Source of the DNA: Flavobacterium aestivum
Lineage (GTDB): Bacteria; Bacteroidota; Bacteroidia; Flavobacteriales; Flavobacteriaceae
Reading direction: 5' to 3'
NCBI RefSeq assembly: GCF_026870175.2
Contig: NZ_CP113977.2
Span: 1,240,001 to 1,304,000 of the forward strand
DNA length: 64,000 bases
Below the pieces are notes generated by a model. It was not told where the DNA came from and did no database searches. It saw only the letters and a program-made list of their open reading frames with translations. The position numbers were made by a program, and so were the translations under genes. Shown piece after piece: positions 1 through 64,000 of this stretch (position 1 is its first letter; each line of letters starts with the position of its first letter).

Positions 1-1815
1 ATAGAAAAAACGTCAAAACGTTCTGAAAGAGAACGTATGGCTGATGTAAAAACGATTTCGGGTGTATTTACAGGAGCTTATGCCGAGCATCCTTTTACAA
101 AAGAGCCTATTCCGGTTTGGATTGGAGATTATGTTTTGGCAGGATACGGAACAGGTGCTGTAATGGCGGTTCCTTGTGGTGACGAAAGAGATTATGCTTT
201 TGCTAATTTCTTTAAAGGTCAAAACGGAATGCAGGAAATCAAAAACATTTTTGCGAATGTTGATATTTCTGAGGCAGCTTATGGTTCGAAAGATAATGTA
301 GAGATTGCTAATTCGGATTTCTTGAATGGTTTGAATTATAAAGAAGCAACTAAGAAAATAATCTCAGAATTAGAAAAAATTAGCCAAGGAAAAGGAAGAA
401 CTAATTACCGTTTGCGTGATGCGGTTTTTTCTCGTCAAAGATATTGGGGAGAACCATTCCCAGTATATTATGTGAATGGTTTACCGCAAATGATTGATGC
501 GCAACATTTGCCAATTGTATTACCGGAAGTGGAGAAATATTTGCCAACTGAAGATGGTTTACCACCTTTAGGTAACGCAGCAGTTTGGGCTTGGGACAGT
601 GAGAAGTTGTCGGTTGTTGGTTGTGAGTTGATAGATAATGTGACTGTTTTTCCTCTTGAATTGAACACTATGCCGGGTTGGGCAGGAAGTTCATGGTACT
701 GGATGCGTTATATGGATGCTAAAAATGAAGGCGAATTTGCCAGCGAAGAAGCATTAAAATATTGGGAAAGCGTAGATTTATATATTGGCGGTAGCGAGCA
801 CGCAACCGGACATTTATTGTATTCTCGTTTTTGGAATAAATTTTTAAAAGACAAAGGTTTTGCTCCAACCGAAGAACCATTCAAAAAACTGATTAATCAG
901 GGAATGATTTTGGGAACGAGTGCGTTTGTTTATAGAATTGAAGGAACAAATAGTTTTGTTTCTAAAAATAAAATAGGTGATCAAAAAGTACAGCCAATTC
1001 ACGCAGATGTTTCAATGGTTAATTCTTCTGATGAATTAGATATAGAAAAATTCAAAGCTTGGAGAGAAGATTATGCAGATGCAGAATTTATTTTAGATGA
1101 AAACGGAAAATACATAGTAGGTCGTGAGGTTGAAAAAATGTCGAAATCGAAATACAATGTGGTAACTCCGGATGATATTTGTGCTGAATATGGAGCTGAT
1201 ACCTTGCGTTTATACGAAATGTTCTTAGGACCTTTGGAACAAGCAAAACCTTGGAACACGGCTGGAATTTCTGGAGTTTTTGGTTTCTTGAAAAAATTAT
1301 GGAGATTGTATTTTGATGATAATGGTTCAATCGTAAACAACGACGAACCAACAAAAGACAATTTGAAGTCGTTGCATAAAACCATTAAAAAAGTAGCTGA
1401 GGATATCGAGAATTTTTCTTTCAACACTTCGGTTTCCCAGTTTATGATTTGTGTAAATGAATTGTCTTCTCAAAATTGCCATTCACGTGCCATTTTAGAG
1501 CCATTTGCAATTTTGGTTTCGCCTTATGCGCCTCACATCGCCGAAGAATTATGGTCATTATTAGGAAATACAGAATCTATTTCGACTGTCGCTTTCCCAG
1601 TTTTTGAAGAAAAGCATTTGGTAGAATCAGAGAAAGAATATCCGGTTTCTTTCAACGGGAAAATGCGTTTTACGATCAAATTGCCTTTGGATTTGACTAA
1701 AGACCAAATCGAGGAAATCGTAATGAAAGACGAAAGAACCATCAAACAATTAGACGGTAAAATGCCAAATAAGGTGATTATTGTTCCAGGGAAAATTATC
1801 AATTTGGTGGGGTAA
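1..1815 (+). CDS. leuS: Leucyl-tRNA synthetase, 3' part (5' end outside window)
   Basis: Class I aminoacyl-tRNA synthetase that charges tRNA-Leu in the cytoplasm. The frame is open from base 1, so the N-terminal part (including the HIGH motif) lies outside the window; about 604 codons are visible. Seen: part of the editing (CP1) domain at the start, the block RQRYWGEPFP, the GWAGSSWYWMRY segment, and the KMSKS loop at 1135-1149, followed by the anticodon-binding helical domain. A stretch of roughly 60 residues before KMSKS (about 930-1130) carries a family insertion. It ends with TAA and is followed at once by an intrinsic terminator. Identification is firm; only the start is unknown. Confidence 0.97.
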   Translation: MEKTSKRSERERMADVKTISGVFTGAYAEHPFTKEPIPVWIGDYVLAGYGTGAVMAVPCGDERDYAFANFFKGQNGMQEIKNIFANVDISEAAYGSKDNVEIANSDFLNGLNYKEATKKIISELEKISQGKGRTNYRLRDAVFSRQRYWGEPFPVYYVNGLPQMIDAQHLPIVLPEVEKYLPTEDGLPPLGNAAVWAWDSEKLSVVGCELIDNVTVFPLELNTMPGWAGSSWYWMRYMDAKNEGEFASEEALKYWESVDLYIGGSEHATGHLLYSRFWNKFLKDKGFAPTEEPFKKLINQGMILGTSAFVYRIEGTNSFVSKNKIGDQKVQPIHADVSMVNSSDELDIEKFKAWREDYADAEFILDENGKYIVGREVEKMSKSKYNVVTPDDICAEYGADTLRLYEMFLGPLEQAKPWNTAGISGVFGFLKKLWRLYFDDNGSIVNNDEPTKDNLKSLHKTIKKVAEDIENFSFNTSVSQFMICVNELSSQNCHSRAILEPFAILVSPYAPHIAEELWSLLGNTESISTVAFPVFEEKHLVESEKEYPVSFNGKMRFTIKLPLDLTKDQIEEIVMKDERTIKQLDGKMPNKVIIVPGKIINLVG

Positions 1816-1836
1816 TAATAAATGGCACATTGTATA

Positions 1837-1879
1837 AAATCCAAATTCCAATTTTATGATTGGGATTTGGATTTTTTTT
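1837..1879 (+). terminator. Intrinsic terminator of leuS
   Basis: Arms 1837-1852 and 1859-1874 pair over 16 positions with one G-T wobble around a 6-nt loop, followed by a T run to 1879. It lies 21 bp after the leuS stop codon. Confidence 0.85.
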
Positions 1880-1925
1880 GTTTATTAGTAGAGATGCACT
1901 GCAGTGCATCTCTACTAATAAACAA
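1878..1925. repeat. Perfect 48-bp palindromic intergenic repeat
   Basis: The two 24-base halves (1878-1901 and 1902-1925) are exact reverse complements with no spacer; the core reads GATGCACTGCAGTGCATC. It abuts the leuS terminator. Palindromes built on GTAGAGA..GC..TCTCTAC are, from memory, dispersed in Flavobacterium and some cyanobacteria, so this is probably a REP/MITE-like element. No second copy was seen in this window. Confidence 0.8.
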
Positions 1926-1951
1926 TGAATTAAAATTATTTTTCAATTTTT

Positions 1952-1977
1952 TGTAACATTTTAATAGTTGTCGTATC
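1952..1977 (+). promoter_or_regulatory. Candidate ECF-sigma promoter
   Basis: TGTAAC at 1952-1957 and CGTATC at 1972-1977 are separated by 14 bp, resembling ECF promoters (AAC in the -35, CGT in the -10). It lies about 45 bp before the hydrolase start, in front of an operon that itself encodes an ECF sigma factor, so autoregulation is plausible. This is inference from two short motifs. Confidence 0.4.
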
Positions 1978-2020
1978 CAAAGGGCGGATCCAAATAATTA
2001 TTAACTTAAAACTATTAAAA

Positions 2021-2869
2021 ATGAAAAAGTACATCTTCTTGTTTATCGTTCTATTATTTTCAGCCTTATGTTTAAATGTTTTTGGGCAAACTAAATCATA
2101 TCCTTTTGAAATTACCAAAACCGGAAAAGGAAAACAATCTATAATCTTCTTGCCTGGATTTGCTAGTTCAGGAGACGTTTGGAATGAAACAAAATCTAAT
2201 TTTGAAAAAGAATTTACTTGTTATGTTTTTACAATGGCCGGTTTTGCTGGTGTTAAGCCACAACCTAATCCTTCGTTCGAAAATTGGAAAACAGAAATAG
2301 CTAACTATATAAAAGATAATAAAATCCAAAAACCAATTTTAATAGGTCATAGTATGGGTGGAGGACTTGCACTCGCAATTGCTGCGGATTATCCGGAACT
2401 AATAAGTAAAATTGTTGTTGTCGATGCGCTTCCGTGTATGGCAGCTTTTAAGGATCCTGCATTTAAATCTAAAGAAAATAACGACTGCTCGCCGGCTGTA
2501 AGTCAGATGACTGGATTGTCAGAAACGCAGTTTTATGATATGCAGAAAAAAATGATGCCAAGACTACTTGAAAACGCATCAAAACTTGATTTAGTGCTTG
2601 ATTGGAGTGTTAAATCAGATCGAAAAACTTTCGGGGAAATGTATTGTGATTTTTTTAATGTCGATTTGAGAAATAGGATTTCTACTATAAAATGTCCTTC
2701 CTTAATTTTATTAGAATCTTATTTTATAAATTTAAAACCGTCAATTGAGCAGCAATATGTGAATTTAAAAAAGGCTGATTTTCAATACGCCAGTAAAGGA
2801 TTGCATTTTATTATGTATGATGATAAAGACTGGTATGACGCACAGTTGAATAATTTTTTAAAATCTTAG
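2021..2869 (+). CDS. Secreted alpha/beta-hydrolase
   Basis: Probable serine hydrolase of the alpha/beta fold acting in the periplasm or outside the cell; the substrate is unknown. The 282-residue protein starts with a signal peptide (a hydrophobic stretch ending near FGQ at about residue 23). The nucleophile elbow GHSMGG places Ser111, an oxyanion-type LPGF loop is near residue 45, and His262 in KGLHF fits the catalytic histidine. It is the first gene of a three-gene operon: only one base separates its stop from the ATG of the ECF sigma factor. Such a hydrolase-sigma-membrane arrangement suggests that the hydrolase belongs to the regulated response or to signalling. Family assignment is firm, function is not. 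Confidence 0.85.
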   Translation: MKKYIFLFIVLLFSALCLNVFGQTKSYPFEITKTGKGKQSIIFLPGFASSGDVWNETKSNFEKEFTCYVFTMAGFAGVKPQPNPSFENWKTEIANYIKDNKIQKPILIGHSMGGGLALAIAADYPELISKIVVVDALPCMAAFKDPAFKSKENNDCSPAVSQMTGLSETQFYDMQKKMMPRLLENASKLDLVLDWSVKSDRKTFGEMYCDFFNVDLRNRISTIKCPSLILLESYFINLKPSIEQQYVNLKKADFQYASKGLHFIMYDDKDWYDAQLNNFLKS

Positions 2870-2870
2870 A

Positions 2871-3344
2871 ATGGAATTTGAACAGATCTATAAAACGTAT
2901 TGGGAAAGAATATTTAGGCTTTGCATGGGTTTTGTCAATGATTATGACATTGCAAAGGATTTGGCTCAGGAAACATTTATTATTGTTTGGCAAAAGTTGG
3001 AAACCTTCAGGAATGAATCCAGTATAGGAACCTGGATATTTAGAATTGCTTCCAACAATTGTTTAAGGCAGATAGAAAAAGAGAAACGTTTCCCAAAATC
3101 TGAATTGCCTATTCATCTGAGCGAAGAAAAACAGCATTCGTTAGAACCCCAAATTCAGTTTTTGTATAAATGTATAGCCGAATTGCCCGAAACAGAACGT
3201 ATTATCATTTCGCTGGAATTGGAAGAGGTAAAACAAGCCGAAATTGCCAAGATTCTAGGGCTGTCCGAAGCAAATGTTAGGGTGAAAATTCACAGAATAA
3301 AAGAAAAATTGACTCAAAAATTTAAAGAAAATGGACAACGATAA
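2871..3344 (+). CDS. ECF-type RNA polymerase sigma factor
   Basis: A 157-residue extracytoplasmic-function sigma factor. Region 2 is visible as DIAKDLAQETFIIVWQ followed by a TWIFRIASN segment (core binding and -10 recognition). Region 4 has LPETERIIISLELEE, then the helix-turn-helix QAEIAKILGLSEANVRVKIH for -35 recognition. It is cotranscribed with the upstream hydrolase (1-bp gap), and its 3' end overlaps the next gene by 14 bp, implying translational coupling with a partner that may be its anti-sigma factor. Its target promoters are unknown, though a motif of the right kind precedes the operon. Confidence 0.95.
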   Translation: MEFEQIYKTYWERIFRLCMGFVNDYDIAKDLAQETFIIVWQKLETFRNESSIGTWIFRIASNNCLRQIEKEKRFPKSELPIHLSEEKQHSLEPQIQFLYKCIAELPETERIIISLELEEVKQAEIAKILGLSEANVRVKIHRIKEKLTQKFKENGQR

Positions 3345-3927
3345 TATTGACTTTAAAGATTTATGGAAAAGACAGGCTGTAAGCCAGCCCAATATAGATG
3401 ATTTATTCTCTAAACTAAAAGATTTCAAGAGAGTTAATTTACGAAAATTAGTCTTGATAAATGTTTTGCTTGTTGCGACATGTGGATTTATTATTTTTAT
3501 ATGGTATCATTATCAGCCTGAGTTTATTTCAACTAAGATTGGAATTGTTATGGTTATTTTGGCAATAGTAATGAGTGTGGTCTATTCTAGCCGTCTATTG
3601 CGTACATATAAAGAAATTGATGAAACTCAAACGAATCAGGATTATTTGCAAAAATTGATTTTAATTAAAAAGAAAGAGGAATATATGCATTCTAAAGTAT
3701 TGAGCTTATATTTTATAATGCTTGGGTTAGGGATTTGTTTGTATATGTATGAATGTGTACAGAGAATGACAGTTTTTTATGGTTTTCTTGCTTATGGTTT
3801 GACTTTGTTTTGGTTTGGATTAAATTGGTTTTATTTTCGTCCAAAACAAATTAAGAAGCAAATGGAGAAAGTAAATAGTTTGATTTCAAAATTTGAAGAA
3901 GTCAATAAACAACTGGATATTGAATAA
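3331..3927 (+). CDS. Four-TM membrane protein, possible anti-sigma factor
   Basis: A 198-residue protein of no family I recognise. The N-terminus (about 35 residues) is cytosolic and charged, with an FKDLWKRQAVSQPNIDDL segment. It is followed by two hydrophobic segments (about 40-60 and 68-86), a charged linker, two more hydrophobic segments (about 122-140 and 145-165) and a basic, coiled-coil-like C-terminus. It overlaps the ECF sigma gene by 14 bp, which is typical of sigma/anti-sigma pairs, so a role as a membrane anti-sigma factor is reasonable. No zinc-binding HXXXCXXC motif is present. Function is inferred from context only. Confidence 0.8.
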   Translation: MDNDNIDFKDLWKRQAVSQPNIDDLFSKLKDFKRVNLRKLVLINVLLVATCGFIIFIWYHYQPEFISTKIGIVMVILAIVMSVVYSSRLLRTYKEIDETQTNQDYLQKLILIKKKEEYMHSKVLSLYFIMLGLGICLYMYECVQRMTVFYGFLAYGLTLFWFGLNWFYFRPKQIKKQMEKVNSLISKFEEVNKQLDIE

Positions 3928-3941
3928 TTCAGATATAAGAT

Positions 3942-3975
3942 AAAGAGGTTTGTGATTGTGCAAACCTCTTTTTTT
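3942..3975 (+). terminator. Intrinsic terminator of the sigma-factor operon
   Basis: An 11-bp perfect stem (3942-3952 with 3961-3971), an 8-nt loop and a T run. It starts 15 bp after the membrane-protein stop codon. Confidence 0.9.
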
Positions 3976-4065
3976 ATGTGTAAGCGGAATGACAAGATGG
4001 CATTTTGATAAGTTTGGTTTGTAATTTGATGTTTATTCAGAAACAGAATTTTAAAAAACAAAAAT

Positions 4066-4746
4066 ATGGGAATGAGTTATTTAATTCTTGCGGGCGGTAT
4101 TATGTTGGCAAGTTGGTTAGTGAGTTCTACACTAAAGAGTAAATTTGAATTTTATTCGAAAATACATTTGCAAAATGGAATGTCTGGTGCTGAAATCGCT
4201 GAGAAAATGCTTGCTGATAACGGGATTCGAGATGTTCGTGTAATTTCGACTCCAGGTCAGTTAACGGATCATTATAATCCAGCAGATAAAACAGTCAATT
4301 TGAGTGAAGCAGTTTATAATCAGCGTAATGCTGCGGCTGCGGCAGTTGCGGCGCATGAATGTGGGCATGCAGTGCAGCATGCTGTAGGTTATCAATGGCT
4401 TACGATGCGCTCTCAATTGGTGCCAATTGTAAATGTAGCCTCGACTTATATGCAATGGATTTTGCTTGCTGGAATCTTGATGCTGCGTACTTTTCCGCAA
4501 TTACTATTGGTGGGGATTGTAATATTTGCAGCGACAACTTTGTTTTCAATCATTACTTTACCAGTAGAGTATGATGCTAGTAATAGGGCTTTGGCTTGGT
4601 TAGAAAACAAAAATATGTTAACACAACAAGAGCAAGCAGGAGCTAGAGATTCTTTGAAATGGGCTGCTAGAACGTATGTGGTTGCAGCATTAGGGTCTAT
4701 TGCGACGCTGTTGTATTATATTTCAATTTTTAATAATAGAAGATAA
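4066..4746 (+). CDS. Membrane zinc metallopeptidase (YugP-like)
   Basis: A 226-residue integral membrane protein of the neutral zinc metallopeptidase family (Zn_peptidase_2 type). There is an N-terminal membrane segment, then the zinc-binding motif AAHECGHAVQHA (HExxH-type, HECGH) around residue 99, preceded by a family-typical DHYNPADKTVNLS stretch. Two strongly hydrophobic segments follow, and LPVEYDASNRALAWL supplies the downstream acidic residues expected of this family. The start ATG at 4066 gives the usual length. It stands alone between two terminators. The physiological substrate is unknown. Confidence 0.9.
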   Translation: MGMSYLILAGGIMLASWLVSSTLKSKFEFYSKIHLQNGMSGAEIAEKMLADNGIRDVRVISTPGQLTDHYNPADKTVNLSEAVYNQRNAAAAAVAAHECGHAVQHAVGYQWLTMRSQLVPIVNVASTYMQWILLAGILMLRTFPQLLLVGIVIFAATTLFSIITLPVEYDASNRALAWLENKNMLTQQEQAGARDSLKWAARTYVVAALGSIATLLYYISIFNNRR

Positions 4747-4770
4747 ATCCAAGGATTTAAACAAAAATAC

Positions 4771-4807
4771 AATCCGTCTCGTCTTTATTGGAAGAGACGG
4801 ATTTTTT
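4771..4807 (+). terminator. Bidirectional-type terminator between convergent genes
   Basis: A 10-bp perfect stem (4771-4780 with 4794-4803), a 13-nt loop and a T run. It sits between the metallopeptidase (plus) and the cytochrome-like lipoprotein (minus). Confidence 0.85.
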
Positions 4808-4816
4808 ATGAAACTA

Positions 4817-5173
4817 TTATTCAGGCATGTCTTGTTGTTGCCATTTTACTAAAACAGCAACTAAACTATCATTTAATGCAGGTTTTTTGTTTTTAGGAGG
4901 CATAAATTTTCGATCCTCTTGTGGCAATTTTACGCGTTCAATTATTGAAGCGATATTTTCCTTCACATGTGTGTAGTTTTCTAAAGGTTCTTTTTTTCCT
5001 TGTGGCGGTATATGGCAAGGTGTACAGCTATTTTCGATAATTGGTTTGATGTCCTTATTGTAGCTTAAATTTTTTTCAACCGAGGTATATTGTGCTCCTT
5101 TTTTTGTGGAGTTACAGTTTATTAGAACAATAGAGAAAGGTAGAATTAGAAGGGTTAGTTTGAGTTTTTTCAT
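4817..5173 (-). CDS. Small c-type cytochrome-like lipoprotein
   Basis: A 118-residue protein with a lipoprotein signal peptide (a hydrophobic stretch ending in LINC, acylated Cys20) and a single heme-attachment motif CTPCH followed by a Met/Lys-rich tail containing KFMPPKNK. This matches small monoheme or heme-binding domains of Bacteroidetes that sit on the periplasmic face of a membrane. No electron-transfer partner is encoded next to it. Downstream it converges on a terminator; upstream lies a decayed lrp 3' end. The heme motif is seen directly; the redox role is inferred. Confidence 0.8.
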   Translation of the reverse strand: MKKLKLTLLILPFSIVLINCNSTKKGAQYTSVEKNLSYNKDIKPIIENSCTPCHIPPQGKKEPLENYTHVKENIASIIERVKLPQEDRKFMPPKNKKPALNDSLVAVLVKWQQQDMPE

Positions 5174-5195
5174 AGGTTGTTAATTTTAGTATTTG

Positions 5196-5282
5196 AAGTT
5201 GAAGTTGTCTATCAATTTGCTGGTCTAAAGATATGAAAGTCTCCGTTCAGGGAACACCTTCAATAGCTTGAATTTTAGAATT
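5196..5282 (-). pseudogene. Remnant of an lrp/asnC 3' end
   Basis: On the minus strand this stretch reads NSKIQAIEGVP, a TGA stop, then TETFISLDQQIDRQ. It matches the last residues of the intact Lrp gene about 1.1 kb away (6336-6806), where the same place reads GVSRTETF. Bases 5206-5282 match 6349-6425 at 63 of 77 positions. Nearly all differences are synonymous except for the nonsense change and one Ser-to-Pro change. No further homology is visible beyond 5282, so only the C-terminal 25-30 codons survive. This is a broken copy or the leftover of a recombination event. Confidence 0.8.
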
Positions 5283-5331
5283 GTCTTGTTCTGAAATAGA
5301 CAGTGATAGTATCTATTTTAAGCTTAGCTGA

Positions 5332-6213
5332 TTAATTTGATACAAATACTTTAACCCAGTCTACATAAAGGACGCCTGTTTGAATCAATGAAGGTTTGAA
5401 ATTGTCAAAAATATTTCCACCAACTGCAGTGTTTAGAACTATATGTTGAGGTTTATTGAAGAATTCAGGGATGAATTTGTTTTCAGGACGAATTGATAAT
5501 TTGGTGTTGATGATTTTTCCATCAAATAAAAAAGTCAAACTGTTTTGTTCCCAAATAACTTCATATACATGATATTCTTCGGTTAAGTCTTTCTCAGAGG
5601 GAATAGTTGCAGCAGTAAGGTCATTGTTAGTAATTGGATAGCCTTCTTCAGTCCCGTAATAATAATTTATAATGTAGTTATGGTGATCTTGCCCTAAAGC
5701 TTCTAATATGTCTATCTCACCGTGTGTTGGCCACGGATTGCCATAGGACCAGAATGCAGGCCACATGCCATATCCTGCAGGGAGTTTTATTCGGGCACTA
5801 ATTCGTACTTTCATTTTGGAAGTAGTTGGAGCAATTTCAAATTTTGATTCGATTCTTCCCGAAGTATATTCGAATTTTTTTGGTTGAGTGTTCTCAGGGT
5901 CAGTTGCCCCAGTAACAGTCTCTTTTTTAGCCTTGATTTCTAAGATGCCATTATTGATTCCTATGTTTGATGCTTGATAATGCTGTAATTCATCGTTGTA
6001 GGCGCCTCCAGTCCAGATGTCCCATTTATTTAAGTCAGTTGTGAAATTCTCTTCAAATACTTTTGTGTAACCTTGAGCAATTAATGCTGATTCATCAATG
6101 CTGTTGCTTGGTTCTGTTAAAACAGGTTGCTCATCGTTTTTATTATCGCAACTGGTTAAGCAAATAATAAGTGCCACAATTTTTAGTAGTTGGGTTGGTT
6201 TGATGAAATTCAT
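5332..6213 (-). CDS. GH16 beta-glucanase lipoprotein (laminarinase-like)
   Basis: Glycoside hydrolase family 16 enzyme, probably cleaving beta-1,3- or mixed-link glucans such as laminarin. It is 293 residues with a lipoprotein signal (LTSC, Cys22) and an acidic/Asn-rich linker, consistent with anchoring on the cell envelope. The GH16 active-site motif GEIDILE is present, giving Glu166 as nucleophile, Asp168, and Glu171 as acid/base; the upstream WPAFW aromatic block is also typical. It stands alone, not in a SusC/SusD cluster. It is flanked on both sides by homologous lrp 3' ends (5206-5282 and 6349-6425), which suggests that it arrived by recombination. Confidence 0.93.
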   Translation of the reverse strand: MNFIKPTQLLKIVALIICLTSCDNKNDEQPVLTEPSNSIDESALIAQGYTKVFEENFTTDLNKWDIWTGGAYNDELQHYQASNIGINNGILEIKAKKETVTGATDPENTQPKKFEYTSGRIESKFEIAPTTSKMKVRISARIKLPAGYGMWPAFWSYGNPWPTHGEIDILEALGQDHHNYIINYYYGTEEGYPITNNDLTAATIPSEKDLTEEYHVYEVIWEQNSLTFLFDGKIINTKLSIRPENKFIPEFFNKPQHIVLNTAVGGNIFDNFKPSLIQTGVLYVDWVKVFVSN

Positions 6214-6335
6214 TCAGCTGTTTAGGAATTGTAGGTTAGGGAGATTATTGAATTTAAGTATAATAACTGCAAATGGTTATTACATAGTGTAATTATTGAT
6301 GTGTTTTTTTGTGGTGCAATGAATATAAAATGCTT

Positions 6336-6806
6336 TTATAACTGTATTTGCCTGTCAATTTGTTGGTCTAGCGAAATAAAGGTCTCAGTTCTGGAAACCC
6401 CTTCGATGGCTTGAATTTTAGAATTCAACAATTGCATCAAATGCTCGTTGTCGCGGCAAATAATTTTGATTAAAATAGACCAATTTCCTGTGGTGTAATG
6501 GCATTCCAGAACTTCAGGTATTTTTTTTAGGTCTTTTACAGCTTCGGGATTTCGGGCGGCTTTGTCAAGATAGATTCCAACAAAAGCCATAGTATTGTAT
6601 CCTAAAACTTTGTGGCTTACTGTGAATTTTGAACCCGAAATAACGCCGGATTGTTCCAGTTTTCTAAGGCGTTGATGAATTGCCGCTCCCGAAATGCCTA
6701 TTTTATTGGCAATTTGCAGAATGGGTTTTCGGGCATCTTCCATCAAGTAACGCAGGATTTCTTTATCGATACCATCTATTTCTACAACAAGGGAATTGAT
6801 TTTCAT
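6336..6806 (-). CDS. Lrp/AsnC family transcriptional regulator
   Basis: A 156-residue regulator of the leucine-responsive (feast/famine) family. The N-terminal winged helix-turn-helix is seen in DKEILRYLMEDARKPILQIA and SGAAIHQRLRKLEQSGVISG. The C-terminal RAM/AsnC ligand-binding and oligomerisation domain carries ECHYTTGNWSILIKI, the usual GxxD-like region (GNWS here). The gene is monocistronic on the minus strand. An 8-bp inverted repeat just upstream (6820-6843) may be its own operator. Effector and targets are unknown. Its 3' end has a decayed homologue at 5196-5282. Confidence 0.93.
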   Translation of the reverse strand: MKINSLVVEIDGIDKEILRYLMEDARKPILQIANKIGISGAAIHQRLRKLEQSGVISGSKFTVSHKVLGYNTMAFVGIYLDKAARNPEAVKDLKKIPEVLECHYTTGNWSILIKIICRDNEHLMQLLNSKIQAIEGVSRTETFISLDQQIDRQIQL

Positions 6807-6819
6807 GGTGACATATTTT

Positions 6820-6843
6820 AAACTAAATTTCTAATTTTAGTTT
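6820..6843. promoter_or_regulatory. Inverted repeat, candidate Lrp operator
   Basis: AAACTAAA (6820-6827) and TTTAGTTT (6836-6843) form a perfect 8-bp inverted repeat with an 8-nt spacer, 14 bp upstream of the Lrp start codon. Lrp-family proteins commonly autoregulate at such sites. Inference. Confidence 0.4.
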
Positions 6844-6930
6844 TAATTTGAAATCAAAAATACAAAATGGATTGTAAATACTATTGGCTAAGAATGCTTT
6901 TTAAGTTGTGGTAAGTTAAATTTAATGCAT

Positions 6931-6959
6931 AAAAAAACCCATTCTATTAAAATGGGTTT
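6931..6959 (-). terminator. Intrinsic terminator of hemD
   Basis: A 9-bp stem (6935-6943 with 6951-6959), a 7-nt loop and, on the minus strand, a T run (A run 6931-6937). It lies 24 bp beyond the hemD stop codon. Confidence 0.85.
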
Positions 6960-6983
6960 AGTCTGTATATTTTGAGTAATTTT

Positions 6984-7733
6984 TTATTTCCCTTTATTTG
7001 CTTCAGTAATGTATTTCTCTAATGCCATTGTCATAGATGGAGTTTCTGGAGTTGGAGCAAGAATGTCTATTCTTAATCCGTGATCCAAAGCCTCTTTTTG
7101 AGTAGTACTTCCAAAAACAGCAATTCTCGTATTGTTTTGCTCGAAATCTGGAAAGTTTTTGTATAACGATTTTATTCCGGTTGGACTAAAGAAGGCCAAA
7201 ACATCATAATAAACATCGGCTAAATCTGAAAGATCACTCATTACCGTTTTGTAAAAAGTAGCTGGAGTCCAATCTACTTTTAATGCGTTTAGAGTGACAG
7301 GCACATCGGCATTAAGTTGATCTGAAGCCGGTAACAAGAATTTTTCGTCTTTGTATTTTTTGATCAAAGGCGATAAATCGGCGAAATCTTTTGGACCAAC
7401 GTATATTTTACGTTTTCGGTATACCACATATTTCTGTAGGTAAAACGCAATGGCTTCTGATTGACAAAAGTATTTCAATCCTTCAGGAACTTTGTATCGC
7501 ATTTCATCAGCTACTCTAAAAAAATGATCCACAGCGTTTTTGCTTGTTAAAATAATTGCACTGTAGTTGTGAAGATCGATTTTTTGAAGTCTAATCTCTT
7601 TAGCGTTAACTCCTTCTACATGAATAAAAGGTCTGAAATCAATTTTTACTTTATGCTTTTGTTGAAGCTCAAAGTATGGAGAGTTTTCCACTTTAGGTTC
7701 TGGTTGTGATACCAAAATTGTTTTCACTTTCAT
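6984..7733 (-). CDS. hemD: Uroporphyrinogen-III synthase
   Basis: Catalyses ring closure and D-ring inversion of hydroxymethylbilane to uroporphyrinogen III in tetrapyrrole synthesis (cytosolic). The 249-residue length is normal for the family. Two alternating alpha/beta domains are apparent: the N-terminal TILVSQPEP strand, the IILTSKNAVDHFF segment, and the second-domain block YDVLAFFSPTGIKSLYKNFP with RIAVFGSTTQKEA, the latter matching the conserved phosphate-contacting region. The gene is 12 bp downstream of a DUF4271 membrane protein gene on the same strand, a pairing that is typical of Bacteroidetes. A terminator follows. Confidence 0.92.
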   Translation of the reverse strand: MKVKTILVSQPEPKVENSPYFELQQKHKVKIDFRPFIHVEGVNAKEIRLQKIDLHNYSAIILTSKNAVDHFFRVADEMRYKVPEGLKYFCQSEAIAFYLQKYVVYRKRKIYVGPKDFADLSPLIKKYKDEKFLLPASDQLNADVPVTLNALKVDWTPATFYKTVMSDLSDLADVYYDVLAFFSPTGIKSLYKNFPDFEQNNTRIAVFGSTTQKEALDHGLRIDILAPTPETPSMTMALEKYITEANKGK

Positions 7734-7745
7734 ATTTAATATTTT

Positions 7746-8426
7746 CTAAACACTACCTTTTGTAAACCAATAATACATAAAATAATAGGGTGCTATTTCA
7801 AGTGCGCAAAGATATAAAATAAAATAAAACAACTTGCCGAAAATTTCATTTCTATAGTTTTTTATTGAAACTAAATACAGTAACACATTCAATCCTAGAA
7901 TTATATAAAAAACAAGCAGCGGAATATTTTTTAAAATTGAATCATAATAAAATAAAAGAATGTCAACTGGAAGCAGAAGTAATCCGATATATGTTCGATA
8001 GGTGACTTTTTGTAAATTAAACTGCTCGATAAGTTCTTCAATGTTAAAAGCAGTGGCGATAATTTTTTCTATCAAAAATTTAGATAGAATGAAATAGATT
8101 ACAAAAGTGAATATTTGAATGAATTGAACCCAGTCGGTCTTTGAGGTAAATCCAAAATAGCTCAGTAATAATTGGATGAAAAAAGAAAACGAGATTATCT
8201 GAATAAAAAACAAGGATATAGAGAACATGTCCATCAGGTGGCTGCTGTCTCTGTATATACGGATGTATTTGTTGGAATAAATTAATTTAAAAAAATCTTC
8301 AAAGCGATTTTCATAAACCGATTTAGTTAATGCAATAATGCCAAAAGCCATAATAAAGACTAGTGTTGCCCAGTCTTTATTTTCAACTATTCTAGGATGA
8401 AGTATATGTTCAGTCATAATCGACAC
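7746..8426 (-). CDS. DUF4271 membrane protein
   Basis: A 226-residue polytopic protein with about six hydrophobic segments and a short N-terminal cytosolic region (ILHPRIVENKDW) that is characteristic of DUF4271. Family members are found next to hemD across Flavobacteria, as here (12-bp gap, same operon), but the function is unknown; a role linked to tetrapyrrole metabolism or membrane integrity is guesswork. It is the promoter-proximal gene, divergent from the glycosyltransferase at 8519. Confidence 0.85.
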   Translation of the reverse strand: MSIMTEHILHPRIVENKDWATLVFIMAFGIIALTKSVYENRFEDFFKLIYSNKYIRIYRDSSHLMDMFSISLFFIQIISFSFFIQLLLSYFGFTSKTDWVQFIQIFTFVIYFILSKFLIEKIIATAFNIEELIEQFNLQKVTYRTYIGLLLLPVDILLFYYDSILKNIPLLVFYIILGLNVLLYLVSIKNYRNEIFGKLFYFILYLCALEIAPYYFMYYWFTKGSV

Positions 8427-8491
8427 AAAATTACTAATTTTTATAACATTATTTATTATAATTTTTTAATTATCAAATGGCATAAAATGGT

Positions 8492-8499
8492 TACTTTTG
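8492..8499 (+). promoter_or_regulatory. -7 promoter element of the GT2/pyrC operon
   Basis: TACTTTTG matches the Bacteroidetes -7 consensus TAnnTTTG and ends 19 bp before the ATG at 8519. No convincing -33 TTG was seen at the usual spacing. Confidence 0.5.
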
Positions 8500-8518
8500 C
8501 ACCGAAATTACTCGAAAC

Positions 8519-9244
8519 ATGAACAATTGTATTGTTATAATTCCTACATATAACGAAATTGAAAACATCGAAAGCATTGTTAGGGCGGTGCTATCGCAGC
8601 ACAAACCTTTTCATGTCTTAATCATTGATGATAATTCACCGGATCATACCGCAGACAAAGTGGTTATGCTTCAGGATGAATTTAAGGGGAGACTTTTTTT
8701 AGAAAAAAGAGAAAAGAAATCAGGACTTGGAACGGCTTATGTTCATGGTTTTAAATGGGCATTGGCAAATAACTATGATTTTGTTTTTGAAATGGATGCC
8801 GATTTTTCCCATAATCCAAATGATTTGGGAAAGCTATATGATGCTTGCCATCTTGGTGATGCTGATTTGGCTATCGGATCACGTTATGTAACAGGAGTTA
8901 ATGTTGTCAATTGGCCTTTAAGTAGGGTTTTGATGTCCTATTTTGCATCAGTATACGTTCGATTTATAACCGGTATGAAAATACATGATGCTACTGCTGG
9001 TTTTGTTTGTTATAAAAAGAAGGTGTTAGAGGAAATTAATTTAGATAAAATTAAATTTGTGGGCTATGCTTTTCAGATTGAAATGAAATATAGAACATAT
9101 TGTAAAAATTTTGCCATTTCTGAAGTGCCTATTATTTTTACAGATAGAACAAAAGGACAGTCTAAGATGAGTAATTCAATAATAATTGAAGCTGTGTTTG
9201 GAGTAATATCTTTACGTTTGAAAAAATTATTTAATAGTTTGTAA
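8519..9244 (+). CDS. Polyprenol monophosphomannose synthase (GT2)
   Basis: Family 2 glycosyltransferase that moves a sugar (mannose in characterised homologues) from a nucleotide donor to a polyprenyl phosphate on the inner face of the cytoplasmic membrane. At 241 residues it has the DPM1-like layout: an IIPTYNEIENI N-terminus, LIIDDNSPD, the metal-binding DADFSHNP, AIGSRYV, and no C-terminal membrane segments. It is the first gene of an operon with dihydroorotase (12-bp gap) and a DUF4296 lipoprotein, an arrangement common in Flavobacteria although the three functions are unrelated. Confidence 0.92.
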   Translation: MNNCIVIIPTYNEIENIESIVRAVLSQHKPFHVLIIDDNSPDHTADKVVMLQDEFKGRLFLEKREKKSGLGTAYVHGFKWALANNYDFVFEMDADFSHNPNDLGKLYDACHLGDADLAIGSRYVTGVNVVNWPLSRVLMSYFASVYVRFITGMKIHDATAGFVCYKKKVLEEINLDKIKFVGYAFQIEMKYRTYCKNFAISEVPIIFTDRTKGQSKMSNSIIIEAVFGVISLRLKKLFNSL

Positions 9245-9256
9245 AAAAGGAATGCT

Positions 9257-10597
9257 ATGAATAGATATTTAATTAAAAATGCTAAAATAGTAAATGAAGG
9301 AGTTATTTTTGAAGGGGATGTACTTATAGAAAACGATCTGATAGTTGAAATTTCAGAGAGTATTAGTGCAAAGTCTTCAGATTGTATGATTATTGATGCC
9401 GAAGGCAGTTATTTGATGCCTGGAGCAATAGATGATCAAGTACATTTTAGAGAACCGGGACTTACTCATAAGGGAGATATAGAATCAGAATCTCGTGCTG
9501 CAGTTGCAGGAGGGATCACTTCGTATATCGAGCAGCCTAATACGGTTCCTAATGCAGTTACTCAAGAAATCTTAGAAGAAAAATATCAAATTGCTTCTCA
9601 AAAGTCTTTTGCCAATTATTCTTTTATGATGGGGGCAACCAATGATAATCTAGAGGAAGTGTTAAAAACAAATCCGAAGAATGTCGCTGGAATAAAAATA
9701 TTTTTGGGATCCTCTACAGGTAATATGTTGGTGGATAATGAGGCAGTTTTAGAAAAAATATTTTCATGTACTTCTATGCTTATAGCGGTTCATTGCGAAG
9801 ATGAAACCACGATTAAGAATAATTTAGAAGAATACAAAGAAGAGTACGGAGAGGATATACCTGTAACGGCTCATCATCTTATCCGTAGTGAGGAAGCTTG
9901 TTATATTTCTTCATCTAAGGCAGTTGCTTTGGCAAAAAAGACTGGTGCAAGACTGCATATTTTTCATTTGTCAACGGCAAAAGAGATGGAGTTGTTTACC
10001 AATAAAATTCCACTAGAGGAGAAAAAAATTACTGCCGAAGTTTGTGTGCATCATTTGTGGTTTACAAACGAAGATTATAAAACCAAAGGGAATTTCATAA
10101 AATGGAACCCAGCAGTAAAAACGGATAATGACCGAAAAGTTTTATGGGAAGCTCTTAATGACGGTCGCATTGATGTAGTTGCTACCGATCACGCACCGCA
10201 TACATTAGAAGAGAAAAAACAAACTTATCTTAAAGCGCCTTCTGGAGGACCTTTAGTACAACATGCGGTTGTTGCAATGTTTGAAGCACATCATCAAGGA
10301 AAGATAAGTGTAGAGAAAATTGTGGAAAAGATGTGTCACAATCCTGCTAAAATCTTCAAAATTGAGAAAAGAGGTTTTATTAAAGAAGGATATTATGCGG
10401 ATTTGGTAATTATCAATCCAGGATTGCCTTGGAGTGTTAAGAAAGAAAACATACTATCAAAATGCGGATGGTCACCTTTTGAAGGGTATACTTTTAAATC
10501 TAGAATTACACACACCTTTGTAAATGGACAATTGGTTTATTCTGGCTTTAAAGTAAAAGACATTCGTGCCGGTAAAAGAATGTTGTTTGATAGATAA
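9257..10597 (+). CDS. pyrC: Dihydroorotase
   Basis: Zinc amidohydrolase that interconverts N-carbamoyl-aspartate and dihydroorotate in pyrimidine synthesis. It is 446 residues, the long type. Metal-site regions are visible: DDQVHFREPG near residue 59, IKIFLGSSTG with the lysine expected to be carbamylated, AVHCEDE, IFHLSTAKE, and VATDHAPH with the catalytic Asp. Notably, the first metal motif reads Q-V-H where the superfamily usually has H-x-H; I recall this variant in other Bacteroidetes dihydroorotases, so it is probably a subfamily trait rather than a defect. Middle gene of a three-gene operon. Confidence 0.94.
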   Translation: MNRYLIKNAKIVNEGVIFEGDVLIENDLIVEISESISAKSSDCMIIDAEGSYLMPGAIDDQVHFREPGLTHKGDIESESRAAVAGGITSYIEQPNTVPNAVTQEILEEKYQIASQKSFANYSFMMGATNDNLEEVLKTNPKNVAGIKIFLGSSTGNMLVDNEAVLEKIFSCTSMLIAVHCEDETTIKNNLEEYKEEYGEDIPVTAHHLIRSEEACYISSSKAVALAKKTGARLHIFHLSTAKEMELFTNKIPLEEKKITAEVCVHHLWFTNEDYKTKGNFIKWNPAVKTDNDRKVLWEALNDGRIDVVATDHAPHTLEEKKQTYLKAPSGGPLVQHAVVAMFEAHHQGKISVEKIVEKMCHNPAKIFKIEKRGFIKEGYYADLVIINPGLPWSVKKENILSKCGWSPFEGYTFKSRITHTFVNGQLVYSGFKVKDIRAGKRMLFDR

Positions 10598-10612
10598 CGA
10601 AACAATCACTAG

Positions 10613-11056
10613 ATGAAGAAAATAATATTCTTTTTTGGGCTGCTTGTCCTTTTTTCAAGTTGTAATAAGGATCTGGTTGAAAAGCCGAATAACCTTATTG
10701 ATAAAGGAACAATGATTGATATTATGTATGATATGTCACTTTTGAATGCATTGAAGTATCAAAATTCTAATACATTATACAGTAATAATATCAATCCAAA
10801 GACTTACGTTTATAAAAAGTATAAAATAGACAGTCTACAGTTTGTGAAGAGCAACGCTTATTATGCAGCTGATTATGGGGAATACAAAAAGATGTTTGAT
10901 GCTTTAAACGACCGATTGAAAAAGGAGAAAGCAAAGGCAGATTCCATGATTAAAAAAGAGCAAAAAAAGGCAGATGCACTTAGAAAAACAAAAGCGAAAA
11001 AAACGCAAGACTCTATAGCGAAAGCAAAAAAAGAGAAAGAATTAAAAGCTAAGTAA
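10613..11056 (+). CDS. DUF4296 lipoprotein
   Basis: A 147-residue lipoprotein: signal peptide ending in LFSSC (Cys17), then a DUF4296-type region (DKGTMIDIMYDMSLLNALKY, YKKYKIDSLQF), and a long Lys/Ala-rich, probably helical C-terminus from about residue 100. DUF4296 proteins occur only in Bacteroidetes, and their function is unknown. It lies 15 bp after pyrC in the same operon and converges with the epimerase gene 9 bp further on. Confidence 0.85.
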   Translation: MKKIIFFFGLLVLFSSCNKDLVEKPNNLIDKGTMIDIMYDMSLLNALKYQNSNTLYSNNINPKTYVYKKYKIDSLQFVKSNAYYAADYGEYKKMFDALNDRLKKEKAKADSMIKKEQKKADALRKTKAKKTQDSIAKAKKEKELKAK

Positions 11057-11065
11057 TAGGAATAA

Positions 11066-12055
11066 TTATAATTTTATAATCTTTTTTATATAATCATGAA
11101 CGTCTATGAATTCTATATTCAAGGCGTTTTTTATTTTTTCATTAGAAAATAAATCATTTGAATAAGAAGATCTGGCTGAAGCTCTGCTAAGTTGTCTCTT
11201 CTTGCCAAAAATATTCGATGCTATCCAGTCAAGTTTATATAATGTATTCATTATAAAAGGAGTTGCATAGTATTTGGGTCTTTTGACTTTTAGGGAATCA
11301 GCTATAGTGAATAACAGATTTTGAAAAGTAATGTTTTGGCTTATAAGTGTGAATCGTTCACCATGAATTTCGCTTTTCATTAAATGATACATTGTGCTGA
11401 CTATGTCAGAAACGGCAATAAAACCTGTAGATCCTTTGGTGTAAAAAGACAGTCCATTTTTTACTTTCGTAAAAAGCTCACCACTTCCTTGGTTCCAAAA
11501 CCCGGGACCAATGATTACTCCGGGATTTATAATGACAACTTCAAGTCCCTCTTGTAAACCTCGCCAAACTTCCATTTCGGCACCATATTTTGAAATTGCA
11601 TAATCGCTATGTGGTTTTTCGGGATTCCATTCGGTTTCTTCAGTGATAATAGATTCGTGTTCCGCCAAGTCGCCAAGAGCAGCTATAGAGCTTACATGGC
11701 AAAGTTTTTTGATATCGTTGGTCAAACAAAAATTAACAATGTTTGCAGTGCCTTCAATATTGGTTTTCCGAACAAGATCTTCATCTTTTGGGTCAAAAGA
11801 AATTAAGGCAGCACAGTGATACACTTGGTCGATTCCAACAAATGCACTTTCCAGAGAAGGAATGTCAAGAACATCAGCTTGGAGCCAATGAATCGAATCG
11901 TAGAGAGCTTCTTTCTTGTATAATGAAAAAAGAGATTTTGTTTTTTGAATGCTGTCTTGATTTCTATAGATAGCACGAACATTTTCACCTTTTTCTATTA
12001 GGTGAATTAAAAGATGTGCGCCCACTAAACCAGTTCCTCCTGTGACTAATACCAT
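11066..12055 (-). CDS. NAD-dependent epimerase/dehydratase family protein
   Basis: Extended short-chain dehydrogenase of 329 residues. The N-terminal NAD(P)-binding motif is VTGGTGLVGAH, and the active-site YxxxK is seen in DYAISKYGAE. It also has the substrate-side block VIINPGVIIGPG, typical of the dihydroflavonol-4-reductase-like/3-beta-hydroxysteroid dehydrogenase branch. The substrate cannot be told from sequence. It is transcribed alone, converging on the pyrC operon. About 288 bp upstream hold only AT-rich sequence and the terminator of the next gene. Confidence 0.88.
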   Translation of the reverse strand: MVLVTGGTGLVGAHLLIHLIEKGENVRAIYRNQDSIQKTKSLFSLYKKEALYDSIHWLQADVLDIPSLESAFVGIDQVYHCAALISFDPKDEDLVRKTNIEGTANIVNFCLTNDIKKLCHVSSIAALGDLAEHESIITEETEWNPEKPHSDYAISKYGAEMEVWRGLQEGLEVVIINPGVIIGPGFWNQGSGELFTKVKNGLSFYTKGSTGFIAVSDIVSTMYHLMKSEIHGERFTLISQNITFQNLLFTIADSLKVKRPKYYATPFIMNTLYKLDWIASNIFGKKRQLSRASARSSYSNDLFSNEKIKNALNIEFIDVHDYIKKIIKL

Positions 12056-12270
12056 ATTTACAAATGTATTATTTATAATTGAAAAAAGAGATTTCTTTGT
12101 GTTTGTATAATTTTTTTTGCAATAGCTTAAAAGTATTGATTTTGTTGTGAGTTAAATGGTTGATTTTTAGGTTTATTTGTTGGGATTTAAAGGAGGCTGT
12201 TCTTTTGTATTTGTGGTTTCTGTTATTTAAGTCAGATTTATGGTGTGTTTTCGATATAAGGATTTAATAA

Positions 12271-12297
12271 AAAAGCAGGAGATATTCCTGCTTTTTT
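12271..12297 (-). terminator. Terminator hairpin downstream of the beta-barrel protein gene
   Basis: A 10-bp stem (12271-12280 with 12286-12295), a 5-nt loop, and A/T runs on both sides, so it can work on either strand. It follows the minus-strand gene that ends at 12344. The rest of 12056-12343 shows nothing recognisable. Confidence 0.75.
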
Positions 12298-12343
12298 GAT
12301 TTTAATATAATGTGTATATCCTTAATAACTACTTGTTTGTTAG

Positions 12344-13582
12344 TTACAAAATTTTATAGCCTAAAATAATACTAAATGATTTATAATTAGCATCGGAATT
12401 TGGGTAGTCTGCCAACAGATCTTTGGCTGTATTCATTCTCATTTCTAGGCTAACGGTGTTTTTATAGTTGTATCCAAAGCCAAATGCAAAGTTGGGACCT
12501 GTTCTGCTGTGATAGTATTCGGTTTGATCGTAGCTTATAGTTGCCTTTCCATTTACATCAAAAACATATGCGAGATTTATAAAAAGCTTTGATGTTTTGT
12601 TTAAAAACATATAATGTCTTACTCCGACTGGTATTTCAACAGAGGAATACTCTATTTTAGCATGATATATTACGTCTTTTGTGTTTTGAAAAAAACTTTT
12701 TACTGAATAAGGTGATTCGTTCTCATATTTTTGATAAGTTGGATCAATAAATACACTCCACTTGTTTTTATTATAAGGTAGTATGTATTCTCCTTCAAAA
12801 CCTATTTTGAATATAGTTTTGTTATTTGCATCGACATTTAAATTATAATCATTGCGATCTGGTATGTTTAATGAAACAAAGTTTATACTAGGGGTTATTC
12901 TTAAAAAAAGTTCTCCTTTCGTAGTTTTTGTTTTTGTTTTTAAACCTGAAGGATTGGCGCACTTGTTGTACTCAATAAAGTAATTAGTTAATTCAGGCCT
13001 TTTATAAGTTAATTTTCTAATGTCATTAGGGGTAGTATTACCACATCTTACATTGTCAAACAATTGTTTTTGATAAGCATTGTTTTGAGTTATATTTTGA
13101 GTTCCTTCATTCTGTAACTCAGAAATATATCTTAAGTAAATGAGTTGCTCTAATTTTGAGTTCGGAGTTTGATAGAAGAATCTTTTTATTTCTTCACCAG
13201 TATATTCATATAGATTAGCAGCATCGCCCTCTACTAATATTTTTAGGAAAATAGTTTCTTCTGTCCAAGTTGGATTCTCGTTAGTGGTTAAATTTTTAAC
13301 TTCATCTGATGTACGATCTATTTGTACTTTAAATCGTTTGTAAGTACTCTCATTTTCTATTCCGAATTCTTGTACTGCTGAAATGGTTTCAACTTTAGAT
13401 TCAGAATCATTTAATTGTAATTTATATTTAAACTCTGTAGGAGTGTTTTTCCAATCTAAGTTTTTTATAAAACACTCTGTTCGGGTTCCATCGTTAGATA
13501 TAAAATATCCTTTTTCAAAGGATATTTGTGCATTGGAGAAAGCATAATAAAAGAATAAAATAATAAGTAATGATTTTTTCAT
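12344..13582 (-). CDS. Predicted outer-membrane beta-barrel protein
   Basis: A 412-residue exported protein with a signal peptide ending near FSNAQ. The first half (residues 20-210) is a soluble region with GYFISNDGTRTECFIKNLDW at its start. The second half has alternating aromatic/polar strands (for example FIDPTYQKYE, VEIPVGVRHYMF, NFAFGFGYNYKN) and ends in SIILGYKIL, like small outer-membrane barrels of Bacteroidetes. I recognise no specific family. It is monocistronic and divergent from tyrS. Confidence 0.75.
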   Translation of the reverse strand: MKKSLLIILFFYYAFSNAQISFEKGYFISNDGTRTECFIKNLDWKNTPTEFKYKLQLNDSESKVETISAVQEFGIENESTYKRFKVQIDRTSDEVKNLTTNENPTWTEETIFLKILVEGDAANLYEYTGEEIKRFFYQTPNSKLEQLIYLRYISELQNEGTQNITQNNAYQKQLFDNVRCGNTTPNDIRKLTYKRPELTNYFIEYNKCANPSGLKTKTKTTKGELFLRITPSINFVSLNIPDRNDYNLNVDANNKTIFKIGFEGEYILPYNKNKWSVFIDPTYQKYENESPYSVKSFFQNTKDVIYHAKIEYSSVEIPVGVRHYMFLNKTSKLFINLAYVFDVNGKATISYDQTEYYHSRTGPNFAFGFGYNYKNTVSLEMRMNTAKDLLADYPNSDANYKSFSIILGYKIL

Positions 13583-13734
13583 ATGTAAATAGTGAATTTT
13601 TCGCGAAAGTATTATTTATTTTATTAAATACTGTGTAATGGCAAGAAAATAATCAATTATTTAAGATTTGTTGTAAAATTGAAATTCTTTCAACTTACAG
13701 ACTTTATAGTATTATCATTGGTAAAGGAATTAAT

Positions 13735-13742
13735 TATATTTG
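13735..13742 (+). promoter_or_regulatory. -7 promoter element of tyrS
   Basis: TATATTTG fits TAnnTTTG exactly and ends 18 bp before the ATG at 13761. It overlaps the TTG at 13740, which argues against that codon being the start. Confidence 0.55.
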
Positions 13743-13760
13743 CACAAATTATTTAAAGAA

Positions 13761-15059
13761 ATGAAAAATATAATTTCCGAATTACAATGGCGTGGCTTAG
13801 TGCACGACATCATGCCAGGAACTGAAGAGCAACTTTTAAAAGAAATGACGACTACCTATATAGGATTTGATCCCACATCAGATTCATTGCATATCGGGAG
13901 TTTAGTGCCAATTATTTTGTTAGTTCACCTTAAGAATTTTGGGCATAAACCAATCGCTTTGGTTGGTGGTGCTACAGGAATGATTGGGGATCCTTCCGGG
14001 AAATCTGATGAGAGAAATTTATTGGATGAAGCTACTTTAAATTATAATGTTGAAGGTATAAAAGCGGTTTTGTCTCGTTTTTTAGATTTCAATGGCACTG
14101 CAGCAAATGCTCCGGTTTTAGTAAATAATTACGACTGGATGAAAGGGTTGTCATTTATTAATTTTGCTCGTGATGTCGGTAAACGTATTACGGTAAATTA
14201 TATGATGGCCAAAGACTCTGTGAAGAAAAGATTATCTGGTGAAGGAGAAGGAATGTCTTTTACTGAGTTTACTTACCAATTGATTCAAGGTTACGATTTT
14301 TATCATTTGCATAAAGAATACAATTGTTTGTTGCAAATGGGAGGTTCTGATCAATGGGGAAATATCACTACTGGAACCGAATTAGTACGCAGAATGAATG
14401 TGGGTGAGGATGCCAAAGCTTTTGCAATGACCTGTCCTTTGATTACGAAAGCAGATGGTTCTAAATTTGGAAAATCCGAAGGTGGAAATGTGTGGTTGAC
14501 GGCAGATAAAACTTCTGTATATAAATTTTACCAGTTTTGGTTGAATACTACTGATATTGATGCTGAGAAGTATATTAAAATCTTTACTTTCTTAGATAAA
14601 GAAACAATAGATGCTTTGATTGAAGAGCATAAAGTAGCTCCACATTTAAGAGTTTTACAGAGAAAATTAGCTGAAGAGTTAACGATTTTTGTGCACTCTA
14701 AAGAAGAATTAGAGAAAGCGATTAAAGCTTCTAATATTCTTTTTGGAAATGCTACTGCCGATGATTTAAAACAATTGGATGAAACCACTTTTCTAGAAGT
14801 TTTTGATGGAGTTCCTCAAGCTGAGATTTCTAAAGCTGATATAGAAAACGGAATTGATATTATTCATGTTCTGAATGAGAAAACAGGATTCTTTAAGTCG
14901 AATGGAGAGGCGAGAAGAGCTTTGACGGCTAATTCAATTTCTGTGAACAAAGAAAAAGTAAACGAAACATTTGTGCTTTCTGCAAAAGATCTGATTAACG
15001 ATCAGTTTGTTTTGTTGCAAAGCGGAAAGAAAAATTATTTTGTGATTAGAGTGATTTAG
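13761..15059 (+). CDS. tyrS: Tyrosyl-tRNA synthetase
   Basis: Class I synthetase that charges tRNA-Tyr. It is 432 residues from the ATG at 13761; an in-frame TTG at 13740 is rejected because it lies inside the -7 promoter element. Visible motifs: TYIGFDPTSDSLHIGSLVP (HIGH-type HIGS), the tyrosine-binding GGSDQWGNIT, the KFGKS version of KMSKS, and a C-terminal S4-like RNA-binding domain (GEARRALTANSISVN). Transcribed alone and convergent with the LuxE-like gene. Confidence 0.97.
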   Translation: MKNIISELQWRGLVHDIMPGTEEQLLKEMTTTYIGFDPTSDSLHIGSLVPIILLVHLKNFGHKPIALVGGATGMIGDPSGKSDERNLLDEATLNYNVEGIKAVLSRFLDFNGTAANAPVLVNNYDWMKGLSFINFARDVGKRITVNYMMAKDSVKKRLSGEGEGMSFTEFTYQLIQGYDFYHLHKEYNCLLQMGGSDQWGNITTGTELVRRMNVGEDAKAFAMTCPLITKADGSKFGKSEGGNVWLTADKTSVYKFYQFWLNTTDIDAEKYIKIFTFLDKETIDALIEEHKVAPHLRVLQRKLAEELTIFVHSKEELEKAIKASNILFGNATADDLKQLDETTFLEVFDGVPQAEISKADIENGIDIIHVLNEKTGFFKSNGEARRALTANSISVNKEKVNETFVLSAKDLINDQFVLLQSGKKNYFVIRVI

Positions 15060-15078
15060 TAACTATGAAAGTCTTTTT

Positions 15079-16059
15079 TTAGACTACCATCAAATTACAA
15101 CCTCGAATATCAGAATTATCAAAACGTCCCAATACTTCGAAAGTAGTATTGGGATTTTTTTTACCCAAATCCTGTGTAGCAATAAATGAGCAAGAGTTGA
15201 TGTTGGCTAGGTCAATTACGTTGATTCCGCCGGTTTTACCATCCTGTATATAAGTTAGAGCGTCTTCGGTATCGCGAATGTGAATTTGCATCCAAGAGGG
15301 GCATTCAAACACGCCCTCACCCAAGGAATAGGCTTGAGAAAGTAATTCGGTCATGCCATATTCAGAATGTATGGCTTTAACTCCAAAACCTTCGCATAAC
15401 TGTTTGTGTAATTCTTCCCGAATCATTTCTTTGCGTTTACCTTTCATACCACCAGTTTCCATAATGATGGTGTGCTGCAATTGGAATGTTCTTTTTTCGA
15501 TTAAATCCAATAAGGCATAGGTAACTCCAATCAAGATTACATTTTGTCCCGCTTGGTCTAAATCGATAAGCTTTTGGATTAATTCATCGTGATTGTTGAG
15601 GTAAAAACCACTATCACTGTTGTTGGTTAATTGTATTAAATCTTCAACCATATAGATTAAGGAAGAGCCTTCTCTTTCTAGATAGGAAGGAAGTAAAGCC
15701 AAAACAACGTAATCTTCAATGTTTCCGTAAAATTGCGAAAACCCTTTACGATAGCTTTCTTCATAGATTGAAACGTCGGTAACCAAATGTTTACTAGTTA
15801 TGGCTCCAGTTGTTCCGCTACTGGTAAAAGTAGTTTGAATCAGGTTCTGGTTTGAAACAACATTATGACTTTTGAAAAACTGAATGGGTAAAAAAGGAAT
15901 TTGATGTAGCGATTTTACCTTTTGTGGATTTGTTTTTAATAATTTACAAAATTCCTGGTAGACTAAATTGTTTTCATACTGAAAGCGGAACACTTTTAGT
16001 GCTATTTTTTCAAATTGTTTTTGGCTGGAAATGGTAAATATGTCGTTGGCTGTAATCAA
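15079..16059 (-). CDS. LuxE-like acyl transferase/acyl-protein synthetase
   Basis: A 326-residue protein of the LuxE/acyl-protein synthetase type, distantly related to ANL adenylating enzymes. Visible are the nucleotide-binding loop TFTSSGTTGA and the later HSEYGMTELLSQAYS block, which corresponds to the ANL motif containing Y-G-x-T-E. The C-terminus has a DLANINSCSFIATQDLG segment. In other Flavobacteria, members are annotated simply as acyl transferases; the acyl substrate is unknown. No luciferase or reductase genes are nearby, so a bioluminescence role is excluded. Monocistronic. Confidence 0.82.
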   Translation of the reverse strand: MITANDIFTISSQKQFEKIALKVFRFQYENNLVYQEFCKLLKTNPQKVKSLHQIPFLPIQFFKSHNVVSNQNLIQTTFTSSGTTGAITSKHLVTDVSIYEESYRKGFSQFYGNIEDYVVLALLPSYLEREGSSLIYMVEDLIQLTNNSDSGFYLNNHDELIQKLIDLDQAGQNVILIGVTYALLDLIEKRTFQLQHTIIMETGGMKGKRKEMIREELHKQLCEGFGVKAIHSEYGMTELLSQAYSLGEGVFECPSWMQIHIRDTEDALTYIQDGKTGGINVIDLANINSCSFIATQDLGKKNPNTTFEVLGRFDNSDIRGCNLMVV

Positions 16060-16138
16060 GTTTCTTTTTTTTACAAAGATATTATTATTTTGATGCTTTT
16101 GAGTATTAACTTAAAGCTTCTGGGAAGGGAACGGCAAA

Positions 16139-16170
16139 AAAAAAGTTCCAAAATATTTTGGAACTTTTTT
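16139..16170 (-). terminator. Terminator of the small T9SS protein gene
   Basis: A perfect 32-bp palindrome (16139-16154 with 16155-16170) with A and T runs at its ends. It lies 17 bp beyond the minus-strand gene that ends at 16188. Confidence 0.8.
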
Positions 16171-16187
16171 GATTTATTTGAGAGGAA

Positions 16188-16526
16188 TTACCTTACTATT
16201 AATTTTCTACTGCTAGTTGCATCTTCTTCGATGATTTTTATAATATAAACACCAGGAAGCAAGTTAGAAACATTGAGCTCTTTAGAGTCAATTTTAGTTT
16301 GTAATACTTTTTTTCCTAAAACGTCAAAAATAATGATTTCTTTTTCTAAGTCATTTTTTGAAGTAATGTATACTTTACCAGTAGTTACAGGGTTTGGGTA
16401 CAAGCTCAACCCTTCAATCGAAGCGTTTTCTTGTAGTCTTGGCTGTTGCTTATTATCTTGCGCTGTTGCACTAATAGTAAAGAAAAAAGCCAATAAAAGA
16501 GTAATATAAAAGTAGTTTTTGGTCAT
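16188..16526 (-). CDS. Small T9SS type A sorting-domain protein
   Basis: A 112-residue secreted protein that consists almost only of a signal peptide (hydrophobic, ending SATAQ) and a type IX secretion type A C-terminal sorting domain: SLYPNPVTTGKVYI, IIIFDVLGKKVLQT, LLPGVYIIKI and a final SSRKLIVR. The start is taken at the ATG at 16524-16526, because an upstream in-frame extension to 16592 would place 22 residues in front of the signal peptide and run into the terminator of the next gene. There is almost no cargo between signal and sorting domain (about 30 residues), which is unusual. It lies at the edge of the phosphate island, but no Pho-box array was seen in front of it. Confidence 0.85.
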   Translation of the reverse strand: MTKNYFYITLLLAFFFTISATAQDNKQQPRLQENASIEGLSLYPNPVTTGKVYITSKNDLEKEIIIFDVLGKKVLQTKIDSKELNVSNLLPGVYIIKIIEEDATSSRKLIVR

Positions 16527-16578
16527 TAGCTTCGAAATTTGACAGTAAATATAAGGAAAAAAATATAATAAAAATAAA

Positions 16579-16609
16579 AAAATACCTCTCATTTTTTGAG
16601 AGGTATTTT
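16579..16609 (-). terminator. Terminator of the beta-helix lipoprotein gene
   Basis: A 12-bp perfect stem (16579-16590 with 16598-16609) and a 7-nt loop, with a T-rich run on the minus strand. It begins 22 bp beyond the stop codon at 16631. Confidence 0.85.
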
Positions 16610-16630
16610 TAGTATTGAAAATTGTAATTA

Positions 16631-18061
16631 TTATTTTAGATTTTTAAGCAAATCTACACCGTCAACTGTACACCAAGCACCAGTAGTTAAATCTGCTCCT
16701 GTAGCGGTAGTGCTTGTTGTCCAGTTTGATGCTGGAACAAAACTTGCTGCAGTCACTGTAAAAGTATTAACTCCTGAAATAAAGGTAATAGGTGAGTTAG
16801 TGATTTTTACATTGTTTAATTTGATTTTTCCTCCTGCAACTTGGTGATCATATGTAACTTTGTCTAATATTTGAATCACACCGCCATTAAATGCTGTAGG
16901 AGTAGTTTGGCTACCATAACCATCAATTACGATGTTACTGTAATCTCCATTTCCTTCTTTTTTGAATTGAATTGCATCCAATTGAATTTCACTCTGTGCT
17001 TCTGTAGTTGTACCTGCAGCTCTTTTTAGAGTGATGTTAGTAACTTTTGGCCAGAAATTATTGTCAACACTTTTAGATTCTACTTCTAGTCCGTAGTTTG
17101 CAACACCTACTTGGTAAGCAAACCAGTTTGTGTTCTCTTGACCTCTCCATCCATCTTGCCAGTCAAAAGCGTCATCAGAATTACCATAAGAGATTGAGTT
17201 TTTCAAACTTACTGTTCCTCCATAAAATTCAAAACCATCATCATTACCTTTGTAGGATACTAAATGATCTAACACAGTTCCAGAACCAACAGAGTAGAAA
17301 GAGAATCCATTATTTTCTTTGCTGTTAGTTGTGATTACTTGTCCAGCATATTCAACTCTTACATATGTTAATGAACCTCCATTGTGTGCTGCGTTTGAAC
17401 CACCATATGATAATCCTAAACCATCCTCTGAGATTGCTGTTTGTGGAGCAGGAGCACTAGCTGAATTTACAATTGGAGCATCTCCATACATAATAATACC
17501 AGCCCAAGAACCTCCTACTTTAGATTTTTCAGTAAAAACTATAGGAGCACTAGCAGTACCATTAGCAATTAATTTTCCTCCATTTAATATTATAAGACCA
17601 TTTTGTCCAGTAGTTTTGTCACAAGTAATTGTAGAACCAGCTGCAATAGTAAGAGTTACTCCACTGTTAACTTTAACCATTCCTTTTAATGTATAATTAC
17701 CATAAGGATACGTTTTGTTTTCTGTAAAGGTTCCAGTTATTTCTCCTGTTGCTGCAGGAACTGCAGTTACAGTTACTGTTTTTGTTACTGGTGCAGCTGC
17801 TCCAGGAACTGTATATGTTATTACAGATGAACCTATAGTTACCCCTGTAATTACCCCAGTTTTTGCATCAATTGTTGCTACAGCAGGTGCAGCACTTGTA
17901 TAAGTTCCTCCTGTAGTTGTACTAGAAAATGTAGTAGTTGATCCTACAATGACACTTTCTGTACCAGTTAATGGTGCTACTGTGATTGGATCATCACTGT
18001 TACTACATGATGTAATAAATAAGCCTAAAGACATTGCTAAAGCTAAAATTTTTGTTCTCAT
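16631..18061 (-). CDS. Surface lipoprotein with Ig-like and beta-helix domains (Pho-linked)
   Basis: A 476-residue lipoprotein. The signal peptide ends in FITSC (Cys19), and the residues after it (SNSDDP) resemble the acidic export signal that sends lipoproteins to the cell surface in Flavobacteria. Residues about 28-103 look like a bacterial Ig-like (BIG2) domain (ATIDAKTGVITGVTIGSSVI). Residues about 125-476 form a repetitive strand pattern (GGSWAGIIMYG, GNDDGFEFYGG, SYGNSDDAFDWQDGW) expected of a right-handed parallel beta-helix. The promoter carries three half-sites at 11-bp spacing (18123-18149), so it should be induced by phosphate limitation. It may bind or degrade a phosphorus-containing polymer; no catalytic residues could be assigned. 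Confidence 0.85.
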   Translation of the reverse strand: MRTKILALAMSLGLFITSCSNSDDPITVAPLTGTESVIVGSTTTFSSTTTGGTYTSAAPAVATIDAKTGVITGVTIGSSVITYTVPGAAAPVTKTVTVTAVPAATGEITGTFTENKTYPYGNYTLKGMVKVNSGVTLTIAAGSTITCDKTTGQNGLIILNGGKLIANGTASAPIVFTEKSKVGGSWAGIIMYGDAPIVNSASAPAPQTAISEDGLGLSYGGSNAAHNGGSLTYVRVEYAGQVITTNSKENNGFSFYSVGSGTVLDHLVSYKGNDDGFEFYGGTVSLKNSISYGNSDDAFDWQDGWRGQENTNWFAYQVGVANYGLEVESKSVDNNFWPKVTNITLKRAAGTTTEAQSEIQLDAIQFKKEGNGDYSNIVIDGYGSQTTPTAFNGGVIQILDKVTYDHQVAGGKIKLNNVKITNSPITFISGVNTFTVTAASFVPASNWTTSTTATGADLTTGAWCTVDGVDLLKNLK

Positions 18062-18093
18062 AGTTTTTGTGTTATTTTCATAATTTGATATGC

Positions 18094-18149
18094 CAAAAGT
18101 ACTTTGTGAATTCGGAGTAAATGTTATCTTATAATTACAAAAAAGTTAT
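18094..18149 (-). promoter_or_regulatory. Candidate Pho boxes and -7 element (beta-helix lipoprotein)
   Basis: Read on the minus strand: ATAAC (18149-18145), GTAAT (18138-18134) and ATAAC (18127-18123), each exactly 11 bp apart, then a -7 element TACTTTTG (18101-18094) starting 22 bp after the last half-site. The layout is identical to that at 19817-19872. Confidence 0.7.
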
Positions 18150-18183
18150 TAAAATCAGTAGATAATGTAAAGCTAATATTAAG

Positions 18184-18235
18184 AGTGTTTAAAAAAATAA
18201 AGTCCCATACATGGGACTTTATTTTTTTAAACACT
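18184..18235 (-). terminator. Long hairpin terminator after the interrupted T9SS gene
   Basis: Two perfectly complementary 25-nt arms (18184-18208 and 18211-18235) around a 2-nt loop, containing A7 and T7 runs. It lies 19 bp beyond the stop codon at 18255 on the minus strand. Confidence 0.8.
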
Positions 18236-18254
18236 TAAAGGATTGTGTAGTTTT

Positions 18255-19784
18255 TTATTGATATAAAATTTTTCCAGATTTAACCTGTTTGTTGTCTGAT
18301 ACAATTTTATAGTAGTATATTCCTTTTGGATAATTTGATGGGATATCCCATTTCACGATTTGATTTGGAGTAGTAATTCCTTTAAAAACTGTTTGCGTTT
18401 TTTTCGATTTTTCAGAATAAATAATTATTTCCATTTCTTTATTGCTAGAAAAATTTGTTGTGAAATTTACAGAGCCTGATGAAGGATTTGGATAAACAGT
18501 AGATGTTAATGTGTTTTCTTGCTGCAAAGATCTAGATGTAATACCATTAATGCTTAGACCATTACTTATTGATGTTTTTCCGGATGATACTTTTCTGATT
18601 AATCTCGCTGAGTTATCTATTTGTGATATTCTATTAATTAGTTCTTGATAAGGAGTTAAATCTAGGTCTTTGGTAGTTTCGTCAAAATCTATAGCATCTC
18701 CTGTATAATATATTGACCAAGAATATTTATAAATCCCTATTCCTCCAGTAGGTATTCCTCCAGTTACTTGCTTATTATTAATCGATATAATGTTGTTTTG
18801 TATGTCAGAAATATGCGGTATCTCAAGTGCGTTACTCCTTGAATATTTGCCTGCTGACTGAATGTTTCTTATTATTTCAAAATTTTTAGATGAATTAAAA
18901 TATCTATCGAATTCAGGAGAATGGAGGATATAGGAGAATGATGTGTCAGGTAATTCACTCGAGTCTCCATCTTCATCAATTATATACCAAGTGTATATAT
19001 ATGAATTGGCGCCCCCTCCTCCTGTTGGTAAGCTACCTTCAATCAATACTCCATTTAGTTGTGTCAGATTAAAGGCAATTGTATTATTTAAAATAGGAGG
19101 AGCTTTAATTACTGTTATCGTAATTTCGTTACTATTACCTATGTTTGATCCTAATATGTTTTTTCTAAAATATGTTGTTGTAACAAGAGGAGTTCCTGGG
19201 TAATAATAAAAACTTGTTGCACCAGGGATAGGTGTGAAAACACCATCTATAGTTTTGTACCATTGAAATGTATAATTGCCTGCTCCCGAACTTATCAATG
19301 GAGGGGCGGTGTCGCCTTCTGTTATTGTTATGGTGGTAGTTGGCCAAGATCCTATATAGATTAATTCAGGAGGTGTTACTGGAGGAGATGTAGTTGATCC
19401 AGCTTTATAATTCACAGTAATTTTAATCATTTCAGATTCATTTTGAAAACAACTTCCGTTTGTAGAAAATTTGTAAGTAATTTAAGTGTCTGTTGTTACA
19501 GTTTTTTTGAACTTAAATCTTATCGTTGTATTTTGTCCTGGTGTCAATATGTTTCCATTTGTATAACTCTGTGATTGAATTCCATCATTGTTGCCACATG
19601 ACAAGGTAGCGTTAAGAAATATAGGATTACTACTGCTACCATAGCAGTTAACTAAAACATCGACCGTTCCTTCTACTCCTGAATTAAGGTTTATTGTATT
19701 AGAAAGGGGGCTATAACTTAGTGTATTTTGCGAAAAAGCCATTTCTGTAAAAAAAAGCAAAAAAATTAATTTTATATTTTTCAT
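18255..19784 (-). pseudogene. T9SS-secreted protein gene interrupted by one in-frame stop
   Basis: The 5' part (19482-19784) encodes a signal peptide ending FSQ and about 80 residues of a beta-rich domain, and stops at TAA (19482-19484). The same frame continues directly with ITYKFSTNGSCFQNESEM and on through 391 further residues (ATG at 19428-19430) to a T9SS type A sorting domain (VYPNPSSGSVNF, YPKGIYYYKIV). The two parts are in phase with no indel, so one base change breaks a protein of about 509 residues. The middle has repeated Ig/PKD-like modules (YTFQWYKTIDG, NSYIYTWYIID, GIYKYSWSIYY). The promoter has Pho-type half-sites. A sequencing error, a recent null mutation or readthrough cannot be told apart here. 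Confidence 0.85.
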
Positions 19785-19816
19785 AATTTATATGTTATTT
19801 TTTGATTTTGATATAC

Positions 19817-19872
19817 TAAAAGTACTCTGGGAGTTTAGATTATAGGTTACTTAATGATTACAAAAAAGTTAC
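19817..19872 (-). promoter_or_regulatory. Candidate Pho boxes and -7 element (T9SS gene)
   Basis: On the minus strand: GTAAC (19872-19868), GTAAT (19861-19857) and GTAAC (19850-19846), spaced exactly 11 bp, then TACTTTTA (19824-19817) beginning 22 bp after the last half-site. The whole upstream region is clearly similar to that at 18094-18149, suggesting a duplicated promoter. Confidence 0.7.
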
Positions 19873-19921
19873 TAAAATCAACATATAATGTAGAGCAAAG
19901 ATTATTTGATTTTTATTTATT

Positions 19922-19948
19922 AAAAAAGCCCTGTGTTTACAGGGCTTT
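19922..19948 (-). terminator. Terminator of the TonB-dependent receptor gene
   Basis: A 10-bp stem (19925-19934 with 19939-19948) and a 4-nt loop, with a T run on the minus strand (A run 19922-19927). It is 26 bp beyond the receptor stop codon. Confidence 0.85.
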
Positions 19949-19973
19949 AGCGAATGATTAATTGTCTGTTCTT

Positions 19974-22778
19974 CTAAAAAGTATAAGATATGTTCATAGA
20001 AAAACCTATGCCTTTTTTATATTCTTTAATTGTTAAATCGCTTTCAGTAATTGGAATTCTGTTGTTTTCACCTAATTCTATTTTGTAGCTTGGGTTTAAT
20101 AGGTTATCTGCAGAAAATTTAACATCAAATTTATCTGAAATTTTATTTTGCCAAATAAAATCAAGTTTACCAAACGGCATTTCATAATAATTATCTAATC
20201 CATTTGTTCCCACTGCATAGATTCGTTTGCTATAGATATTGTATACCAAAGTCATTGAGCTTTTCCATTTTTTGCTAAATTCAGAATCATATTTAATATC
20301 AGCGTTTAATATCCAAGGTGATGCTCCTTGCAGTTTTCTTGATGGATTATCATCTTTTGCAATAGTTTCTGGACTGTTAATACCATTTTTAGAAGTTTCA
20401 ATAGTTACTTTTGTATCCATTAATGATGCATTAGCACCCAAAGAGAAATTAGATAAAGAATTTGAAATTCTTTCAAATTGGAATAAGAATTCTAATTCGG
20501 CACCATAAAGTAGAGCTTGTTTAGAATTGCCGTATGTTATAATTTGTCCACCACTTCCAGCTGAATTTGTAAATAATCTTTCAATAGGATTATCTATTAT
20601 TTTATTAAAAATTGTAGCAGAAATTAATTCCTTATTTGTTGGGAAAAACTCGTATTTTAAATCAAAGTTGTAATTGTCACTGTTAATTAATGAAGGATTA
20701 CCTTGTTCTATAGTACCGTCAGGATTTACAAATTCTAGAGGATAAGACTCCATTATTACAGGCCTTGTAATTGTTTTTGAGGCTGCAAATCGTAAGTTTG
20801 ATTTTTCATTTAAAATATATCTTGTATTGAAAGAAGGTAAAAAATCTGTTTTGTCATCTTTTTTTGTTATAAAAGGATCTGTAAAACTTCCTGATGTTTT
20901 ATATTTTGTATCTCTATTAGTCTGTTCTACTCTTGCGCCTGCATTTAATTCTATTTTTTCGCCAAATTTGAAGGCTAGATCTAAGTATCCAGCATTAATG
21001 AACTCTTCTAACATTGCTTTGTATGTTGAGTTTGTTCCTTCGGTATAGGTGAAATTATTTTTTAAAATCTCACTTTTAAAATATTCATCAGGAGAGTTTG
21101 TAGGGAAAGTAGCAGAGTTTGAGTCTAGTCTTTGTGATACTAAAAATCTGAATTCAGATCCAATTTTATTCACATATCCGCTATATCCTGCAGTAAGCTT
21201 GTTTGATTTACTTAAGTCTTCATTGCCAAATTTCCAGCTGTATTCAAGTAATCCTGAGATATGTTGCTCGCCATCAAAATCAAGATATTGTCTAGCTATA
21301 CTATTACCGGAATAGGATATCGAAGTTGTGTTGTCATCAATCTTAACACCCTTGAAAGATTTTCTGTCTGGAAGTTCATACTGTGTTGTAGAGTATGAAA
21401 TACCAGATTTTATATTGTGTCTTTCATTCTCAGTCAGTTTGTAATTGCCAAATAACTGTGTGTTTAAAAAAATTGATTCTTGTAATTCATTCATTCTAAT
21501 AAAACCATTTGTTTGTGTTGTATTAGAATTCGTATAACCTAGCTGATCTTGTATTAAATTTTGATTCGATTTTAGATAGATGGTATTTGATGTAACTGAA
21601 AGCCTTTTTGTTTTATAAGTTAAAGCAGCCAATACAGAAGAGTTCGTTATAAATTTGTATTGCGTTGTAACTAAATCATTGTCATAGTTTCCTTGTGCTG
21701 TATTGAAAAATCTGTCGGCACCACTTCTAATTTGAAATTTATTTTCATAGTTAAATGAAATCAAGTATTGAAATATGTTTTGGTTTTTGCCTAGATTAAA
21801 TTTTTCTGAATGAAGGATTCCAAAATTTGTGTTTAAAGGAGAAATATCGCTTTTAACGTCAAAACCTGATCCAAAACCGTTTGCCGCTTGATCTGCGGTT
21901 AATGTTTGATTACTTGGGGTTTCTGTTAATACAGATGGTAAATCTCTTTCATTGCCAGAGAATCCAAAAAAATCAGATGTAGAGGTTGCATCTTGCGAAA
22001 TAAGGAATTTTTTTAGGTTATTGTTTATAGTATAACCAGCTCCAAAATTAATTTTAGTTTGACTTTTTCCAGAGTTTGCTGTTACTATATTAAAAGTTCC
22101 TCCAGCAAAATCTCCGTATAAATTAGTGTTGAAAGTTTTGTAGGTTTCTAAAACACTTACAATGTCGGTTGGAAAAATATCTAATGGGATAATTTTTTTA
22201 AATGGATTGTTTGAAGGTACCGCTAAGTCATTAAGCAGTAAATTATTATAACGATCTTCCAGTCCTCTCACAAATAAACCACGTGATTCTACTTTTGTAA
22301 TTCCTGTTATTTTGGTTAAGCCTTCCTCAACATCACTAACTCCTTTTCTTGACATCTCTTGCGCACCAATACTTTGTTTAATAACAACAGCATTTTTTTG
22401 TTCTAAAAGTAATGCAGTTTCTTTTTCTCTTGTTACGTTTGATTTGATAACTACATCTTTTAATTTGTAACTTCCAGATCCCAATGAGTTGTTTAGAGTA
22501 ACAGTTTCATTTGCAACAACAGTTACTGGAACTTCTATAGGGTCATAACCAAGAAAGCTAAATTGAATAGTATAACTTCCAGGAGCAATCGTAATCATAT
22601 ATTTTCCATCAATATCTGTATTAACACCTATTTTAGTACCTTTGATAAGCACATTTGCAAAAGGTAAGGCTTGATTGTTGGAATCTTTGTCTAATAAAAC
22701 ACCAGATATTGTTCCTTTGCCTTGTGAGAAACCAATAGCACAAATAAATAGTGTAAAGAATAGAAATTTTAATTTCAT
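19974..22778 (-). CDS. TonB-dependent outer-membrane receptor (Pho-linked)
   Basis: A 934-residue outer-membrane transporter driven by TonB. Domains in order: signal peptide ending GFSQ; a carboxypeptidase-regulatory-like domain (about 22-105: SGVLLDKDSNNQALPFANV, GVNTDIDGKYMITI); a plug domain (about 120-235: KGVSDVEEGLTKITGITK, VRGLEDRYNNLLLND); and a 22-strand-type barrel ending in FSMNISYTF with the terminal aromatic. It is not a SusC partner, since no SusD gene is adjacent. Upstream half-sites at 11-bp spacing, and divergence from phoB, point to control by phosphate. The substrate is unknown, possibly an organophosphate or metal-phosphate complex. Confidence 0.93.
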   Translation of the reverse strand: MKLKFLFFTLFICAIGFSQGKGTISGVLLDKDSNNQALPFANVLIKGTKIGVNTDIDGKYMITIAPGSYTIQFSFLGYDPIEVPVTVVANETVTLNNSLGSGSYKLKDVVIKSNVTREKETALLLEQKNAVVIKQSIGAQEMSRKGVSDVEEGLTKITGITKVESRGLFVRGLEDRYNNLLLNDLAVPSNNPFKKIIPLDIFPTDIVSVLETYKTFNTNLYGDFAGGTFNIVTANSGKSQTKINFGAGYTINNNLKKFLISQDATSTSDFFGFSGNERDLPSVLTETPSNQTLTADQAANGFGSGFDVKSDISPLNTNFGILHSEKFNLGKNQNIFQYLISFNYENKFQIRSGADRFFNTAQGNYDNDLVTTQYKFITNSSVLAALTYKTKRLSVTSNTIYLKSNQNLIQDQLGYTNSNTTQTNGFIRMNELQESIFLNTQLFGNYKLTENERHNIKSGISYSTTQYELPDRKSFKGVKIDDNTTSISYSGNSIARQYLDFDGEQHISGLLEYSWKFGNEDLSKSNKLTAGYSGYVNKIGSEFRFLVSQRLDSNSATFPTNSPDEYFKSEILKNNFTYTEGTNSTYKAMLEEFINAGYLDLAFKFGEKIELNAGARVEQTNRDTKYKTSGSFTDPFITKKDDKTDFLPSFNTRYILNEKSNLRFAASKTITRPVIMESYPLEFVNPDGTIEQGNPSLINSDNYNFDLKYEFFPTNKELISATIFNKIIDNPIERLFTNSAGSGGQIITYGNSKQALLYGAELEFLFQFERISNSLSNFSLGANASLMDTKVTIETSKNGINSPETIAKDDNPSRKLQGASPWILNADIKYDSEFSKKWKSSMTLVYNIYSKRIYAVGTNGLDNYYEMPFGKLDFIWQNKISDKFDVKFSADNLLNPSYKIELGENNRIPITESDLTIKEYKKGIGFSMNISYTF

Positions 22779-22801
22779 TTTGTTTAGTATTTAATTTTCT
22801 G

Positions 22802-22879
22802 CAAATAAATGGCGGGATTCTAGTCTTTGTGTTAACACCGGGTTATGAATGAATGTCATAATTATTATGAAATCGTTAA
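22802..22879 (-). promoter_or_regulatory. Candidate Pho boxes and -7 element (TonB receptor)
   Basis: Minus-strand half-sites TTAAC (22879-22875), ATAAT (22868-22864), ATAAC (22846-22842) and TTAAC (22835-22831) fall on one 11-bp register; the position at 22853-22857 is degenerate. A -7-like TTTATTTG (22809-22802) starts 22 bp after the last half-site, the same distance as in the two neighbouring promoters. A second pair (22883-22887, 22894-22898) is out of register. Confidence 0.6.
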
Positions 22880-22935
22880 CAGATTAAATTAAAGTTAAGT
22901 CCGCTTTTTTGTTATTGATACTTGCAGTTTATTAC

Positions 22936-22943
22936 TACTTTTA
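22936..22943 (+). promoter_or_regulatory. -7-like element upstream of phoB
   Basis: TACTTTTA resembles TAnnTTTG (last base differs), 72 bp before the chosen phoB start. No Pho-box register aligns with it, so autoregulation is not evident. Confidence 0.35.
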
Positions 22944-23014
22944 CATTGCAATAAAAAGTCATTGTACATCAAATAAGATGAAGTGCGATGGAAAAACTTA
23001 ATTTTTGCTATTTT

Positions 23015-23698
23015 ATGAAGAAAAGAAACACCAAGATTCTTCTGGTTGATGATGAACCAGATATTTTAGAAATTGTAGGCTATAATTTAGCGCATGAAGG
23101 GTATCAGATTGTAACAGCTACTAATGGTAAAGAAGCTATTGAAAAAGCAAAAAAAGAATTACCGGATCTTATCATAATGGATGTGATGATGCCAGAGATG
23201 GATGGAATGGAAGCTTGCGAGAATATTAGAAAAATTCCAGAGCTAAATAATGTAATTATTACTTTTTTGACTGCCAGAAGTGAGGACTATTCACAAGTTG
23301 CAGGTTTTGATGCCGGTGCGGATGATTATATTACCAAACCTATTAAGCCGAAATTACTGGTAAGCAAAGTAAAAGCTTTGTTAAGAAGGTTGAAAGAACA
23401 AGAACAAAGTAGTGAAACCCTTAATGTGGGTGGAATAGAAATCAATCGTGAGGAATATAAAATCGTCAAGAACAGTATAGAGATTGCTCTGCCGAGAAAA
23501 GAATTTGAACTTTTTTATTTATTAGCTTCTAAGCCTGGAAAAGTGTTTAAAAGAGAAGAAATCCTAGATAAAGTCTGGGGAAATGACGTAGTTGTTGGAG
23601 GAAGAACTATTGATGTTCATATCCGAAAACTTCGTGAAAAAATTGGAGATGATCTTTTTAAAACCATAAAAGGGGTAGGTTATAAATTTGAAGTTTAA
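23015..23698 (+). CDS. phoB: PhoB-type response regulator
   Basis: OmpR/PhoB-class response regulator of 227 residues. The receiver domain has the acidic pocket VDDE (12-14), the phosphorylated Asp56 in IIMDVMMPEMDG, a conserved Thr in FLTARS, and Lys in DYITKP. The C-terminal winged helix (from about residue 130) ends with GGRTIDVHIRKLREKIG and IKGVGYKF. The start is taken at the ATG at 23015, which gives the standard family N-terminus; an in-frame ATG at 22988 would add nine residues. It is followed by the histidine kinase and the whole phosphate uptake set, so the phosphate role is well supported by context. Confidence 0.93.
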   Translation: MKKRNTKILLVDDEPDILEIVGYNLAHEGYQIVTATNGKEAIEKAKKELPDLIIMDVMMPEMDGMEACENIRKIPELNNVIITFLTARSEDYSQVAGFDAGADDYITKPIKPKLLVSKVKALLRRLKEQEQSSETLNVGGIEINREEYKIVKNSIEIALPRKEFELFYLLASKPGKVFKREEILDKVWGNDVVVGGRTIDVHIRKLREKIGDDLFKTIKGVGYKFEV

Positions 23699-23768
23699 AT
23701 AAATGGTAACTTTAAAGATTTTTTAAATATCTTTTTAGTAACCATAATATTTGCATTCCCATTATATA

Positions 23769-24866
23769 ATGAAAATTAATTTCAAGAAAAGTTACAAGTT
23801 TGCTATAAAATCGGCTTTGTTTATCAGTTTATTTGTGTCCGGTTTTAGCATGATTCTTTCAGCATTACTGTTCAAATCTACTTTTGGTAGTGTTCTATTG
23901 TTTGGATTTATCAGTGTGTTCTTTGTTTATTTGTTTTCGTTTTTTGTTTTACAGTATAGGGTAGAACGCTTTATATACAGAAGAGTTAAGAAAATCTATG
24001 ATGATGTTTCGCTCTTAGAGTCAAGTACTTTTATAAACAAACCCATAACAACCGATATGGAAACTTTGACTAGGGAAGTAAAGAAATTTGCTACCGATAA
24101 AAAGTTAGAAATAGAAATGTTGCAGGTTCGTGAGGAGTATAGAAGAGAGTTTTTAGGGAATGTATCCCATGAGCTTAAAACCCCTTTGTTTACAGTACAA
24201 GGTTATTTGTCTACTCTTATTGATGGTGCTATGGACGATAAATCCATTAGAAAGAAATACTTGAAACGTGCCGAAAAAGGAGTAGAACGATTGATTTACA
24301 TTGTCGAAGATTTGGATATGATAACCAAATTAGAATCAGGGGATTTGAACCTAGAGTTTACAAAATTTGATATCGTAAAACTGATTCAGAATGTATTTGA
24401 TTTATTAGAGATGAAAGCCGATAAAAAGAACATCACATTGGCATTCGAAAATGATAACATTCAGCCCATTTTTGTAAATGGAGATAAAGATAAAATTCAA
24501 CAAGTAGTTGAAAATTTGATTGTAAATTCTATAAAATACGGAAAAGAAGGTGGTTTGACCGAAGTTTCTATAGTGAATTTGACCAATAAAAAAGTATTGG
24601 TTCGGGTTACGGATAATGGAGAAGGAATAGAAGTCCAAAATATACCACGTCTTTTTGAACGATTTTATAGAGTTGATAAAAGCGGTTCTCGCACCGAAGG
24701 AGGTTCAGGATTAGGACTTGCAATAGTGAAACATATTATTGAAGCCCATAAAGAAAAAATTTATGTTGAAAGTGAATTTGGCATAGGTTCGGAGTTTTCT
24801 TTTACCCTTGAAAAGACATTTATTACGGATCAATTAGGGCTCAAGAAAAATAAAAATAAGTCATAA
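23769..24866 (+). CDS. phoR: PhoR-type sensor histidine kinase
   Basis: Inner-membrane sensor kinase of 365 residues, partner of the preceding response regulator. Two membrane segments are at about 13-36 and 40-62, with almost no periplasmic loop, as in PhoR-type kinases that sense through PstB/PhoU rather than an external ligand. The DHp box is FLGNVSHELKTPL (phospho-His134). The ATPase domain has N (VENLIVNSIKYG), G1 (VTDNGEGI), F (LFERFYRVD) and G2 (GGSGLGLAIVKHI) boxes. No PAS domain is visible. The start is the ATG at 23769; an upstream in-frame TTG at 23751 is unlikely. Confidence 0.93.
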   Translation: MKINFKKSYKFAIKSALFISLFVSGFSMILSALLFKSTFGSVLLFGFISVFFVYLFSFFVLQYRVERFIYRRVKKIYDDVSLLESSTFINKPITTDMETLTREVKKFATDKKLEIEMLQVREEYRREFLGNVSHELKTPLFTVQGYLSTLIDGAMDDKSIRKKYLKRAEKGVERLIYIVEDLDMITKLESGDLNLEFTKFDIVKLIQNVFDLLEMKADKKNITLAFENDNIQPIFVNGDKDKIQQVVENLIVNSIKYGKEGGLTEVSIVNLTNKKVLVRVTDNGEGIEVQNIPRLFERFYRVDKSGSRTEGGSGLGLAIVKHIIEAHKEKIYVESEFGIGSEFSFTLEKTFITDQLGLKKNKNKS

Positions 24867-24963
24867 ATTTATATTCTAAAATACAATTTAAAATTCTGGA
24901 AGTTAATGTTTTGGCGGGTTTGGAGCATAAAATAGCTTTTATTTAATTTAAAGAAAAAACCTG

Positions 24964-25030
24964 TTAACATTAAATTATCACCTATATAACATTGAGTTAA
25001 CCTTAACTTAACATTGCAGTGTCACCTTTG
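24964..25030 (+). promoter_or_regulatory. Five-site Pho-box array and -7 element (porin)
   Basis: TTAAC (24964), TTATC (24975), ATAAC (24986), TTAAC (24997) and TTAAC (25008) recur at exactly 11 bp. A -7-like CACCTTTG starts at 25023, 11 bp after the last site ends. This is the most regular array in the window, matching the 11-bp periodicity of PhoB binding known from proteobacteria. Confidence 0.8.
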
Positions 25031-25060
25031 CAGCAAAATTAACATTCATATTAAAAGAAA

Positions 25061-26404
25061 ATGAAAAAAGTTATAGTTGCAATGGCGGTGTTGTGCTTTG
25101 GCGTTGCAAGTGCTCAAGAAGTTACTAATGATTCAATTAAGCCAATTAGCATTGATTCATTACAACAAGCAATAAATATGCATCAATTAAAATTTGATGC
25201 ATTGAATGAACAACTATCTCCTTTACAAGAAGAAGTTGATAGAATGTCTAAGTTGAAAATTTCTGGTTACATGCAAGTGCAGTACGAGATGTATAATTAT
25301 CAAGATGTGCCAACTGCTACAGGTCCGCTTCAATTGAAACCAGGAACTGCAGAAACGAATGTACCGTTAACTACGAATCCTACCGATGTTACCAATTCAT
25401 TTGTGATAAGAAGAGCAAGGGTAAAATTTACTTATAAGCCTATTGAAGGGGTAGCATTCGTTTTGCAACCTAATTTTTCTTTTAGCGCGGTGACTTTGAA
25501 AGATGCTTATGTTCAGTTGAATGACCCTTGGTTAAACACTTTTCAATTATGGGTAGGGCAATTCAATAGACCTGATTATGAGGTAGAATTTTCTTCAAGA
25601 GACAGAATAATATTGGAAAGAAGTAGAATGACAACAATTTTATATCCTCAAGAAAGAGATTTGGGAGCAAAGTTTGTTGTTGATTTTGTAAATAAATATG
25701 AAATTCCTTTGAAAATTGATTTTGCGGCATTTAATGGAAACTTCGGAGAAGGACCAATTGCTAATCAAGTTTCGGATGTAGATAGTGATAAAGATATAGT
25801 GGTAAGAGCAACTTATTCATTGAAGTTTCCAAATGCAGGTTTAGGAATCGACTTTGGAGGGAATGGTTATTTTGGAAAAAATACTGTTTTTGCAGCTGGT
25901 ACTTATAGTGATATTAATAACAATCCATTTACAGCAGCAGTTGGAGATAAGTTAGATAAACATTGGATTGGAGCTGAGCTTCAGCTATACTATGATGTTT
26001 TAGGTGGTTTTGCTTTAAAATCTCAATTTAACAAAGGGGTTATCTCTGGTACTTCTGGTGCTGCAATCATTAATAATAATCCTTCTTTTAATTTTAGTGG
26101 AGAAAGAGAATTTATAGGATACTATGTAACATTAGAGAAAAACTTTGGATCTAAATATCAAGCAGCGGTTCGTTATGACTCATGGGATCCAAACGCAAGA
26201 TTATCAGGTGATGCAGTAACTGTAGCTCCGGATTTGAGAGTACATACTTGGTCATTTGCTTTTGACTATTTCTTTAATAATTACACAAAAATCGCTTTAG
26301 GATATTCAATGCCAATAAACGAGACGAGTTCAACAGTTGGTGGAATTTATAATAGTGATGTAAAAAATAATACAACAACCTTGAGATTTCAAGTTAGTTT
26401 CTAA
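25061..26404 (+). CDS. Phosphate-selective porin (OprO/OprP family)
   Basis: A 447-residue outer-membrane porin expected to pass phosphate or polyphosphate. It has a signal peptide ending VASAQ, then a coiled-coil-like N-terminal segment (SLQQAINMHQLKFDALNEQL), as in trimeric porins of this family, then a 16-strand-type barrel with conserved VIRRARVKFTY, WVGQFNRP and ERSRM blocks, ending in LRFQVSF with the terminal Phe. Lys/Arg residues are frequent, but the phosphate ladder cannot be placed from sequence alone. It is preceded by the strongest Pho-box array and lies between phoR and pstS. Confidence 0.92.
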   Translation: MKKVIVAMAVLCFGVASAQEVTNDSIKPISIDSLQQAINMHQLKFDALNEQLSPLQEEVDRMSKLKISGYMQVQYEMYNYQDVPTATGPLQLKPGTAETNVPLTTNPTDVTNSFVIRRARVKFTYKPIEGVAFVLQPNFSFSAVTLKDAYVQLNDPWLNTFQLWVGQFNRPDYEVEFSSRDRIILERSRMTTILYPQERDLGAKFVVDFVNKYEIPLKIDFAAFNGNFGEGPIANQVSDVDSDKDIVVRATYSLKFPNAGLGIDFGGNGYFGKNTVFAAGTYSDINNNPFTAAVGDKLDKHWIGAELQLYYDVLGGFALKSQFNKGVISGTSGAAIINNNPSFNFSGEREFIGYYVTLEKNFGSKYQAAVRYDSWDPNARLSGDAVTVAPDLRVHTWSFAFDYFFNNYTKIALGYSMPINETSSTVGGIYNSDVKNNTTTLRFQVSF

Positions 26405-26445
26405 AATGATTTTATTTTAAAATCCAGAAGTATTTTATTTACATA

Positions 26446-26480
26446 TAAGAGACTATTATCACTCGTGAAATAGTCTCTTA
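26446..26480 (+). terminator. Hairpin terminator after the porin
   Basis: A 12-bp perfect stem (26446-26457 with 26469-26480) and an 11-nt loop; the following T run is weak. It lies 41 bp after the porin stop. Confidence 0.65.
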
Positions 26481-26586
26481 TTGTTTCTGTAAATATTCTT
26501 ATGTTACTGGTATTCAGCGATGTTAATAGCTTTCTGGTTATGCTACTTTTTATTTATTGTAAAATTATTGTAAAAATGGCTAAATG

Positions 26587-26642
26587 GTAAAGATTGAATA
26601 ATACTTGCTTAACATAGACTTAACGTAGCGGTTTTACTTTTG
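26587..26642 (+). promoter_or_regulatory. Pho-box array and -7 element (pstS)
   Basis: GTAAA (26587), ATAAT (26598), TTAAC (26609) and TTAAC (26620) lie on an exact 11-bp register. The -7 element TACTTTTG (26635-26642) starts 11 bp after the last half-site, the same spacing as in the porin promoter. Confidence 0.75.
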
Positions 26643-26666
26643 TCAAAAATTAAAAGACACTTAAAA

Positions 26667-27500
26667 ATGAATACAACAAAATTTAAAATAGCAACTCTTT
26701 TAGTAGTGGTAATGACTATTGGATTTTCATTCACTACAATAAATAAAGTTACCGTAAAAGGGTCGGATACTATGGTTATTTTGTCTCAAAAATGGGCCGA
26801 AGTATACATGAAAAAAAATCCAGGAACATCAATACAAGTTACAGGTGGAGGATCTGGAGTAGGTTTAGCAGCATTAATTAATGGATCTACAGATATTGCA
26901 AATTCAAGTCGTCCTATCAAACCTTCTGAAGTAGAAAAATTAAAAGCAAGATACGGTTCTTTAGGAGTTGAAATTCCTTGTGCTAAAGATGGTTTGTCAG
27001 TATATTTAAATAAAGCTAATCCAGTAACTGCACTTACATTGAAACAAATTGGACAAATTTTTGCTGGGAAAATAACAAACTGGAAAGAAGTTGGTGGTGC
27101 TGATGCTCCTATTAAATTATATGGTAGAGAAAGTAGTTCTGGAACATTTGGTTTCTTTAAAGACAATGTGGTTAAAACAGATTTTGCTCCAACTTGTCAA
27201 ACATTGCCTGGAACAGCTGCAATTGTAAATGCTGTTAAAAAAGATAAAAATTCAATAGGTTACGGTGGAGCAGCTTATGCAGAAGGTGTAAAAGATTGTG
27301 GTGTAAAGAAAGACGATAAAAGTCCAGCAATTTTACCAACTGCAGCTACTATCAAAAACAAAACATATCCTATCACAAGATACTTGTACATGTATTTAAA
27401 ATCAAGACCAACAGGTGAGACTAAAGAGTTTATCGATTGGATTTTGAGTCCTGCAGGTCAAGGTTTAATAGAAGAAGTAGGGTACTATCCTTTAAAATAA
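26667..27500 (+). CDS. pstS: Phosphate ABC transporter substrate-binding protein
   Basis: Periplasmic phosphate-binding protein, 277 residues from the ATG at 26667 (an in-frame TTG at 26640 lies inside the promoter). After an N-terminal hydrophobic export segment come the PstS signatures: KGSDTMVILSQKWAEVYM, the phosphate-contacting GGGSGVGLAALINGSTDIA, GRESSSGTFGFF, and the C-terminal GYYPL. There is no lipobox, so it is probably soluble or tethered by an uncleaved segment. It has its own terminator 10 bp downstream, separating it from pstC, which allows a higher dose of PstS than of the permeases. Confidence 0.94.
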   Translation: MNTTKFKIATLLVVVMTIGFSFTTINKVTVKGSDTMVILSQKWAEVYMKKNPGTSIQVTGGGSGVGLAALINGSTDIANSSRPIKPSEVEKLKARYGSLGVEIPCAKDGLSVYLNKANPVTALTLKQIGQIFAGKITNWKEVGGADAPIKLYGRESSSGTFGFFKDNVVKTDFAPTCQTLPGTAAIVNAVKKDKNSIGYGGAAYAEGVKDCGVKKDDKSPAILPTAATIKNKTYPITRYLYMYLKSRPTGETKEFIDWILSPAGQGLIEEVGYYPLK

Positions 27501-27510
27501 TAAGTAAAGT

Positions 27511-27540
27511 ATCCCTCATTTTTTAATGAGGGATGTTTTT
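27511..27540 (+). terminator. Terminator after pstS
   Basis: A 10-bp perfect stem (27511-27520 with 27525-27534), a 4-nt loop and a T run. It may be partly read through, as pst genes usually form one regulon. Confidence 0.85.
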
Positions 27541-27744
27541 ATGTTTTTTTCTAAATGAAATCGCCAAAATTGCAAAGCACAGATTTAAAAAAATGGCGAT
27601 ACTATATCCCTTTAAAAGAGATATTAGCTTCATATGAATTCTTAGATAAATAGGATGAAATGGGCATGAATGTAAAATAGGTTGAAAGTGCTAATAACCT
27701 CATGCAAATTACATGTGACTAATAAAAAACAATAAAATCAACAC

Positions 27745-28992
27745 ATGAACCCCCAATTACCCATAAAACAAGTTTTTACTAAAGAAAGTTTAAAAAAACA
27801 ATTCAGGCTTTCCGAATTTCTTGCCGAAAAAATTATATCGTCGATTGCCTTTTTATCAATAGCTATTATTTTTTTAATTTTCATTTTTGTTTTTAAAGAG
27901 TCTTTACCCATATTTAATTCAGGAAATGGAGCTAAGGAAAAAACAGAAATTAAAGCTGAAGCTACAGGTAAGCCGGAAGCTTATGGTACCGAAGTTGCTG
28001 AGGATTTAAAACCAGAATCTTATGGTGCTGAAACAAAGGAGGAATTAAAACCGGAGTCTTACGGTACGGAACCGAAAGAGGATCTGAAACCAGAGACGTA
28101 TGGTTCTGAACCTGTTTCTCAAGAGGATTTAAAGCCAGAAAGTTACGGAGATACTCCAAAGGAAGACTTAACGGTAGCATCGCCAGAAGATGAGACGATG
28201 AATGCTGTTTCAGAAAACAAAGAAGGTAGTGATAAAACGTGGGATACTTTTCTAACAACAGAATGGGTACCCGTTTCCGAGAATCCAAGATTTGGAATGT
28301 TAGCGTTGTTAATAGGTACTTTAAAAGTGACTATCATTGCAATGCTTATTGCAGGACCATTAGCGGTTCTTGCAGCATTATATACTTCGTGTTTTGCCTC
28401 AAAGAGGGTGAAAGAAATCATTAAACCAATTATTGAAATGTTAGCTGCTTTCCCATCTGTAGTTATTGGTTTTTTTGCTCTGATGGTATTGGCCACATTT
28501 TTTCAAAATGTATTTGGTTACGATTCTAGATTGAATGCTTTTATTGGAGGTGTAGCTATGGCCTTGGCAGCTATTCCTATCATTTATACGATTTCTGAAG
28601 ATGCTTTGGCAGCTATTCCTAAAACCTATACCGAAGCAAGTTTAGCATTGGGAGCCAGTAAATGGCAAACTGCATTTTTTGTGGTTTTGCCTGCAGCGAC
28701 ACCTGGTATTTTTGCAGCTTTGTTGTTAGGAGTAGGAAGGGTTTTTGGAGAAACGATGATTGCGCTAATGGCAACTGGAAATGCAGCCTTAGTGTCTGCC
28801 AATCCTTTTGAAAGTGTGAGAACATTTGCAGCAACCATTGGTTCTGAAATGGCAGAAACCGTTTTTGGAGATACTCATTATAGTGTTTTGTTTTTTATTG
28901 GGTCTTTACTTTTCATATTCTCATTTGCCTTAAATGCTGTTGCAGAATTTTATGTAAAAGGCAAATTGTTGAAAAAATTCCAAGGTAAATAA
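27745..28992 (+). CDS. pstC: Phosphate ABC transporter permease PstC with a repeat-bearing loop
   Basis: Inner-membrane permease of the Pst phosphate importer. It is 415 residues, about 100 longer than usual. The first membrane segment is at about residues 31-50. Then comes an insertion at about 60-165 that contains five units of the type EDLKPESYG, followed by the normal permease core: GTLKVTIIAMLIAGPLAV, VVIGFFALM, and the cytosolic EAA-like loop EASLALGASKWQT with GRVFGETM after it. The insertion falls in the periplasmic loop between TM1 and TM2. The 244 bp before it hold the pstS terminator and AT-rich sequence. It is followed 2 bp later by pstA. Confidence 0.92.
   Translation: MNPQLPIKQVFTKESLKKQFRLSEFLAEKIISSIAFLSIAIIFLIFIFVFKESLPIFNSGNGAKEKTEIKAEATGKPEAYGTEVAEDLKPESYGAETKEELKPESYGTEPKEDLKPETYGSEPVSQEDLKPESYGDTPKEDLTVASPEDETMNAVSENKEGSDKTWDTFLTTEWVPVSENPRFGMLALLIGTLKVTIIAMLIAGPLAVLAALYTSCFASKRVKEIIKPIIEMLAAFPSVVIGFFALMVLATFFQNVFGYDSRLNAFIGGVAMALAAIPIIYTISEDALAAIPKTYTEASLALGASKWQTAFFVVLPAATPGIFAALLLGVGRVFGETMIALMATGNAALVSANPFESVRTFAATIGSEMAETVFGDTHYSVLFFIGSLLFIFSFALNAVAEFYVKGKLLKKFQGK
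27973..28173 (+). repeat. In-frame tandem repeats inside pstC
   Basis: Five units of 13-15 codons with consensus (E)EDLKPESYGxEPK encode an acidic, proline/tyrosine-rich stretch. Units differ by many synonymous changes, so the repeat is old and maintained rather than a recent slippage product. Confidence 0.85.
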
Positions 28993-28994
28993 TT

Positions 28995-29939
28995 ATGGAT
29001 AAAATTATAAATGAATCAGAAGATCACTTTTTTTCAAGTAAAAAGAGTATTTCGGATATAAAAGGAAAGGTTTTTATAGGAATCACACAAATAGCAGTGT
29101 TCTTAATCATTGCAACACTTTTTATCATTCTTGGAATTATAGTCTATCAAGGGCGTTCTAAGTTTTCTTGGGAGTTTATCTCTCAATTCCCTACTAATGG
29201 TATGACAGAAGGAGGAATATTTCCTGCTTTAATAGGGACTTTTATACTAGTAATCGTAATGTCTATAGCGGCGGTTCCTTTTGGGACTATTACGGCACTC
29301 TACTTAACGGAGTATGCTCGTGAAGATTCTAAGTTTGCTGCAGCAGTTCGATTCTCAGTACGTACACTTGCAGTGGTTCCTTCAATAATATTTGGTCTTT
29401 TTGGTCTTGGGTTTTTTATCCAATTTTTGGGTGCTGGAGCCGATACCGCTTTTAATGGAGGTCAATTGCGTTGGGGACAACCTAATATCCTTTGGGCAAG
29501 TTTAACGATGTCTTTATTGACATTGCCGGTTATTATTGTATCTGTTGAAGAAGCATTGAAAACAATCCCACGCGAATTAAGAGAAGCGAGTTTAGCACTT
29601 GGTGCAACCAAATGGCAAACTATTAGAAAAGTGGTGCTTCCGGGTTCTGTATCTGGAATTATGACAGGTACAATTCTCGCAGTAAGTAGAGGTGCAGGAG
29701 AAGTAGCTCCAATATTATTTACGGGGGCGGCATATTATTTGGCTACATTGCCAGGTTCACTAAGTGATCAATTCATGAACTTGGGATATCATATTTATAT
29801 TATGTCTACCCAATCTTCGGATGTGGAGAAAACAATGCCAATACAGTTTGCTACAACTTTAGTGTTATTAATTTTGACATTATCTCTAAACGTAGTTGCT
29901 GTAATTATTAGATCAAGAATAAGAAGAAAAGCAAAATAA
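28995..29939 (+). CDS. pstA: Phosphate ABC transporter permease PstA
   Basis: Second inner-membrane permease of the Pst importer, 314 residues, of normal length. Six membrane segments are visible, beginning with one at about 28-52. The ABC-contact loop reads EASLALGATKWQTIRKVVLP, parallel to that in PstC, and is followed by SRGAGEVAPILFTGAA, typical of PstA. It starts 2 bp after pstC and is 49 bp before pstB in the same operon. No repeat insertion like that of PstC is present. Confidence 0.94.
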   Translation: MDKIINESEDHFFSSKKSISDIKGKVFIGITQIAVFLIIATLFIILGIIVYQGRSKFSWEFISQFPTNGMTEGGIFPALIGTFILVIVMSIAAVPFGTITALYLTEYAREDSKFAAAVRFSVRTLAVVPSIIFGLFGLGFFIQFLGAGADTAFNGGQLRWGQPNILWASLTMSLLTLPVIIVSVEEALKTIPRELREASLALGATKWQTIRKVVLPGSVSGIMTGTILAVSRGAGEVAPILFTGAAYYLATLPGSLSDQFMNLGYHIYIMSTQSSDVEKTMPIQFATTLVLLILTLSLNVVAVIIRSRIRRKAK

Positions 29940-29988
29940 TATTTAGACTGACTAAATAGATTATTATTTTAGACATAACAAGTAAACA

Positions 29989-30747
29989 ATGAAAGATATA
30001 AAAATAAAAGTAAATGATTTATCATTATACTACGGTGAAAAAAAGGCTTTGAATGATATTACAATGGATATCCCTGCCAATAAAGTTACCGCTTTAATTG
30101 GACCTTCGGGTTGTGGAAAATCTACTTTTTTGAGATGTATCAATAGAATGAATGACCTTATACCAAGTGTTTCTATTACTGGTAAAATGCTGGTTGAAGG
30201 AGTTGATATTTATGACAAGAATGTTGATGTTGTTAATATTAGAAAGAAAATCGGGATGGTTTTTCAAAAATCAAACCCATTCCCAAAATCTATTTATGAG
30301 AACGTTGCTTATGGTCCTCGTATTAATGGAATAAAAGATAAAGCACAGTTAGACGAAATTGTAGAAACCTCTTTGCGTCAAGCCGCCATTTGGGATGAGT
30401 TAAAAGATCGTTTGGATGATTCAGCTTTAGGGCTTTCCGGAGGACAACAACAACGTTTGTGTATAGGAAGAACATTAGCTGTAAGCCCGGATATTATTTT
30501 GATGGATGAACCAGCAAGTGCATTAGATCCAATTTCGACTTCTAAAATCGAAGAATTAGTGCATCAGTTAAAAGAGCAATATACTATCATTATCGTGACG
30601 CACAATATGCAACAAGCTGCCAGAACGAGTGATCATACTGCCTTTTTTTATATGGGTGAATTGATTGAAATGGGCAAAACAAATTCTATATTTACAAAAC
30701 CGGTACAAAAGCAAACCGAGGATTATATAACAGGTAGATTTGGATAA
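29989..30747 (+). CDS. pstB: Phosphate ABC transporter ATPase PstB
   Basis: ATP-hydrolysing subunit of the Pst importer on the cytoplasmic side, 252 residues. Walker A is GPSGCGKST, the Q-loop lies in [18 protein letters not shown] (PstB-typical NPFP), the signature is LSGGQQQR, Walker B is [12 protein letters not shown], and the switch is VTHNMQQA. In the same operon as pstA and phoU. In the Pho system it also relays the transport state to PhoR, with PhoU. Confidence 0.97.
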
Positions 30748-30820
30748 AAGGTTTATAGAAAGATTTAAAGATTAAAAAATTTCATAATTCCTGAATCGTT
30801 AAGTTTTTAAATAAAAAAAG

Positions 30821-31501
30821 ATGAGTACACATTTCGAAATAGAATTAGATAAGTTAAAAAATATTATTGAAAAAATCGGGAAATTGGCTGAAGGCCAAGT
30901 GAGCGAATCAGTAAAAAAACTTTTGCAGGAGCCGGAAGTGGCTGAAGCGAAAAGCATCAAAAAAACAGAAAATAAAATTGACAAATTAGATATAAAAATC
31001 GATGAAATTTGTCAACGCATTTTTGCTTTGCAACAACCCGTTGCTTCTGATTTACGTTTTATAATGTCTGCAATGCAAATTAGCAACGAGATTGAACGAA
31101 TTGGAGATTTATCAATAAGTATCGTAAAAAGATCAAAGAATATTAAAGAGAAACACGATCTGATTGTTAAGTTCAATATAGCCGATGTTGCCAGACAAGT
31201 AGAGTTAATTACGGTAAAGACCAATAATTGTTTTATGACTCGTAATGAAAATGTTATTGGAGAGATTTTTGTACTGAACAACGAGATCAGAAAGAATTGC
31301 GAAGACGCAATACACGATATTATAAATGAAATGAAAGTAAATTCTAAGGCTGTAGTTTCAGGAACTAATTTGGTGATTATTTTAAAGCATTTAGAGCGAA
31401 TTTCTGAGCATTGTACCAACATTGCAGAATACGTTTACTTTATGATAAATGCTAAAATTATCAAACACGATAAATTTGATGATTTAGAATCGGAAGATTA
31501 G
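30821..31501 (+). CDS. phoU: Phosphate signalling protein PhoU
   Basis: Negative regulator that links the Pst transporter to PhoR; cytosolic and peripheral to the membrane. The 226 residues form two similar three-helix bundles, each with the E(R)xxD metal-binding pattern (NEIERIGDLSISIVKRS in the first half, HLERISEHCTNIAEYV in the second). It is the last gene of the pst operon, 73 bp after pstB, and is followed by a strong terminator. Confidence 0.94.
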   Translation: MSTHFEIELDKLKNIIEKIGKLAEGQVSESVKKLLQEPEVAEAKSIKKTENKIDKLDIKIDEICQRIFALQQPVASDLRFIMSAMQISNEIERIGDLSISIVKRSKNIKEKHDLIVKFNIADVARQVELITVKTNNCFMTRNENVIGEIFVLNNEIRKNCEDAIHDIINEMKVNSKAVVSGTNLVIILKHLERISEHCTNIAEYVYFMINAKIIKHDKFDDLESED

Positions 31502-31534
31502 TATTTCTCATTAAAAATTAGAATTAGTACCAAT

Positions 31535-31571
31535 AAAAAAGTCGGAACATTTAAACTGTTCCGACTTTTTT
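31535..31571 (+). terminator. Terminator at the end of the pst-phoU operon
   Basis: A 15-bp perfect stem (31535-31549 with 31557-31571) and a 7-nt loop, with A and T runs; usable from both sides between convergent genes. Confidence 0.92.
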
Positions 31572-31576
31572 ATTTA

Positions 31577-32638
31577 TTAAAAGACCCTGAATAAATCTTC
31601 CCAATTTACAGTGCTGTCCAAATGTGGGAGCCCTTTAAATTGATCTGTTTTTGAAAGATCTTCTATTTTAAAATTCTCTTGGGTTGAATAGGGAACTAAG
31701 CCTTCTTGTTCTAATTTTTCGGCCAAATAGATTTGTTCATATTGTCCAGGAGTGGGTATGAAAAATGCTTTCTTGTTTAGTTTTACCAAGTCCATAATAG
31801 TTGTGTATCCGGATCGGCAAAGAACTTTTTCGCTTTCGTTGAAAGTTTGTTCCAACTGGCGGGTTTTCATGAAATTGTAGTAGGTTACATTCCCTATCTG
31901 TTCCTTTTTTTGTTCGGCTTCGATTATTCCTTTTACAAATACTACTTTACCGGTAAAACGTTTTACTTCTTCGGTAAGATGAGCTTCCAATAGTCCTCGT
32001 TGTGGTTCAGGGCCAGACAAAATAATCATTAGGTCATATTGTGTAGGCAGTCCCATTTTATGCATTCTGCTTAATGGGCCTAAATATTGTAAGGGCAAAG
32101 TACTGTGTTCTAGATGCCCTAATTTTCCTGTGAGATTTAATGTTGAATTCACATCGGGAACCCAACAGGCATTGTATTTTTTTATAATGTGCTGATGTAA
32201 TTTGCTGGTAATCCATGTAGTGTTTCCAGTCATAACATTCAATTGATGAGTGATAAACACCGAGGGGATTTTTTTACTGAAAACCCCCAATCTATTATCA
32301 GATATAATACCATCAATCTCGTATTTTTTAATCCATTTGTTTACGATGTTTTTTTCGTCCAAAATGGCTTCTATCATTTTTGGTAGGTTTTTAAAAAGTT
32401 TCCATTTAAAATTCTTGCCGTTTTTTGCATATTCAATTTGATAAGATGGCAATTCTAGGGTTTTTAAATATGGAAATTCTTTTCGGAGTAGCTCTAGGGC
32501 AATTCCATCAGAAGCAATTATAGGGTTGAAATCATTTTCTTGTAAAGCTTTAATGATAGGAATACAGCGTGTAGCATGACCCAATCCCCAATTTAATGGA
32601 GCTATCAAGATATTTTTATTATCGGATTTTAAATTCAT
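31577..32638 (-). CDS. Glycosyltransferase family protein (MurG-like fold)
   Basis: A 353-residue GT-B fold protein of the type often annotated only as glycosyltransferase family protein. The N-terminal acceptor domain starts with ILIAPLNWGLGHATRCIPII, whose GLGH motif resembles GT28/MurG-type G-loops. The C-terminal donor domain has LMIILSGPEPQRGLLE and the nucleotide-sugar-binding region VLCRSGYTTIMDLVKLNKKAFFIPTPGQYEQ. Substrates cannot be deduced. Monocistronic, minus strand, convergent with phoU. Confidence 0.85.
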   Translation of the reverse strand: MNLKSDNKNILIAPLNWGLGHATRCIPIIKALQENDFNPIIASDGIALELLRKEFPYLKTLELPSYQIEYAKNGKNFKWKLFKNLPKMIEAILDEKNIVNKWIKKYEIDGIISDNRLGVFSKKIPSVFITHQLNVMTGNTTWITSKLHQHIIKKYNACWVPDVNSTLNLTGKLGHLEHSTLPLQYLGPLSRMHKMGLPTQYDLMIILSGPEPQRGLLEAHLTEEVKRFTGKVVFVKGIIEAEQKKEQIGNVTYYNFMKTRQLEQTFNESEKVLCRSGYTTIMDLVKLNKKAFFIPTPGQYEQIYLAEKLEQEGLVPYSTQENFKIEDLSKTDQFKGLPHLDSTVNWEDLFRVF

Positions 32639-32730
32639 TTTTTAAGTCTTACTTATATACATAAGTTTAAAGTTATTCGATAGATTTCAATCTAATGTTT
32701 ACAATGTATTACTAAAATATTATATAATTT

Positions 32731-32781
32731 GTCCCGACTCGAAATAAGTTAACATAAAATTTACTTATATCAGGTCGGGAC
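32731..32781. repeat. Nested inverted repeat in intergenic DNA
   Basis: GTCCCGAC (32731-32738) pairs with GTCGGGAC (32774-32781). Inside it, ATAAGT pairs with ACTTAT, leaving a 13-nt apical loop. It lies between two minus-strand genes and upstream of a separate terminator. It may be an RNA structure or a small REP-like element. Confidence 0.45.
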
Positions 32782-32792
32782 TATTAAATAAA

Positions 32793-32817
32793 AAGGCTAA
32801 CCATTACGGATAGCCTT
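32793..32817 (-). terminator. Terminator of the Lys/Ala repeat protein gene
   Basis: A 10-bp stem with one A-A mismatch (32793-32802 with 32808-32817), a 5-nt loop, and an A-rich run (T-rich on the minus strand) at 32786-32794. Confidence 0.7.
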
Positions 32818-32839
32818 CAGTATTTGTTCGGAAATTTAT

Positions 32840-33358
32840 TTATTGTTTGATGTAGGTTTTGTTTCCGTTTGAATTGATGTAGTATTTACCTCCTTGTGGG
32901 CCAGTATATACTTTTTTTCCATTGTATTCTCCGGTTACTTTATCAGTATTTTTTACGGCTGCTTTTGATTTGTCGGCAGATTTAGAAACTTCTTTTTTGG
33001 TAGCGGTTGCTTTATCAGTAGCCATTTTAGAGTCTTTAGCTACTTTATCAGTAGTTTTTTTGGCTTCCTTTGTCGCTTTATCAGCAGTTGCTTTAGAATC
33101 TTTAGCTACTTTATCAGTAGTTTTTTTTGCCTCTTTTGTTGTTTTATCTGCTGATGCTTTTGAGTCTTTAGTTGTTTTTTTGGCGTCTTTTTGTGCTTTA
33201 TCAGCAGTCGCTTTAGAATCTTTAGCTACTTTATCTGTTGTTTTTTTGGCATCTTTTGTTGCTTTTTCTGTTGCCGTTTTCTCTTTAGTCTTACTTGTTT
33301 GTGCGTAAAAAGTATTCGATAGAATAAAGAAGAAGCTTAATAACAATAATTTTTTCAT
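32840..33358 (-). CDS. Exported Lys/Ala-rich repeat protein with PBCV basic adaptor-like C-terminus
   Basis: A 172-residue exported protein: signal peptide ending TFYAQ, then residues about 22-140 built of roughly 11-residue units of the type DKVAKDSKATA and KEAKKTT, strongly basic and helical. The last 30 residues (YNGKKVYTGPQGGKYYINSN) resemble the small PBCV-specific basic adaptor domain seen at the ends of many Bacteroidetes proteins. The repeat region resembles LEA-like or histone-H1-like low-complexity helices, but the signal peptide argues for a periplasmic or surface place. Function unknown; possibly binding to envelope polymers or nucleic acid outside the cell. Monocistronic. Confidence 0.8.
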   Translation of the reverse strand: MKKLLLLSFFFILSNTFYAQTSKTKEKTATEKATKDAKKTTDKVAKDSKATADKAQKDAKKTTKDSKASADKTTKEAKKTTDKVAKDSKATADKATKEAKKTTDKVAKDSKMATDKATATKKEVSKSADKSKAAVKNTDKVTGEYNGKKVYTGPQGGKYYINSNGNKTYIKQ

Positions 33359-33422
33359 GTCAGTTTAATTTTAAATTAGATTTAAATTTACTACTTTTTT
33401 TCTAAAGTTGATCTCTAATAGT

Positions 33423-36400
33423 TTAAAAATAAGCTCTCAACGCAACACTTCCGGTATGAATGGCATCACTGGTTTCGCTTTTTCGACCTTGGTAGATGAA
33501 ATTAACGTCTAAAAATGTAGTCAGATTCATTTGCAATAGGGTTCTCCAGGTTAAATTTTGACCCTTTTGCAATCCTTCCAGCATTTGATATCCAGCAGAA
33601 GAAAATTCATTTCCTTTAAAATCATTTTTATATAATGAAATTTCGCCGTTTGCTGTAAATCTTGAACTTCCATTATAGCTAAATGCGGTACCAAATCTAC
33701 TTTGCAATAAGGTGTCTAAACTACCAATTTGATTTTTTTTGTTGATGTATTCATAAAAAAGATCTAAGCTGATGTTTTTTGAAAACAGATAACTAATCTT
33801 TGGAGTTAATAAATAACCTTCAATCGTGTAATTTTTCTCGGTAAATGTTTCAGATTCTGCTTTTGTCAAAATGGTTTTGGCTAGCGCATCAAATAGCCAA
33901 CTTTTTTGAAGTAAGTGTTGGTATTGTAATTGATGAAAGCTGTTTTTGTTTTTAATGGTGCCAACAGACAATAAGTTTTGTGCCTGATTTGTCATGTAGG
34001 TATAAGTAACTGAATTGTCGCGTTTCCCTCTGTTGAAAAACAAGCTGTTGGTAAAGGTAGAAAGTAAACCCAATATGTTTTCTGATGAAGAATGAAAGGG
34101 ATTCAAATCAAAATGGTCTCCTTCATTCTTAATTTTCCGATCTATAATAAAGTTACTTTGCAAATAAAAATAGGAAAGTGCCTTTTTGAAAGAATTACTG
34201 TTTTGCCAAATATTAGGATTGATTATAAAAGATTGTGAGAACTTGTTTTGATTGGTTTTTAGATAAATCTGATTAGGCAGAAAGATTCGGGTATAAGTTG
34301 CTAAATCTATAAATGGCGCTATTTCGAATTCTTCGAGTTCTTTTATCCCATTATTATTGTAGTCATTCCAGGTGTATTTTCCTTGCCCCGCGGGTACTTC
34401 TACATAAGTGTAATTTTGAAAAGGCATGGTGCCCGAATTGGTTTCGTAAAGGGTATTGCTTTGAACCAATTGATTAAAAAATTGATCACTATAAAGAACC
34501 CTCGAATTCAATGAAGGTGTGTTTTTTAGCGTAGGATCAGTATAATCCAGTATTCTATAATTTACTAATACAGATAGATCACGCTTTTCTGTTTTAAATA
34601 GTTGTGATTTAAAATTATAACTATTGGAAGTGTTTACCTTTTGTAATAATCCGTTTTGAATACTGTCATTCGTTCTTCTTAAATACCCCAATTGTACATA
34701 AACACGGGTGCTGTCTCCATGACCGGCATATATTCCGTATTCATTAAAGCGTTGGGTTTGCAAAGAGAGTTGTTGAGTAGCTTTATTTTTGCCTTGATTA
34801 TCCTCAAAACGTAAAGTACTGCCAATCCAATTTTTCTTGAAGTTGTATTGAACTTGCGAAACGTTTCTAATAAACTTAGTAGTGGTTTCTATATCGTCAC
34901 TTTTCAATAAACTGCCATCGCTTTTGATAGTCCAATTATGGGTTGTAAATCCTGCATTGATGTTGTTTTTTATACCCGAATAATTGTTGGAAATAGCAAG
35001 TCTTTGAAAAGCATAGGTTACAGATCCTGTGTTTTTTGAATTCGTATCAGGGATTAAGCCGAAATTTAAACCGGTGCTCAGTAAATTTTGGTCACCGGTT
35101 ATGGAGCTGTAGATATTCCAATCTCTATAAAATTCTATTGAGTTTATACGTTCTACAGGTTTAAAATCAGAATCTATAACTTGTAAATTGGCAAAAGCAT
35201 CTAGGTTCCAATTTTTGGAGTATAGACGTTGCTTGGTATTGATTTCTCCCGCTATACCTTTATTGTTGCTGTCGTCTAGTGAAGAGAATAAGTTTTTATC
35301 ATTGTTGCTAATGGCAATTTCAAAATCAACAGCAGTTTTTTCAGAAGGATTGTATTTTCCAAAAAAGGTAGCAACCTGTTCTTTTATTGGAGCTATTAAT
35401 TGTATAATGGGTTCATAATTTCCTTGAAGAACTCCGTTTATGGGAGCTACATACTCATAAATTTTATCTACACTCGCAGCATTTTTTAAAATATAATTTC
35501 CTTTTTTTAGTCCTATCAAAGTAAAAGTAACTGTATATAGCTGGTCATTCGGGTTTGTCGAATGTTCAAATATAGATTCAGTACCAAGGATGGTTTTTTT
35601 ATACAGGATTTTTTTTTCGTCATAGGTGTCAAGATAAGCTGATGATGCAACCATTAATTTAGGATCGTCTCCGGCTTCTGCTAAAACTTGTACTTGCTCC
35701 TTAGAAAGGTTTTGCTGAACGGGTTGATTTTTTAAGTCATTTTCAGAATATAAAGCAGTACCAAAAGTCCATTTTTTGTTAGTAAAACTTCCTCCATCGT
35801 ACGTAACAAATCGAGTGTAGTTGATCTCAGAGTATTGGTATTCTATTACGATTCTCATTTCGGACGTGATACTGAAAAGAGGGGTAAACATAATTTCTCC
35901 AGAGTTGTAATCGATGGTATAATCATTTGTTTCGCCTCTTTTTAATAAAACCCCATTGACATAAACGCGTTCAGACCCAATGATGACTAAAACGTACAAC
36001 TCACCATTTTGACCAATTAATTTATAAGGACCTTGATTTCCTTCCTGTCCTTTAAAATTACTACTGGCATAATGACCAGTAACCAATCCGGCCGATGCAA
36101 ATAGATTGGTTTTGTTATTCTCATTTTCTAGATTAATAGTAGTGGATAATCCTTGTATCTTCTTGTTGAAATTGAGAAAATGAGTGTTGTTGTTACCAAT
36201 AAAAACATCGCCGGCACGAACATTCCAACTATCGCTGAAGAGTTCCATGAAAATATTGTCATATTGGTTCAGTTTCTGGGAGTAGCTTCCTTCCTGAACG
36301 GGAATATTGGTATCTTTAATAGAAGCTCTAATGCTAACCTTTTCGGATATTTTTCCGGTTATTTGTAGATCCAGATTCGAATTGACCACAGTATTCTGAT

Positions 36401-36854
36401 TATTACCTACAGAAACTCCTCTTGAGAGACTTCCTTTGGCAACAAGACCATCAAATGGAGTATTATTTTTTACGGGAGTGTTTTCAATTTTATACAAATT
36501 TTGATTGGTTGCATCGTTGTCAATAATCTTACTGCTATCGTAAATACTGTATTCTTTGGTTAATAGACTAGGGAATTTTAGATAATGAACTGTTATGGAA
36601 TCTGTAATGTTTTGATTTTTGTCTTTAAATACAAGTAAGCCTTTTGGGAAATTTACTTGATACAAAGAACTGTCAATAGCTTGGTTTTTGGAATCCAATA
36701 CTTTGAAAGAATAGGAATTGATGCTTTCCTTTTCCAGATAAATGGTGTCTGTGGTAAAAGCTATTTTTTTGGTTCTGTAAGCCGAATCCGTTTCTTGCGC
36801 CTGAAGCCCAAAAAAACAAAAAAGTAGAATCCAAAATAATACATTTTTAAACAT
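33423..36854 (-). CDS. Very large predicted outer-membrane beta-barrel protein
   Basis: A 1143-residue exported protein (signal ending GLQAQ). Residues about 20-140 form a soluble domain; about 140-350 includes GLVAKGSLSRGVSVGNNQN and a block SERVYVNGVLLKRGETNDY followed by DYNSGEIMFTP, which recalls modules I associate with SprA-like gliding/T9SS proteins. The remaining roughly 800 residues alternate aromatic and polar residues in long beta-hairpins and end with TGSVALRAYF, as expected for a large barrel. It is half the size of SprA and lacks an obvious plug, so I do not assign it. An EF-hand-like WNDYNNNGIKELEEFE segment lies near residue 825. Monocistronic with a 184-bp upstream gap. Confidence 0.75.
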   Translation of the reverse strand: MFKNVLFWILLFCFFGLQAQETDSAYRTKKIAFTTDTIYLEKESINSYSFKVLDSKNQAIDSSLYQVNFPKGLLVFKDKNQNITDSITVHYLKFPSLLTKEYSIYDSSKIIDNDATNQNLYKIENTPVKNNTPFDGLVAKGSLSRGVSVGNNQNTVVNSNLDLQITGKISEKVSIRASIKDTNIPVQEGSYSQKLNQYDNIFMELFSDSWNVRAGDVFIGNNNTHFLNFNKKIQGLSTTINLENENNKTNLFASAGLVTGHYASSNFKGQEGNQGPYKLIGQNGELYVLVIIGSERVYVNGVLLKRGETNDYTIDYNSGEIMFTPLFSITSEMRIVIEYQYSEINYTRFVTYDGGSFTNKKWTFGTALYSENDLKNQPVQQNLSKEQVQVLAEAGDDPKLMVASSAYLDTYDEKKILYKKTILGTESIFEHSTNPNDQLYTVTFTLIGLKKGNYILKNAASVDKIYEYVAPINGVLQGNYEPIIQLIAPIKEQVATFFGKYNPSEKTAVDFEIAISNNDKNLFSSLDDSNNKGIAGEINTKQRLYSKNWNLDAFANLQVIDSDFKPVERINSIEFYRDWNIYSSITGDQNLLSTGLNFGLIPDTNSKNTGSVTYAFQRLAISNNYSGIKNNINAGFTTHNWTIKSDGSLLKSDDIETTTKFIRNVSQVQYNFKKNWIGSTLRFEDNQGKNKATQQLSLQTQRFNEYGIYAGHGDSTRVYVQLGYLRRTNDSIQNGLLQKVNTSNSYNFKSQLFKTEKRDLSVLVNYRILDYTDPTLKNTPSLNSRVLYSDQFFNQLVQSNTLYETNSGTMPFQNYTYVEVPAGQGKYTWNDYNNNGIKELEEFEIAPFIDLATYTRIFLPNQIYLKTNQNKFSQSFIINPNIWQNSNSFKKALSYFYLQSNFIIDRKIKNEGDHFDLNPFHSSSENILGLLSTFTNSLFFNRGKRDNSVTYTYMTNQAQNLLSVGTIKNKNSFHQLQYQHLLQKSWLFDALAKTILTKAESETFTEKNYTIEGYLLTPKISYLFSKNISLDLFYEYINKKNQIGSLDTLLQSRFGTAFSYNGSSRFTANGEISLYKNDFKGNEFSSAGYQMLEGLQKGQNLTWRTLLQMNLTTFLDVNFIYQGRKSETSDAIHTGSVALRAYF

Positions 36855-36976
36855 AAATACTATAACTCGAATGCTCCAAAATTAGTATTTATTATTTTAT
36901 AATGTGCTAATTAGAGTATTGGCTCAAGTGAGAACCGAAAATGATTAGAAGTAATTGAGATTAAACAAATAGTAAT

Positions 36977-37012
36977 AAAAAATGGAAGCCGAATTAATGA
37001 CTTCCATTTTTT
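36977..37012 (-). terminator. Terminator of the aspartate kinase gene
   Basis: A 12-bp perfect stem (36977-36988 with 37001-37012) and a 12-nt loop, with T runs on both strands. It is 27 bp beyond the stop at 37039. Confidence 0.88.
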
Positions 37013-37038
37013 TGATAGAGCTATTTTTAATCAAAGAA

Positions 37039-38295
37039 TTAATTCTCTTTGGTAACAATTTGCATAGTTTCTCTGCTGACTTGTTTTAAAAGAACAGTTT
37101 TGTTGTCTTCAACCGTTTGTGCAGCTTGCTCGTTAAAATGTCTGATGGTATATAAAGTAACGCTTTCGGTAAAATCTACTTTGAATTTTTTAGAAAGTAT
37201 TGCGTTGCAATCATTGAAGTTTCCAAATTTATCCTCTACGCAAACGGAGAAACTGATGGCCGAATTCTGGATCAAGTTTACTTTAAGTTTGTACTGGTGG
37301 AATAATCCAAAGATTTCACTGATGTTTTCTTCCATTATAAAAGAGAAATCTATTGAAGATAATGAAATCAACAGTTGGTTTCGTTTTACAATAAAACAAG
37401 GTAAATACGGTTCAAGATCAACACCTTTAGAAACAGCAGTTCCTTTCAACAATGGATTGATAAACGATTTTACATATAAAGGTATTTCCTTTTTTTGTAA
37501 AGGTTGTAATGTTTTTGGGTGAATAACTGATGCTCCGTAAAATGCCAATTCGATAGCTTCACGATACGAAATTTGATTTAGCAAACTTGCGTTTTCAAAA
37601 TATCTAGGATCGGCATTCATAACCCCAGGAACGTCTTTCCATATGGTTACGCTTTCGGCATTTAGGCAATAAGCGAAAATTGCAGCGGTATAATCAGACC
37701 CTTCACGACCTAATGTAGTAGTGAAATTGTTTTCATCAGATCCCAAGAATCCTTGAGTGATGTTCAATATTTTTCGTTTAATATTTTTAGAAATATTCTT
37801 TTGGGTTAATTCCCAGTCTACCTCGGCGTCTCTGTAAGTTGCATCAGTTTTTATGAAATTTCGAACATCCAACCATTGCGTTTTTATTCCCATAAAAGTC
37901 ATAAAATTACTTAAGATTGTGGTCGAAATCAATTCTCCATAACTTACAATTTGATCGTAAACAAAATTATAATTTGGAGATTTGTTATGAGCCAAGAAAT
38001 ATTCCAGATCAGCAAACTGTGTGTTGACAGCGGCGAAAACCTCGTTATTTTCATCCTCAAACAAATCCATCAAGATTTGATTATGGTATTTTTTTACTTC
38101 TTGAACTGACGAATTTAATTCAAGGGATTTATCAAAATAATTTTTGATAACCTCTTCAAGTGCATTGGTTGTTTTGCCCATAGCAGAAACAATAACCAAT
38201 ACATCCTCATAACCCACTTGTTGCAAAACGCTGTATACGTTTTTAATTCCTGCGGCATCTTTTACAGAGGCCCCGCCAAATTTGAATACTCTCAT
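37039..38295 (-). CDS. Aspartate kinase (monofunctional)
   Basis: Phosphorylates aspartate, the first step to lysine, threonine, methionine and diaminopimelate. It is 418 residues. The kinase domain has the N-terminal VFKFGGASVKD and the later GREGSDYTAAIFA nucleotide/aspartate motif (GREGS instead of the usual GRGGS), with VIHPKTLQP near its end. The C-terminal ACT region (about 300-418) is present but poorly matched, so feedback control by lysine is uncertain. No homoserine dehydrogenase is fused to it. It precedes no other lysine gene; the GNAT gene lies 81 bp upstream on the same strand. Confidence 0.93.
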   Translation of the reverse strand: MRVFKFGGASVKDAAGIKNVYSVLQQVGYEDVLVIVSAMGKTTNALEEVIKNYFDKSLELNSSVQEVKKYHNQILMDLFEDENNEVFAAVNTQFADLEYFLAHNKSPNYNFVYDQIVSYGELISTTILSNFMTFMGIKTQWLDVRNFIKTDATYRDAEVDWELTQKNISKNIKRKILNITQGFLGSDENNFTTTLGREGSDYTAAIFAYCLNAESVTIWKDVPGVMNADPRYFENASLLNQISYREAIELAFYGASVIHPKTLQPLQKKEIPLYVKSFINPLLKGTAVSKGVDLEPYLPCFIVKRNQLLISLSSIDFSFIMEENISEIFGLFHQYKLKVNLIQNSAISFSVCVEDKFGNFNDCNAILSKKFKVDFTESVTLYTIRHFNEQAAQTVEDNKTVLLKQVSRETMQIVTKEN

Positions 38296-38376
38296 ATTAA
38301 TTTAGATTTACTTCGTCAATTTGCTGACGTTCGTCAGATTCAAGATTATTAGTCTCAAATCAAAAACGTTTATATT

Positions 38377-38859
38377 TTAATTTTTTAGCTTATTGTCTAC
38401 AAAATAGTTAATTGCAGCTTCATCCATTTGTACAACATTCCAATCTCTTAGTACATGGGCGCCTGATTTTTCGTAAAAGTCAATAGCCGGTGTATTCCAG
38501 TCGAGCACATGCCAATCAATTCTACGAACGTTGTCTCTTTTTCCTTGTTTGATAATTTCAGAATATAAAGCATAACCTAAACCAGTTCCTCGCATTTTAT
38601 CTTTAACCACCAAGTCTTCAAGGTGTATAATTTTTCCTTTCCAGGTAGAGTAACGATAATAATACAAAGCAATGCCTACAATTTCATTTTCTACTTCTGC
38701 AACAAATACATGGAACAAAGGATTTGGTCCAAAACCGTCACGAACGAGGTCATCAACGGTGATTAAAACAGCTTCAGGTTCTTTTTCGAATTCGGCAAGC
38801 TCTTGAATTAGCGCCAAAACACCCGTCATGTCTTCTTTATTTCCTTTACGTATATTCAT
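38377..38859 (-). CDS. GNAT-family N-acetyltransferase
   Basis: A 160-residue acetyl-CoA-dependent acetyltransferase. The fold is seen from IRKGNKEDMTGVLALIQELA (first strand and helix) through the HLEDLVVKDKMRGTGLGYALY block, whose RGTGLG is the acetyl-CoA pyrophosphate-binding loop, to WHVLDWNTPAIDFYEKSGA at the end. The last part resembles diamine/thialysine acetyltransferases, but the substrate cannot be fixed. It is divergent from fbp and may be cotranscribed with aspartate kinase. Confidence 0.9.
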   Translation of the reverse strand: MNIRKGNKEDMTGVLALIQELAEFEKEPEAVLITVDDLVRDGFGPNPLFHVFVAEVENEIVGIALYYYRYSTWKGKIIHLEDLVVKDKMRGTGLGYALYSEIIKQGKRDNVRRIDWHVLDWNTPAIDFYEKSGAHVLRDWNVVQMDEAAINYFVDNKLKN

Positions 38860-39028
38860 GATTTCGTATTATTTTCCTGCTTTATTATTAAAAAATAACT
38901 AATTAAGGAGTTGTTTTTATGGAATGTGTAGCAAATATACAATACTGATAAACTATGTGGTTATTATTTTTTTCGTTTTCACAAAAAAAACGATATTTGT
39001 GACTTAAACTAACTACATCGATTTCGTA

Positions 39029-40042
39029 ATGGAAAAAAGCAACAGAACTCTCGGAGAATTTATTATTGAAAACCAAAATGCCTTTCAATATTCGTCAGGA
39101 GAATTATCAAGAATCATCAACTCAATCCGTTTGGCGGCAAAAGTAGTCAGCTATAAAGTCAACAAAGCCGGGTTAGTAGATATTGTTGGTGCAGCTGGAG
39201 AGCAAAATATTCAAGGAGAAGATCAGCAAAAATTGGATGTGTATGCCAATAATGTTTTTATTCAAACCTTAATCAATCGTGAGATTGTTTGCGGGATTGC
39301 TTCAGAAGAGAATGATGATTTTATTACCGTTGAAGGAAGTGATAGAAGCCATAATAATAAGTATGTAGTTTTGATGGATCCTCTGGATGGTTCGTCTAAT
39401 ATAGATGTAAATGTTTCTGTCGGAACTATTTTTTCGGTTTATAGAAGAATAACACCAATAGGAACTCCGGTAACGTTAGAAGATTTTCTACAGCCAGGTA
39501 TCAATCAAGTTGCTGCGGGATATGTAATTTACGGAACATCGACTATGTTGGTTTATACCACAGGTCATGGAGTAAATGGTTTTACATTAAACCCAGCCAT
39601 TGGAACGTTTTATCTTTCGCATCCTAACATGAAGTTCTCAGAAGATGGAAATATTTATTCAATCAACGAAGGGAACTATGTGCATTTTCCGCAAGGGGTG
39701 AAAGATTATATTAAATATTGCCAACTTGAAGAAGGAGATCGTCCGTATACTTCTAGATATATCGGAAGTTTAGTATCGGATATTCACAGAAATATGATTA
39801 AGGGAGGAATTTATATTTATCCTACAAGTTCTAAAGCTCCAAAAGGGAAATTAAGATTGCTGTATGAATGTAATCCTATGGCCTTTATTGCTGAGCAAGC
39901 TGGAGGGAAAGCATCTGATGGTTTTAATAGAATAATGGAGATACAACCTACAGAGTTACATGAAAGAGTACCATTTTTTTGCGGAAGTATGAATATGGTT
40001 AAAAAAGCAGAAGAGTTTATGCTTAAAGCAAAAAACAGTTAA
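39029..40042 (+). CDS. fbp: Fructose-1,6-bisphosphatase, class 1
   Basis: Gluconeogenic phosphatase that converts fructose-1,6-bisphosphate to fructose-6-phosphate. It is 337 residues, the normal class 1 length. The metal-binding active-site block reads [20 protein letters not shown], preceded by ASEEND (first metal Glu), with the substrate-binding [17 protein letters not shown] and the late [31 protein letters not shown] at 38992-38999 (one base off TAnnTTTG) is the probable -7 element. It ends with a strong terminator. Monocistronic. Confidence 0.96.
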
Positions 40043-40064
40043 TAGTAAACCAAAACAATAAACC

Positions 40065-40096
40065 AAAAAAAAGCTCCCAATTGGGAGCTTTTTTTT
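40065..40096 (+). terminator. Terminator of fbp (works in both directions)
   Basis: A perfect 32-bp palindrome (40065-40080 with 40081-40096) with A8 and T8 ends. It overlaps the last bases of the convergent TerB-family gene and can serve both. Confidence 0.9.
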
Positions 40097-40526
40097 ATTT
40101 GTACATGTTTTTCATTTCGTACATAAAAGTTTCTAGATCTACTTTTTTGTCAACTAATTTGAGAGCTTTATCTACAATATAATTTACATTGCTGGGTGTA
40201 AAACCTAAGGCTAAACCAAATTTCACCATTAAGCGTTCTTGCTTGTCTCCTAATTGATGATCTCTGTGTACAATTCTAGCTAGATTGTACAGACTTTCTA
40301 GTCTTTCTATGTATAAATAAGGGGCATTTATTGGGTATTTTGATGGGTCTTTTAGTATCTCTTTGTATTCAATTTCGGAAATTTCAAGGTCTAGGGCAAG
40401 TTTGTCCAAAAATCTCTTTTCTTCTTCTGAGATATCGCCACTGGCGTAGGCTACATGGACAATTGCTGAAAAATGACCTCTGTTTTTTTGATTGAATTCA
40501 CTGCTAAATAAATCTGAGAATGACAT
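40095..40526 (-). CDS. TerB-family protein
   Basis: A 143-residue all-helical protein with the TerB (tellurite-resistance B-like) layout: HFSAIVHVAYASGDISEEEKRFLDKLA holds the conserved acidic metal-binding region (A.GD.S..E), and a second half (ARIVHRDHQLGDKQERLMVKFGLALG) repeats the pattern. There is no signal peptide, so it is cytosolic. No other ter genes are nearby, so a role in tellurite resistance is not supported; such proteins are common solo genes in Bacteroidetes. Its 3' end overlaps the fbp terminator by two bases. Confidence 0.85.
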   Translation of the reverse strand: MSFSDLFSSEFNQKNRGHFSAIVHVAYASGDISEEEKRFLDKLALDLEISEIEYKEILKDPSKYPINAPYLYIERLESLYNLARIVHRDHQLGDKQERLMVKFGLALGFTPSNVNYIVDKALKLVDKKVDLETFMYEMKNMYK

Positions 40527-40718
40527 AATATTAAATGTGTTTTAGGTTTGACATAAAGATAATTAATTTTTTTAGTATTGATTTTGTTTTTGGAGACTTT
40601 TTTGTACGATTGTCCTTTGTTTTCTATAATATTTTAGAGAATGATTTTTTAATCAAATACACCATTTTCAAAATTAATCGTAAGTTTACAACCCCTTATC
40701 AATTTAATTAAATTATCG

Positions 40719-41312
40719 ATGTCAGAATTTTTGATTTACTTTCAAATAGGATTAAAACACGTATTGGATATACATGCCTATGACCATGTTTTATTTTTAA
40801 TTGCTTTGTCTGTTCCTTTCTCTTTCAATGACTGGAAAAGGATTTTACTATTAGTGACGGTGTTTACTTTAGGGCATACAACAGCATTATTTCTTTCTGT
40901 TTTTGGGATTATCACTGTCAAGGTAAATGTGGTTGAGTTTCTCATACCAATAACGATTTTAACAACCGCCCTTTATAATTTATTTACGGCAGGTAAAACC
41001 AGTAAAAACGGAAGCGTCAATCTGGTGTTCATAATAACATTGTTCTTTGGAATCATCCATGGATTGGGTTTTTCTAATTATTTTAAAACAATATTAGGAG
41101 GTAGTGCAACCTCAAAATTATTGCCAATGGCTGAGTTTGCATTAGGAATAGAAGCTGCCCAAATTGCGGTGGTTTTAGTGGTCTTGATTTTGTCTTACAT
41201 CGTTCAAACGGTTTTTAGATTTTCAAAACGGGATTGGGCATTAGTAATGTCAGCATTTATAATAGGAGTAGTATTACCAATGATACTGGAAAATGAAATA
41301 TGGAAGAGATAA
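40719..41312 (+). CDS. HupE/UreJ family membrane protein
   Basis: A 197-residue protein with six to seven membrane segments. The second-segment region GLKHVLDIHAYDHVLFLIAL carries the histidine/aspartate cluster typical of HupE/UreJ proteins, and a second one, FGIIHGLGFSNYF, follows. Characterised relatives are nickel or cobalt permeases; no urease or hydrogenase gene is close, so the metal is unknown. It is the first gene of an operon with dCMP deaminase (5-bp gap) and an S41 protease. Confidence 0.88.
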   Translation: MSEFLIYFQIGLKHVLDIHAYDHVLFLIALSVPFSFNDWKRILLLVTVFTLGHTTALFLSVFGIITVKVNVVEFLIPITILTTALYNLFTAGKTSKNGSVNLVFIITLFFGIIHGLGFSNYFKTILGGSATSKLLPMAEFALGIEAAQIAVVLVVLILSYIVQTVFRFSKRDWALVMSAFIIGVVLPMILENEIWKR

Positions 41313-41317
41313 TAATT

Positions 41318-41749
41318 ATGGAAAATAAAAAGTTGAATAAATACGATAAAGCCTATCTTAGGATTGCTACAGAATGGGGTTTGTTGTCTTATTGCAAAAG
41401 AAAACAGGTAGGAGCAATTATTGTAAGGGATAGAATGATTATTTCTGATGGATATAATGGAACGCCTTCCGGATTTGAAAATTGCTGTGAAGATGAAGAT
41501 GGACTAACGCGTTGGGATGTTTTGCATGCTGAGGCAAATGCAATATTAAAAGTAGCAAGATCAACACAATCCTGTGAAGGAGCAACTTTGTATATCACAC
41601 TTTCACCATGTAAAGAATGCAGTAAATTGATACATCAATCGGGTATAAAAAGAGTGGTGTATCATAATGGATACCGAGATGATTCTGGAATACAATTTTT
41701 ATTAAAAGCAGGAGTCGAAGTAGAACACATTCCGATTTTAGAAGAATAA
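41318..41749 (+). CDS. dCMP deaminase family protein
   Basis: Zinc-dependent deaminase, probably converting dCMP to dUMP for dTTP synthesis. It is 143 residues from the ATG at 41318; an in-frame ATG at 41300 overlaps the HupE gene by 13 bp and would add six residues, so the start is not certain. The zinc site is seen as LHAEANAILK (His, Glu) and TLSPCKECSKL (two Cys), with the substrate-side SDGYNGTPSGFENC characteristic of the dCMP group (ComEB-like) rather than CMP or guanine deaminases. Operon middle gene, 7 bp before the protease gene. Confidence 0.9.
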   Translation: MENKKLNKYDKAYLRIATEWGLLSYCKRKQVGAIIVRDRMIISDGYNGTPSGFENCCEDEDGLTRWDVLHAEANAILKVARSTQSCEGATLYITLSPCKECSKLIHQSGIKRVVYHNGYRDDSGIQFLLKAGVEVEHIPILEE

Positions 41750-41756
41750 TTTATAA

Positions 41757-43337
41757 ATGAAGTTTGATAATAAATATTTACCCATATTCATTGGGGGCAT
41801 TTTTGCCCTAGGTATTTTTATTGGGAATATATCGAATGCTCCTCAGACTCATGATTTTTTAGTCAAAAAGAGTACAAAAGAGAAACTCAATAAACTGATT
41901 GATTTTATAGATAGCGAATATGTAGATAATATAAATACTGATTCTATAGTAAATCTTACGGTAGATAATATTTTAGCGCATCTAGATCCGCATTCGGTGT
42001 ATATTCCGCCAAGTGAACAATCAGAAATAGCCGAAACCATGAAAGGAGGCTTCGTGGGTATAGGAATCAATTTTTACATGTATAATGACTCTGTTGCAGT
42101 TATTAATCCGGTAAAAAATGGTCCTTCGGCAAAAGCGGGAATCAAAGCGGGAGATCGCATCTTGTACGTTAATAAAAAGAAACTATTTGGTCGAAAATTG
42201 CCAAATGATAGCCTGTTTGCAGCTCTAAAAGGAGAAGCTGGTTCTCAAATTGAATTGACAGTTTATCGAAAATCAGAGCGCAAAAAACTTAAGTTAACCA
42301 TCAAACGAGATGTTATTCCGCTTAAGAGTGTAGATGTTGCTTTAATCCTAAATAAAACAACAGGATATATAAAGATCAATCGCTTTGCAGAAACTACTTT
42401 TGAGGAATTTAAAGCTGGATTGATGAGCCTGAAAAAGCAAGGCATAAAATCATTGGTTGTAGATGTTCGGGATAATGGTGGAGGATATATGGAAGAGGCC
42501 ATTGCTATTGCCGATGAATTTTTGAAAGACAGACAACTGATAGTTTTTACCAAAAGCAAAAATGGAGTGATCGAAAAAACATTTGCCACCAAGCAAGGTA
42601 GTTTTGAAAACGGTAATGTCTATGTTTTAGTTAATGAGAACAGTGCTTCGGCAAGCGAAATTTTGGCGGGAGCCATACAAGATAACGATCGCGGAACAAT
42701 TATAGGACGACGTTCTTTTGGAAAAGGGTTGGTACAACGAGAAATGGACTTTAACGATGGATCGGCTGTGCGATTAACCATTGCCAGATATTATACACCT
42801 ACGGGAAGGTCTATTCAAAAGCCATATACTAAAGGGAATGAAGATTATTTTAAAGAATCAGATTCTCGCTTTTTGCATGGTGAATTGTATAAAAAAGACA
42901 GCATAAAAGTGGTTGACTCCTTGAAGTTTAAAACCAAGAAAGGTAAAATTGTTTATGGCGGTGGCGGAATTGTACCTGATGTTTTTATTCCTTTAGAGGC
43001 AGATCATGGTTCAGAGAATATTACCTATTTGTTGCAATCTGGAATTGTTGGGCATTTTGTGTTTGAGCAATTAGACAAGGACAGAAAAGTTTTTTCAAAG
43101 CTAACCTTCGAACAATTTTTAAATAAAATAAATACAACTGATTTGTATTTTGACGATTTTCAAAAATACCTCACTCAGAATGGTTTGCTTATAAAACTAG
43201 GACACAACAAGGCTTTGGTAAAAAGATACATTAATGCCGAATTTGCCCGCCAACTGTATGGTGATAAATATTACTACGAAATGATTTTGAAAGATGATGC
43301 TATGGTGAAGGCAGTATTGAATCCAAAATCCAAATAA
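41757..43337 (+). CDS. S41 family C-terminal processing peptidase
   Basis: Periplasmic protease of 526 residues anchored by an N-terminal hydrophobic segment (about 8-26). After a helical region comes a PDZ domain (about 95-175: GFVGIGINFYMY, GPSAKAGIKAGDRILYV) and then the S41 catalytic domain: VVDVRDNGGGYMEEAIAIAD, and NENSASASEILAGAIQD with the nucleophile Ser, with the catalytic Lys in GRRSFGKGLVQ. The C-terminal 130 residues are helical and family-typical. It processes C-termini of envelope proteins in relatives; its substrates here are unknown. Last gene of the HupE/dCMP deaminase operon. Confidence 0.93.
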   Translation: MKFDNKYLPIFIGGIFALGIFIGNISNAPQTHDFLVKKSTKEKLNKLIDFIDSEYVDNINTDSIVNLTVDNILAHLDPHSVYIPPSEQSEIAETMKGGFVGIGINFYMYNDSVAVINPVKNGPSAKAGIKAGDRILYVNKKKLFGRKLPNDSLFAALKGEAGSQIELTVYRKSERKKLKLTIKRDVIPLKSVDVALILNKTTGYIKINRFAETTFEEFKAGLMSLKKQGIKSLVVDVRDNGGGYMEEAIAIADEFLKDRQLIVFTKSKNGVIEKTFATKQGSFENGNVYVLVNENSASASEILAGAIQDNDRGTIIGRRSFGKGLVQREMDFNDGSAVRLTIARYYTPTGRSIQKPYTKGNEDYFKESDSRFLHGELYKKDSIKVVDSLKFKTKKGKIVYGGGGIVPDVFIPLEADHGSENITYLLQSGIVGHFVFEQLDKDRKVFSKLTFEQFLNKINTTDLYFDDFQKYLTQNGLLIKLGHNKALVKRYINAEFARQLYGDKYYYEMILKDDAMVKAVLNPKSK

Positions 43338-43344
43338 GAGATTG

Positions 43345-43402
43345 TAGTATCCTATAGATCTATCAAAGTTGTTAGTGAAAAATCTATAGGATGCTATATT
43401 TT
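43345..43402 (+). terminator. Hairpin terminator after the S41 peptidase
   Basis: A 15-nt stem with one mismatch (43345-43359 with 43382-43396), a long 22-nt loop and a following T-rich run. It starts 7 bp after the stop. Confidence 0.65.
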
Positions 43403-43530
43403 TTAGGATTGAAATCAGCTTGTAATCTTAGATAAATACAGCCTCGGTAATTTATATGAGGAATTGTATTTAAGCTTGTCTGAACTTGCTAAATAGAAAA
43501 TAGAGAGTTGGATATTAACTTCTAGATGGT

Positions 43531-44142
43531 TTATTTTCTAATGCTGTCATGGGAATGCGTCTGAATACCATCATTCCATAGCGTAAGTAAATCGGTGGCA
43601 ACGGCAGCTCCACTTCCTGCAGCAATAGCTAGTTGACTTCTCCATCCCGCAAGTGTACCTATTACATAGATTCCATCAATAACTTTATGGTCTACATTTT
43701 TTAATTGAATTCTTTGTTTTTCGGGTAAGGATTTTTTGTGTGGTTCAACAAACTGCATCAAACCTTCTATAGCAAATGTATTAGATGCGCCAATTCCAAC
43801 TACAATATTCTGGGTTTTGTAGCTGTTTTTGTTTGTGATAATGGTGAATTCAGGATATTGACCTTCTATTTTCAGAACTTTTTCTTCAGGAATTTGAACA
43901 ATATGAGGGTAAGTGTCTGATAAATGTTCGAGAGTTTCGATTAATAAATCAGAGCCTAATTTTCCTGGAGTAATTCCGTAGGCATTATTAAAAACGGCTT
44001 CTTGAAGCGAAGATGTTTTTTGATGTGTGAAAATTCCAATTTTTTTGGAGGAAACGAATGGTTTCTTTTGGGCTGAACCTAAGATTTGAGCACATGATAC
44101 ACCAGAAACTCCCCCGCCTATAATTAAAACGTCAAACACCAC
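43531..44142 (-). CDS. Miniature FAD-dependent oxidoreductase (thioredoxin reductase-like)
   Basis: A 203-residue flavoprotein with the FAD-binding Rossmann motif DVLIIGGGVSGVSCAQ at the start and the closing FAD motif DGIYVIGTLAGWRSQLAIAAGSG at the end. It lacks the NAD(P)H-binding domain and CxxC pair of full-length thioredoxin reductases (about 310 residues), so it is a single-domain relative and not simply a truncation: both ends of the FAD fold are intact. The start is a GTG that shares its last G with the upstream stop codon region (TAGTG on the minus strand), implying coupling with the small membrane protein gene. Reaction unknown. Confidence 0.85.
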   Translation of the reverse strand: MVFDVLIIGGGVSGVSCAQILGSAQKKPFVSSKKIGIFTHQKTSSLQEAVFNNAYGITPGKLGSDLLIETLEHLSDTYPHIVQIPEEKVLKIEGQYPEFTIITNKNSYKTQNIVVGIGASNTFAIEGLMQFVEPHKKSLPEKQRIQLKNVDHKVIDGIYVIGTLAGWRSQLAIAAGSGAAVATDLLTLWNDGIQTHSHDSIRK

Positions 44143-44345
44143 TATATTTTGTCGTCCATTTTTTCAACTATTTTTTTAGACATTCTAAAAATTAGAAGAA
44201 TTAAAACAGCACAAAAAGAAGCGATTATTCCAACGATTGCAATTACGCTATTTCCTTGTAACGGATTTTTAAAATCAAGTAAAGTTACATTGAAAATAAT
44301 AAGAGCAATGGCTAAAACAACCAAAATGTTAGTAAAAGTTTTCAT
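44142..44345 (-). CDS. Small two-TM membrane protein
   Basis: A 67-residue protein with two hydrophobic helices (about 5-22 and 34-54) and a charged C-terminus (RMSKKIVEKMDDKI). The start is taken at the ATG at 44343-44345; an upstream in-frame start at 44369 would add eight residues, including arginine and lysine. It overlaps the miniature flavoprotein gene by one base and so is probably its operon partner, perhaps placing it at the membrane. No family recognised. Confidence 0.7.
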   Translation of the reverse strand: MKTFTNILVVLAIALIIFNVTLLDFKNPLQGNSVIAIVGIIASFCAVLILLIFRMSKKIVEKMDDKI

Positions 44346-44473
44346 AGATTTAATTATTCTTCCATGCAAATAAAAGCTGTTTTTTCAATCAATTCTGTAA
44401 TTAGAATTGGGTAAAAAAGCGAACAACGCAATATGCATGAAAATATTATGGGGTAAATTTATAATTTTTTTTT

Positions 44474-45052
44474 TTAGACAAACAAACCTTTAACATTAGC
44501 CGCAAATAATTTAACAGCAATTGCCAAAAGGACTACTCCAAAAGTCTTACGAATCACTCCAAGTCCATTTTTTCCTAACATTTTTTCTATTTTCCCAGAT
44601 GATTTCAAAACGACATAAACCAGTATAATATTAAGTATAATACCTATAACAATATTTATGGTATGAAATTGAGAACGCAAAGAAAGTAAAGTGGTCATGG
44701 TACCTGCTCCGGCAATCAGCGGAAAGGCCAATGGGACTATCGAGGCAGAGCTGGCTTCCTCATCTCTATAAAGATGAATCCCTAGAATCATTTCTAAAGC
44801 CAAAAAGAATAAAACAAAAGAACCGGCAACTGCAAATGAATGAACATCAATACCTATCAGGCTTAAAAACTCTTCACCAATAAACAGGAATAAGATCATT
44901 ATTAATCCAGCAACCAAGGAAGCTTTTTCGGATTCGATATGACCGTGTTTGGCTCTCAATCCTACAATAATAGGAATAGATCCCACAATATCGATTACGG
45001 CAAAAAGAACCATTCCTACTGTTATTATTTCTTTTAAGTTAAAATCCAGCAT
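44474..45052 (-). CDS. MarC family integral membrane protein
   Basis: A 192-residue protein with six membrane segments of the MarC/UPF0056 family. The family-typical FAVIDIVGSIPII in the first helix, EEFLSLIGIDVHSFAVAGSFVLF, the loop PLAFPLIAGAGTMTTLL and the C-terminal FGVVLLAIAVKLFA are all present. The start is the ATG at 45050-45052; a longer in-frame version to 45124 would add 24 basic residues before the first helix and is less likely. Despite its name, the family has no proven drug-resistance role. Confidence 0.9.
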   Translation of the reverse strand: MLDFNLKEIITVGMVLFAVIDIVGSIPIIVGLRAKHGHIESEKASLVAGLIMILFLFIGEEFLSLIGIDVHSFAVAGSFVLFFLALEMILGIHLYRDEEASSASIVPLAFPLIAGAGTMTTLLSLRSQFHTINIVIGIILNIILVYVVLKSSGKIEKMLGKNGLGVIRKTFGVVLLAIAVKLFAANVKGLFV

Positions 45053-45330
45053 AGTATTGTGTTTTTTATGAATAGTTGTAGTAAATACGTTTTTGATTCT
45101 CAAAAATACATTTATTTTTTTCAATTTGAAGATTCTGTCATTAAAAGAAGGTTAAATCAGGAATCTGTTCATTGCTTTAATTTTGTAATAAAATTGATTA
45201 AACCAAAAGTTAAATATTGTAAACTACTGAAAATCAATAACTAAATTTGTGTTGGCTTAGAAATATCAAAGATAATAAAGGAGTTTTTGGTATTTGATCT
45301 CTTGCATATTTGTTATTAAAAATCAATTTT

Positions 45331-45459
45331 ATGCAAGCACAAATTTGGAAACAAGTTCAAAATGAAGAAAATATGTTATTGAACGCAGTACCCAAAGGGA
45401 TGGGGATGCCCCGAAAGATTATAAAATTATGGAAAAATAATAACGATAAAATGTATTAA
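45331..45459 (+). CDS. Possible small protein, 42 residues
   Basis: An ATG-to-TAA frame encoding MQAQIWKQVQNEENMLLNAV, then a glycine/methionine and lysine-rich tail (GMGMPRKIIKLWKNNN). A CATATTTG at 45305-45312, one base off the -7 consensus, precedes it at a suitable distance. There is no family match I know of. It could be a genuine small basic protein or chance; composition alone does not decide. Confidence 0.25.
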   Translation: MQAQIWKQVQNEENMLLNAVPKGMGMPRKIIKLWKNNNDKMY

Positions 45460-45592
45460 CATAGATAAAAGGAGTCGTGTTTAGAATGAATGTGAGTATA
45501 AGTTTATGTAAGTAAATTATTTTTAACGTGTTAATTAGGATTGTTTATTACGCTTATGTTTATGTGCCGTTTTTATTTCTTGATTCTTTGAT

Positions 45593-45600
45593 TACCTTTG
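45593..45600 (+). promoter_or_regulatory. -7 element 4 nt before the DUF3109 start (leaderless)
   Basis: TACCTTTG matches TAnnTTTG and ends 4 nt before the ATG at 45605, so transcription should start at or very near the start codon. The same 4-nt gap occurs at 50202-50209 and 60848-60855. Confidence 0.55.
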
Positions 45601-45604
45601 CAAA

Positions 45605-46177
45605 ATGTTTCAACTAGGAAAAACCATCGTCTCAGAGGATATACTCGAAAAAGAATTTGTTTGTAATTTGTCAGCATGCAAAGGAGCTTGTTGCGTCGAT
45701 GGCGATGCAGGGGCGCCCTTGAGTTTGGCAGAAACCAAAATATTGGAAGAAATATATCCAAAAGTAAAACCATTTTTAAGAAAAGAAGGAATTGAGGCTA
45801 TAGAAGTGCAAGGAACTTGGATAAATGGGGTTGATGGTGATCTTGAAACACCTCTAATTGATAACAAAGATTGCGCCTATGTAATTTTTGATGGTAAGAC
45901 TGCCCTTTGCGGTATTGAGCAAGCCTATAATCAAGGAATAGTAGACTGGAAAAAACCTGTTTCCTGTCATTTGTATCCAATACGTGTAAAAGATTTCACT
46001 GAGTTTGCTGCGGTTAATTATGACAAATGGGATATTTGTGATGCAGCTTGTTCATTAGGTCAAGAACTCGAAGTTCCGGTATATAAATTTGTAAAAGAAG
46101 CCCTTGTTCGTCGCTTTGGCGAAGATTGGTATTCGGAGCTTGAAAAAGTAGCCGAAGAGTTGAAAAACAATTTATAA
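45605..46177 (+). CDS. DUF3109 family cysteine-rich protein
   Basis: A 190-residue cytosolic protein with the DUF3109 pattern of conserved cysteines: [12 protein letters not shown] near residue 20, [23 protein letters not shown] and [11 protein letters not shown]. These probably bind an Fe-S cluster or zinc, and the pattern resembles the YkgJ/zinc-iron chelating families. The function is unknown. It is monocistronic with its own promoter, and the mRNA is probably leaderless. Confidence 0.88.
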
Positions 46178-46436
46178 ATATCAAAAAACAATTGTCTTTA
46201 ATTGTTTGAATTTTCTATGTTTTACAAGAGTTTAAGAGTTTTCTACGTATGTAAATAATTGATTTTCAGTAAATTGTATTTTGAAGGAAAAACGCTCCAA
46301 TTGCTGTTTTTTGTTAAAAACTCAAGGGTATTGTGAATAAGTTTGACTTTTAATAACCGCAATATTTCATAATCTTTGTAATTCGCTTTTCGCGCCTATT
46401 TTCATTAAAAAATCAAAAAAAAACAAACACAATCTA

Positions 46437-47414
46437 ATGTCGCAAATTGAACCAATTTTACAAGAAAATAAAAATCGTTTTGTTATTTTTCCTATCAAAC
46501 ACCATGATATTTGGGAAAGATACAAAATGATGGAAGCTAGTTTTTGGACTGCTGAAGAAATTGATTTATCACAAGATTTAAACGATTGGAATAATAAGTT
46601 GAATAACGATGAACGTTATTTTATAAAACACATTTTGGCTTTTTTTGCTGCTTCTGATGGAATTGTAAATGAGAATTTGGCTGAGAACTTTGTAAATGAA
46701 GTGCAATACGCAGAAGCTAAATTTTTCTATGGTTTTCAAATCATGATGGAGAATATTCATAGCGAAACATATTCTCTTTTGATTGATACTTATGTGAAAG
46801 ATGAAGCTGAGAAATCAGAATTGTTCAATGCTTTGGATGTTTTTCCTGCTATCAGAAAGAAAGCGGATTGGGCATTAAGATGGATTGAGTCAGATTCTTT
46901 TGCCGAAAGGTTAATTGCTTTTGCAGCAGTAGAAGGGATTTTCTTCTCAGGAGCGTTTTGTTCTATTTATTGGTTGAAAAAACGTGGGCTAATGCCAGGT
47001 TTGACATTCTCTAATGAATTGATTTCTCGTGACGAAGGGGTTCACTGTGATTTTGCAGTGCATTTGCATAACCATCATTTGGTTAATAAAGTGCCAAAAG
47101 ATAGAATAAGAAGCATTATTGTTGATGCTTTAAATATAGAAAGAGAGTTTATTACTGAGTCACTTCCGGTTAGTTTAATTGGGATGAACGCAAGTTTGAT
47201 GACCCAATATTTAGAATTTGTTGCCGATAGATTATTGGTAGAATTGGGTTGTGATAGAGAATACAATGTTGCCAATCCATTTGATTTTATGGATATGATT
47301 TCACTTCAAGGGAAAACTAATTTCTTCGAGAAAAAAGTTGCCGAATATCAAAAATCAGGTGTTAAAGTTACTGAAGGCGATTCCCAAAAAATTAGCTTCG
47401 ACGCTGATTTTTAA
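46437..47414 (+). CDS. nrdB: Ribonucleotide reductase, small subunit (class I)
   Basis: Carries the di-iron-type metallocofactor and radical for class I ribonucleotide reduction. It is 325 residues. Ferritin-like helices hold the metal ligands: EEIDLSQD, the double motif [15 protein letters not shown] (Glu, His), [16 protein letters not shown], and [18 protein letters not shown] (Glu, His). The C-terminus ([17 protein letters not shown]) matches the tail that docks on NrdA. It lies 293 bp upstream of nrdA on the same strand; no NrdR-type box was noticed in the upstream 259 bp. Confidence 0.96.
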
Positions 47415-47573
47415 AATACAGTTTTGAGTTTTAAATGCTGTCTAAAGTATTTAAAAACGCAAAAGAAAAAATAAAAGATTAAGTATAATTAATTGTTTTC
47501 ATAAGGTACCCCCAAATCTGAAAACTAAGTTAATTCAGCCTGGATTGATTTCCGGATAAATGACGGCATTTTG

Positions 47574-47602
47574 TTTCATCTTGTTTTTATATTAAGATGA
47601 AA
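47574..47602 (+). other. Hairpin in the nrdB-nrdA spacer
   Basis: A 9-bp perfect stem (47574-47582 with 47594-47602) with an 11-nt AT-rich loop, and no T run after it. It could be an mRNA-stability or attenuation structure between nrdB and nrdA. The rest of the 293-bp spacer (47415-47707) shows nothing recognisable. Confidence 0.4.
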
Positions 47603-47707
47603 TAAAGTATCGAAGTAGATTATGGATTGACATTGAATGAGAAAAAGAGTTATGAATACCTACTATTTATAATTCGCATTCATTAAATAAAATAAATTCG
47701 AGAAAGT

Positions 47708-50086
47708 ATGTATGTAGTAAAAAGAGACGGCCACAAAGAACCTGTAATGTTTGATAAGATTACAGACAGGATAAAAAAATTATGTTATGGCTTGAACGAA
47801 TTGGTAGATCCAGTTAAAGTGGCTATGCGTGTTATTGAAGGTTTGTATGATGGGGTTTCTACATCAGAACTGGATAATCTTGCGGCTGAAACTGCGGCTT
47901 CAATGACGATTGCCCATCCAGATTATGCACAATTGGCAGCTCGTATTGCAATATCAAATTTACATTCAAATACAAAAAAATCGTTCTCTGAGACAATGAA
48001 TGAAATGTTTCATTACATTAATCCTAGAACGAACCAAGAATCACCATTGTTAGCTCCAGAAGTGCACAAAGTGATTATGGAGAATGCTGAGTTTTTAGAT
48101 TCACATATCATTTACAATAGAGACTTTAACTACGATTATTTTGGATTCAAAACCCTTGAGCGTTCGTATTTATTGAAAATAAACGGGAAAATTGTTGAGC
48201 GTCCTCAGCATATGTTGATGCGTGTGGCTGTGGGGATTCATCTAGATGATTTGAAATCGGTGATGGAAACATACGACTTAATGTCCAAGAAATTCTTTAC
48301 CCATGCAACGCCAACTTTATTCAATGCAGGAACTCCAAAACCGCAAATGTCTTCTTGCTTCCTTTTGGCTATGCAAGATGATAGTATAGATGGAATATAT
48401 GACACTTTAAAACAAACTGCCAAAATCTCGCAATCTGCAGGTGGAGTTGGACTTTCTATTCATAATATTCGTGCTACAGGTTCTTATATTCGTGGTACAA
48501 ATGGTACTTCAAACGGAATTGTACCAATGTTAAGAGTATTCAATGATACTGCTCGTTATGTAGACCAAGGAGGAGGAAAACGTAAAGGAAGTTTTGCTAT
48601 TTATATAGAAACATGGCATGCTGATATCTTTGATTTCTTAGATCTTAAAAAGAATACCGGAAAAGAAGAAATGCGTGCTAGAGATTTGTTCTTCGCTATG
48701 TGGACATCAGATTTGTTCATGAAACGTGTTCAGGAAGATTCTACTTGGACTTTGATGTGTCCTAACGAATGTCCTGGATTGTATGATGTATACGGAGAAG
48801 AATTCGAAGCAATGTACACTGATTACGAAAGCAAAGGAAAAGGTAGAAAAACCATCAAGGCGCGTGAATTATGGGAGAAAATCCTAGAATCACAAATCGA
48901 GACTGGAACTCCTTACATGTTGTATAAAGATGCTGCAAACAGAAAATCTAATCAAAAAAATCTGGGAACAATTCGTTCTTCGAACTTATGTACTGAGATT
49001 TTAGAATATACATCAAGTGATGAGGTAGCGGTTTGTAATTTAGCTTCTATTTCTTTGCCAATGTTTATTGAAAATGGAGCATTCAATCACCAATTATTAT
49101 TTGATGTAACCAAACGAGTTACTCGTAACTTGAACAGAGTAATCGACAGAAATTACTATCCTGTAAAAGAAGCCGAGAACTCAAACCTTCGTCACAGACC
49201 AATTGGTCTTGGGGTACAAGGTCTAGCTGATGCTTTTATTATGTTGCGTTTGCCTTTTACAAGTGAAGGAGCTAAGGCATTAAATCAAGAAATATTCGAA
49301 ACCCTTTATTTTGCTGCATGTACTGCATCTATGGAAATGGCAAAAGAAGAAGGACCTTATTCTACTTTCAAAGGCTCTCCAATGTCAAACGGAGAGTTTC
49401 AACACAATTTGTGGGGGTTGAAAGACGAAGATTTATCTGGAAGATGGGACTGGGCTTCGCTTAGAAAAGAAGTGGTTGAGCACGGTGTTCGTAACTCATT
49501 ATTGGTTGCACCAATGCCAACAGCTTCGACTTCTCAAATTTTGGGTAACAATGAAGCGTTCGAACCATATACTTCTAATATTTATACAAGACGTGTATTG
49601 TCTGGAGAGTTCATCGTGGTAAACAAGCATTTATTACACGATTTAGTAAAACTAGGATTGTGGAATGATAGCTTGAAGCAAGAAATTATGCGTCACAACG
49701 GATCGGTTCAAAATATTGATGTGATTCCGCAAGACTTAAAAGAATTGTACAAAACGGTTTGGGAAATGTCTATGAAAGACATTATCGATATGTCTCGTCA
49801 AAGAGGATATTTTGTAGATCAATCACAATCATTGAACTTGTTCATGCAAGATGCCAATTATTCAAAACTAACGTCTATGCATTTCTATGCTTGGCAGTCT
49901 GGTTTGAAAACAGGTATGTATTATTTGAGAACTAAAGCAGCTGTAGATGCTATCAAATTTACTTTGAGTAACGATAAAAAAGAAAATACTCCAGTAACTG
50001 AATCTATAGATGTTGAAGATTTTAAAGCAATGTTACTTAAAGCACAAGCAGCTGATCCTGAGGACTGCGAAATGTGTGGAAGTTAA
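47708..50086 (+). CDS. nrdA: Ribonucleotide reductase, large subunit (class Ia)
   Basis: Catalytic subunit that reduces ribonucleoside diphosphates. It is 792 residues. The N-terminal ATP-cone ([20 protein letters not shown]) senses dATP/ATP. The barrel contains [20 protein letters not shown] (first active-site Cys), [27 protein letters not shown] (Asn, radical Cys and Glu), the second reactive Cys, and [19 protein letters not shown]. The C-terminal redox pair is visible as DCEMCGS. No intein or internal insertion is present. A terminator follows 28 bp downstream. Confidence 0.97.
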
Positions 50087-50114
50087 TTTTAGAGTTTAGA
50101 ATTTTAATTATATG

Positions 50115-50148
50115 AAAACAGCTATCGTAATGATAGCTGTTTTTTTTG
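50115..50148 (+). terminator. Terminator of nrdA
   Basis: A 12-bp perfect stem (50115-50126 with 50132-50143), a 5-nt loop and a T run. Confidence 0.92.
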
Positions 50149-50169
50149 TATAAATTTTTAAAAATATAT

Positions 50170-50209
50170 ATCGAAACATTTCGATGTATCAAATGTTTGT
50201 ATATCTTTG
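50170..50209 (+). promoter_or_regulatory. ArsR operator and leaderless promoter
   Basis: ATCGAAACATTTCGAT (50170-50185) is a perfect 7-bp inverted repeat with a 2-nt spacer, positioned over the -33 region. TATCTTTG (50202-50209) is a consensus -7 element ending 4 nt before the ATG at 50214. The layout suggests autorepression and a leaderless mRNA. Confidence 0.65.
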
Positions 50210-50213
50210 CCAC

Positions 50214-50501
50214 ATGATTACAAGCTTAAGCATAAAACAAGTTGAAAAAATCTCAAAAGCTTTGGGCGATCCTTATCGTTTGAAGATTATGGATATTATC
50301 AGCAAAAGCAATAGCTGTGTACAATGCGGTGATGTTTTGGCTCAATTTAATTTGACTCAATCTACGATGTCGCATCATTTAAAACAACTGATAGAAGCAG
50401 ATTTGTTAATTGCGGAAAAAGAAGGTCGTAATCTGAAACTTTTAGTAAATAAAGAAGTTTGTACTGCTTATGCGGGCTATATCAGCAATTTAGTACTTTA
50501 G
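50214..50501 (+). CDS. ArsR-family transcriptional repressor
   Basis: A 95-residue winged-helix regulator. The start is the ATG at 50214; a longer in-frame version from 50184 would include the promoter. KALGDPYRLKIMDIIS opens the fold, followed by the CVQCGDVLAQ segment (a CxxC pair, possibly a thiol/metal sensor), and QSTMSHHLKQLIEADLL is the recognition helix. Its probable operator lies upstream, and a second copy lies in front of the next gene (SDR), so the pair forms a small self-regulated module. The inducer is unknown; the two cysteines suggest a metal, thiol or electrophile. Confidence 0.88.
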   Translation: MITSLSIKQVEKISKALGDPYRLKIMDIISKSNSCVQCGDVLAQFNLTQSTMSHHLKQLIEADLLIAEKEGRNLKLLVNKEVCTAYAGYISNLVL

Positions 50502-50520
50502 CTTTTTTTTTATCAAAAAC

Positions 50521-50536
50521 ATCGAAATACTTAGAT
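50521..50536 (+). promoter_or_regulatory. Second ArsR operator copy before the SDR gene
   Basis: ATCGAAATACTTAGAT matches the operator at 50170-50185 at 13 of 16 positions and lies 30 bp before the SDR start codon. Confidence 0.5.
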
Positions 50537-50565
50537 ATTTAAATACTTAAAATAATTAATTAATC

Positions 50566-51315
50566 ATGAAAAAACTAGACAAAAAAGTGGCTGTTATTAC
50601 AGGAGGTAACAGCGGAATCGGATTAGCAACAGCAAAATTATTTGCAGAACAAGGCGCAAAAGTGGCTATAACAGGCCGTAATAAAAAGACAATAGATGAG
50701 GCGGTTTTCGAGATTGGAAATGCTTCGATTGGTTTGGTAAGCGATGTTTCTGATATAAATAACATTGATACAACTTACGGGACCATAAAAGATACTTTTG
50801 GAAAAATAGACGTATTGGTAGTAAATGCAGGTGTATTTATTGCAGCGCCTTTAGCTGATTATACTGAAGAAATGTTTGACCAAACCAGCGATATTAACTT
50901 CAAAGGGGTTTTCTTTACGATTCAAAAATCTTTACCTCATCTAAATGATGGCGCTTCAATTATCATTACAGCATCTACAGTAGCGCACAAAGGGTTTGCA
51001 ACAACGGCAGCATATTCAGCTTCTAAAGCGGCGGTTCGTTCGTTGGCAAGAACTTTATCTGCGGAATTATTGAATAGAAATATTCGTGTGAATGTACTTT
51101 CTCCTGGACCTATTGATACGCCAATATTTTCAAGAGGGGGCGGTTCGGAAGAAGAAATCAACGGAGCAAAAGCGCATTTTGCATCAGCAGTTCCTGTAAA
51201 ACGTTTAGGAAGTTCAGAAGAAATGGCAGAAGGATTCCTTTATCTGGCTTCTGATGATTCTAAATTTATGGTTGGAGGCGAGTTGTTGTTAGACGGTGGA
51301 GCAGCAACGATATAA
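50566..51315 (+). CDS. SDR family oxidoreductase
   Basis: Classical short-chain dehydrogenase/reductase of 249 residues. The cofactor motif is GGNSGIGLATA (TGxxxGIG type). The catalytic triad is Ser in IIITASTVAHKG with Tyr and Lys in YSASKAAV, and NAG lies in LVVNAGVF. The residues after the second strand (TGRNKKTIDE, with an Arg) suggest NADP preference. The substrate is unknown. It follows an ArsR repressor gene by 64 bp and has its own copy of the ArsR operator, so it is probably induced by the same signal. Confidence 0.92.
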   Translation: MKKLDKKVAVITGGNSGIGLATAKLFAEQGAKVAITGRNKKTIDEAVFEIGNASIGLVSDVSDINNIDTTYGTIKDTFGKIDVLVVNAGVFIAAPLADYTEEMFDQTSDINFKGVFFTIQKSLPHLNDGASIIITASTVAHKGFATTAAYSASKAAVRSLARTLSAELLNRNIRVNVLSPGPIDTPIFSRGGGSEEEINGAKAHFASAVPVKRLGSSEEMAEGFLYLASDDSKFMVGGELLLDGGAATI

Positions 51316-51338
51316 ATACTAATAAATTATGATTATAG

Positions 51339-51373
51339 GTCCGGTAGATTTTTAAATCTGCTGGGCTTTTTTT
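51339..51373 (+). terminator. Terminator of the SDR gene
   Basis: A 13-bp stem with three G-T wobbles (51339-51351 with 51354-51366), a tight 2-nt loop and a T7 run. Confidence 0.8.
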
Positions 51374-51430
51374 GTAGCTTAAGGTTTGGAGTTATTTACT
51401 TTGTCAGTTCGTTTCACAATTTAAATTGTC

Positions 51431-51438
51431 TAAATTTG
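51431..51438 (+). promoter_or_regulatory. -7 promoter element of the AAA ATPase gene
   Basis: TAAATTTG matches TAnnTTTG exactly, 45 bp before the TTG start. Confidence 0.45.
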
Positions 51439-51483
51439 CGGCATTCATTTCATAAAGGAAATACTATTTAAAATCCAATTCCC

Positions 51484-52197
51484 TTGAGTTTATTATATTT
51501 TACAGACCGAAGCATAGTTCATCTTGAAGATGTGGTGTTCAATGACGCCGTTTCAGAGCAAATTAATCAGTTTTTGAAGGAATACCAATTCAAACAAGTT
51601 TTGGAGCAGTACGAATTACCTGTTGTCAATAAAATATTGTTACACGGTAAAACTGGCTGTGGCAAAACAATGACTGCCAAAGCAATTGCCAGAAAACTGG
51701 ATAAAAAGATAATCATTGTGAATCTCTCTCGAATAGTTTCCTCAAAATTGGGAGAAACCTCAAAGAATATAGAGGGATTGTTCAAAGAAGTGCAATACGA
51801 AAGTTCCGTTTTATTCTTTGATGAGTTTGATTCGTTAGGACAAATTCGGGATTACGATAATAAAGACAGTACGGAGATGAAACGAGTGGTGAACTCTATT
51901 ATTCAGCTGATAGATAATTTTCCCAATCGTTCAGTCCTAATAGCTGCTACCAATCAAATCCAGATGATAGATGAAGCTTTGGTACGCCGTTTTGAAATGA
52001 AACTTGAATTTACAGCTCCATCAAAAGAAGTTTTGGATAATTATTACGATAAGTTACTCACAAAATACCCCCTAGAGTTTCAAGAAGTAACCCGTATTTA
52101 TGGTGCTACTTTTGCAGAAGCGAAAAATCATTTACTCAATGAAGTGAAAAACAATATCATTCAGGCAGAGATAAAAAAGCAAAATATAAAACCCTAG
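51484..52197 (+). CDS. Solo AAA ATPase domain protein
   Basis: A 237-residue cytosolic protein that is a single AAA module. Walker A is LLHGKTGCGKTMTA, Walker B is SVLFFDEFDSLG, sensor 1 is LIAATNQ, and the arginine fingers lie in ALVRRFEMKLEF. There is no protease, membrane or N-domain attached, so it presumably acts as a disaggregase/remodeller or with a partner elsewhere. The start is TTG at 51484, because the frame has no ATG before the Walker A motif; this is uncommon. Its last codons overlap the terminator stem. Confidence 0.85.
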   Translation: MSLLYFTDRSIVHLEDVVFNDAVSEQINQFLKEYQFKQVLEQYELPVVNKILLHGKTGCGKTMTAKAIARKLDKKIIIVNLSRIVSSKLGETSKNIEGLFKEVQYESSVLFFDEFDSLGQIRDYDNKDSTEMKRVVNSIIQLIDNFPNRSVLIAATNQIQMIDEALVRRFEMKLEFTAPSKEVLDNYYDKLLTKYPLEFQEVTRIYGATFAEAKNHLLNEVKNNIIQAEIKKQNIKP

Positions 52198-52217
52198 TAA
52201 ATTTTTACTAGGGTTTT
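52188..52217 (+). terminator. Bidirectional terminator between AAA ATPase and metE
   Basis: A 13-bp perfect stem (52188-52200 with 52205-52217) and a 4-nt loop, with A and T runs. It includes the TAG stop codon of the upstream gene. Confidence 0.88.
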
Positions 52218-52236
52218 TGATATAAATTATTTCATA

Positions 52237-54555
52237 CTAAACATTAGCCTCAACAGCAACTCGCATTTCTTTTGCAGCAGCAACCATTTCTACTAAAGCT
52301 TTTTTGGTTTCCGCCCAATGTCTTGTTTTTAAACCACAATCCGGATTTACCCAAAGTTGATCTATAGGGACAACAGCTGAAGCTTTTTCTAACAATTGTA
52401 CCATTTCTGTGCGTGAAGGCACACGAGGTGAGTGAATGTCATAAACGCCAGGACCTATCTCGTTAGGGTATTTAAAATCAGCAAAAACATCTAGTAACTC
52501 CATTTGAGAACGTGAACATTCAATTGTAATTACATCGGCATCCATATCGGCAATATTTTGGATAATGTCATTAAATTCGCTGTAGCACATATGGGTGTGA
52601 ATTTGAGTGTCATCTTTTACACCACTGGCAGAAATTCTAAACGCTTTTATCGCCCAATCAAGATAAGCGTTCCATTCTTCTTTGCGCAATGGCAATCCTT
52701 CGCGAATTGCAGGTTCATCAATTTGAATGATTTTGATTCCAGCTTTTTCCAAATCGACAACCTCATCACGTATTGCCAAAGCAATTTGCGTACAAGTTTC
52801 AGATCTTGGTTGGTCGTTACGTACAAATGACCACTGTAAGATAGTTACCGGACCGGTTAGCATTCCTTTTACCCATTTTGGTGTAAGAGATTGAGCAAAT
52901 TCAGCCCATTTTACAGTCATAGGGTTTGGTCTTGAAACATCACCATAAATAACAGGAGGTTTTACACAACGGCTACCATAACTTTGAACCCAGCCGTTTT
53001 TGGTAAAAGTAAATCCGTCTAATTGTTCTCCAAAATATTCTACCATATCGTTGCGTTCAAATTCTCCGTGAACCAAGACATCGATACCAGTTTCTTCTTG
53101 AAAGCGAATAGTTTCTTCGGTTTCTTGTTGAAGCAAACCATCGTATTGTTCTTGGTTCAGTTCTCCTTTTTTGAACTTAGCTCGCCAACTACGTACTTCG
53201 GTCGTTTGGGGAAACGAACCAATAGTAGTTGTTGGGAGCAAAGGAAGATTCAATACCTCTATTTGTTTTTTTCTTCGGGTAGCAAATGTGTTTTCTCGTT
53301 TTGAATCGTTTGGAGTAATAGCAGCAACACGGTTTTTTACAGCAGTGTTATGTATTAATTTAGATGTTTTTCGGTTTTCATTGGCTTTGGTGTTTTCAAT
53401 GAATTGAGTAGAACTTTCAGTTTCTAGTTCATTAGAAGCAAAAGATTTTAAAAGTGCTACTTCTTCTATTTTTTGTTTGGCAAATGCAAGCCATTGTTTG
53501 ATTTCGGGAGTCAATGTGTTATCATTGGTTTCTAAATCTAAATCGCAAGGGCTGTGAATAAGTGAACAAGAAGGTGCTATCATCACTCGATTTTGTCCAA
53601 TAGCATCAGTTGCTTTTTTGATTAAGGCTAATGATTTTTTGAAATCATTTTTCCAAATGTTTCTTCCGTCAACAACACCAAGAGAAAGCGTAGTGTTTTG
53701 AGAGAAAAGATTAGATTCTAAAATATCATCCAGTTGAGACGAACAACGTACCAGATCCAAATGCAAGGTATGTACAGGCAAGGCCAGAGCTGTGTTTATG
53801 TTCTCTCCAAAACAATCAAAATAATTAGCTAGGATTATTTTTATGCTTGGGAACTTTTTATTGATTTCATTATAAACTGTGGTAATGGTATTACGCTCTT
53901 TATCAGTTAGGTTTAAAGCCAAGAAAGGTTCGTCAAATTGAATCCATTCTGCTCCCTCAGCTTGTAATGCGCTTAGAATTTCAAAATATACTGGTAATAA
54001 TTTATCTATAAGGTCAATTCTGTGAAAACCAGCTTCTTTCTCTTTTCCTAGTAATAAATAAGAAACAGGTCCAATAAGTACAGGTTTTGTTGTGATTCCT
54101 AGTTTTTTGGCTTCAATAAATTCGGAAACTATTTTGGTCGAAAACAATTCGAACTTTTGGTTTTTTGTAAATTCTGGTACAATGTAATGATAGTTAGTAT
54201 CAAACCATTTGGTCATTTCCATGGCTACAACATCTTGGTCTTCTTTTTGAGCTCCTCTCGCCATTGCAAAATACAAATCGAGAGAGTTATTTGTTCTGGA
54301 AAATCCATGGTAACGCTCCGGAATTGCTCCAACGGTTAGCGTAAAATCCAATACTTGATCGTAAAGCGAAAAGTCATTGGATGGGATTAGATCAATACCT
54401 TTTTCGGCTTGCAATTGCCAGTTTTGTTTTCTGATAGTTGCTGCTGTAGCCAAAAGTTCTTCGGCTGAAATTTGATTGGACCAATAGGCTTCATTGGCTT
54501 TCTTTAGTTCTCTATTGCTACCAATTCTTGGGTAACCTAAGTTGTTTGTTTTCAT
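52237..54555 (-). CDS. metE: Cobalamin-independent methionine synthase
   Basis: Transfers the methyl group of 5-methyltetrahydropteroyl-triglutamate to homocysteine to make methionine, without B12. It is 772 residues with two homologous barrels. The N-terminal LGYPRIGSNRELKKANEAYW is diagnostic. The C-terminal half has the zinc ligands in THMCYSEF (His, Cys), ITIECSRS and NPDCGLKTR (Cys), plus PTTTIGSFPQTTE. No cobalamin or SAM riboswitch could be seen in the 156-bp region upstream, which instead has a divergent Lrp-type regulator that may control it. Confidence 0.97.
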   Translation of the reverse strand: MKTNNLGYPRIGSNRELKKANEAYWSNQISAEELLATAATIRKQNWQLQAEKGIDLIPSNDFSLYDQVLDFTLTVGAIPERYHGFSRTNNSLDLYFAMARGAQKEDQDVVAMEMTKWFDTNYHYIVPEFTKNQKFELFSTKIVSEFIEAKKLGITTKPVLIGPVSYLLLGKEKEAGFHRIDLIDKLLPVYFEILSALQAEGAEWIQFDEPFLALNLTDKERNTITTVYNEINKKFPSIKIILANYFDCFGENINTALALPVHTLHLDLVRCSSQLDDILESNLFSQNTTLSLGVVDGRNIWKNDFKKSLALIKKATDAIGQNRVMIAPSCSLIHSPCDLDLETNDNTLTPEIKQWLAFAKQKIEEVALLKSFASNELETESSTQFIENTKANENRKTSKLIHNTAVKNRVAAITPNDSKRENTFATRRKKQIEVLNLPLLPTTTIGSFPQTTEVRSWRAKFKKGELNQEQYDGLLQQETEETIRFQEETGIDVLVHGEFERNDMVEYFGEQLDGFTFTKNGWVQSYGSRCVKPPVIYGDVSRPNPMTVKWAEFAQSLTPKWVKGMLTGPVTILQWSFVRNDQPRSETCTQIALAIRDEVVDLEKAGIKIIQIDEPAIREGLPLRKEEWNAYLDWAIKAFRISASGVKDDTQIHTHMCYSEFNDIIQNIADMDADVITIECSRSQMELLDVFADFKYPNEIGPGVYDIHSPRVPSRTEMVQLLEKASAVVPIDQLWVNPDCGLKTRHWAETKKALVEMVAAAKEMRVAVEANV

Positions 54556-54563
54556 TTTCTGTC

Positions 54564-54711
54564 AGTTTTTTTTACTGAGCAAAGTTATTGTATTGGTAAA
54601 ATAAACTTAAATTTGTGGCTTAATTCAGTAAAATGAAGTGCATTGTGTTGTTTTGGTAGTGATTTGTCTGAAATAATGCTTTGTAATCGAATGCTGACAG
54701 TAAAAAAAACT
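54564..54711. promoter_or_regulatory. Divergent metE-lrp control region with 14-bp inverted repeat
   Basis: AGTTTTTTTTACTG (54564-54577) is repeated in inverted orientation at 54698-54711, each copy lying just outside its start codon (8 bp before metE, immediately before lrp). The two genes thus share a symmetric leader sequence, perhaps Lrp binding sites or T-tract bending elements. Confidence 0.5.
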
Positions 54712-55173
54712 ATGGAAAACATTGACTCTATCGATTTGCAAATCTTAAAACACTTGCAGGAAAACTCCAATATCAATACAAAAGAGCTGGCTAGTAAATT
54801 ATTCCTCACCGTTACACCCGTTTACGAACGTATCAAAAGACTCGAACGAGATGGTTATATTATGAAGTATGTAGCATTATTGGACAAGAAAAAACTCAAT
54901 CTCGGAATGACCGTATTTTGCAATGTTAGGCTCAAAGAGCACGCTAGAAATGTGGGAAGCAATTTTGTAAAAGATATCGTTGCTCTTCCGGAAATTATAG
55001 AATGTTACAATATTGCCGGAGATTATGATTTTATGCTGAAAATCTTGGTTGAAGATATGTCCAGCTATCAGGATTTTGTGATGAACAAACTCTCTACTAT
55101 CGAGAATATCGGGAATACTCAAAGTGTTTTTGTAATGGGTGAAATCAAACACAGTACAGCATTGGCGATTTGA
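54712..55173 (+). CDS. Lrp/AsnC family regulator, probable metE regulator
   Basis: A 153-residue Lrp-family protein; the start is the ATG at 54712 (a longer in-frame version to 54643 would run through the control region). The winged helix is IDLQILKHLQENSNINTKEL with VTPVYERIKRLERDGYI; the RAM domain has IIECYNIAGDYDFMLKI with the canonical GDYD loop. Divergent orientation from metE over 156 bp makes control of methionine synthesis likely. It differs from the Lrp at 6336 in both domains. Confidence 0.93.
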   Translation: MENIDSIDLQILKHLQENSNINTKELASKLFLTVTPVYERIKRLERDGYIMKYVALLDKKKLNLGMTVFCNVRLKEHARNVGSNFVKDIVALPEIIECYNIAGDYDFMLKILVEDMSSYQDFVMNKLSTIENIGNTQSVFVMGEIKHSTALAI

Positions 55174-55393
55174 TCAAAGGCAGGTTTCATGACTTGTAGC
55201 ATTTTTTTATTTTTGACATACAATGAATCTTGTTTCAGATAAAGACTTTTTCGTTGCCTAATTGATCGAACAAAGTATTTTTTGGTAATGTAATAGAAAG
55301 CTTTGGGAATAACTATTGTGAAAATAATTCCTTATATTTGAGGTAGTTATGTAATGGTTGGTCTTTTTTCTATAGTATTAAAAAACAATAGGT

Positions 55394-55873
55394 ATGGAAA
55401 ATAAAAAGTTTACAGTTACCGATGATTTGCTGGCATCTCGAGCTCAGCGCTTTTTGAATTTTATTATTGATTTAGCAGTTCAATATGTTATTTGGATTAC
55501 GGTGGGGACAACTATTGTTATAATTGCTGATGTGACCAACAGTTATGCGCTGCATAATTGGATTGTATCTATGGGAAAAATAGCAAAAGGGATTTCTTTT
55601 GCCGTGATTTCAGTATTTTACTATTATTTGACAGAACTGTATTTTTCTCGATCTGTTGCGAAATTTTTGACCATGACTTATGTTATAATGAAAGACGGGT
55701 CAAAACCTACTTATAAAATAATTTTTAAACGTACACTTTGCAGATTAATCCCTTTTGAGGCTTTTTCTTTTTTGTTTGGCACCTCAGGAGGATGGCATGA
55801 TACAATTTCACAAACTTATGTGGTGAAAAAAACCGAGTTTGAGAAAAAAAAGAGGATTATAGTACTTCCTTAA
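55394..55873 (+). CDS. RDD family membrane protein
   Basis: A 159-residue integral membrane protein of the RDD family. The name-giving Arg-Asp-Asp pattern is seen in ASRAQRFLNFIIDLAVQYVIW, with the first helix; two more helices follow, and the loop RSVAKFLTMTYVIMKDGSKP is typical. Function unknown; some relatives act in ion exchange or envelope stress. Monocistronic with its own terminator; the 220 bp upstream hold no recognised feature. Confidence 0.88.
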   Translation: MENKKFTVTDDLLASRAQRFLNFIIDLAVQYVIWITVGTTIVIIADVTNSYALHNWIVSMGKIAKGISFAVISVFYYYLTELYFSRSVAKFLTMTYVIMKDGSKPTYKIIFKRTLCRLIPFEAFSFLFGTSGGWHDTISQTYVVKKTEFEKKKRIIVLP

Positions 55874-55898
55874 AAAGGCAAAAAAATAAAATAGTAAT

Positions 55899-55926
55899 CA
55901 AAAGCGGTCAATTTAGACCGCTTTTG
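55899..55926 (+). terminator. Terminator of the RDD gene
   Basis: An 11-bp perfect stem (55899-55909 with 55916-55926) and a 6-nt loop, with a T-rich run. Confidence 0.85.
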
Positions 55927-55960
55927 TTTTGAATAAAATAATCAAATTCGATATTTCCTC

Positions 55961-55968
55961 TATCTTTG
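55961..55968 (+). promoter_or_regulatory. -7 promoter element of dgt
   Basis: TATCTTTG matches TAnnTTTG exactly, 39 bp before the ATG at 56008. Confidence 0.5.
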
Positions 55969-56007
55969 GGGCTATTCTAAATAAACAATTTAAAATTTAA
56001 AATCAGA

Positions 56008-57354
56008 ATGAACTGGGAACAACTATTATCACTAAAAAGACAAGGGGACACAGGTAAACGTTTACGAATTGAACAAGACGATACGCGTTTGGGTTTTGAA
56101 GTCGATTATGATCGTATAATATTCTCTGCTGCTTTTAGAAGTTTACAGGATAAAACACAAGTGATACCATTATCAAAAACTGATTTTGTACATACTAGAT
56201 TGACACATAGTCTTGAGGTTTCGGTTGTGGGACGATCATTGGGTAGATTGGTCGGTAAAAAAATTATAGAAAAATATCCTTACCTACAGGACGTTCATGG
56301 TTATCAGATGAACGATTTTGGAGCCATAGTTGCAGCAGCATCCTTAGCACATGACATAGGAAATCCTCCTTTTGGCCACTCAGGAGAAAAAGCCATAGGC
56401 GAATATTTTTCTATCGGGAAAGGACAAAAGTACAAAGATCAGTTAACCGATAAGGAATGGCAAGACTTGATTGATTTTGAGGGGAATGCCAATGGATTTT
56501 CGGTTTTGAATAGTTCAAGACCAGGAGTAGAGGGTAGTTTGAGATTGTCGTTTGCAACGCTTGGTGCTTTTATGAAATACCCAAAAGAAAGTTTGCCTAA
56601 AAAACCAACCCGAAATATTGCTGATAAGAAATATGGTTTTTTTCAAACCGATAAATCTTTTTTTCAGGAAGTAGCTTCAGATATGGGGATGATTGCCAAT
56701 AAAACAGGAGAAGATATTGGTTATGAAAGGCATCCATTAGCCTATCTAGTCGAAGCTGCAGATGATATTTGTTACACTATTATTGATTTTGAAGACGGAA
56801 TCAATTTAGGTTTGGTTTCAGAAGATTTTGCGTTAGAGTATCTAATCAAGTTAGTAAAAGACAGTATAGATACTTCAAAATATAAAACATTAGAAACAAA
56901 AGAAGACCGAATCAGTTACTTGCGTGCTTTGGCTATTGGTAGTTTGATTAATGATGCCGTAAAAGTCTTTGTAGAAAATGAAGAAGCCATTCTGAGTGGT
57001 AATTTCCCTTTTGCTTTAACCGATAAAAGCAAATACAAAGCTCAAATGGATGATATCATCAAGATTAGTGTCAAGAATATCTATCAAAGCCGTGAAGTTA
57101 TAGAGAAAGAGATTGTAGGCTATCAGATTATACAAACATTATTAGATAAATTCATAACAGCATTCAATAACAAATTTGATGGCAAAATGTCAAATTACGA
57201 TTCGTTAATGCTAAAAATGTTACCGGAAAAACATCAAATCGAAAAGGAAAATTTATACCAAAGACTGTTGCATATTTGTCAATATGTTTCTCTTTTGACC
57301 GATGGGAATGCGTTGAAATTATATGAAATGATACAGGGAAGACAAAAGGACTAA
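56008..57354 (+). CDS. dgt: Deoxyguanosinetriphosphate triphosphohydrolase (HD domain)
   Basis: Hydrolyses dGTP (or other dNTPs) to the nucleoside and triphosphate. It is 448 residues. The HD-domain metal residues are seen in THSLEVSVVGRSLG, ASLAHDIGNPPFGHSGE (His-Asp) and YLVEAADDICYTIIDFEDG. The N-terminal FEVDYDRIIFSAAFRSLQDKTQV is diagnostic of the family and contacts the nucleotide. It overlaps the convergent DUF3078 gene by 4 bp, with no terminator between. Confidence 0.95.
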   Translation: MNWEQLLSLKRQGDTGKRLRIEQDDTRLGFEVDYDRIIFSAAFRSLQDKTQVIPLSKTDFVHTRLTHSLEVSVVGRSLGRLVGKKIIEKYPYLQDVHGYQMNDFGAIVAAASLAHDIGNPPFGHSGEKAIGEYFSIGKGQKYKDQLTDKEWQDLIDFEGNANGFSVLNSSRPGVEGSLRLSFATLGAFMKYPKESLPKKPTRNIADKKYGFFQTDKSFFQEVASDMGMIANKTGEDIGYERHPLAYLVEAADDICYTIIDFEDGINLGLVSEDFALEYLIKLVKDSIDTSKYKTLETKEDRISYLRALAIGSLINDAVKVFVENEEAILSGNFPFALTDKSKYKAQMDDIIKISVKNIYQSREVIEKEIVGYQIIQTLLDKFITAFNNKFDGKMSNYDSLMLKMLPEKHQIEKENLYQRLLHICQYVSLLTDGNALKLYEMIQGRQKD

Positions 57355-58340
57355 AAATTATATTCAAGACCTATTCCCAGGGATTGTTTTAATTGAATTT
57401 CGGCTCCTTTATTTACAGAAACACCATTTTCAATTTCAACGATCTCAATGTCTTCATCGTATAGTAAATTGAGTCCGATGTTCGCTTTGACGTGATTGTT
57501 TACTTTGAAATCTGCTTGAAATTGCCAGTCTACATCTATATTGCCAAAATTATGGAGGTAGTCAGTGTATAAACTCAGTCGGTTTTTAATTGTTATGTTA
57601 GTGACAATTTCTCTTTCGAAATAGCTGGTTGCTAAAATACCTAACTCGGTTTTTGACTTTTTTCCTTTTGTGATCAGATTTCCCTGAGCGTCATAGGTTG
57701 CTTTGGTTACACCATAAGCTCCTTGATTGGCCAGAGTTTGATCCAGAACCATTGTATTCTTTAATGTTAAGGGAGATAAGTATATATTTAGTTTCTCAGC
57801 TTTATATATATATTCAGATCCAACCCCTAGAAAGGTGTAGGCAGGAGCAAATGGTTTGGATATAGGTTTCTCAGTATTGGGGTAATTATATCCGTTTGAG
57901 AATTGAGTGTTGAAGTTGAATTTTGCTGAATGGTACCAATTCGATAAAGTATCTTTTCTATAACCGTAAGTAGAGTTAATTCTAAATACATCATCTGTTT
58001 TTCTGAGTTCAACTCCTTCTTGTTTGTTTAAGCCGTACTTAAAAATAAGTTCATTTGACCAAACTTGGTATTCGTCTTTATAATCTCGTTTAAGGTGACC
58101 TTTTAGCAATCCGGTAATAGAACTTGTTCCCCCTGCGCTCCAGTTGACAAATGCAATCTCTGCAATGTCTACACCAAGACTGTTTTTGTTCGTCCAATGC
58201 GAAATAGTGTCTGGCTTTGCCGTTGCAATAGTATTTTTAGAGATAGTATCAGTTTTACTTGTGATTATTTTTACTTGAGAGAAACTACATACGGAAAATA
58301 ATAGAAATAGAATTACAAAGGGTTTTGTTAAAAAGCTCAT
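57351..58340 (-). CDS. DUF3078 outer-membrane protein
   Basis: A 329-residue protein with a signal peptide (ending VCSFSQ) and the DUF3078 pattern: HWTNKNSLGVDIAEIAFVNWSAGGTSS, where the SAGG block is typical, then repeated strands suggesting a barrel (YSKRYDY-like TKTELGILATSYFER), ending in LGIGLEYNF with a terminal Phe. Such proteins are likely outer-membrane barrels; the function is unknown. Its gene lies 41 bp upstream of no other gene on its strand except dxs (58382), so a shared transcript with dxs is possible. Confidence 0.82.
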   Translation of the reverse strand: MSFLTKPFVILFLLFSVCSFSQVKIITSKTDTISKNTIATAKPDTISHWTNKNSLGVDIAEIAFVNWSAGGTSSITGLLKGHLKRDYKDEYQVWSNELIFKYGLNKQEGVELRKTDDVFRINSTYGYRKDTLSNWYHSAKFNFNTQFSNGYNYPNTEKPISKPFAPAYTFLGVGSEYIYKAEKLNIYLSPLTLKNTMVLDQTLANQGAYGVTKATYDAQGNLITKGKKSKTELGILATSYFEREIVTNITIKNRLSLYTDYLHNFGNIDVDWQFQADFKVNNHVKANIGLNLLYDEDIEIVEIENGVSVNKGAEIQLKQSLGIGLEYNF

Positions 58341-58381
58341 AGTAGAATGGTGGTATCTTTAAGAGCGCAAAATAATTAATT

Positions 58382-60163
58382 TCAATAACTTGAGAAAATA
58401 ATTTCTAAACTATCAACAGAAATTCTACTATATCGTTGTAGTTCATCAATGCTCCCTTGCTCTATAAATTCATCAGGAATACCCAGTGTTTTTATGTTGG
58501 AATTATAATTATGAGCTGCAGCAAATTCTAAAATGGCACTTCCAAAACCACCTTTTATTACTCCGTCCTCAATAGTAATTATAGATTCGTATTTGGTAAA
58601 AATAGAGTACAATTCTTTTTCGTCTAATGGTTTGATAAATGCAAAATCATAATGGGAGAAATTTTCTGGATTTTGAGTTTTGGCTATAGCCAAAGAGACA
58701 TTGTTCCCAATAGTGCCGGTTGATAAAATGGCTACTTTTGATCCACTTTTGAGTAGTTTTGCTTTTCCAATTTCTATTTTTTCATATTTTCCAAGATGGT
58801 CAGCTTCCCAGTTAACTATAACACCACGGCCACGAGGGTAGCGAATGGCGATAGGATGGTTTAGACCCAATTGGGCAGTATATAAAATGTTTTGTAAATC
58901 AATTTCATTGAGAGGAGCATAAATTATCATGTTAGGTACACAACGCAAATACGCCAGATCAAAAACACCGTGATGGGTAGCTCCGTCCTCGCCAACCAAA
59001 CCCGCTCGATCTAAACAAAAAATTACTGGTAAATTCTGTAGAGCCACGTCATGAATCACCTGGTCATATGCACGCTGTAAAAAAGTAGAATAAATGTTGC
59101 AATAAACAATCATTCCTTGTGTAGCCATTCCTGCAGACAGAGTTACTGCATGTTGTTCTGCAATACCTACGTCAAAAGCGCGCTCTGGAAAGGCATCCAT
59201 CATAAATTTTAAGGAACAGCCAGACGGCATTGCCGGTGTGATACCTACAATCTTTTCATTCTTTTTAGCTAAATCCAATATTGTTAATCCAAAAACATCT
59301 TGGTATTTCGGAGGTAAATTTTCTTCAGATTTTGGTATGATTTCACCAGTAGCGGCATCAAATTTACCGGGAGCATGGTACTTTACCTGATTTTCTTCTG
59401 CTTGTTGGAGACCTTTGCCTTTGGTGGTAATAATATGTAAAAACTTTGGCCCTTTTATTTTTTGCAAACGTTTCAGTTCTTTGATTACCGCAAAAATATC
59501 ATTGCCATCAATAGGACCAGAGTAATCAAAATTCAATGACCGAATCATATTATTCTGTTTCGGATTTTTTCCTTCTTTTACGGAAGTGAGATATTTTTTG
59601 AGGGCACCCACACTTGGGTCAATCCCGATAGCATTATCATTAAGGATTACCAATAAATTAGCATCGGTAACTCCAGCGTGATTAAGACCTTCAAAAGCCA
59701 TTCCTGAGGCTATAGAAGCATCACCAATAACGGCTATATGTTGTTTTTCGAAATCGCCTTTTAAATTAGAAGCAATCGCCATTCCCAGTGCTGCCGAAAT
59801 AGAAGTAGAGGAGTGGCCAACGCCAAAAGTATCATAAATGCTTTCGCTTCTTTTAGGGAAACCGGAAATACCACCCAATTGACGATTGGTATGAAAAATG
59901 GTTCTTCTTTCGGTCAATATTTTATGTCCGTAAGCTTGATGTCCCACATCCCAAACTAATAAATCTTCGGGTGTGTTAAAAACATAATGCAAAGCGATCG
60001 TGAGTTCCACCACACCAAGGCTGGCGCCAAGATGTCCTTCTTTGGTAGCAACAATATTGATTATAAAATCACGTAATTCTTGAGCCAATTGAGGAAGTTG
60101 CGCTTCATCAAGTAAGCGTAAATCTATTGGCGAATGGATATGTTCGAGTAAGTTGCTTTTCAT
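58382..60163 (-). CDS. dxs: 1-deoxy-D-xylulose-5-phosphate synthase
   Basis: Thiamine-diphosphate enzyme that starts the MEP isoprenoid pathway from pyruvate and glyceraldehyde-3-phosphate. It is 593 residues, slightly shorter than the E. coli type. Visible are HLGASLGVVELTIALHYVF, the GHQAYGHKIL block, the ThDP-metal segment (GDASIASGMAFEGL, with GDA instead of GDG, then NDNAIGIDPSVG), the catalytic Glu in GIAEQHAVTLSAG, and GEDGATHHGVFDLAYLR. It may be cotranscribed with DUF3078 downstream. Confidence 0.96.
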   Translation of the reverse strand: MKSNLLEHIHSPIDLRLLDEAQLPQLAQELRDFIINIVATKEGHLGASLGVVELTIALHYVFNTPEDLLVWDVGHQAYGHKILTERRTIFHTNRQLGGISGFPKRSESIYDTFGVGHSSTSISAALGMAIASNLKGDFEKQHIAVIGDASIASGMAFEGLNHAGVTDANLLVILNDNAIGIDPSVGALKKYLTSVKEGKNPKQNNMIRSLNFDYSGPIDGNDIFAVIKELKRLQKIKGPKFLHIITTKGKGLQQAEENQVKYHAPGKFDAATGEIIPKSEENLPPKYQDVFGLTILDLAKKNEKIVGITPAMPSGCSLKFMMDAFPERAFDVGIAEQHAVTLSAGMATQGMIVYCNIYSTFLQRAYDQVIHDVALQNLPVIFCLDRAGLVGEDGATHHGVFDLAYLRCVPNMIIYAPLNEIDLQNILYTAQLGLNHPIAIRYPRGRGVIVNWEADHLGKYEKIEIGKAKLLKSGSKVAILSTGTIGNNVSLAIAKTQNPENFSHYDFAFIKPLDEKELYSIFTKYESIITIEDGVIKGGFGSAILEFAAAHNYNSNIKTLGIPDEFIEQGSIDELQRYSRISVDSLEIIFSSY

Positions 60164-60202
60164 TATAGTTTAAAAAGCGAATTTACGGTTTTAAATTTAA
60201 AA

Positions 60203-60799
60203 TTACTCAGGTTTTAAAGTGTCAACAACTCTTTCAGGTGGCATTTCAATAATACCCATCAAAACTCCTTCATTGATGACTTCTTTTTTAGAACTACATT
60301 TTTTTGTTTTTGTTTGTGGTTTTACAAATTTAACTTGGACCATTTTAGGAGGTGGAGGTGGAGGAAGCTTATGTAAAGTATCGTTGGGATCGTATTTTAC
60401 ATCACCAACCATAATTTTATCAGTTTCTGCTTTAGGCTCGTTTATAACTTCAATTTTGTCAATTTTTTGTTTGTTTCCGTTTTTATCGGCACAACTAAAC
60501 AAAGTAGTTCCCATTGCTATAAACAAAGCCAATAGAAACATTTTGTGATAATGGGTTTGCGAATATAAAACTTGATTAGGAATTTGAATAGTCAAGGAAT
60601 CCAATTGTGAATTTTTAAATCTTCCGCAAACATTGTTGTGCTGTTGAAAATAGGCCTGAATTTCATCAGGCAGCATATCGGTAAAATCGACTACGTTTTT
60701 GGAACAGCTTCCACAAAATCGGCCATTATCATTTGGAGTCATTTTGTCCCAATCTTCGTGGCAGGGTTTAGGAATGGTTATTTTGTGATTTGTATTCAT
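60203..60799 (-). CDS. Conserved protein with Cys-rich N-terminus and one membrane helix
   Basis: A 198-residue protein seen in many Bacteroidetes in variable contexts. The N-terminal 60 residues (KPCHEDWDKMTP, GRFCGSCSKNVVDFT) carry a conserved Cys cluster, with no signal peptide; a membrane helix follows (about 86-103), and then a proline-rich periplasmic part (LPPPPPPKMVQVKF) like TonB-type linkers. It may be a small envelope adaptor or an energy-transducer relative; no TonB C-terminal domain could be confirmed. Monocistronic, divergent from tadA. Confidence 0.6.
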   Translation of the reverse strand: MNTNHKITIPKPCHEDWDKMTPNDNGRFCGSCSKNVVDFTDMLPDEIQAYFQQHNNVCGRFKNSQLDSLTIQIPNQVLYSQTHYHKMFLLALFIAMGTTLFSCADKNGNKQKIDKIEVINEPKAETDKIMVGDVKYDPNDTLHKLPPPPPPKMVQVKFVKPQTKTKKCSSKKEVINEGVLMGIIEMPPERVVDTLKPE

Positions 60800-60847
60800 A
60801 AAATTGATTAATGAATTTTAAAAGTAATAAAAATTAGTTCAAAAGTG

Positions 60848-60855
60848 TATTTTTG
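60848..60855 (+). promoter_or_regulatory. -7 element 4 nt before the tadA start (leaderless)
   Basis: TATTTTTG matches TAnnTTTG and ends 4 nt before the ATG at 60860. The protein N-terminus from this ATG matches the TadA family, so the start is well supported and the mRNA should have no 5' leader. Confidence 0.55.
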
Positions 60856-60859
60856 TTTT

Positions 60860-61303
60860 ATGGAAAACATTTTTACGGACGAGTACTTTATGAAAAAAGC
60901 TTTGCAGGAAGCTGAAATGGCTTTTGAAAAAGGTGAAATTCCCGTAGGAGCTATAGTTGTAGTAAATAATACTGTTATAGCCAGAACCCATAATTTGACT
61001 GAATTATTGAATGATGTCACTGCTCACGCCGAAATGCAAGCCATAACAGCGGCTGCCAATTTCCTTGGTGGAAAATACCTAAAAGATTGCACTCTCTATG
61101 TTACTCTGGAACCTTGCCAGATGTGTGCTGGTGCTTTATATTGGAGTCAAATAACCAAGATTGTTTATGGTGCCAGTGATGACCACCGTGGTTTTATGAA
61201 AATGGGAACTAAACTGCATCCCAAAACCGTTGTTGTTCGTGGCGTTATGGCCAATGAAGCTTCGGAACTTATGAAACGTTTTTTTGCTGAGAGGAGAAAA
61301 TGA
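60860..61303 (+). CDS. tadA: tRNA-specific adenosine deaminase
   Basis: Deaminates A34 to inosine in tRNA-Arg(ACG). It is 147 residues from the ATG at 60860. The zinc site is seen as TAHAEMQAITA (His and catalytic Glu) and LEPCQMCAGALYWSQI (two Cys). The start of the domain, EYFMKKALQEAEMAFEKGEIPVGA, matches TadA closely, and the C-terminal helix with MKRFFAERRK is typical. It has its own promoter. Confidence 0.95.
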   Translation: MENIFTDEYFMKKALQEAEMAFEKGEIPVGAIVVVNNTVIARTHNLTELLNDVTAHAEMQAITAAANFLGGKYLKDCTLYVTLEPCQMCAGALYWSQITKIVYGASDDHRGFMKMGTKLHPKTVVVRGVMANEASELMKRFFAERRK

Positions 61304-61339
61304 AATAAATTATTTCTTTTATATCATTTTTTAAATTCA

Positions 61340-61419
61340 ACTATAGCCCAAGGTTTCAACCTTGGGTAACGGATTGATTTAACGTAACGTCTCCCAAGGT
61401 TGAAACCTTGGGCTATAGT
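61340..61419. repeat. REP-like inverted repeat pair
   Basis: Two 27-bp arms (61340-61366 and 61393-61419) are exact reverse complements across a 26-nt spacer. Each arm contains its own palindrome, CCCAAGGTTTCAACCTTGGG and its complement, so the unit is a pair of REP-type hairpins in inverted orientation, like a BIME. Such repeats are often tied to REP-associated (RAYT) transposases; none is in this window. Confidence 0.8.
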
Positions 61420-61489
61420 AAATAAAAATAAAACAACCGCGACATAAAGAAAATCAGTAATCTATTTATGGAATGCTAAACTTCTAAAT

Positions 61490-61560
61490 TAGCCCCGATA
61501 GCAGTGTAAATCCTTGTGTGCCGGGGTTCGGCACGCAAGATTGCAACGAATAGCGGGACG
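61490..61560 (+). ncRNA. Candidate structured RNA / dispersed Flavobacterial motif
   Basis: A GC-rich island in AT-rich DNA: outer stem CCCG (61494-61497) with CGGG (61554-61557), and an inner 10-bp hairpin TTGTGTGCCG (61514-61523) with CGGCACGCAA (61529-61538), including one G-U pair and a 5-nt loop. The flanks GCCCCGATAGCAG and CGAATAGCGGGAC look like a motif I recall as recurring between genes of Flavobacteria, possibly a family such as the Flavo-1 RNA, but I cannot verify that. The strand is uncertain; plus is assumed. Confidence 0.45.
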
Positions 61561-61747
61561 ATTCTTTTTATGAAATGCTAAATCTTTATGCTCCAAAAAT
61601 AATTTGTTCTCAACGATTTTCTTCTTAAAATAAATACTATACTTTTACTACAACATAATGAGCGATTTTACGGTTGTAACAATAGCTGTGAAATACCGCT
61701 ATTTCAGTGTGTAATTTTAATTTGTAACTATTAACTCTATAATAAAA

Positions 61748-64000
61748 GTGAAAACAAAAGGATTGATTTACGTGTTTTGTGTGTTTTTTTTGTTTCAAGC
61801 GTGTGGCAGAAAATCAGCCGCCGATTTTAATTCAGATTTTTCATTATTCAAAGAATATATAGTCAGTTTTACGGGAGGAATTGTCTCGGCACAATCAGAT
61901 ATTCGCGTGGTTTTGGCTTTTGATAATAATTGGAAAGTCAATCAGGTTTTAGACAATGATTTATTCGATATTTCTCCAAGTGTCAGTGGAAAAGTAATTG
62001 CACTTTCGAATAATACTATCGCTTTTATTCCCGAAAAAAAGCTGGAATCGGGTACGGAATATCAAGTGACTTTGCACTTGGATAAGCTAAATCAAAAGGT
62101 GGCCGAAAAGAAGAAGGAACTTTCCAATTTCAATTTTACAGTAAAAACCATCAAACAGGATTTTGTTGTCAATACACTCGATGTTCAATCTTACAGTAAA
62201 GAATACCAATATTTGAACTGTGTGTTGAAAACCGCAGATAATATTGATTTTGAAACCGCTAAAAAAATAGTAGAAGCCGAACATAATGGGAAAGATTTGC
62301 ATGTTGTTTTCGAAAAATCGAATGCAATTGGCAAAGAGTTTAAATTTAGAATAGACAGTATACAAAGATTAGATTCTAAAAGTAATCTTGAGATAGAATA
62401 TGACGGAAATGATTTTGATATAGACCAAAAAGGGACTATTGATTTTCCAATTACGGCATTGAATGAGTTCAAAGTCGTTAAGACAGAAATAGAAGAAGGT
62501 GATAATCAATCGCTATCAATAAATTTTTCGGAACCATTAGAAAAAGGGCAGGATTTTAAAGGCTTAGTGGCGATTCAAAATACCAATAATTTAAAGTTTT
62601 CTGCTCAAGGAAATGTGTTGAAGATTTATTTTAATAATGAGAAAGCCATTGAAAAACCGGTTGAAGTAGCTCCTGAGGCAGTTTCTGAAGTTGTGGTTTC
62701 AGATTCAACAGCAGTTGTTTCCGATAGTACAGTAGTGGAAGAACCGGAAGAAATAGCGGTAGCAGTCGAACCTGAACCCGTTGTAGCTTCTCAAAAGCTC
62801 ACTGGAGAATTACTGTTGGAAGTATTTCAAGGAATCGAAAGCGAATATGGTAAAAAGCTAAATGAGAATTACTCAGAGAAAATTTCATTTGATGAAATAA
62901 AACCTAATGTTCGTTTCATCAAAAACGGAACAATTTTGCCAAGTTCCAGTAACTTAAAACTCAATTTTGAAGCCGTAAATCTAAGCGCTGTAGATGTAAA
63001 AGTGTATAAAATTTACAAAAATAATATTCTTCAATTTTTGCAGGATAATGAATTGAATGGGGCACGAAACCTGAAAAGAGTAGCGCAACCTATTGCTAAA
63101 TCAACACTCAACCTTAATGAAAATAGTTTAGTCAATCTAAGTAAGTGGAACACATTTGCTTTGGATTTATCTAAAATTATTACTCCGGAACCAGGAGCTA
63201 TCTACAGAGTAGAGTTCTCATATAAAAGAGCCTATTCTTTATATAAATGTGACTCTTCATTTATCATTAACAACGATAATGAGGAAGAAGAGGAGGTAGA
63301 TGAAAAAGATGTAAATTATAGCGGAAATTCATACGACGATTACTATTACGACGATTATGAATGGAGAGAAAGCGAAGATCCTTGTACCAGTTCATATTAT
63401 TATAATGCTAGGATTGGTACAAATATTTTGGCATCGGATGTTGGGGTAATTGCCAAAAGAGGAGAAAATAAATCGTATTTATTTGCCATAAACAATATCA
63501 TTACTACAGAACCAATTGCGAATGCAAGAGTAGATTTGTACAGTTTTCAACAGCAAAAATTGGCTACAGGAACAACAAGCAGTGAAGGTATTGCTAATTT
63601 TCAGTTGGACACATTTGCCTATTTTGCCATCGTTACATACGGAACCCAATCGACTTACGTGCGACTAGATGACGGAAATTCGTTATCAGTTAGTAATTTT
63701 AATGTAGCTGGAGAGACGTTGCAAAAAGGACTCAAAGGATTCATATACGGAGAACGTGGCGTTTGGCGACCTGGAGATAACTTGTATTTGTCCTTTATAT
63801 TGAATGATGCTTCGAATAAAATTCCATTAGGACACCCAATAAAATTCAGATTGAGCGATCCTAATGGTAAAGTGACTTACCAAACGGTTCAAAAATCGAA
63901 TGAGTGGAATCATTATGCTTTTACTGTACCGACTCTAGCGGATGCGCCTACTGGAAACTGGGAAGCAATGGTAAGCGTTGGAGGAGCGAAGTTTTATAAA
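61748..64000 (+). CDS. Alpha-2-macroglobulin family lipoprotein, 5' part
   Basis: Large bacterial alpha-2-macroglobulin (inhibits proteases or acts in envelope defence), cut by the window end after 751 codons of an expected 1,800 or so. The start is GTG at 61748; a TAA lies 30 bp upstream in frame and no ATG is available. The signal peptide ends LFQAC, a lipobox, so it is a lipoprotein. Macroglobulin domains are seen: an early FIPEKKLESGTEYQVTLHLD, a Glu/Pro-Val-rich linker (about residues 300-340), an acidic DDYYYDDYE stretch near residue 535, an MG-type block (IAKRGENKSYLFAINNI) and the A2M_N MG2 motif ERGVWRPGDNLYLSFIL near residue 670. The thioester region lies outside. No penicillin-binding partner gene is seen. 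Confidence 0.88.
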   Translation, partial: MKTKGLIYVFCVFFLFQACGRKSAADFNSDFSLFKEYIVSFTGGIVSAQSDIRVVLAFDNNWKVNQVLDNDLFDISPSVSGKVIALSNNTIAFIPEKKLESGTEYQVTLHLDKLNQKVAEKKKELSNFNFTVKTIKQDFVVNTLDVQSYSKEYQYLNCVLKTADNIDFETAKKIVEAEHNGKDLHVVFEKSNAIGKEFKFRIDSIQRLDSKSNLEIEYDGNDFDIDQKGTIDFPITALNEFKVVKTEIEEGDNQSLSINFSEPLEKGQDFKGLVAIQNTNNLKFSAQGNVLKIYFNNEKAIEKPVEVAPEAVSEVVVSDSTAVVSDSTVVEEPEEIAVAVEPEPVVASQKLTGELLLEVFQGIESEYGKKLNENYSEKISFDEIKPNVRFIKNGTILPSSSNLKLNFEAVNLSAVDVKVYKIYKNNILQFLQDNELNGARNLKRVAQPIAKSTLNLNENSLVNLSKWNTFALDLSKIITPEPGAIYRVEFSYKRAYSLYKCDSSFIINNDNEEEEEVDEKDVNYSGNSYDDYYYDDYEWRESEDPCTSSYYYNARIGTNILASDVGVIAKRGENKSYLFAINNIITTEPIANARVDLYSFQQQKLATGTTSSEGIANFQLDTFAYFAIVTYGTQSTYVRLDDGNSLSVSNFNVAGETLQKGLKGFIYGERGVWRPGDNLYLSFILNDASNKIPLGHPIKFRLSDPNGKVTYQTVQKSNEWNHYAFTVPTLADAPTGNWEAMVSVGGAKFYK

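Follow-up and report, generated by a model that had tools for sequence, protein, structure and literature searches.

The closest described system is PUSIV of Flavobacterium johnsoniae DSM2064 (Fjoh_0541-0549), reported by Lidbury et al. in ISME J (PMC8115612). Upon Pi depletion, transcripts of its TBDT Fjoh_0545 and its lipoprotein Fjoh_0546 rose with FC of 8.02 and 9.91, respectively (PMC8115612, Table 1), and its OprP was not induced (FC -1.3). The same paper reports that T9SS-domain genes are induced in PUSIII of F. johnsoniae and states that plant-associated Bacteroidetes lack PstSABC. Its authors favour organic phosphorus as the target.

In Caulobacter crescentus, ElpS (CC0170) is a phosphate-starvation surface lipoprotein beside the TonB receptor CC0171 (Le Blastier et al. 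2010, PMC2996285). The co-occurrence of ElpS and CC0171 in genomes was noted by these authors, who found cc0171 to be expressed alike in rich and poor media and reported no change of intracellular phosphate in their cc0171 study (data not shown). In work on the Caulobacter PhoB regulon, TonB receptors are assumed to import alternative phosphate donors (PMC11208175). The published identity of F. johnsoniae FI-FIII to ElpS is 31-36%.

Here we analysed a window of 64,000 nucleotides from Flavobacterium aestivum (contig NZ_CP113977.2), which contains the following features.

16631..18061, minus strand: surface lipoprotein (ElpS/FII-like); lipobox C19, Big_2-type Ig domain at about residues 28-100, beta-helix 101-457
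18123..18148, minus strand: Pho box of the lipoprotein gene; TAAC/TAAT/TAAC, 11-bp register, at -88, -77 and -66
18255..19784, minus strand: T9SS-tailed gene, broken; 510-codon frame with TAA at codon 101, pieces 19482-19784 and 18255-19430
19846..19871, minus strand: Pho box of the T9SS gene; at -88, -77 and -66, inside a near-duplicate of the lipoprotein promoter
19974..22778, minus strand: TonB-dependent receptor (TBDR), 934 aa; CarbopepD_reg_2, Plug, barrel
22831..22879, minus strand: Pho box of the TBDR gene; at -101, -90, -79, -68 and -57, the one at -79 poor
22988..23698, plus strand: phoB, response regulator, divergent from the TBDR gene
23751..24866, plus strand: phoR, sensor kinase
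24964..25012, plus strand: Pho box of the porin gene; at -97, -86, -75, -64 and -53, the one at -86 imperfect
25061..26404, plus strand: Porin_O_P (OprO/OprP-type) porin
26598..26624, plus strand: Pho box of pstS; at -70, -59 and -48
26640..27500, plus strand: pstS, listed from a TTG, with a likelier ATG at 26668
27745..28992, plus strand: pstC
28995..29939, plus strand: pstA
29989..30747, plus strand: pstB
30821..31501, plus strand: phoU, two PhoU domains
31577..32638, minus strand: glycosyltransferase (PF13528/PF04101), conserved neighbour

An initial annotation had placed phoBR, a Porin_O_P porin, pstSCAB and phoU in one block with a TBDR and a beta-helix lipoprotein, and this was confirmed by profiles and domains. 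The porin scored 28 bits against PF07396 (Porin_O_P, cut-off 20.9), PstS 246 bits against the NCBIfam model TIGR02136 (cut-off 206.6) and PstC 236 bits against TIGR02138 (cut-off 196). PstA and PstB were recognised by the general Pfam domains BPD_transp_1 (permease) and ABC_tran (ATPase), respectively, and PhoU carries PF01895. For PhoB the best NCBIfam name was TIGR02154, yet its 221 bits lay under the cut-off of 296. For PhoR the best names were PnpS and PhoR, yet its 242 bits lay under the cut-offs of 400 and 334 (TIGR02966, 334). With scores under these equivalog cut-offs, both identities rest on best match, domains and neighbours. PstC contains an acidic repeat; otherwise Pst and the OprO/OprP porin are standard families in which nothing unusual was noticed.

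Compared with PUSIV, in which glycosyltransferase, OprP, PhoR, PhoB, TBDT and FII lipoprotein follow in locus-tag order, this locus has the same order. It differs in that the porin and glycosyltransferase genes are separated by pstSCAB-phoU, that Pho boxes precede both the porin gene and pstS, and that a T9SS gene, here broken, stands between receptor and lipoprotein. The glycosyltransferase is the probable counterpart of the low-Pi-induced Fjoh_0541. We infer the match to PUSIV from gene order and from other Flavobacterium species. The locus resembles ElpS/CC0171 in that a TonB receptor gene adjoins the gene of a surface lipoprotein with a lipobox. However, the Caulobacter pair has type II secretion genes beside it, and ElpS is released by cleavage. 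Kinship to ElpS rests on the published identity of FI-FIII. As a system the locus is already described, given PUSIV and ElpS/CC0171. The initial remark that substrate and mechanism are undescribed stands, as far as the text of PMC8115612 and PMC2996285 was covered.

Half-sites on an 11-bp register had been described at the three envelope genes, the porin and pstS. All were found, some of the half-sites being poor or imperfect. As a test of the box, NTAAC pairs 11 bp apart were counted upstream of genes in relatives' loci and compared with dinucleotide shuffles. Upstream of TBDR such a pair occurred in 21 of 32 loci (shuffles mean 0.43, max 2), whereas the control spacings of 10 bp and 12 bp occurred in 1 and 0 of 32. 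For the lipoprotein the count was 7/34 (shuffles mean 0.51, max 4), with 2/34 for each of these control spacings. Pairs with 11-bp spacing also preceded pstC (4/8) and pstS (2/8). None preceded phoB (0/31), phoR (0/31) or the glycosyltransferase gene (0/14), and tyrS had one (1/9). That the 11-bp boxes exceed shuffles and control spacings in these comparisons supports the proposed PhoB control at the level of sequence. The porin had a pair in 3/3 loci, or 7/22 once weaker porin matches join. Here 5 of 8 porin loci with pst had the box, against 2 of 14 without (Fisher P 0.052; two loci were dropped for want of a start codon, L065 and L083, and "with pst" includes L101, which has pstS alone), which is only suggestive of a porin box that tracks pst presence.

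The half-site spacing test was preferred because a PWM trained on relatives mixed promoter boxes with coding matches. The top-scoring site of the PWM was the porin box, yet the runner-up fell within the coding sequence of the lipoprotein gene; the boxes of pstS, the lipoprotein and the T9SS gene scored 11.1-11.6, in among coding matches, and the TBDR box fell outside the top 25. In the organism's own genome (4.58 Mb), the triple half-site pattern was found 7 times, 3 of them inside this island (binomial P 2e-7, although the box of the lipoprotein gene nearly duplicates that of the T9SS gene). The genome total was not enriched, with 7 matches versus 9 for the reversed control pattern. Four matches lie outside the island: one 46 bp ahead of a GDPD gene, two ahead of genes whose products look secreted and one within a coding gene. 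In Riemerella anatipestifer, the DAP-seq motif of a phosphate-starvation-induced regulator has TTTAACA at its core, and this protein shifts the promoter of a TonB receptor (PMC9603813). This regulator, from the same order, may be the orthologue of the PhoB studied here. In the open-licence papers, as far as these were covered, we noticed no report of a Flavobacterium Pho box.

Conservation was followed in 114 loci, namely the best 80 of at least 593 confirmed loci and 34 from best-matching relatives. Because only best matches were taken, counts over them describe close kin and not a random sample. Among the best 80 of at least 593, TBDR was upstream of the lipoprotein on the same strand in 77 and within 700 bp of it in 72. 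In relatives' loci it was upstream within 2.5 kb in 32/34, which gives an overall count of 109/114 best-matching loci with TBDR upstream. TBDR and lipoprotein distances covaried beyond those of phoB and phoR, with a partial r of 0.95 reached in 0/1000 permutations; 56 of the 114 loci were usable besides this locus (58 dropped), and a stricter first version had used 15 loci plus this one. Trees were built by a quick method with SH-aLRT only, from 55 of the 114 loci, hand-chosen, plus this locus. The same sets of 5, 18 and 22 rows accompanied this locus in both trees, which also put two Pedobacter species inside the Flavobacterium group. The trees differ in the place of L033 and L094 and in 8- and 11-row sets that are present in the lipoprotein tree and absent from the TBDR tree, where the 18-row set is no starred branch. 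At the same address, another type of pair occurs in F. hibernum and F. pectinovorum. Adjacency, covariation and tree agreement bear out the earlier proposal that receptor and surface lipoprotein belong together. They indicate that the two are exchanged as a matched pair beside a little-changed phoB. Such an exchange was not noticed as reported in the part of the open-licence literature covered.

The third envelope gene of the proposed trio fared differently, since TBDR and lipoprotein are present and the T9SS gene is interrupted by an in-frame stop. Its C-terminal type A sorting domain scored 26.3 bits against TIGR04183 (cut-off 23) and, in Pfam, 24.7 bits, under the cut-off of 27. Uninterrupted relatives are those of F. 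chilense (L079, 496 aa) and P0122 (507 aa). The C-terminal piece was matched at >100 bits in 1/114 best-matching loci. It is probably a locally added gene, and in this genome a disrupted one. Since it is both interrupted and this rare, we take the core to be a pair and not a trio.

The lipobox of the lipoprotein is ITS|CSNSDD. C19 was kept in 74/74 aligned lipoproteins, 69 of which have at least two acids within the six residues that follow; this acid-rich tail resembles SDDFE, the surface-export signal of F. johnsoniae (PMC5080379). Lipobox and acidic tail together point to an outer-membrane surface lipoprotein. Residues 101-457 are modelled as a right-handed beta-helix (mean pLDDT 91.4, predicted structure). 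D274, D275 and E278 were invariant in the alignment, an invariance partly built in by the search pattern. An acidic cluster of this kind would repel free phosphate unless cation-bridged. The lipoprotein has no Pfam family above cut-off and carries the precomputed label PF28492. Sequence searches of solved structures with the lipoprotein and its family profile gave no useful match; TBDR gave one partial match, 9gbc (residues 5-239). A Foldseek search with the lipoprotein model returned nothing below E 1e-3, NosD being among the best fold matches above it. NosD is not known to be an enzyme.

BtuBG and XusAB are lipoprotein-capped receptors. We infer that the present pair resembles these and SusCD/PusCD in joining a surface lipoprotein to its own TonB receptor. 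In contrast to SusCD/PusCD, the lipoprotein is a beta-helix and not SusD, as neither it nor any of 74 family members matched PF07980/PF14322 (SusD), and TBDR scored 33.4 bits against the SusC/RagA model TIGR04056, far under the cut-off of 368.25.

We examined which genes accompany the pair at the 114 best-matching loci. phoB was present at 69, a Pi importer (Pst, Pit or Na/Pi) was nearby at 29, and one or the other at 83. At 31 loci phoB and a recognised Pi importer were both absent from the stretch covered. Pst was found at 13. Thus, of the initial idea that Pst takes up the released phosphate, the link to Pi import was kept, and Pst as a fixed partner was not. At unlinked loci, PHO4 was matched by 8/121 nearest-neighbour proteins, with an estimated background of about 0.3 genes per Mb in relatives. 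However, gene-order conservation alone can give such counts, because HD-domain proteins (15/121) were commoner and proton-antiporter subunits (8/121) equally common. In a far-flank control of 98 proteins, PHO4 was not among the 25 families listed, each matched at least twice, a single match not being listed. Many Pit-linked loci are not independent, since they come from related marine Flavobacteriaceae. PitA is among the parts drawn for PUS clusters (PMC8115612, Fig. 3 legend); Pit genes beside the pair were not noticed as reported in the open-licence papers, so far as covered.

According to the initial annotation, its reading would be contradicted if the trio often lay apart from pho genes and answered to another control. 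The evidence on this is split: among the best 80 of at least 593 loci, the pair was away from phoB, pst and phoU genes at 39, yet an 11-bp box still preceded TBDR in 11 of the 30 testable loci without pho genes (mean of shuffles 0.30, maximum 3).

We consider the locus to be probably a PhoB-controlled phosphorus-scavenging system of the PUSIV or ElpS-CC0171 kind, whose matched TBDR-lipoprotein pair serves whichever Pi importer is present. The pair itself most likely works as a transporter capped by the lipoprotein, feeding that inner-membrane importer with phosphate or with a ligand from which phosphate is obtained. Judging from the boxes, phosphate starvation would lead PhoB to bind the 11-bp-spaced TTAAC half-sites and to activate the porin gene, pst and the pair; in F. 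johnsoniae, the pair is known from published data to be induced. At the cell surface, the lipoprotein would then bind a phosphorus-containing ligand, which may be orthophosphate held with a metal at the invariant acidic cluster, and pass it to its own receptor for import by TonB energy. The neighbours suggest that phosphorus would be available in the periplasm as orthophosphate and would enter through the genome's own Pi importer, Pst here and Pit or Na/Pi elsewhere.

Other readings of the same genes were weighed against this one. The lipoprotein could act enzymatically, in the manner of a polygalacturonase or polysaccharide lyase, and release organic phosphorus or glycans of the cell wall, the product then being imported by the receptor, as suggested by the F. 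johnsoniae authors (PMC8115612). We regard this as unlikely. Carbohydrate-enzyme Pfam families, including GH28 and pectate/alginate lyases, matched 0/74 members at E 0.01, the family profile found no solved enzyme, and NosD, not known to be an enzyme, was among the best fold matches. ElpS preparations were without alkaline phosphatase activity (PMC2996285). The neighbour families matched by at least two proteins included no phosphatase or carbohydrate-enzyme, bar HD-domain phosphohydrolases. These HD-domain neighbours were RNase Y and, on one reading, dGTPase. More doubtful still is that the lipoprotein, after the ElpS model, assists or activates a phosphatase that is secreted, and that the receptor is a sensor, not an importer. 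Overexpression of elpS raised extracellular phosphatase activity with ElpS itself inactive, and the Caulobacter authors considered the receptor as a sensor; but deletion of elpS did not lower phosphatase activity, and deletion of cc0171 did not stop ElpS production (PMC2996285). Beside the pair, no nutritional phosphatase family recurs, whereas Pi importers do.

That the T9SS protein works as a secreted binder in a three-protein system, as first proposed, now seems very improbable. The gene is broken here and was found in one best-matching locus, and the intact relative is predicted to fold into consecutive Ig-like domains, a shape that hints at an adhesin or a spacer. This stands against the F. 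chilense locus L079, where the intact relative sits between TBDR and lipoprotein with its own half-sites at -79, -68 and -57, the induced T9SS-domain genes of PUSIII, and three relatives of the T9SS protein whose longest contigs (4664, 8795 and 12429) equal in length those of three lipoprotein relatives. We give just as little credence to a low-phosphate surface structure, for adhesion or envelope remodelling without uptake, exchanged because it is a phage or toxin receptor. Matched-pair exchange at a fixed address is what receptor-driven diversifying selection would produce, but the TonB-receptor architecture and the recurrent link to Pi importers argue for uptake.

A wider form of the transporter reading is more tentative, and we would not yet bet on it. 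The pair may be a general outer-membrane importer of inorganic phosphate or a phosphate complex (metal-phosphate, chelate) in Bacteroidota, with an interchangeable inner-membrane importer (Pst, Pit, Na/Pi) and with many mutually incompatible receptor-lipoprotein types that replace one another, cassette-like, at one fixed address under Pho control. Through this swapping, partner and ligand specificity would travel together.

What is new here, for the best loci only, is the gene order at 109/114, the covariation and paired exchange, the importer link at 29/114 and the box in 11/30. The exchange of matched pairs supplies naturally occurring variants with which to look for the ligand and for the contact between receptor and lipoprotein, and the 11-bp TTAAC box allows Pho regulons to be read from Flavobacteriaceae genomes. 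In view of the neighbours, the broad question of "some organic phosphorus" becomes the narrower one of whether the pair delivers Pi to Pst, Pit or Na/Pi. If the importer reading is true, Bacteroidota would take phosphorus across the outer membrane by a dedicated, energised step, a task usually ascribed to porins.

The window's block is a real Pho locus in a single-contig genome of 4.58 Mb. The coordinates in the initial annotation fit, and the gene block is present as described. On the minus strand, in transcription order, are a TonB-dependent receptor (TBDR, 934 aa), a T9SS-tailed gene and the beta-helix surface lipoprotein (476 aa). Divergent from the TBDR, on the plus strand, are phoB, phoR, a Porin_O_P porin, pstS, pstC, pstA, pstB and phoU; the names phoB and phoR are best hits, with scores under those models' cut-offs.

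16188-16592 (-): short T9SS-tailed gene immediately downstream of the lipoprotein gene; in many Flavobacterium loci its counterpart sits between the lipoprotein and a LuxE-like gene
16631-18061 (-): lipoprotein
18255-19430 and 19482-19784 (-): two pieces of the T9SS gene
19974-22778 (-): TBDR
27745-28992 (+): pstC, with an acidic repeat (ESYG.E.KEDLKP, about a dozen residues) between the N-terminal part and the permease domain
31577-32638 (-): glycosyltransferase
32840-33358 (-): low-complexity protein, 172 aa, with KDAKKTTDK-like repeats
33423-36854 (-): 1143-aa protein adjoining the island, with a signal-peptide-like start

We mapped gene order at 114 loci: 80 named loci (the best 80 of at least 593) and 34 surrounding the top lipoprotein matches in relatives. 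Among the matches listed, the closest named loci were from Flavobacterium. The lipoprotein gene has the TBDR upstream of it, on its own strand, at 32 of the 34 relatives' loci (within 2.5 kb) and at 77 of these best 80 named loci (within 700 bp in 72, within 2.1 kb in the rest). Of the five exceptions, L060 and L152 are genuine; loci L061, L110 and L126 begin at the edge of a contig. Across the 114 best-matching loci, phoB was found in 69, the porin in 29, pst genes in 13, Pit/PHO4 in 15 and Na/Pi in 5; 29 had any Pi importer and 83 had phoB or a Pi importer. Because the pair is conserved and pst is present at only 13 loci, gene order argues that the TBDR-lipoprotein pair is the core and Pst is optional. 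The window's own genome has two more beta-helix lipoprotein relatives without a lipobox cysteine (L053, at C1:3931558 on its contig, and L054, C1:766865).

The T9SS protein had also been counted as part of the system. As sequenced, its gene is interrupted: the two pieces make a single 510-codon frame whose codon 101 is an in-frame TAA. Relatives of this gene are in one piece, mostly about 490-620 aa, including a 496-aa relative at the corresponding place in F. chilense (L079). Its promoter is a near-copy of the lipoprotein promoter, including the box. No such gene was seen at the F. salmonis locus, whose pair is the closest among the loci compared. Since the C-terminal piece matched (>100 bits) at 1 of the 114 best-matching loci, gene content argues that it is a local feature and not part of the core.

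Half-sites on an 11-bp register had been proposed as PhoB sites. We counted NTAAC pairs exactly 11 bp apart upstream of relatives' genes, with dinucleotide shuffles and spacings of 10 and 12 as controls. Upstream of the TBDR, 21 of 32 had a pair (shuffles: mean 0.43, max 2); at spacing 10 there was 1, and at spacing 12 there was none. By these counts the register is real. Upstream of the lipoprotein the pair occurred in 7 of 34 (spacing 10, 2; spacing 12, 2; spacing 22, 9); the strict count overlooks the lipoprotein box of the window and of F. chilense, whose middle half-site is TAAT. Pairs were also found upstream of the porin (3/3, or 7/22 once weaker matches were included), pstC (4/8), pstS (2/8) and tyrS (1/9), and in none of 31 each for phoB and phoR or of 14 for the glycosyltransferase. 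The best 80 of at least 593 named loci included 40 pho-linked ones that could be tested, and 33 of these had the box ahead of the TBDR (shuffles: mean 0.57, max 5); of the 30 unlinked ones that could be tested, 11 had it (mean 0.30, max 3). Suggestively, the porin box occurs mainly with pst (5/8, versus 2/14 without; Fisher P 0.052; porin loci L037-L143).

A triple half-site pattern occurs seven times in the window's genome, three times in the island. Of the other four matches, three precede a GDPD gene and two secreted-looking genes, and one lies within a coding gene. A reversed control pattern gave 9 matches, so the places of the pattern are informative and the total is not.

L072, C1:1492046: 46 bp upstream of the GDPD gene
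L074, C1:3093798: before a 319-aa gene lacking Pfam hits; the gene after it looks outer-membrane-like by eye
L075, C1:3155818: upstream of a Big_7 Ig-domain gene

In Riemerella anatipestifer, excerpts of PMC9603813 describe a phosphate-starvation-induced regulator, which we infer to be the orthologue of the window's PhoB. Its DAP-seq motif core is TTTAACA, and it shifts a TonB-receptor promoter, among others. These binding data from a relative agree with the 11-bp boxes.

The system to which the locus belongs is already known and incompletely understood. Excerpts of PMC8115612 give the name PUSIV to such an arrangement in F. johnsoniae, where Pi depletion induced the TBDT Fjoh_0545, the lipoprotein Fjoh_0546 (FII) and the glycosyltransferase Fjoh_0541 in transcript and protein, and OprP was not induced. 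A porin box tied to pst would fit this uninduced OprP. Fjoh_0541, classed there under lipid remodelling, has a probable equivalent in the window's glycosyltransferase. In Caulobacter, excerpts of PMC2996285 describe ElpS, which has no phosphatase activity of its own, and the neighbouring TonB receptor CC0171, and note their co-occurrence. Because these systems are published, the initial label "undescribed" fails for the system; the excerpts of neither paper settle cargo or mechanism. Unlike the described systems, the window's pair coexists with Pst, its porin and pstS carry Pho boxes, and it has a broken T9SS insertion.

At 11 loci without nearby phoB, a Pit/PHO4 gene (about 750-785 aa where read) lies on the same strand 0.3-6.6 kb downstream of the lipoprotein. 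Five of these also have a Porin_O_P-like gene, and three (L135, L137, L138) a Na/Pi cotransporter gene. In Gemmatimonadetes (locus L096), a pst cluster follows within about 1.2 kb. Gene order shows a clear pattern for Pit, but not 15 independent events, because many of these loci are from related marine Flavobacteriaceae. Nearest neighbours were listed for 37 of 39 unlinked loci, and 36 yielded proteins. We scanned 121 of 130 proteins, leaving out nine of >900 aa. PHO4 had 8 matches and Porin_O_P 3; HD-domain proteins (15) and proton-antiporter subunits (8) reflect gene order shared among related genomes. Alkaline phosphatase, phytase and GDPD were not among families matched at least twice in the 121 proteins. 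Single-match families fall mostly outside this listing, so single phosphatases may be present. A Ppx/GppA gene lies near locus L118.

Unlike pair types occupy a shared address, with phoB on one side and usually the short T9SS-tail gene and the LuxE-like gene on the other. We compared pair identities with the window at 56 of the 114 loci, those that were usable. At 15 the lipoprotein was ≥50% identical and the TBDR 46-67%; at 41 the values were <50% and 26-40%. By these limits, no locus of the 56 was mixed. In 13 of those 41 loci, phoB shares 87-94% identity with the window's; at locus L044 phoB is 94%, lipoprotein 32% and TBDR 38% identical. With phoB and phoR taken into account, TBDR and lipoprotein distances still covary (partial r 0.95, 0/1000 permutations). 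One tree per protein, from 55 chosen loci plus the window, gave identical window-containing sets of 5, 18 and 22 rows, and both placed two Pedobacter species within the Flavobacterium group; finer branching disagrees. The covarying distances, the same tree sets and the lack of mixed pairs point to TBDR and lipoprotein being physical partners exchanged as a unit. No earlier report of pair exchange was found in the open-licence PMC literature searched. The main additions to this known system are that matched pairs are exchanged and that they recur beside inorganic-phosphate importers from unrelated families.
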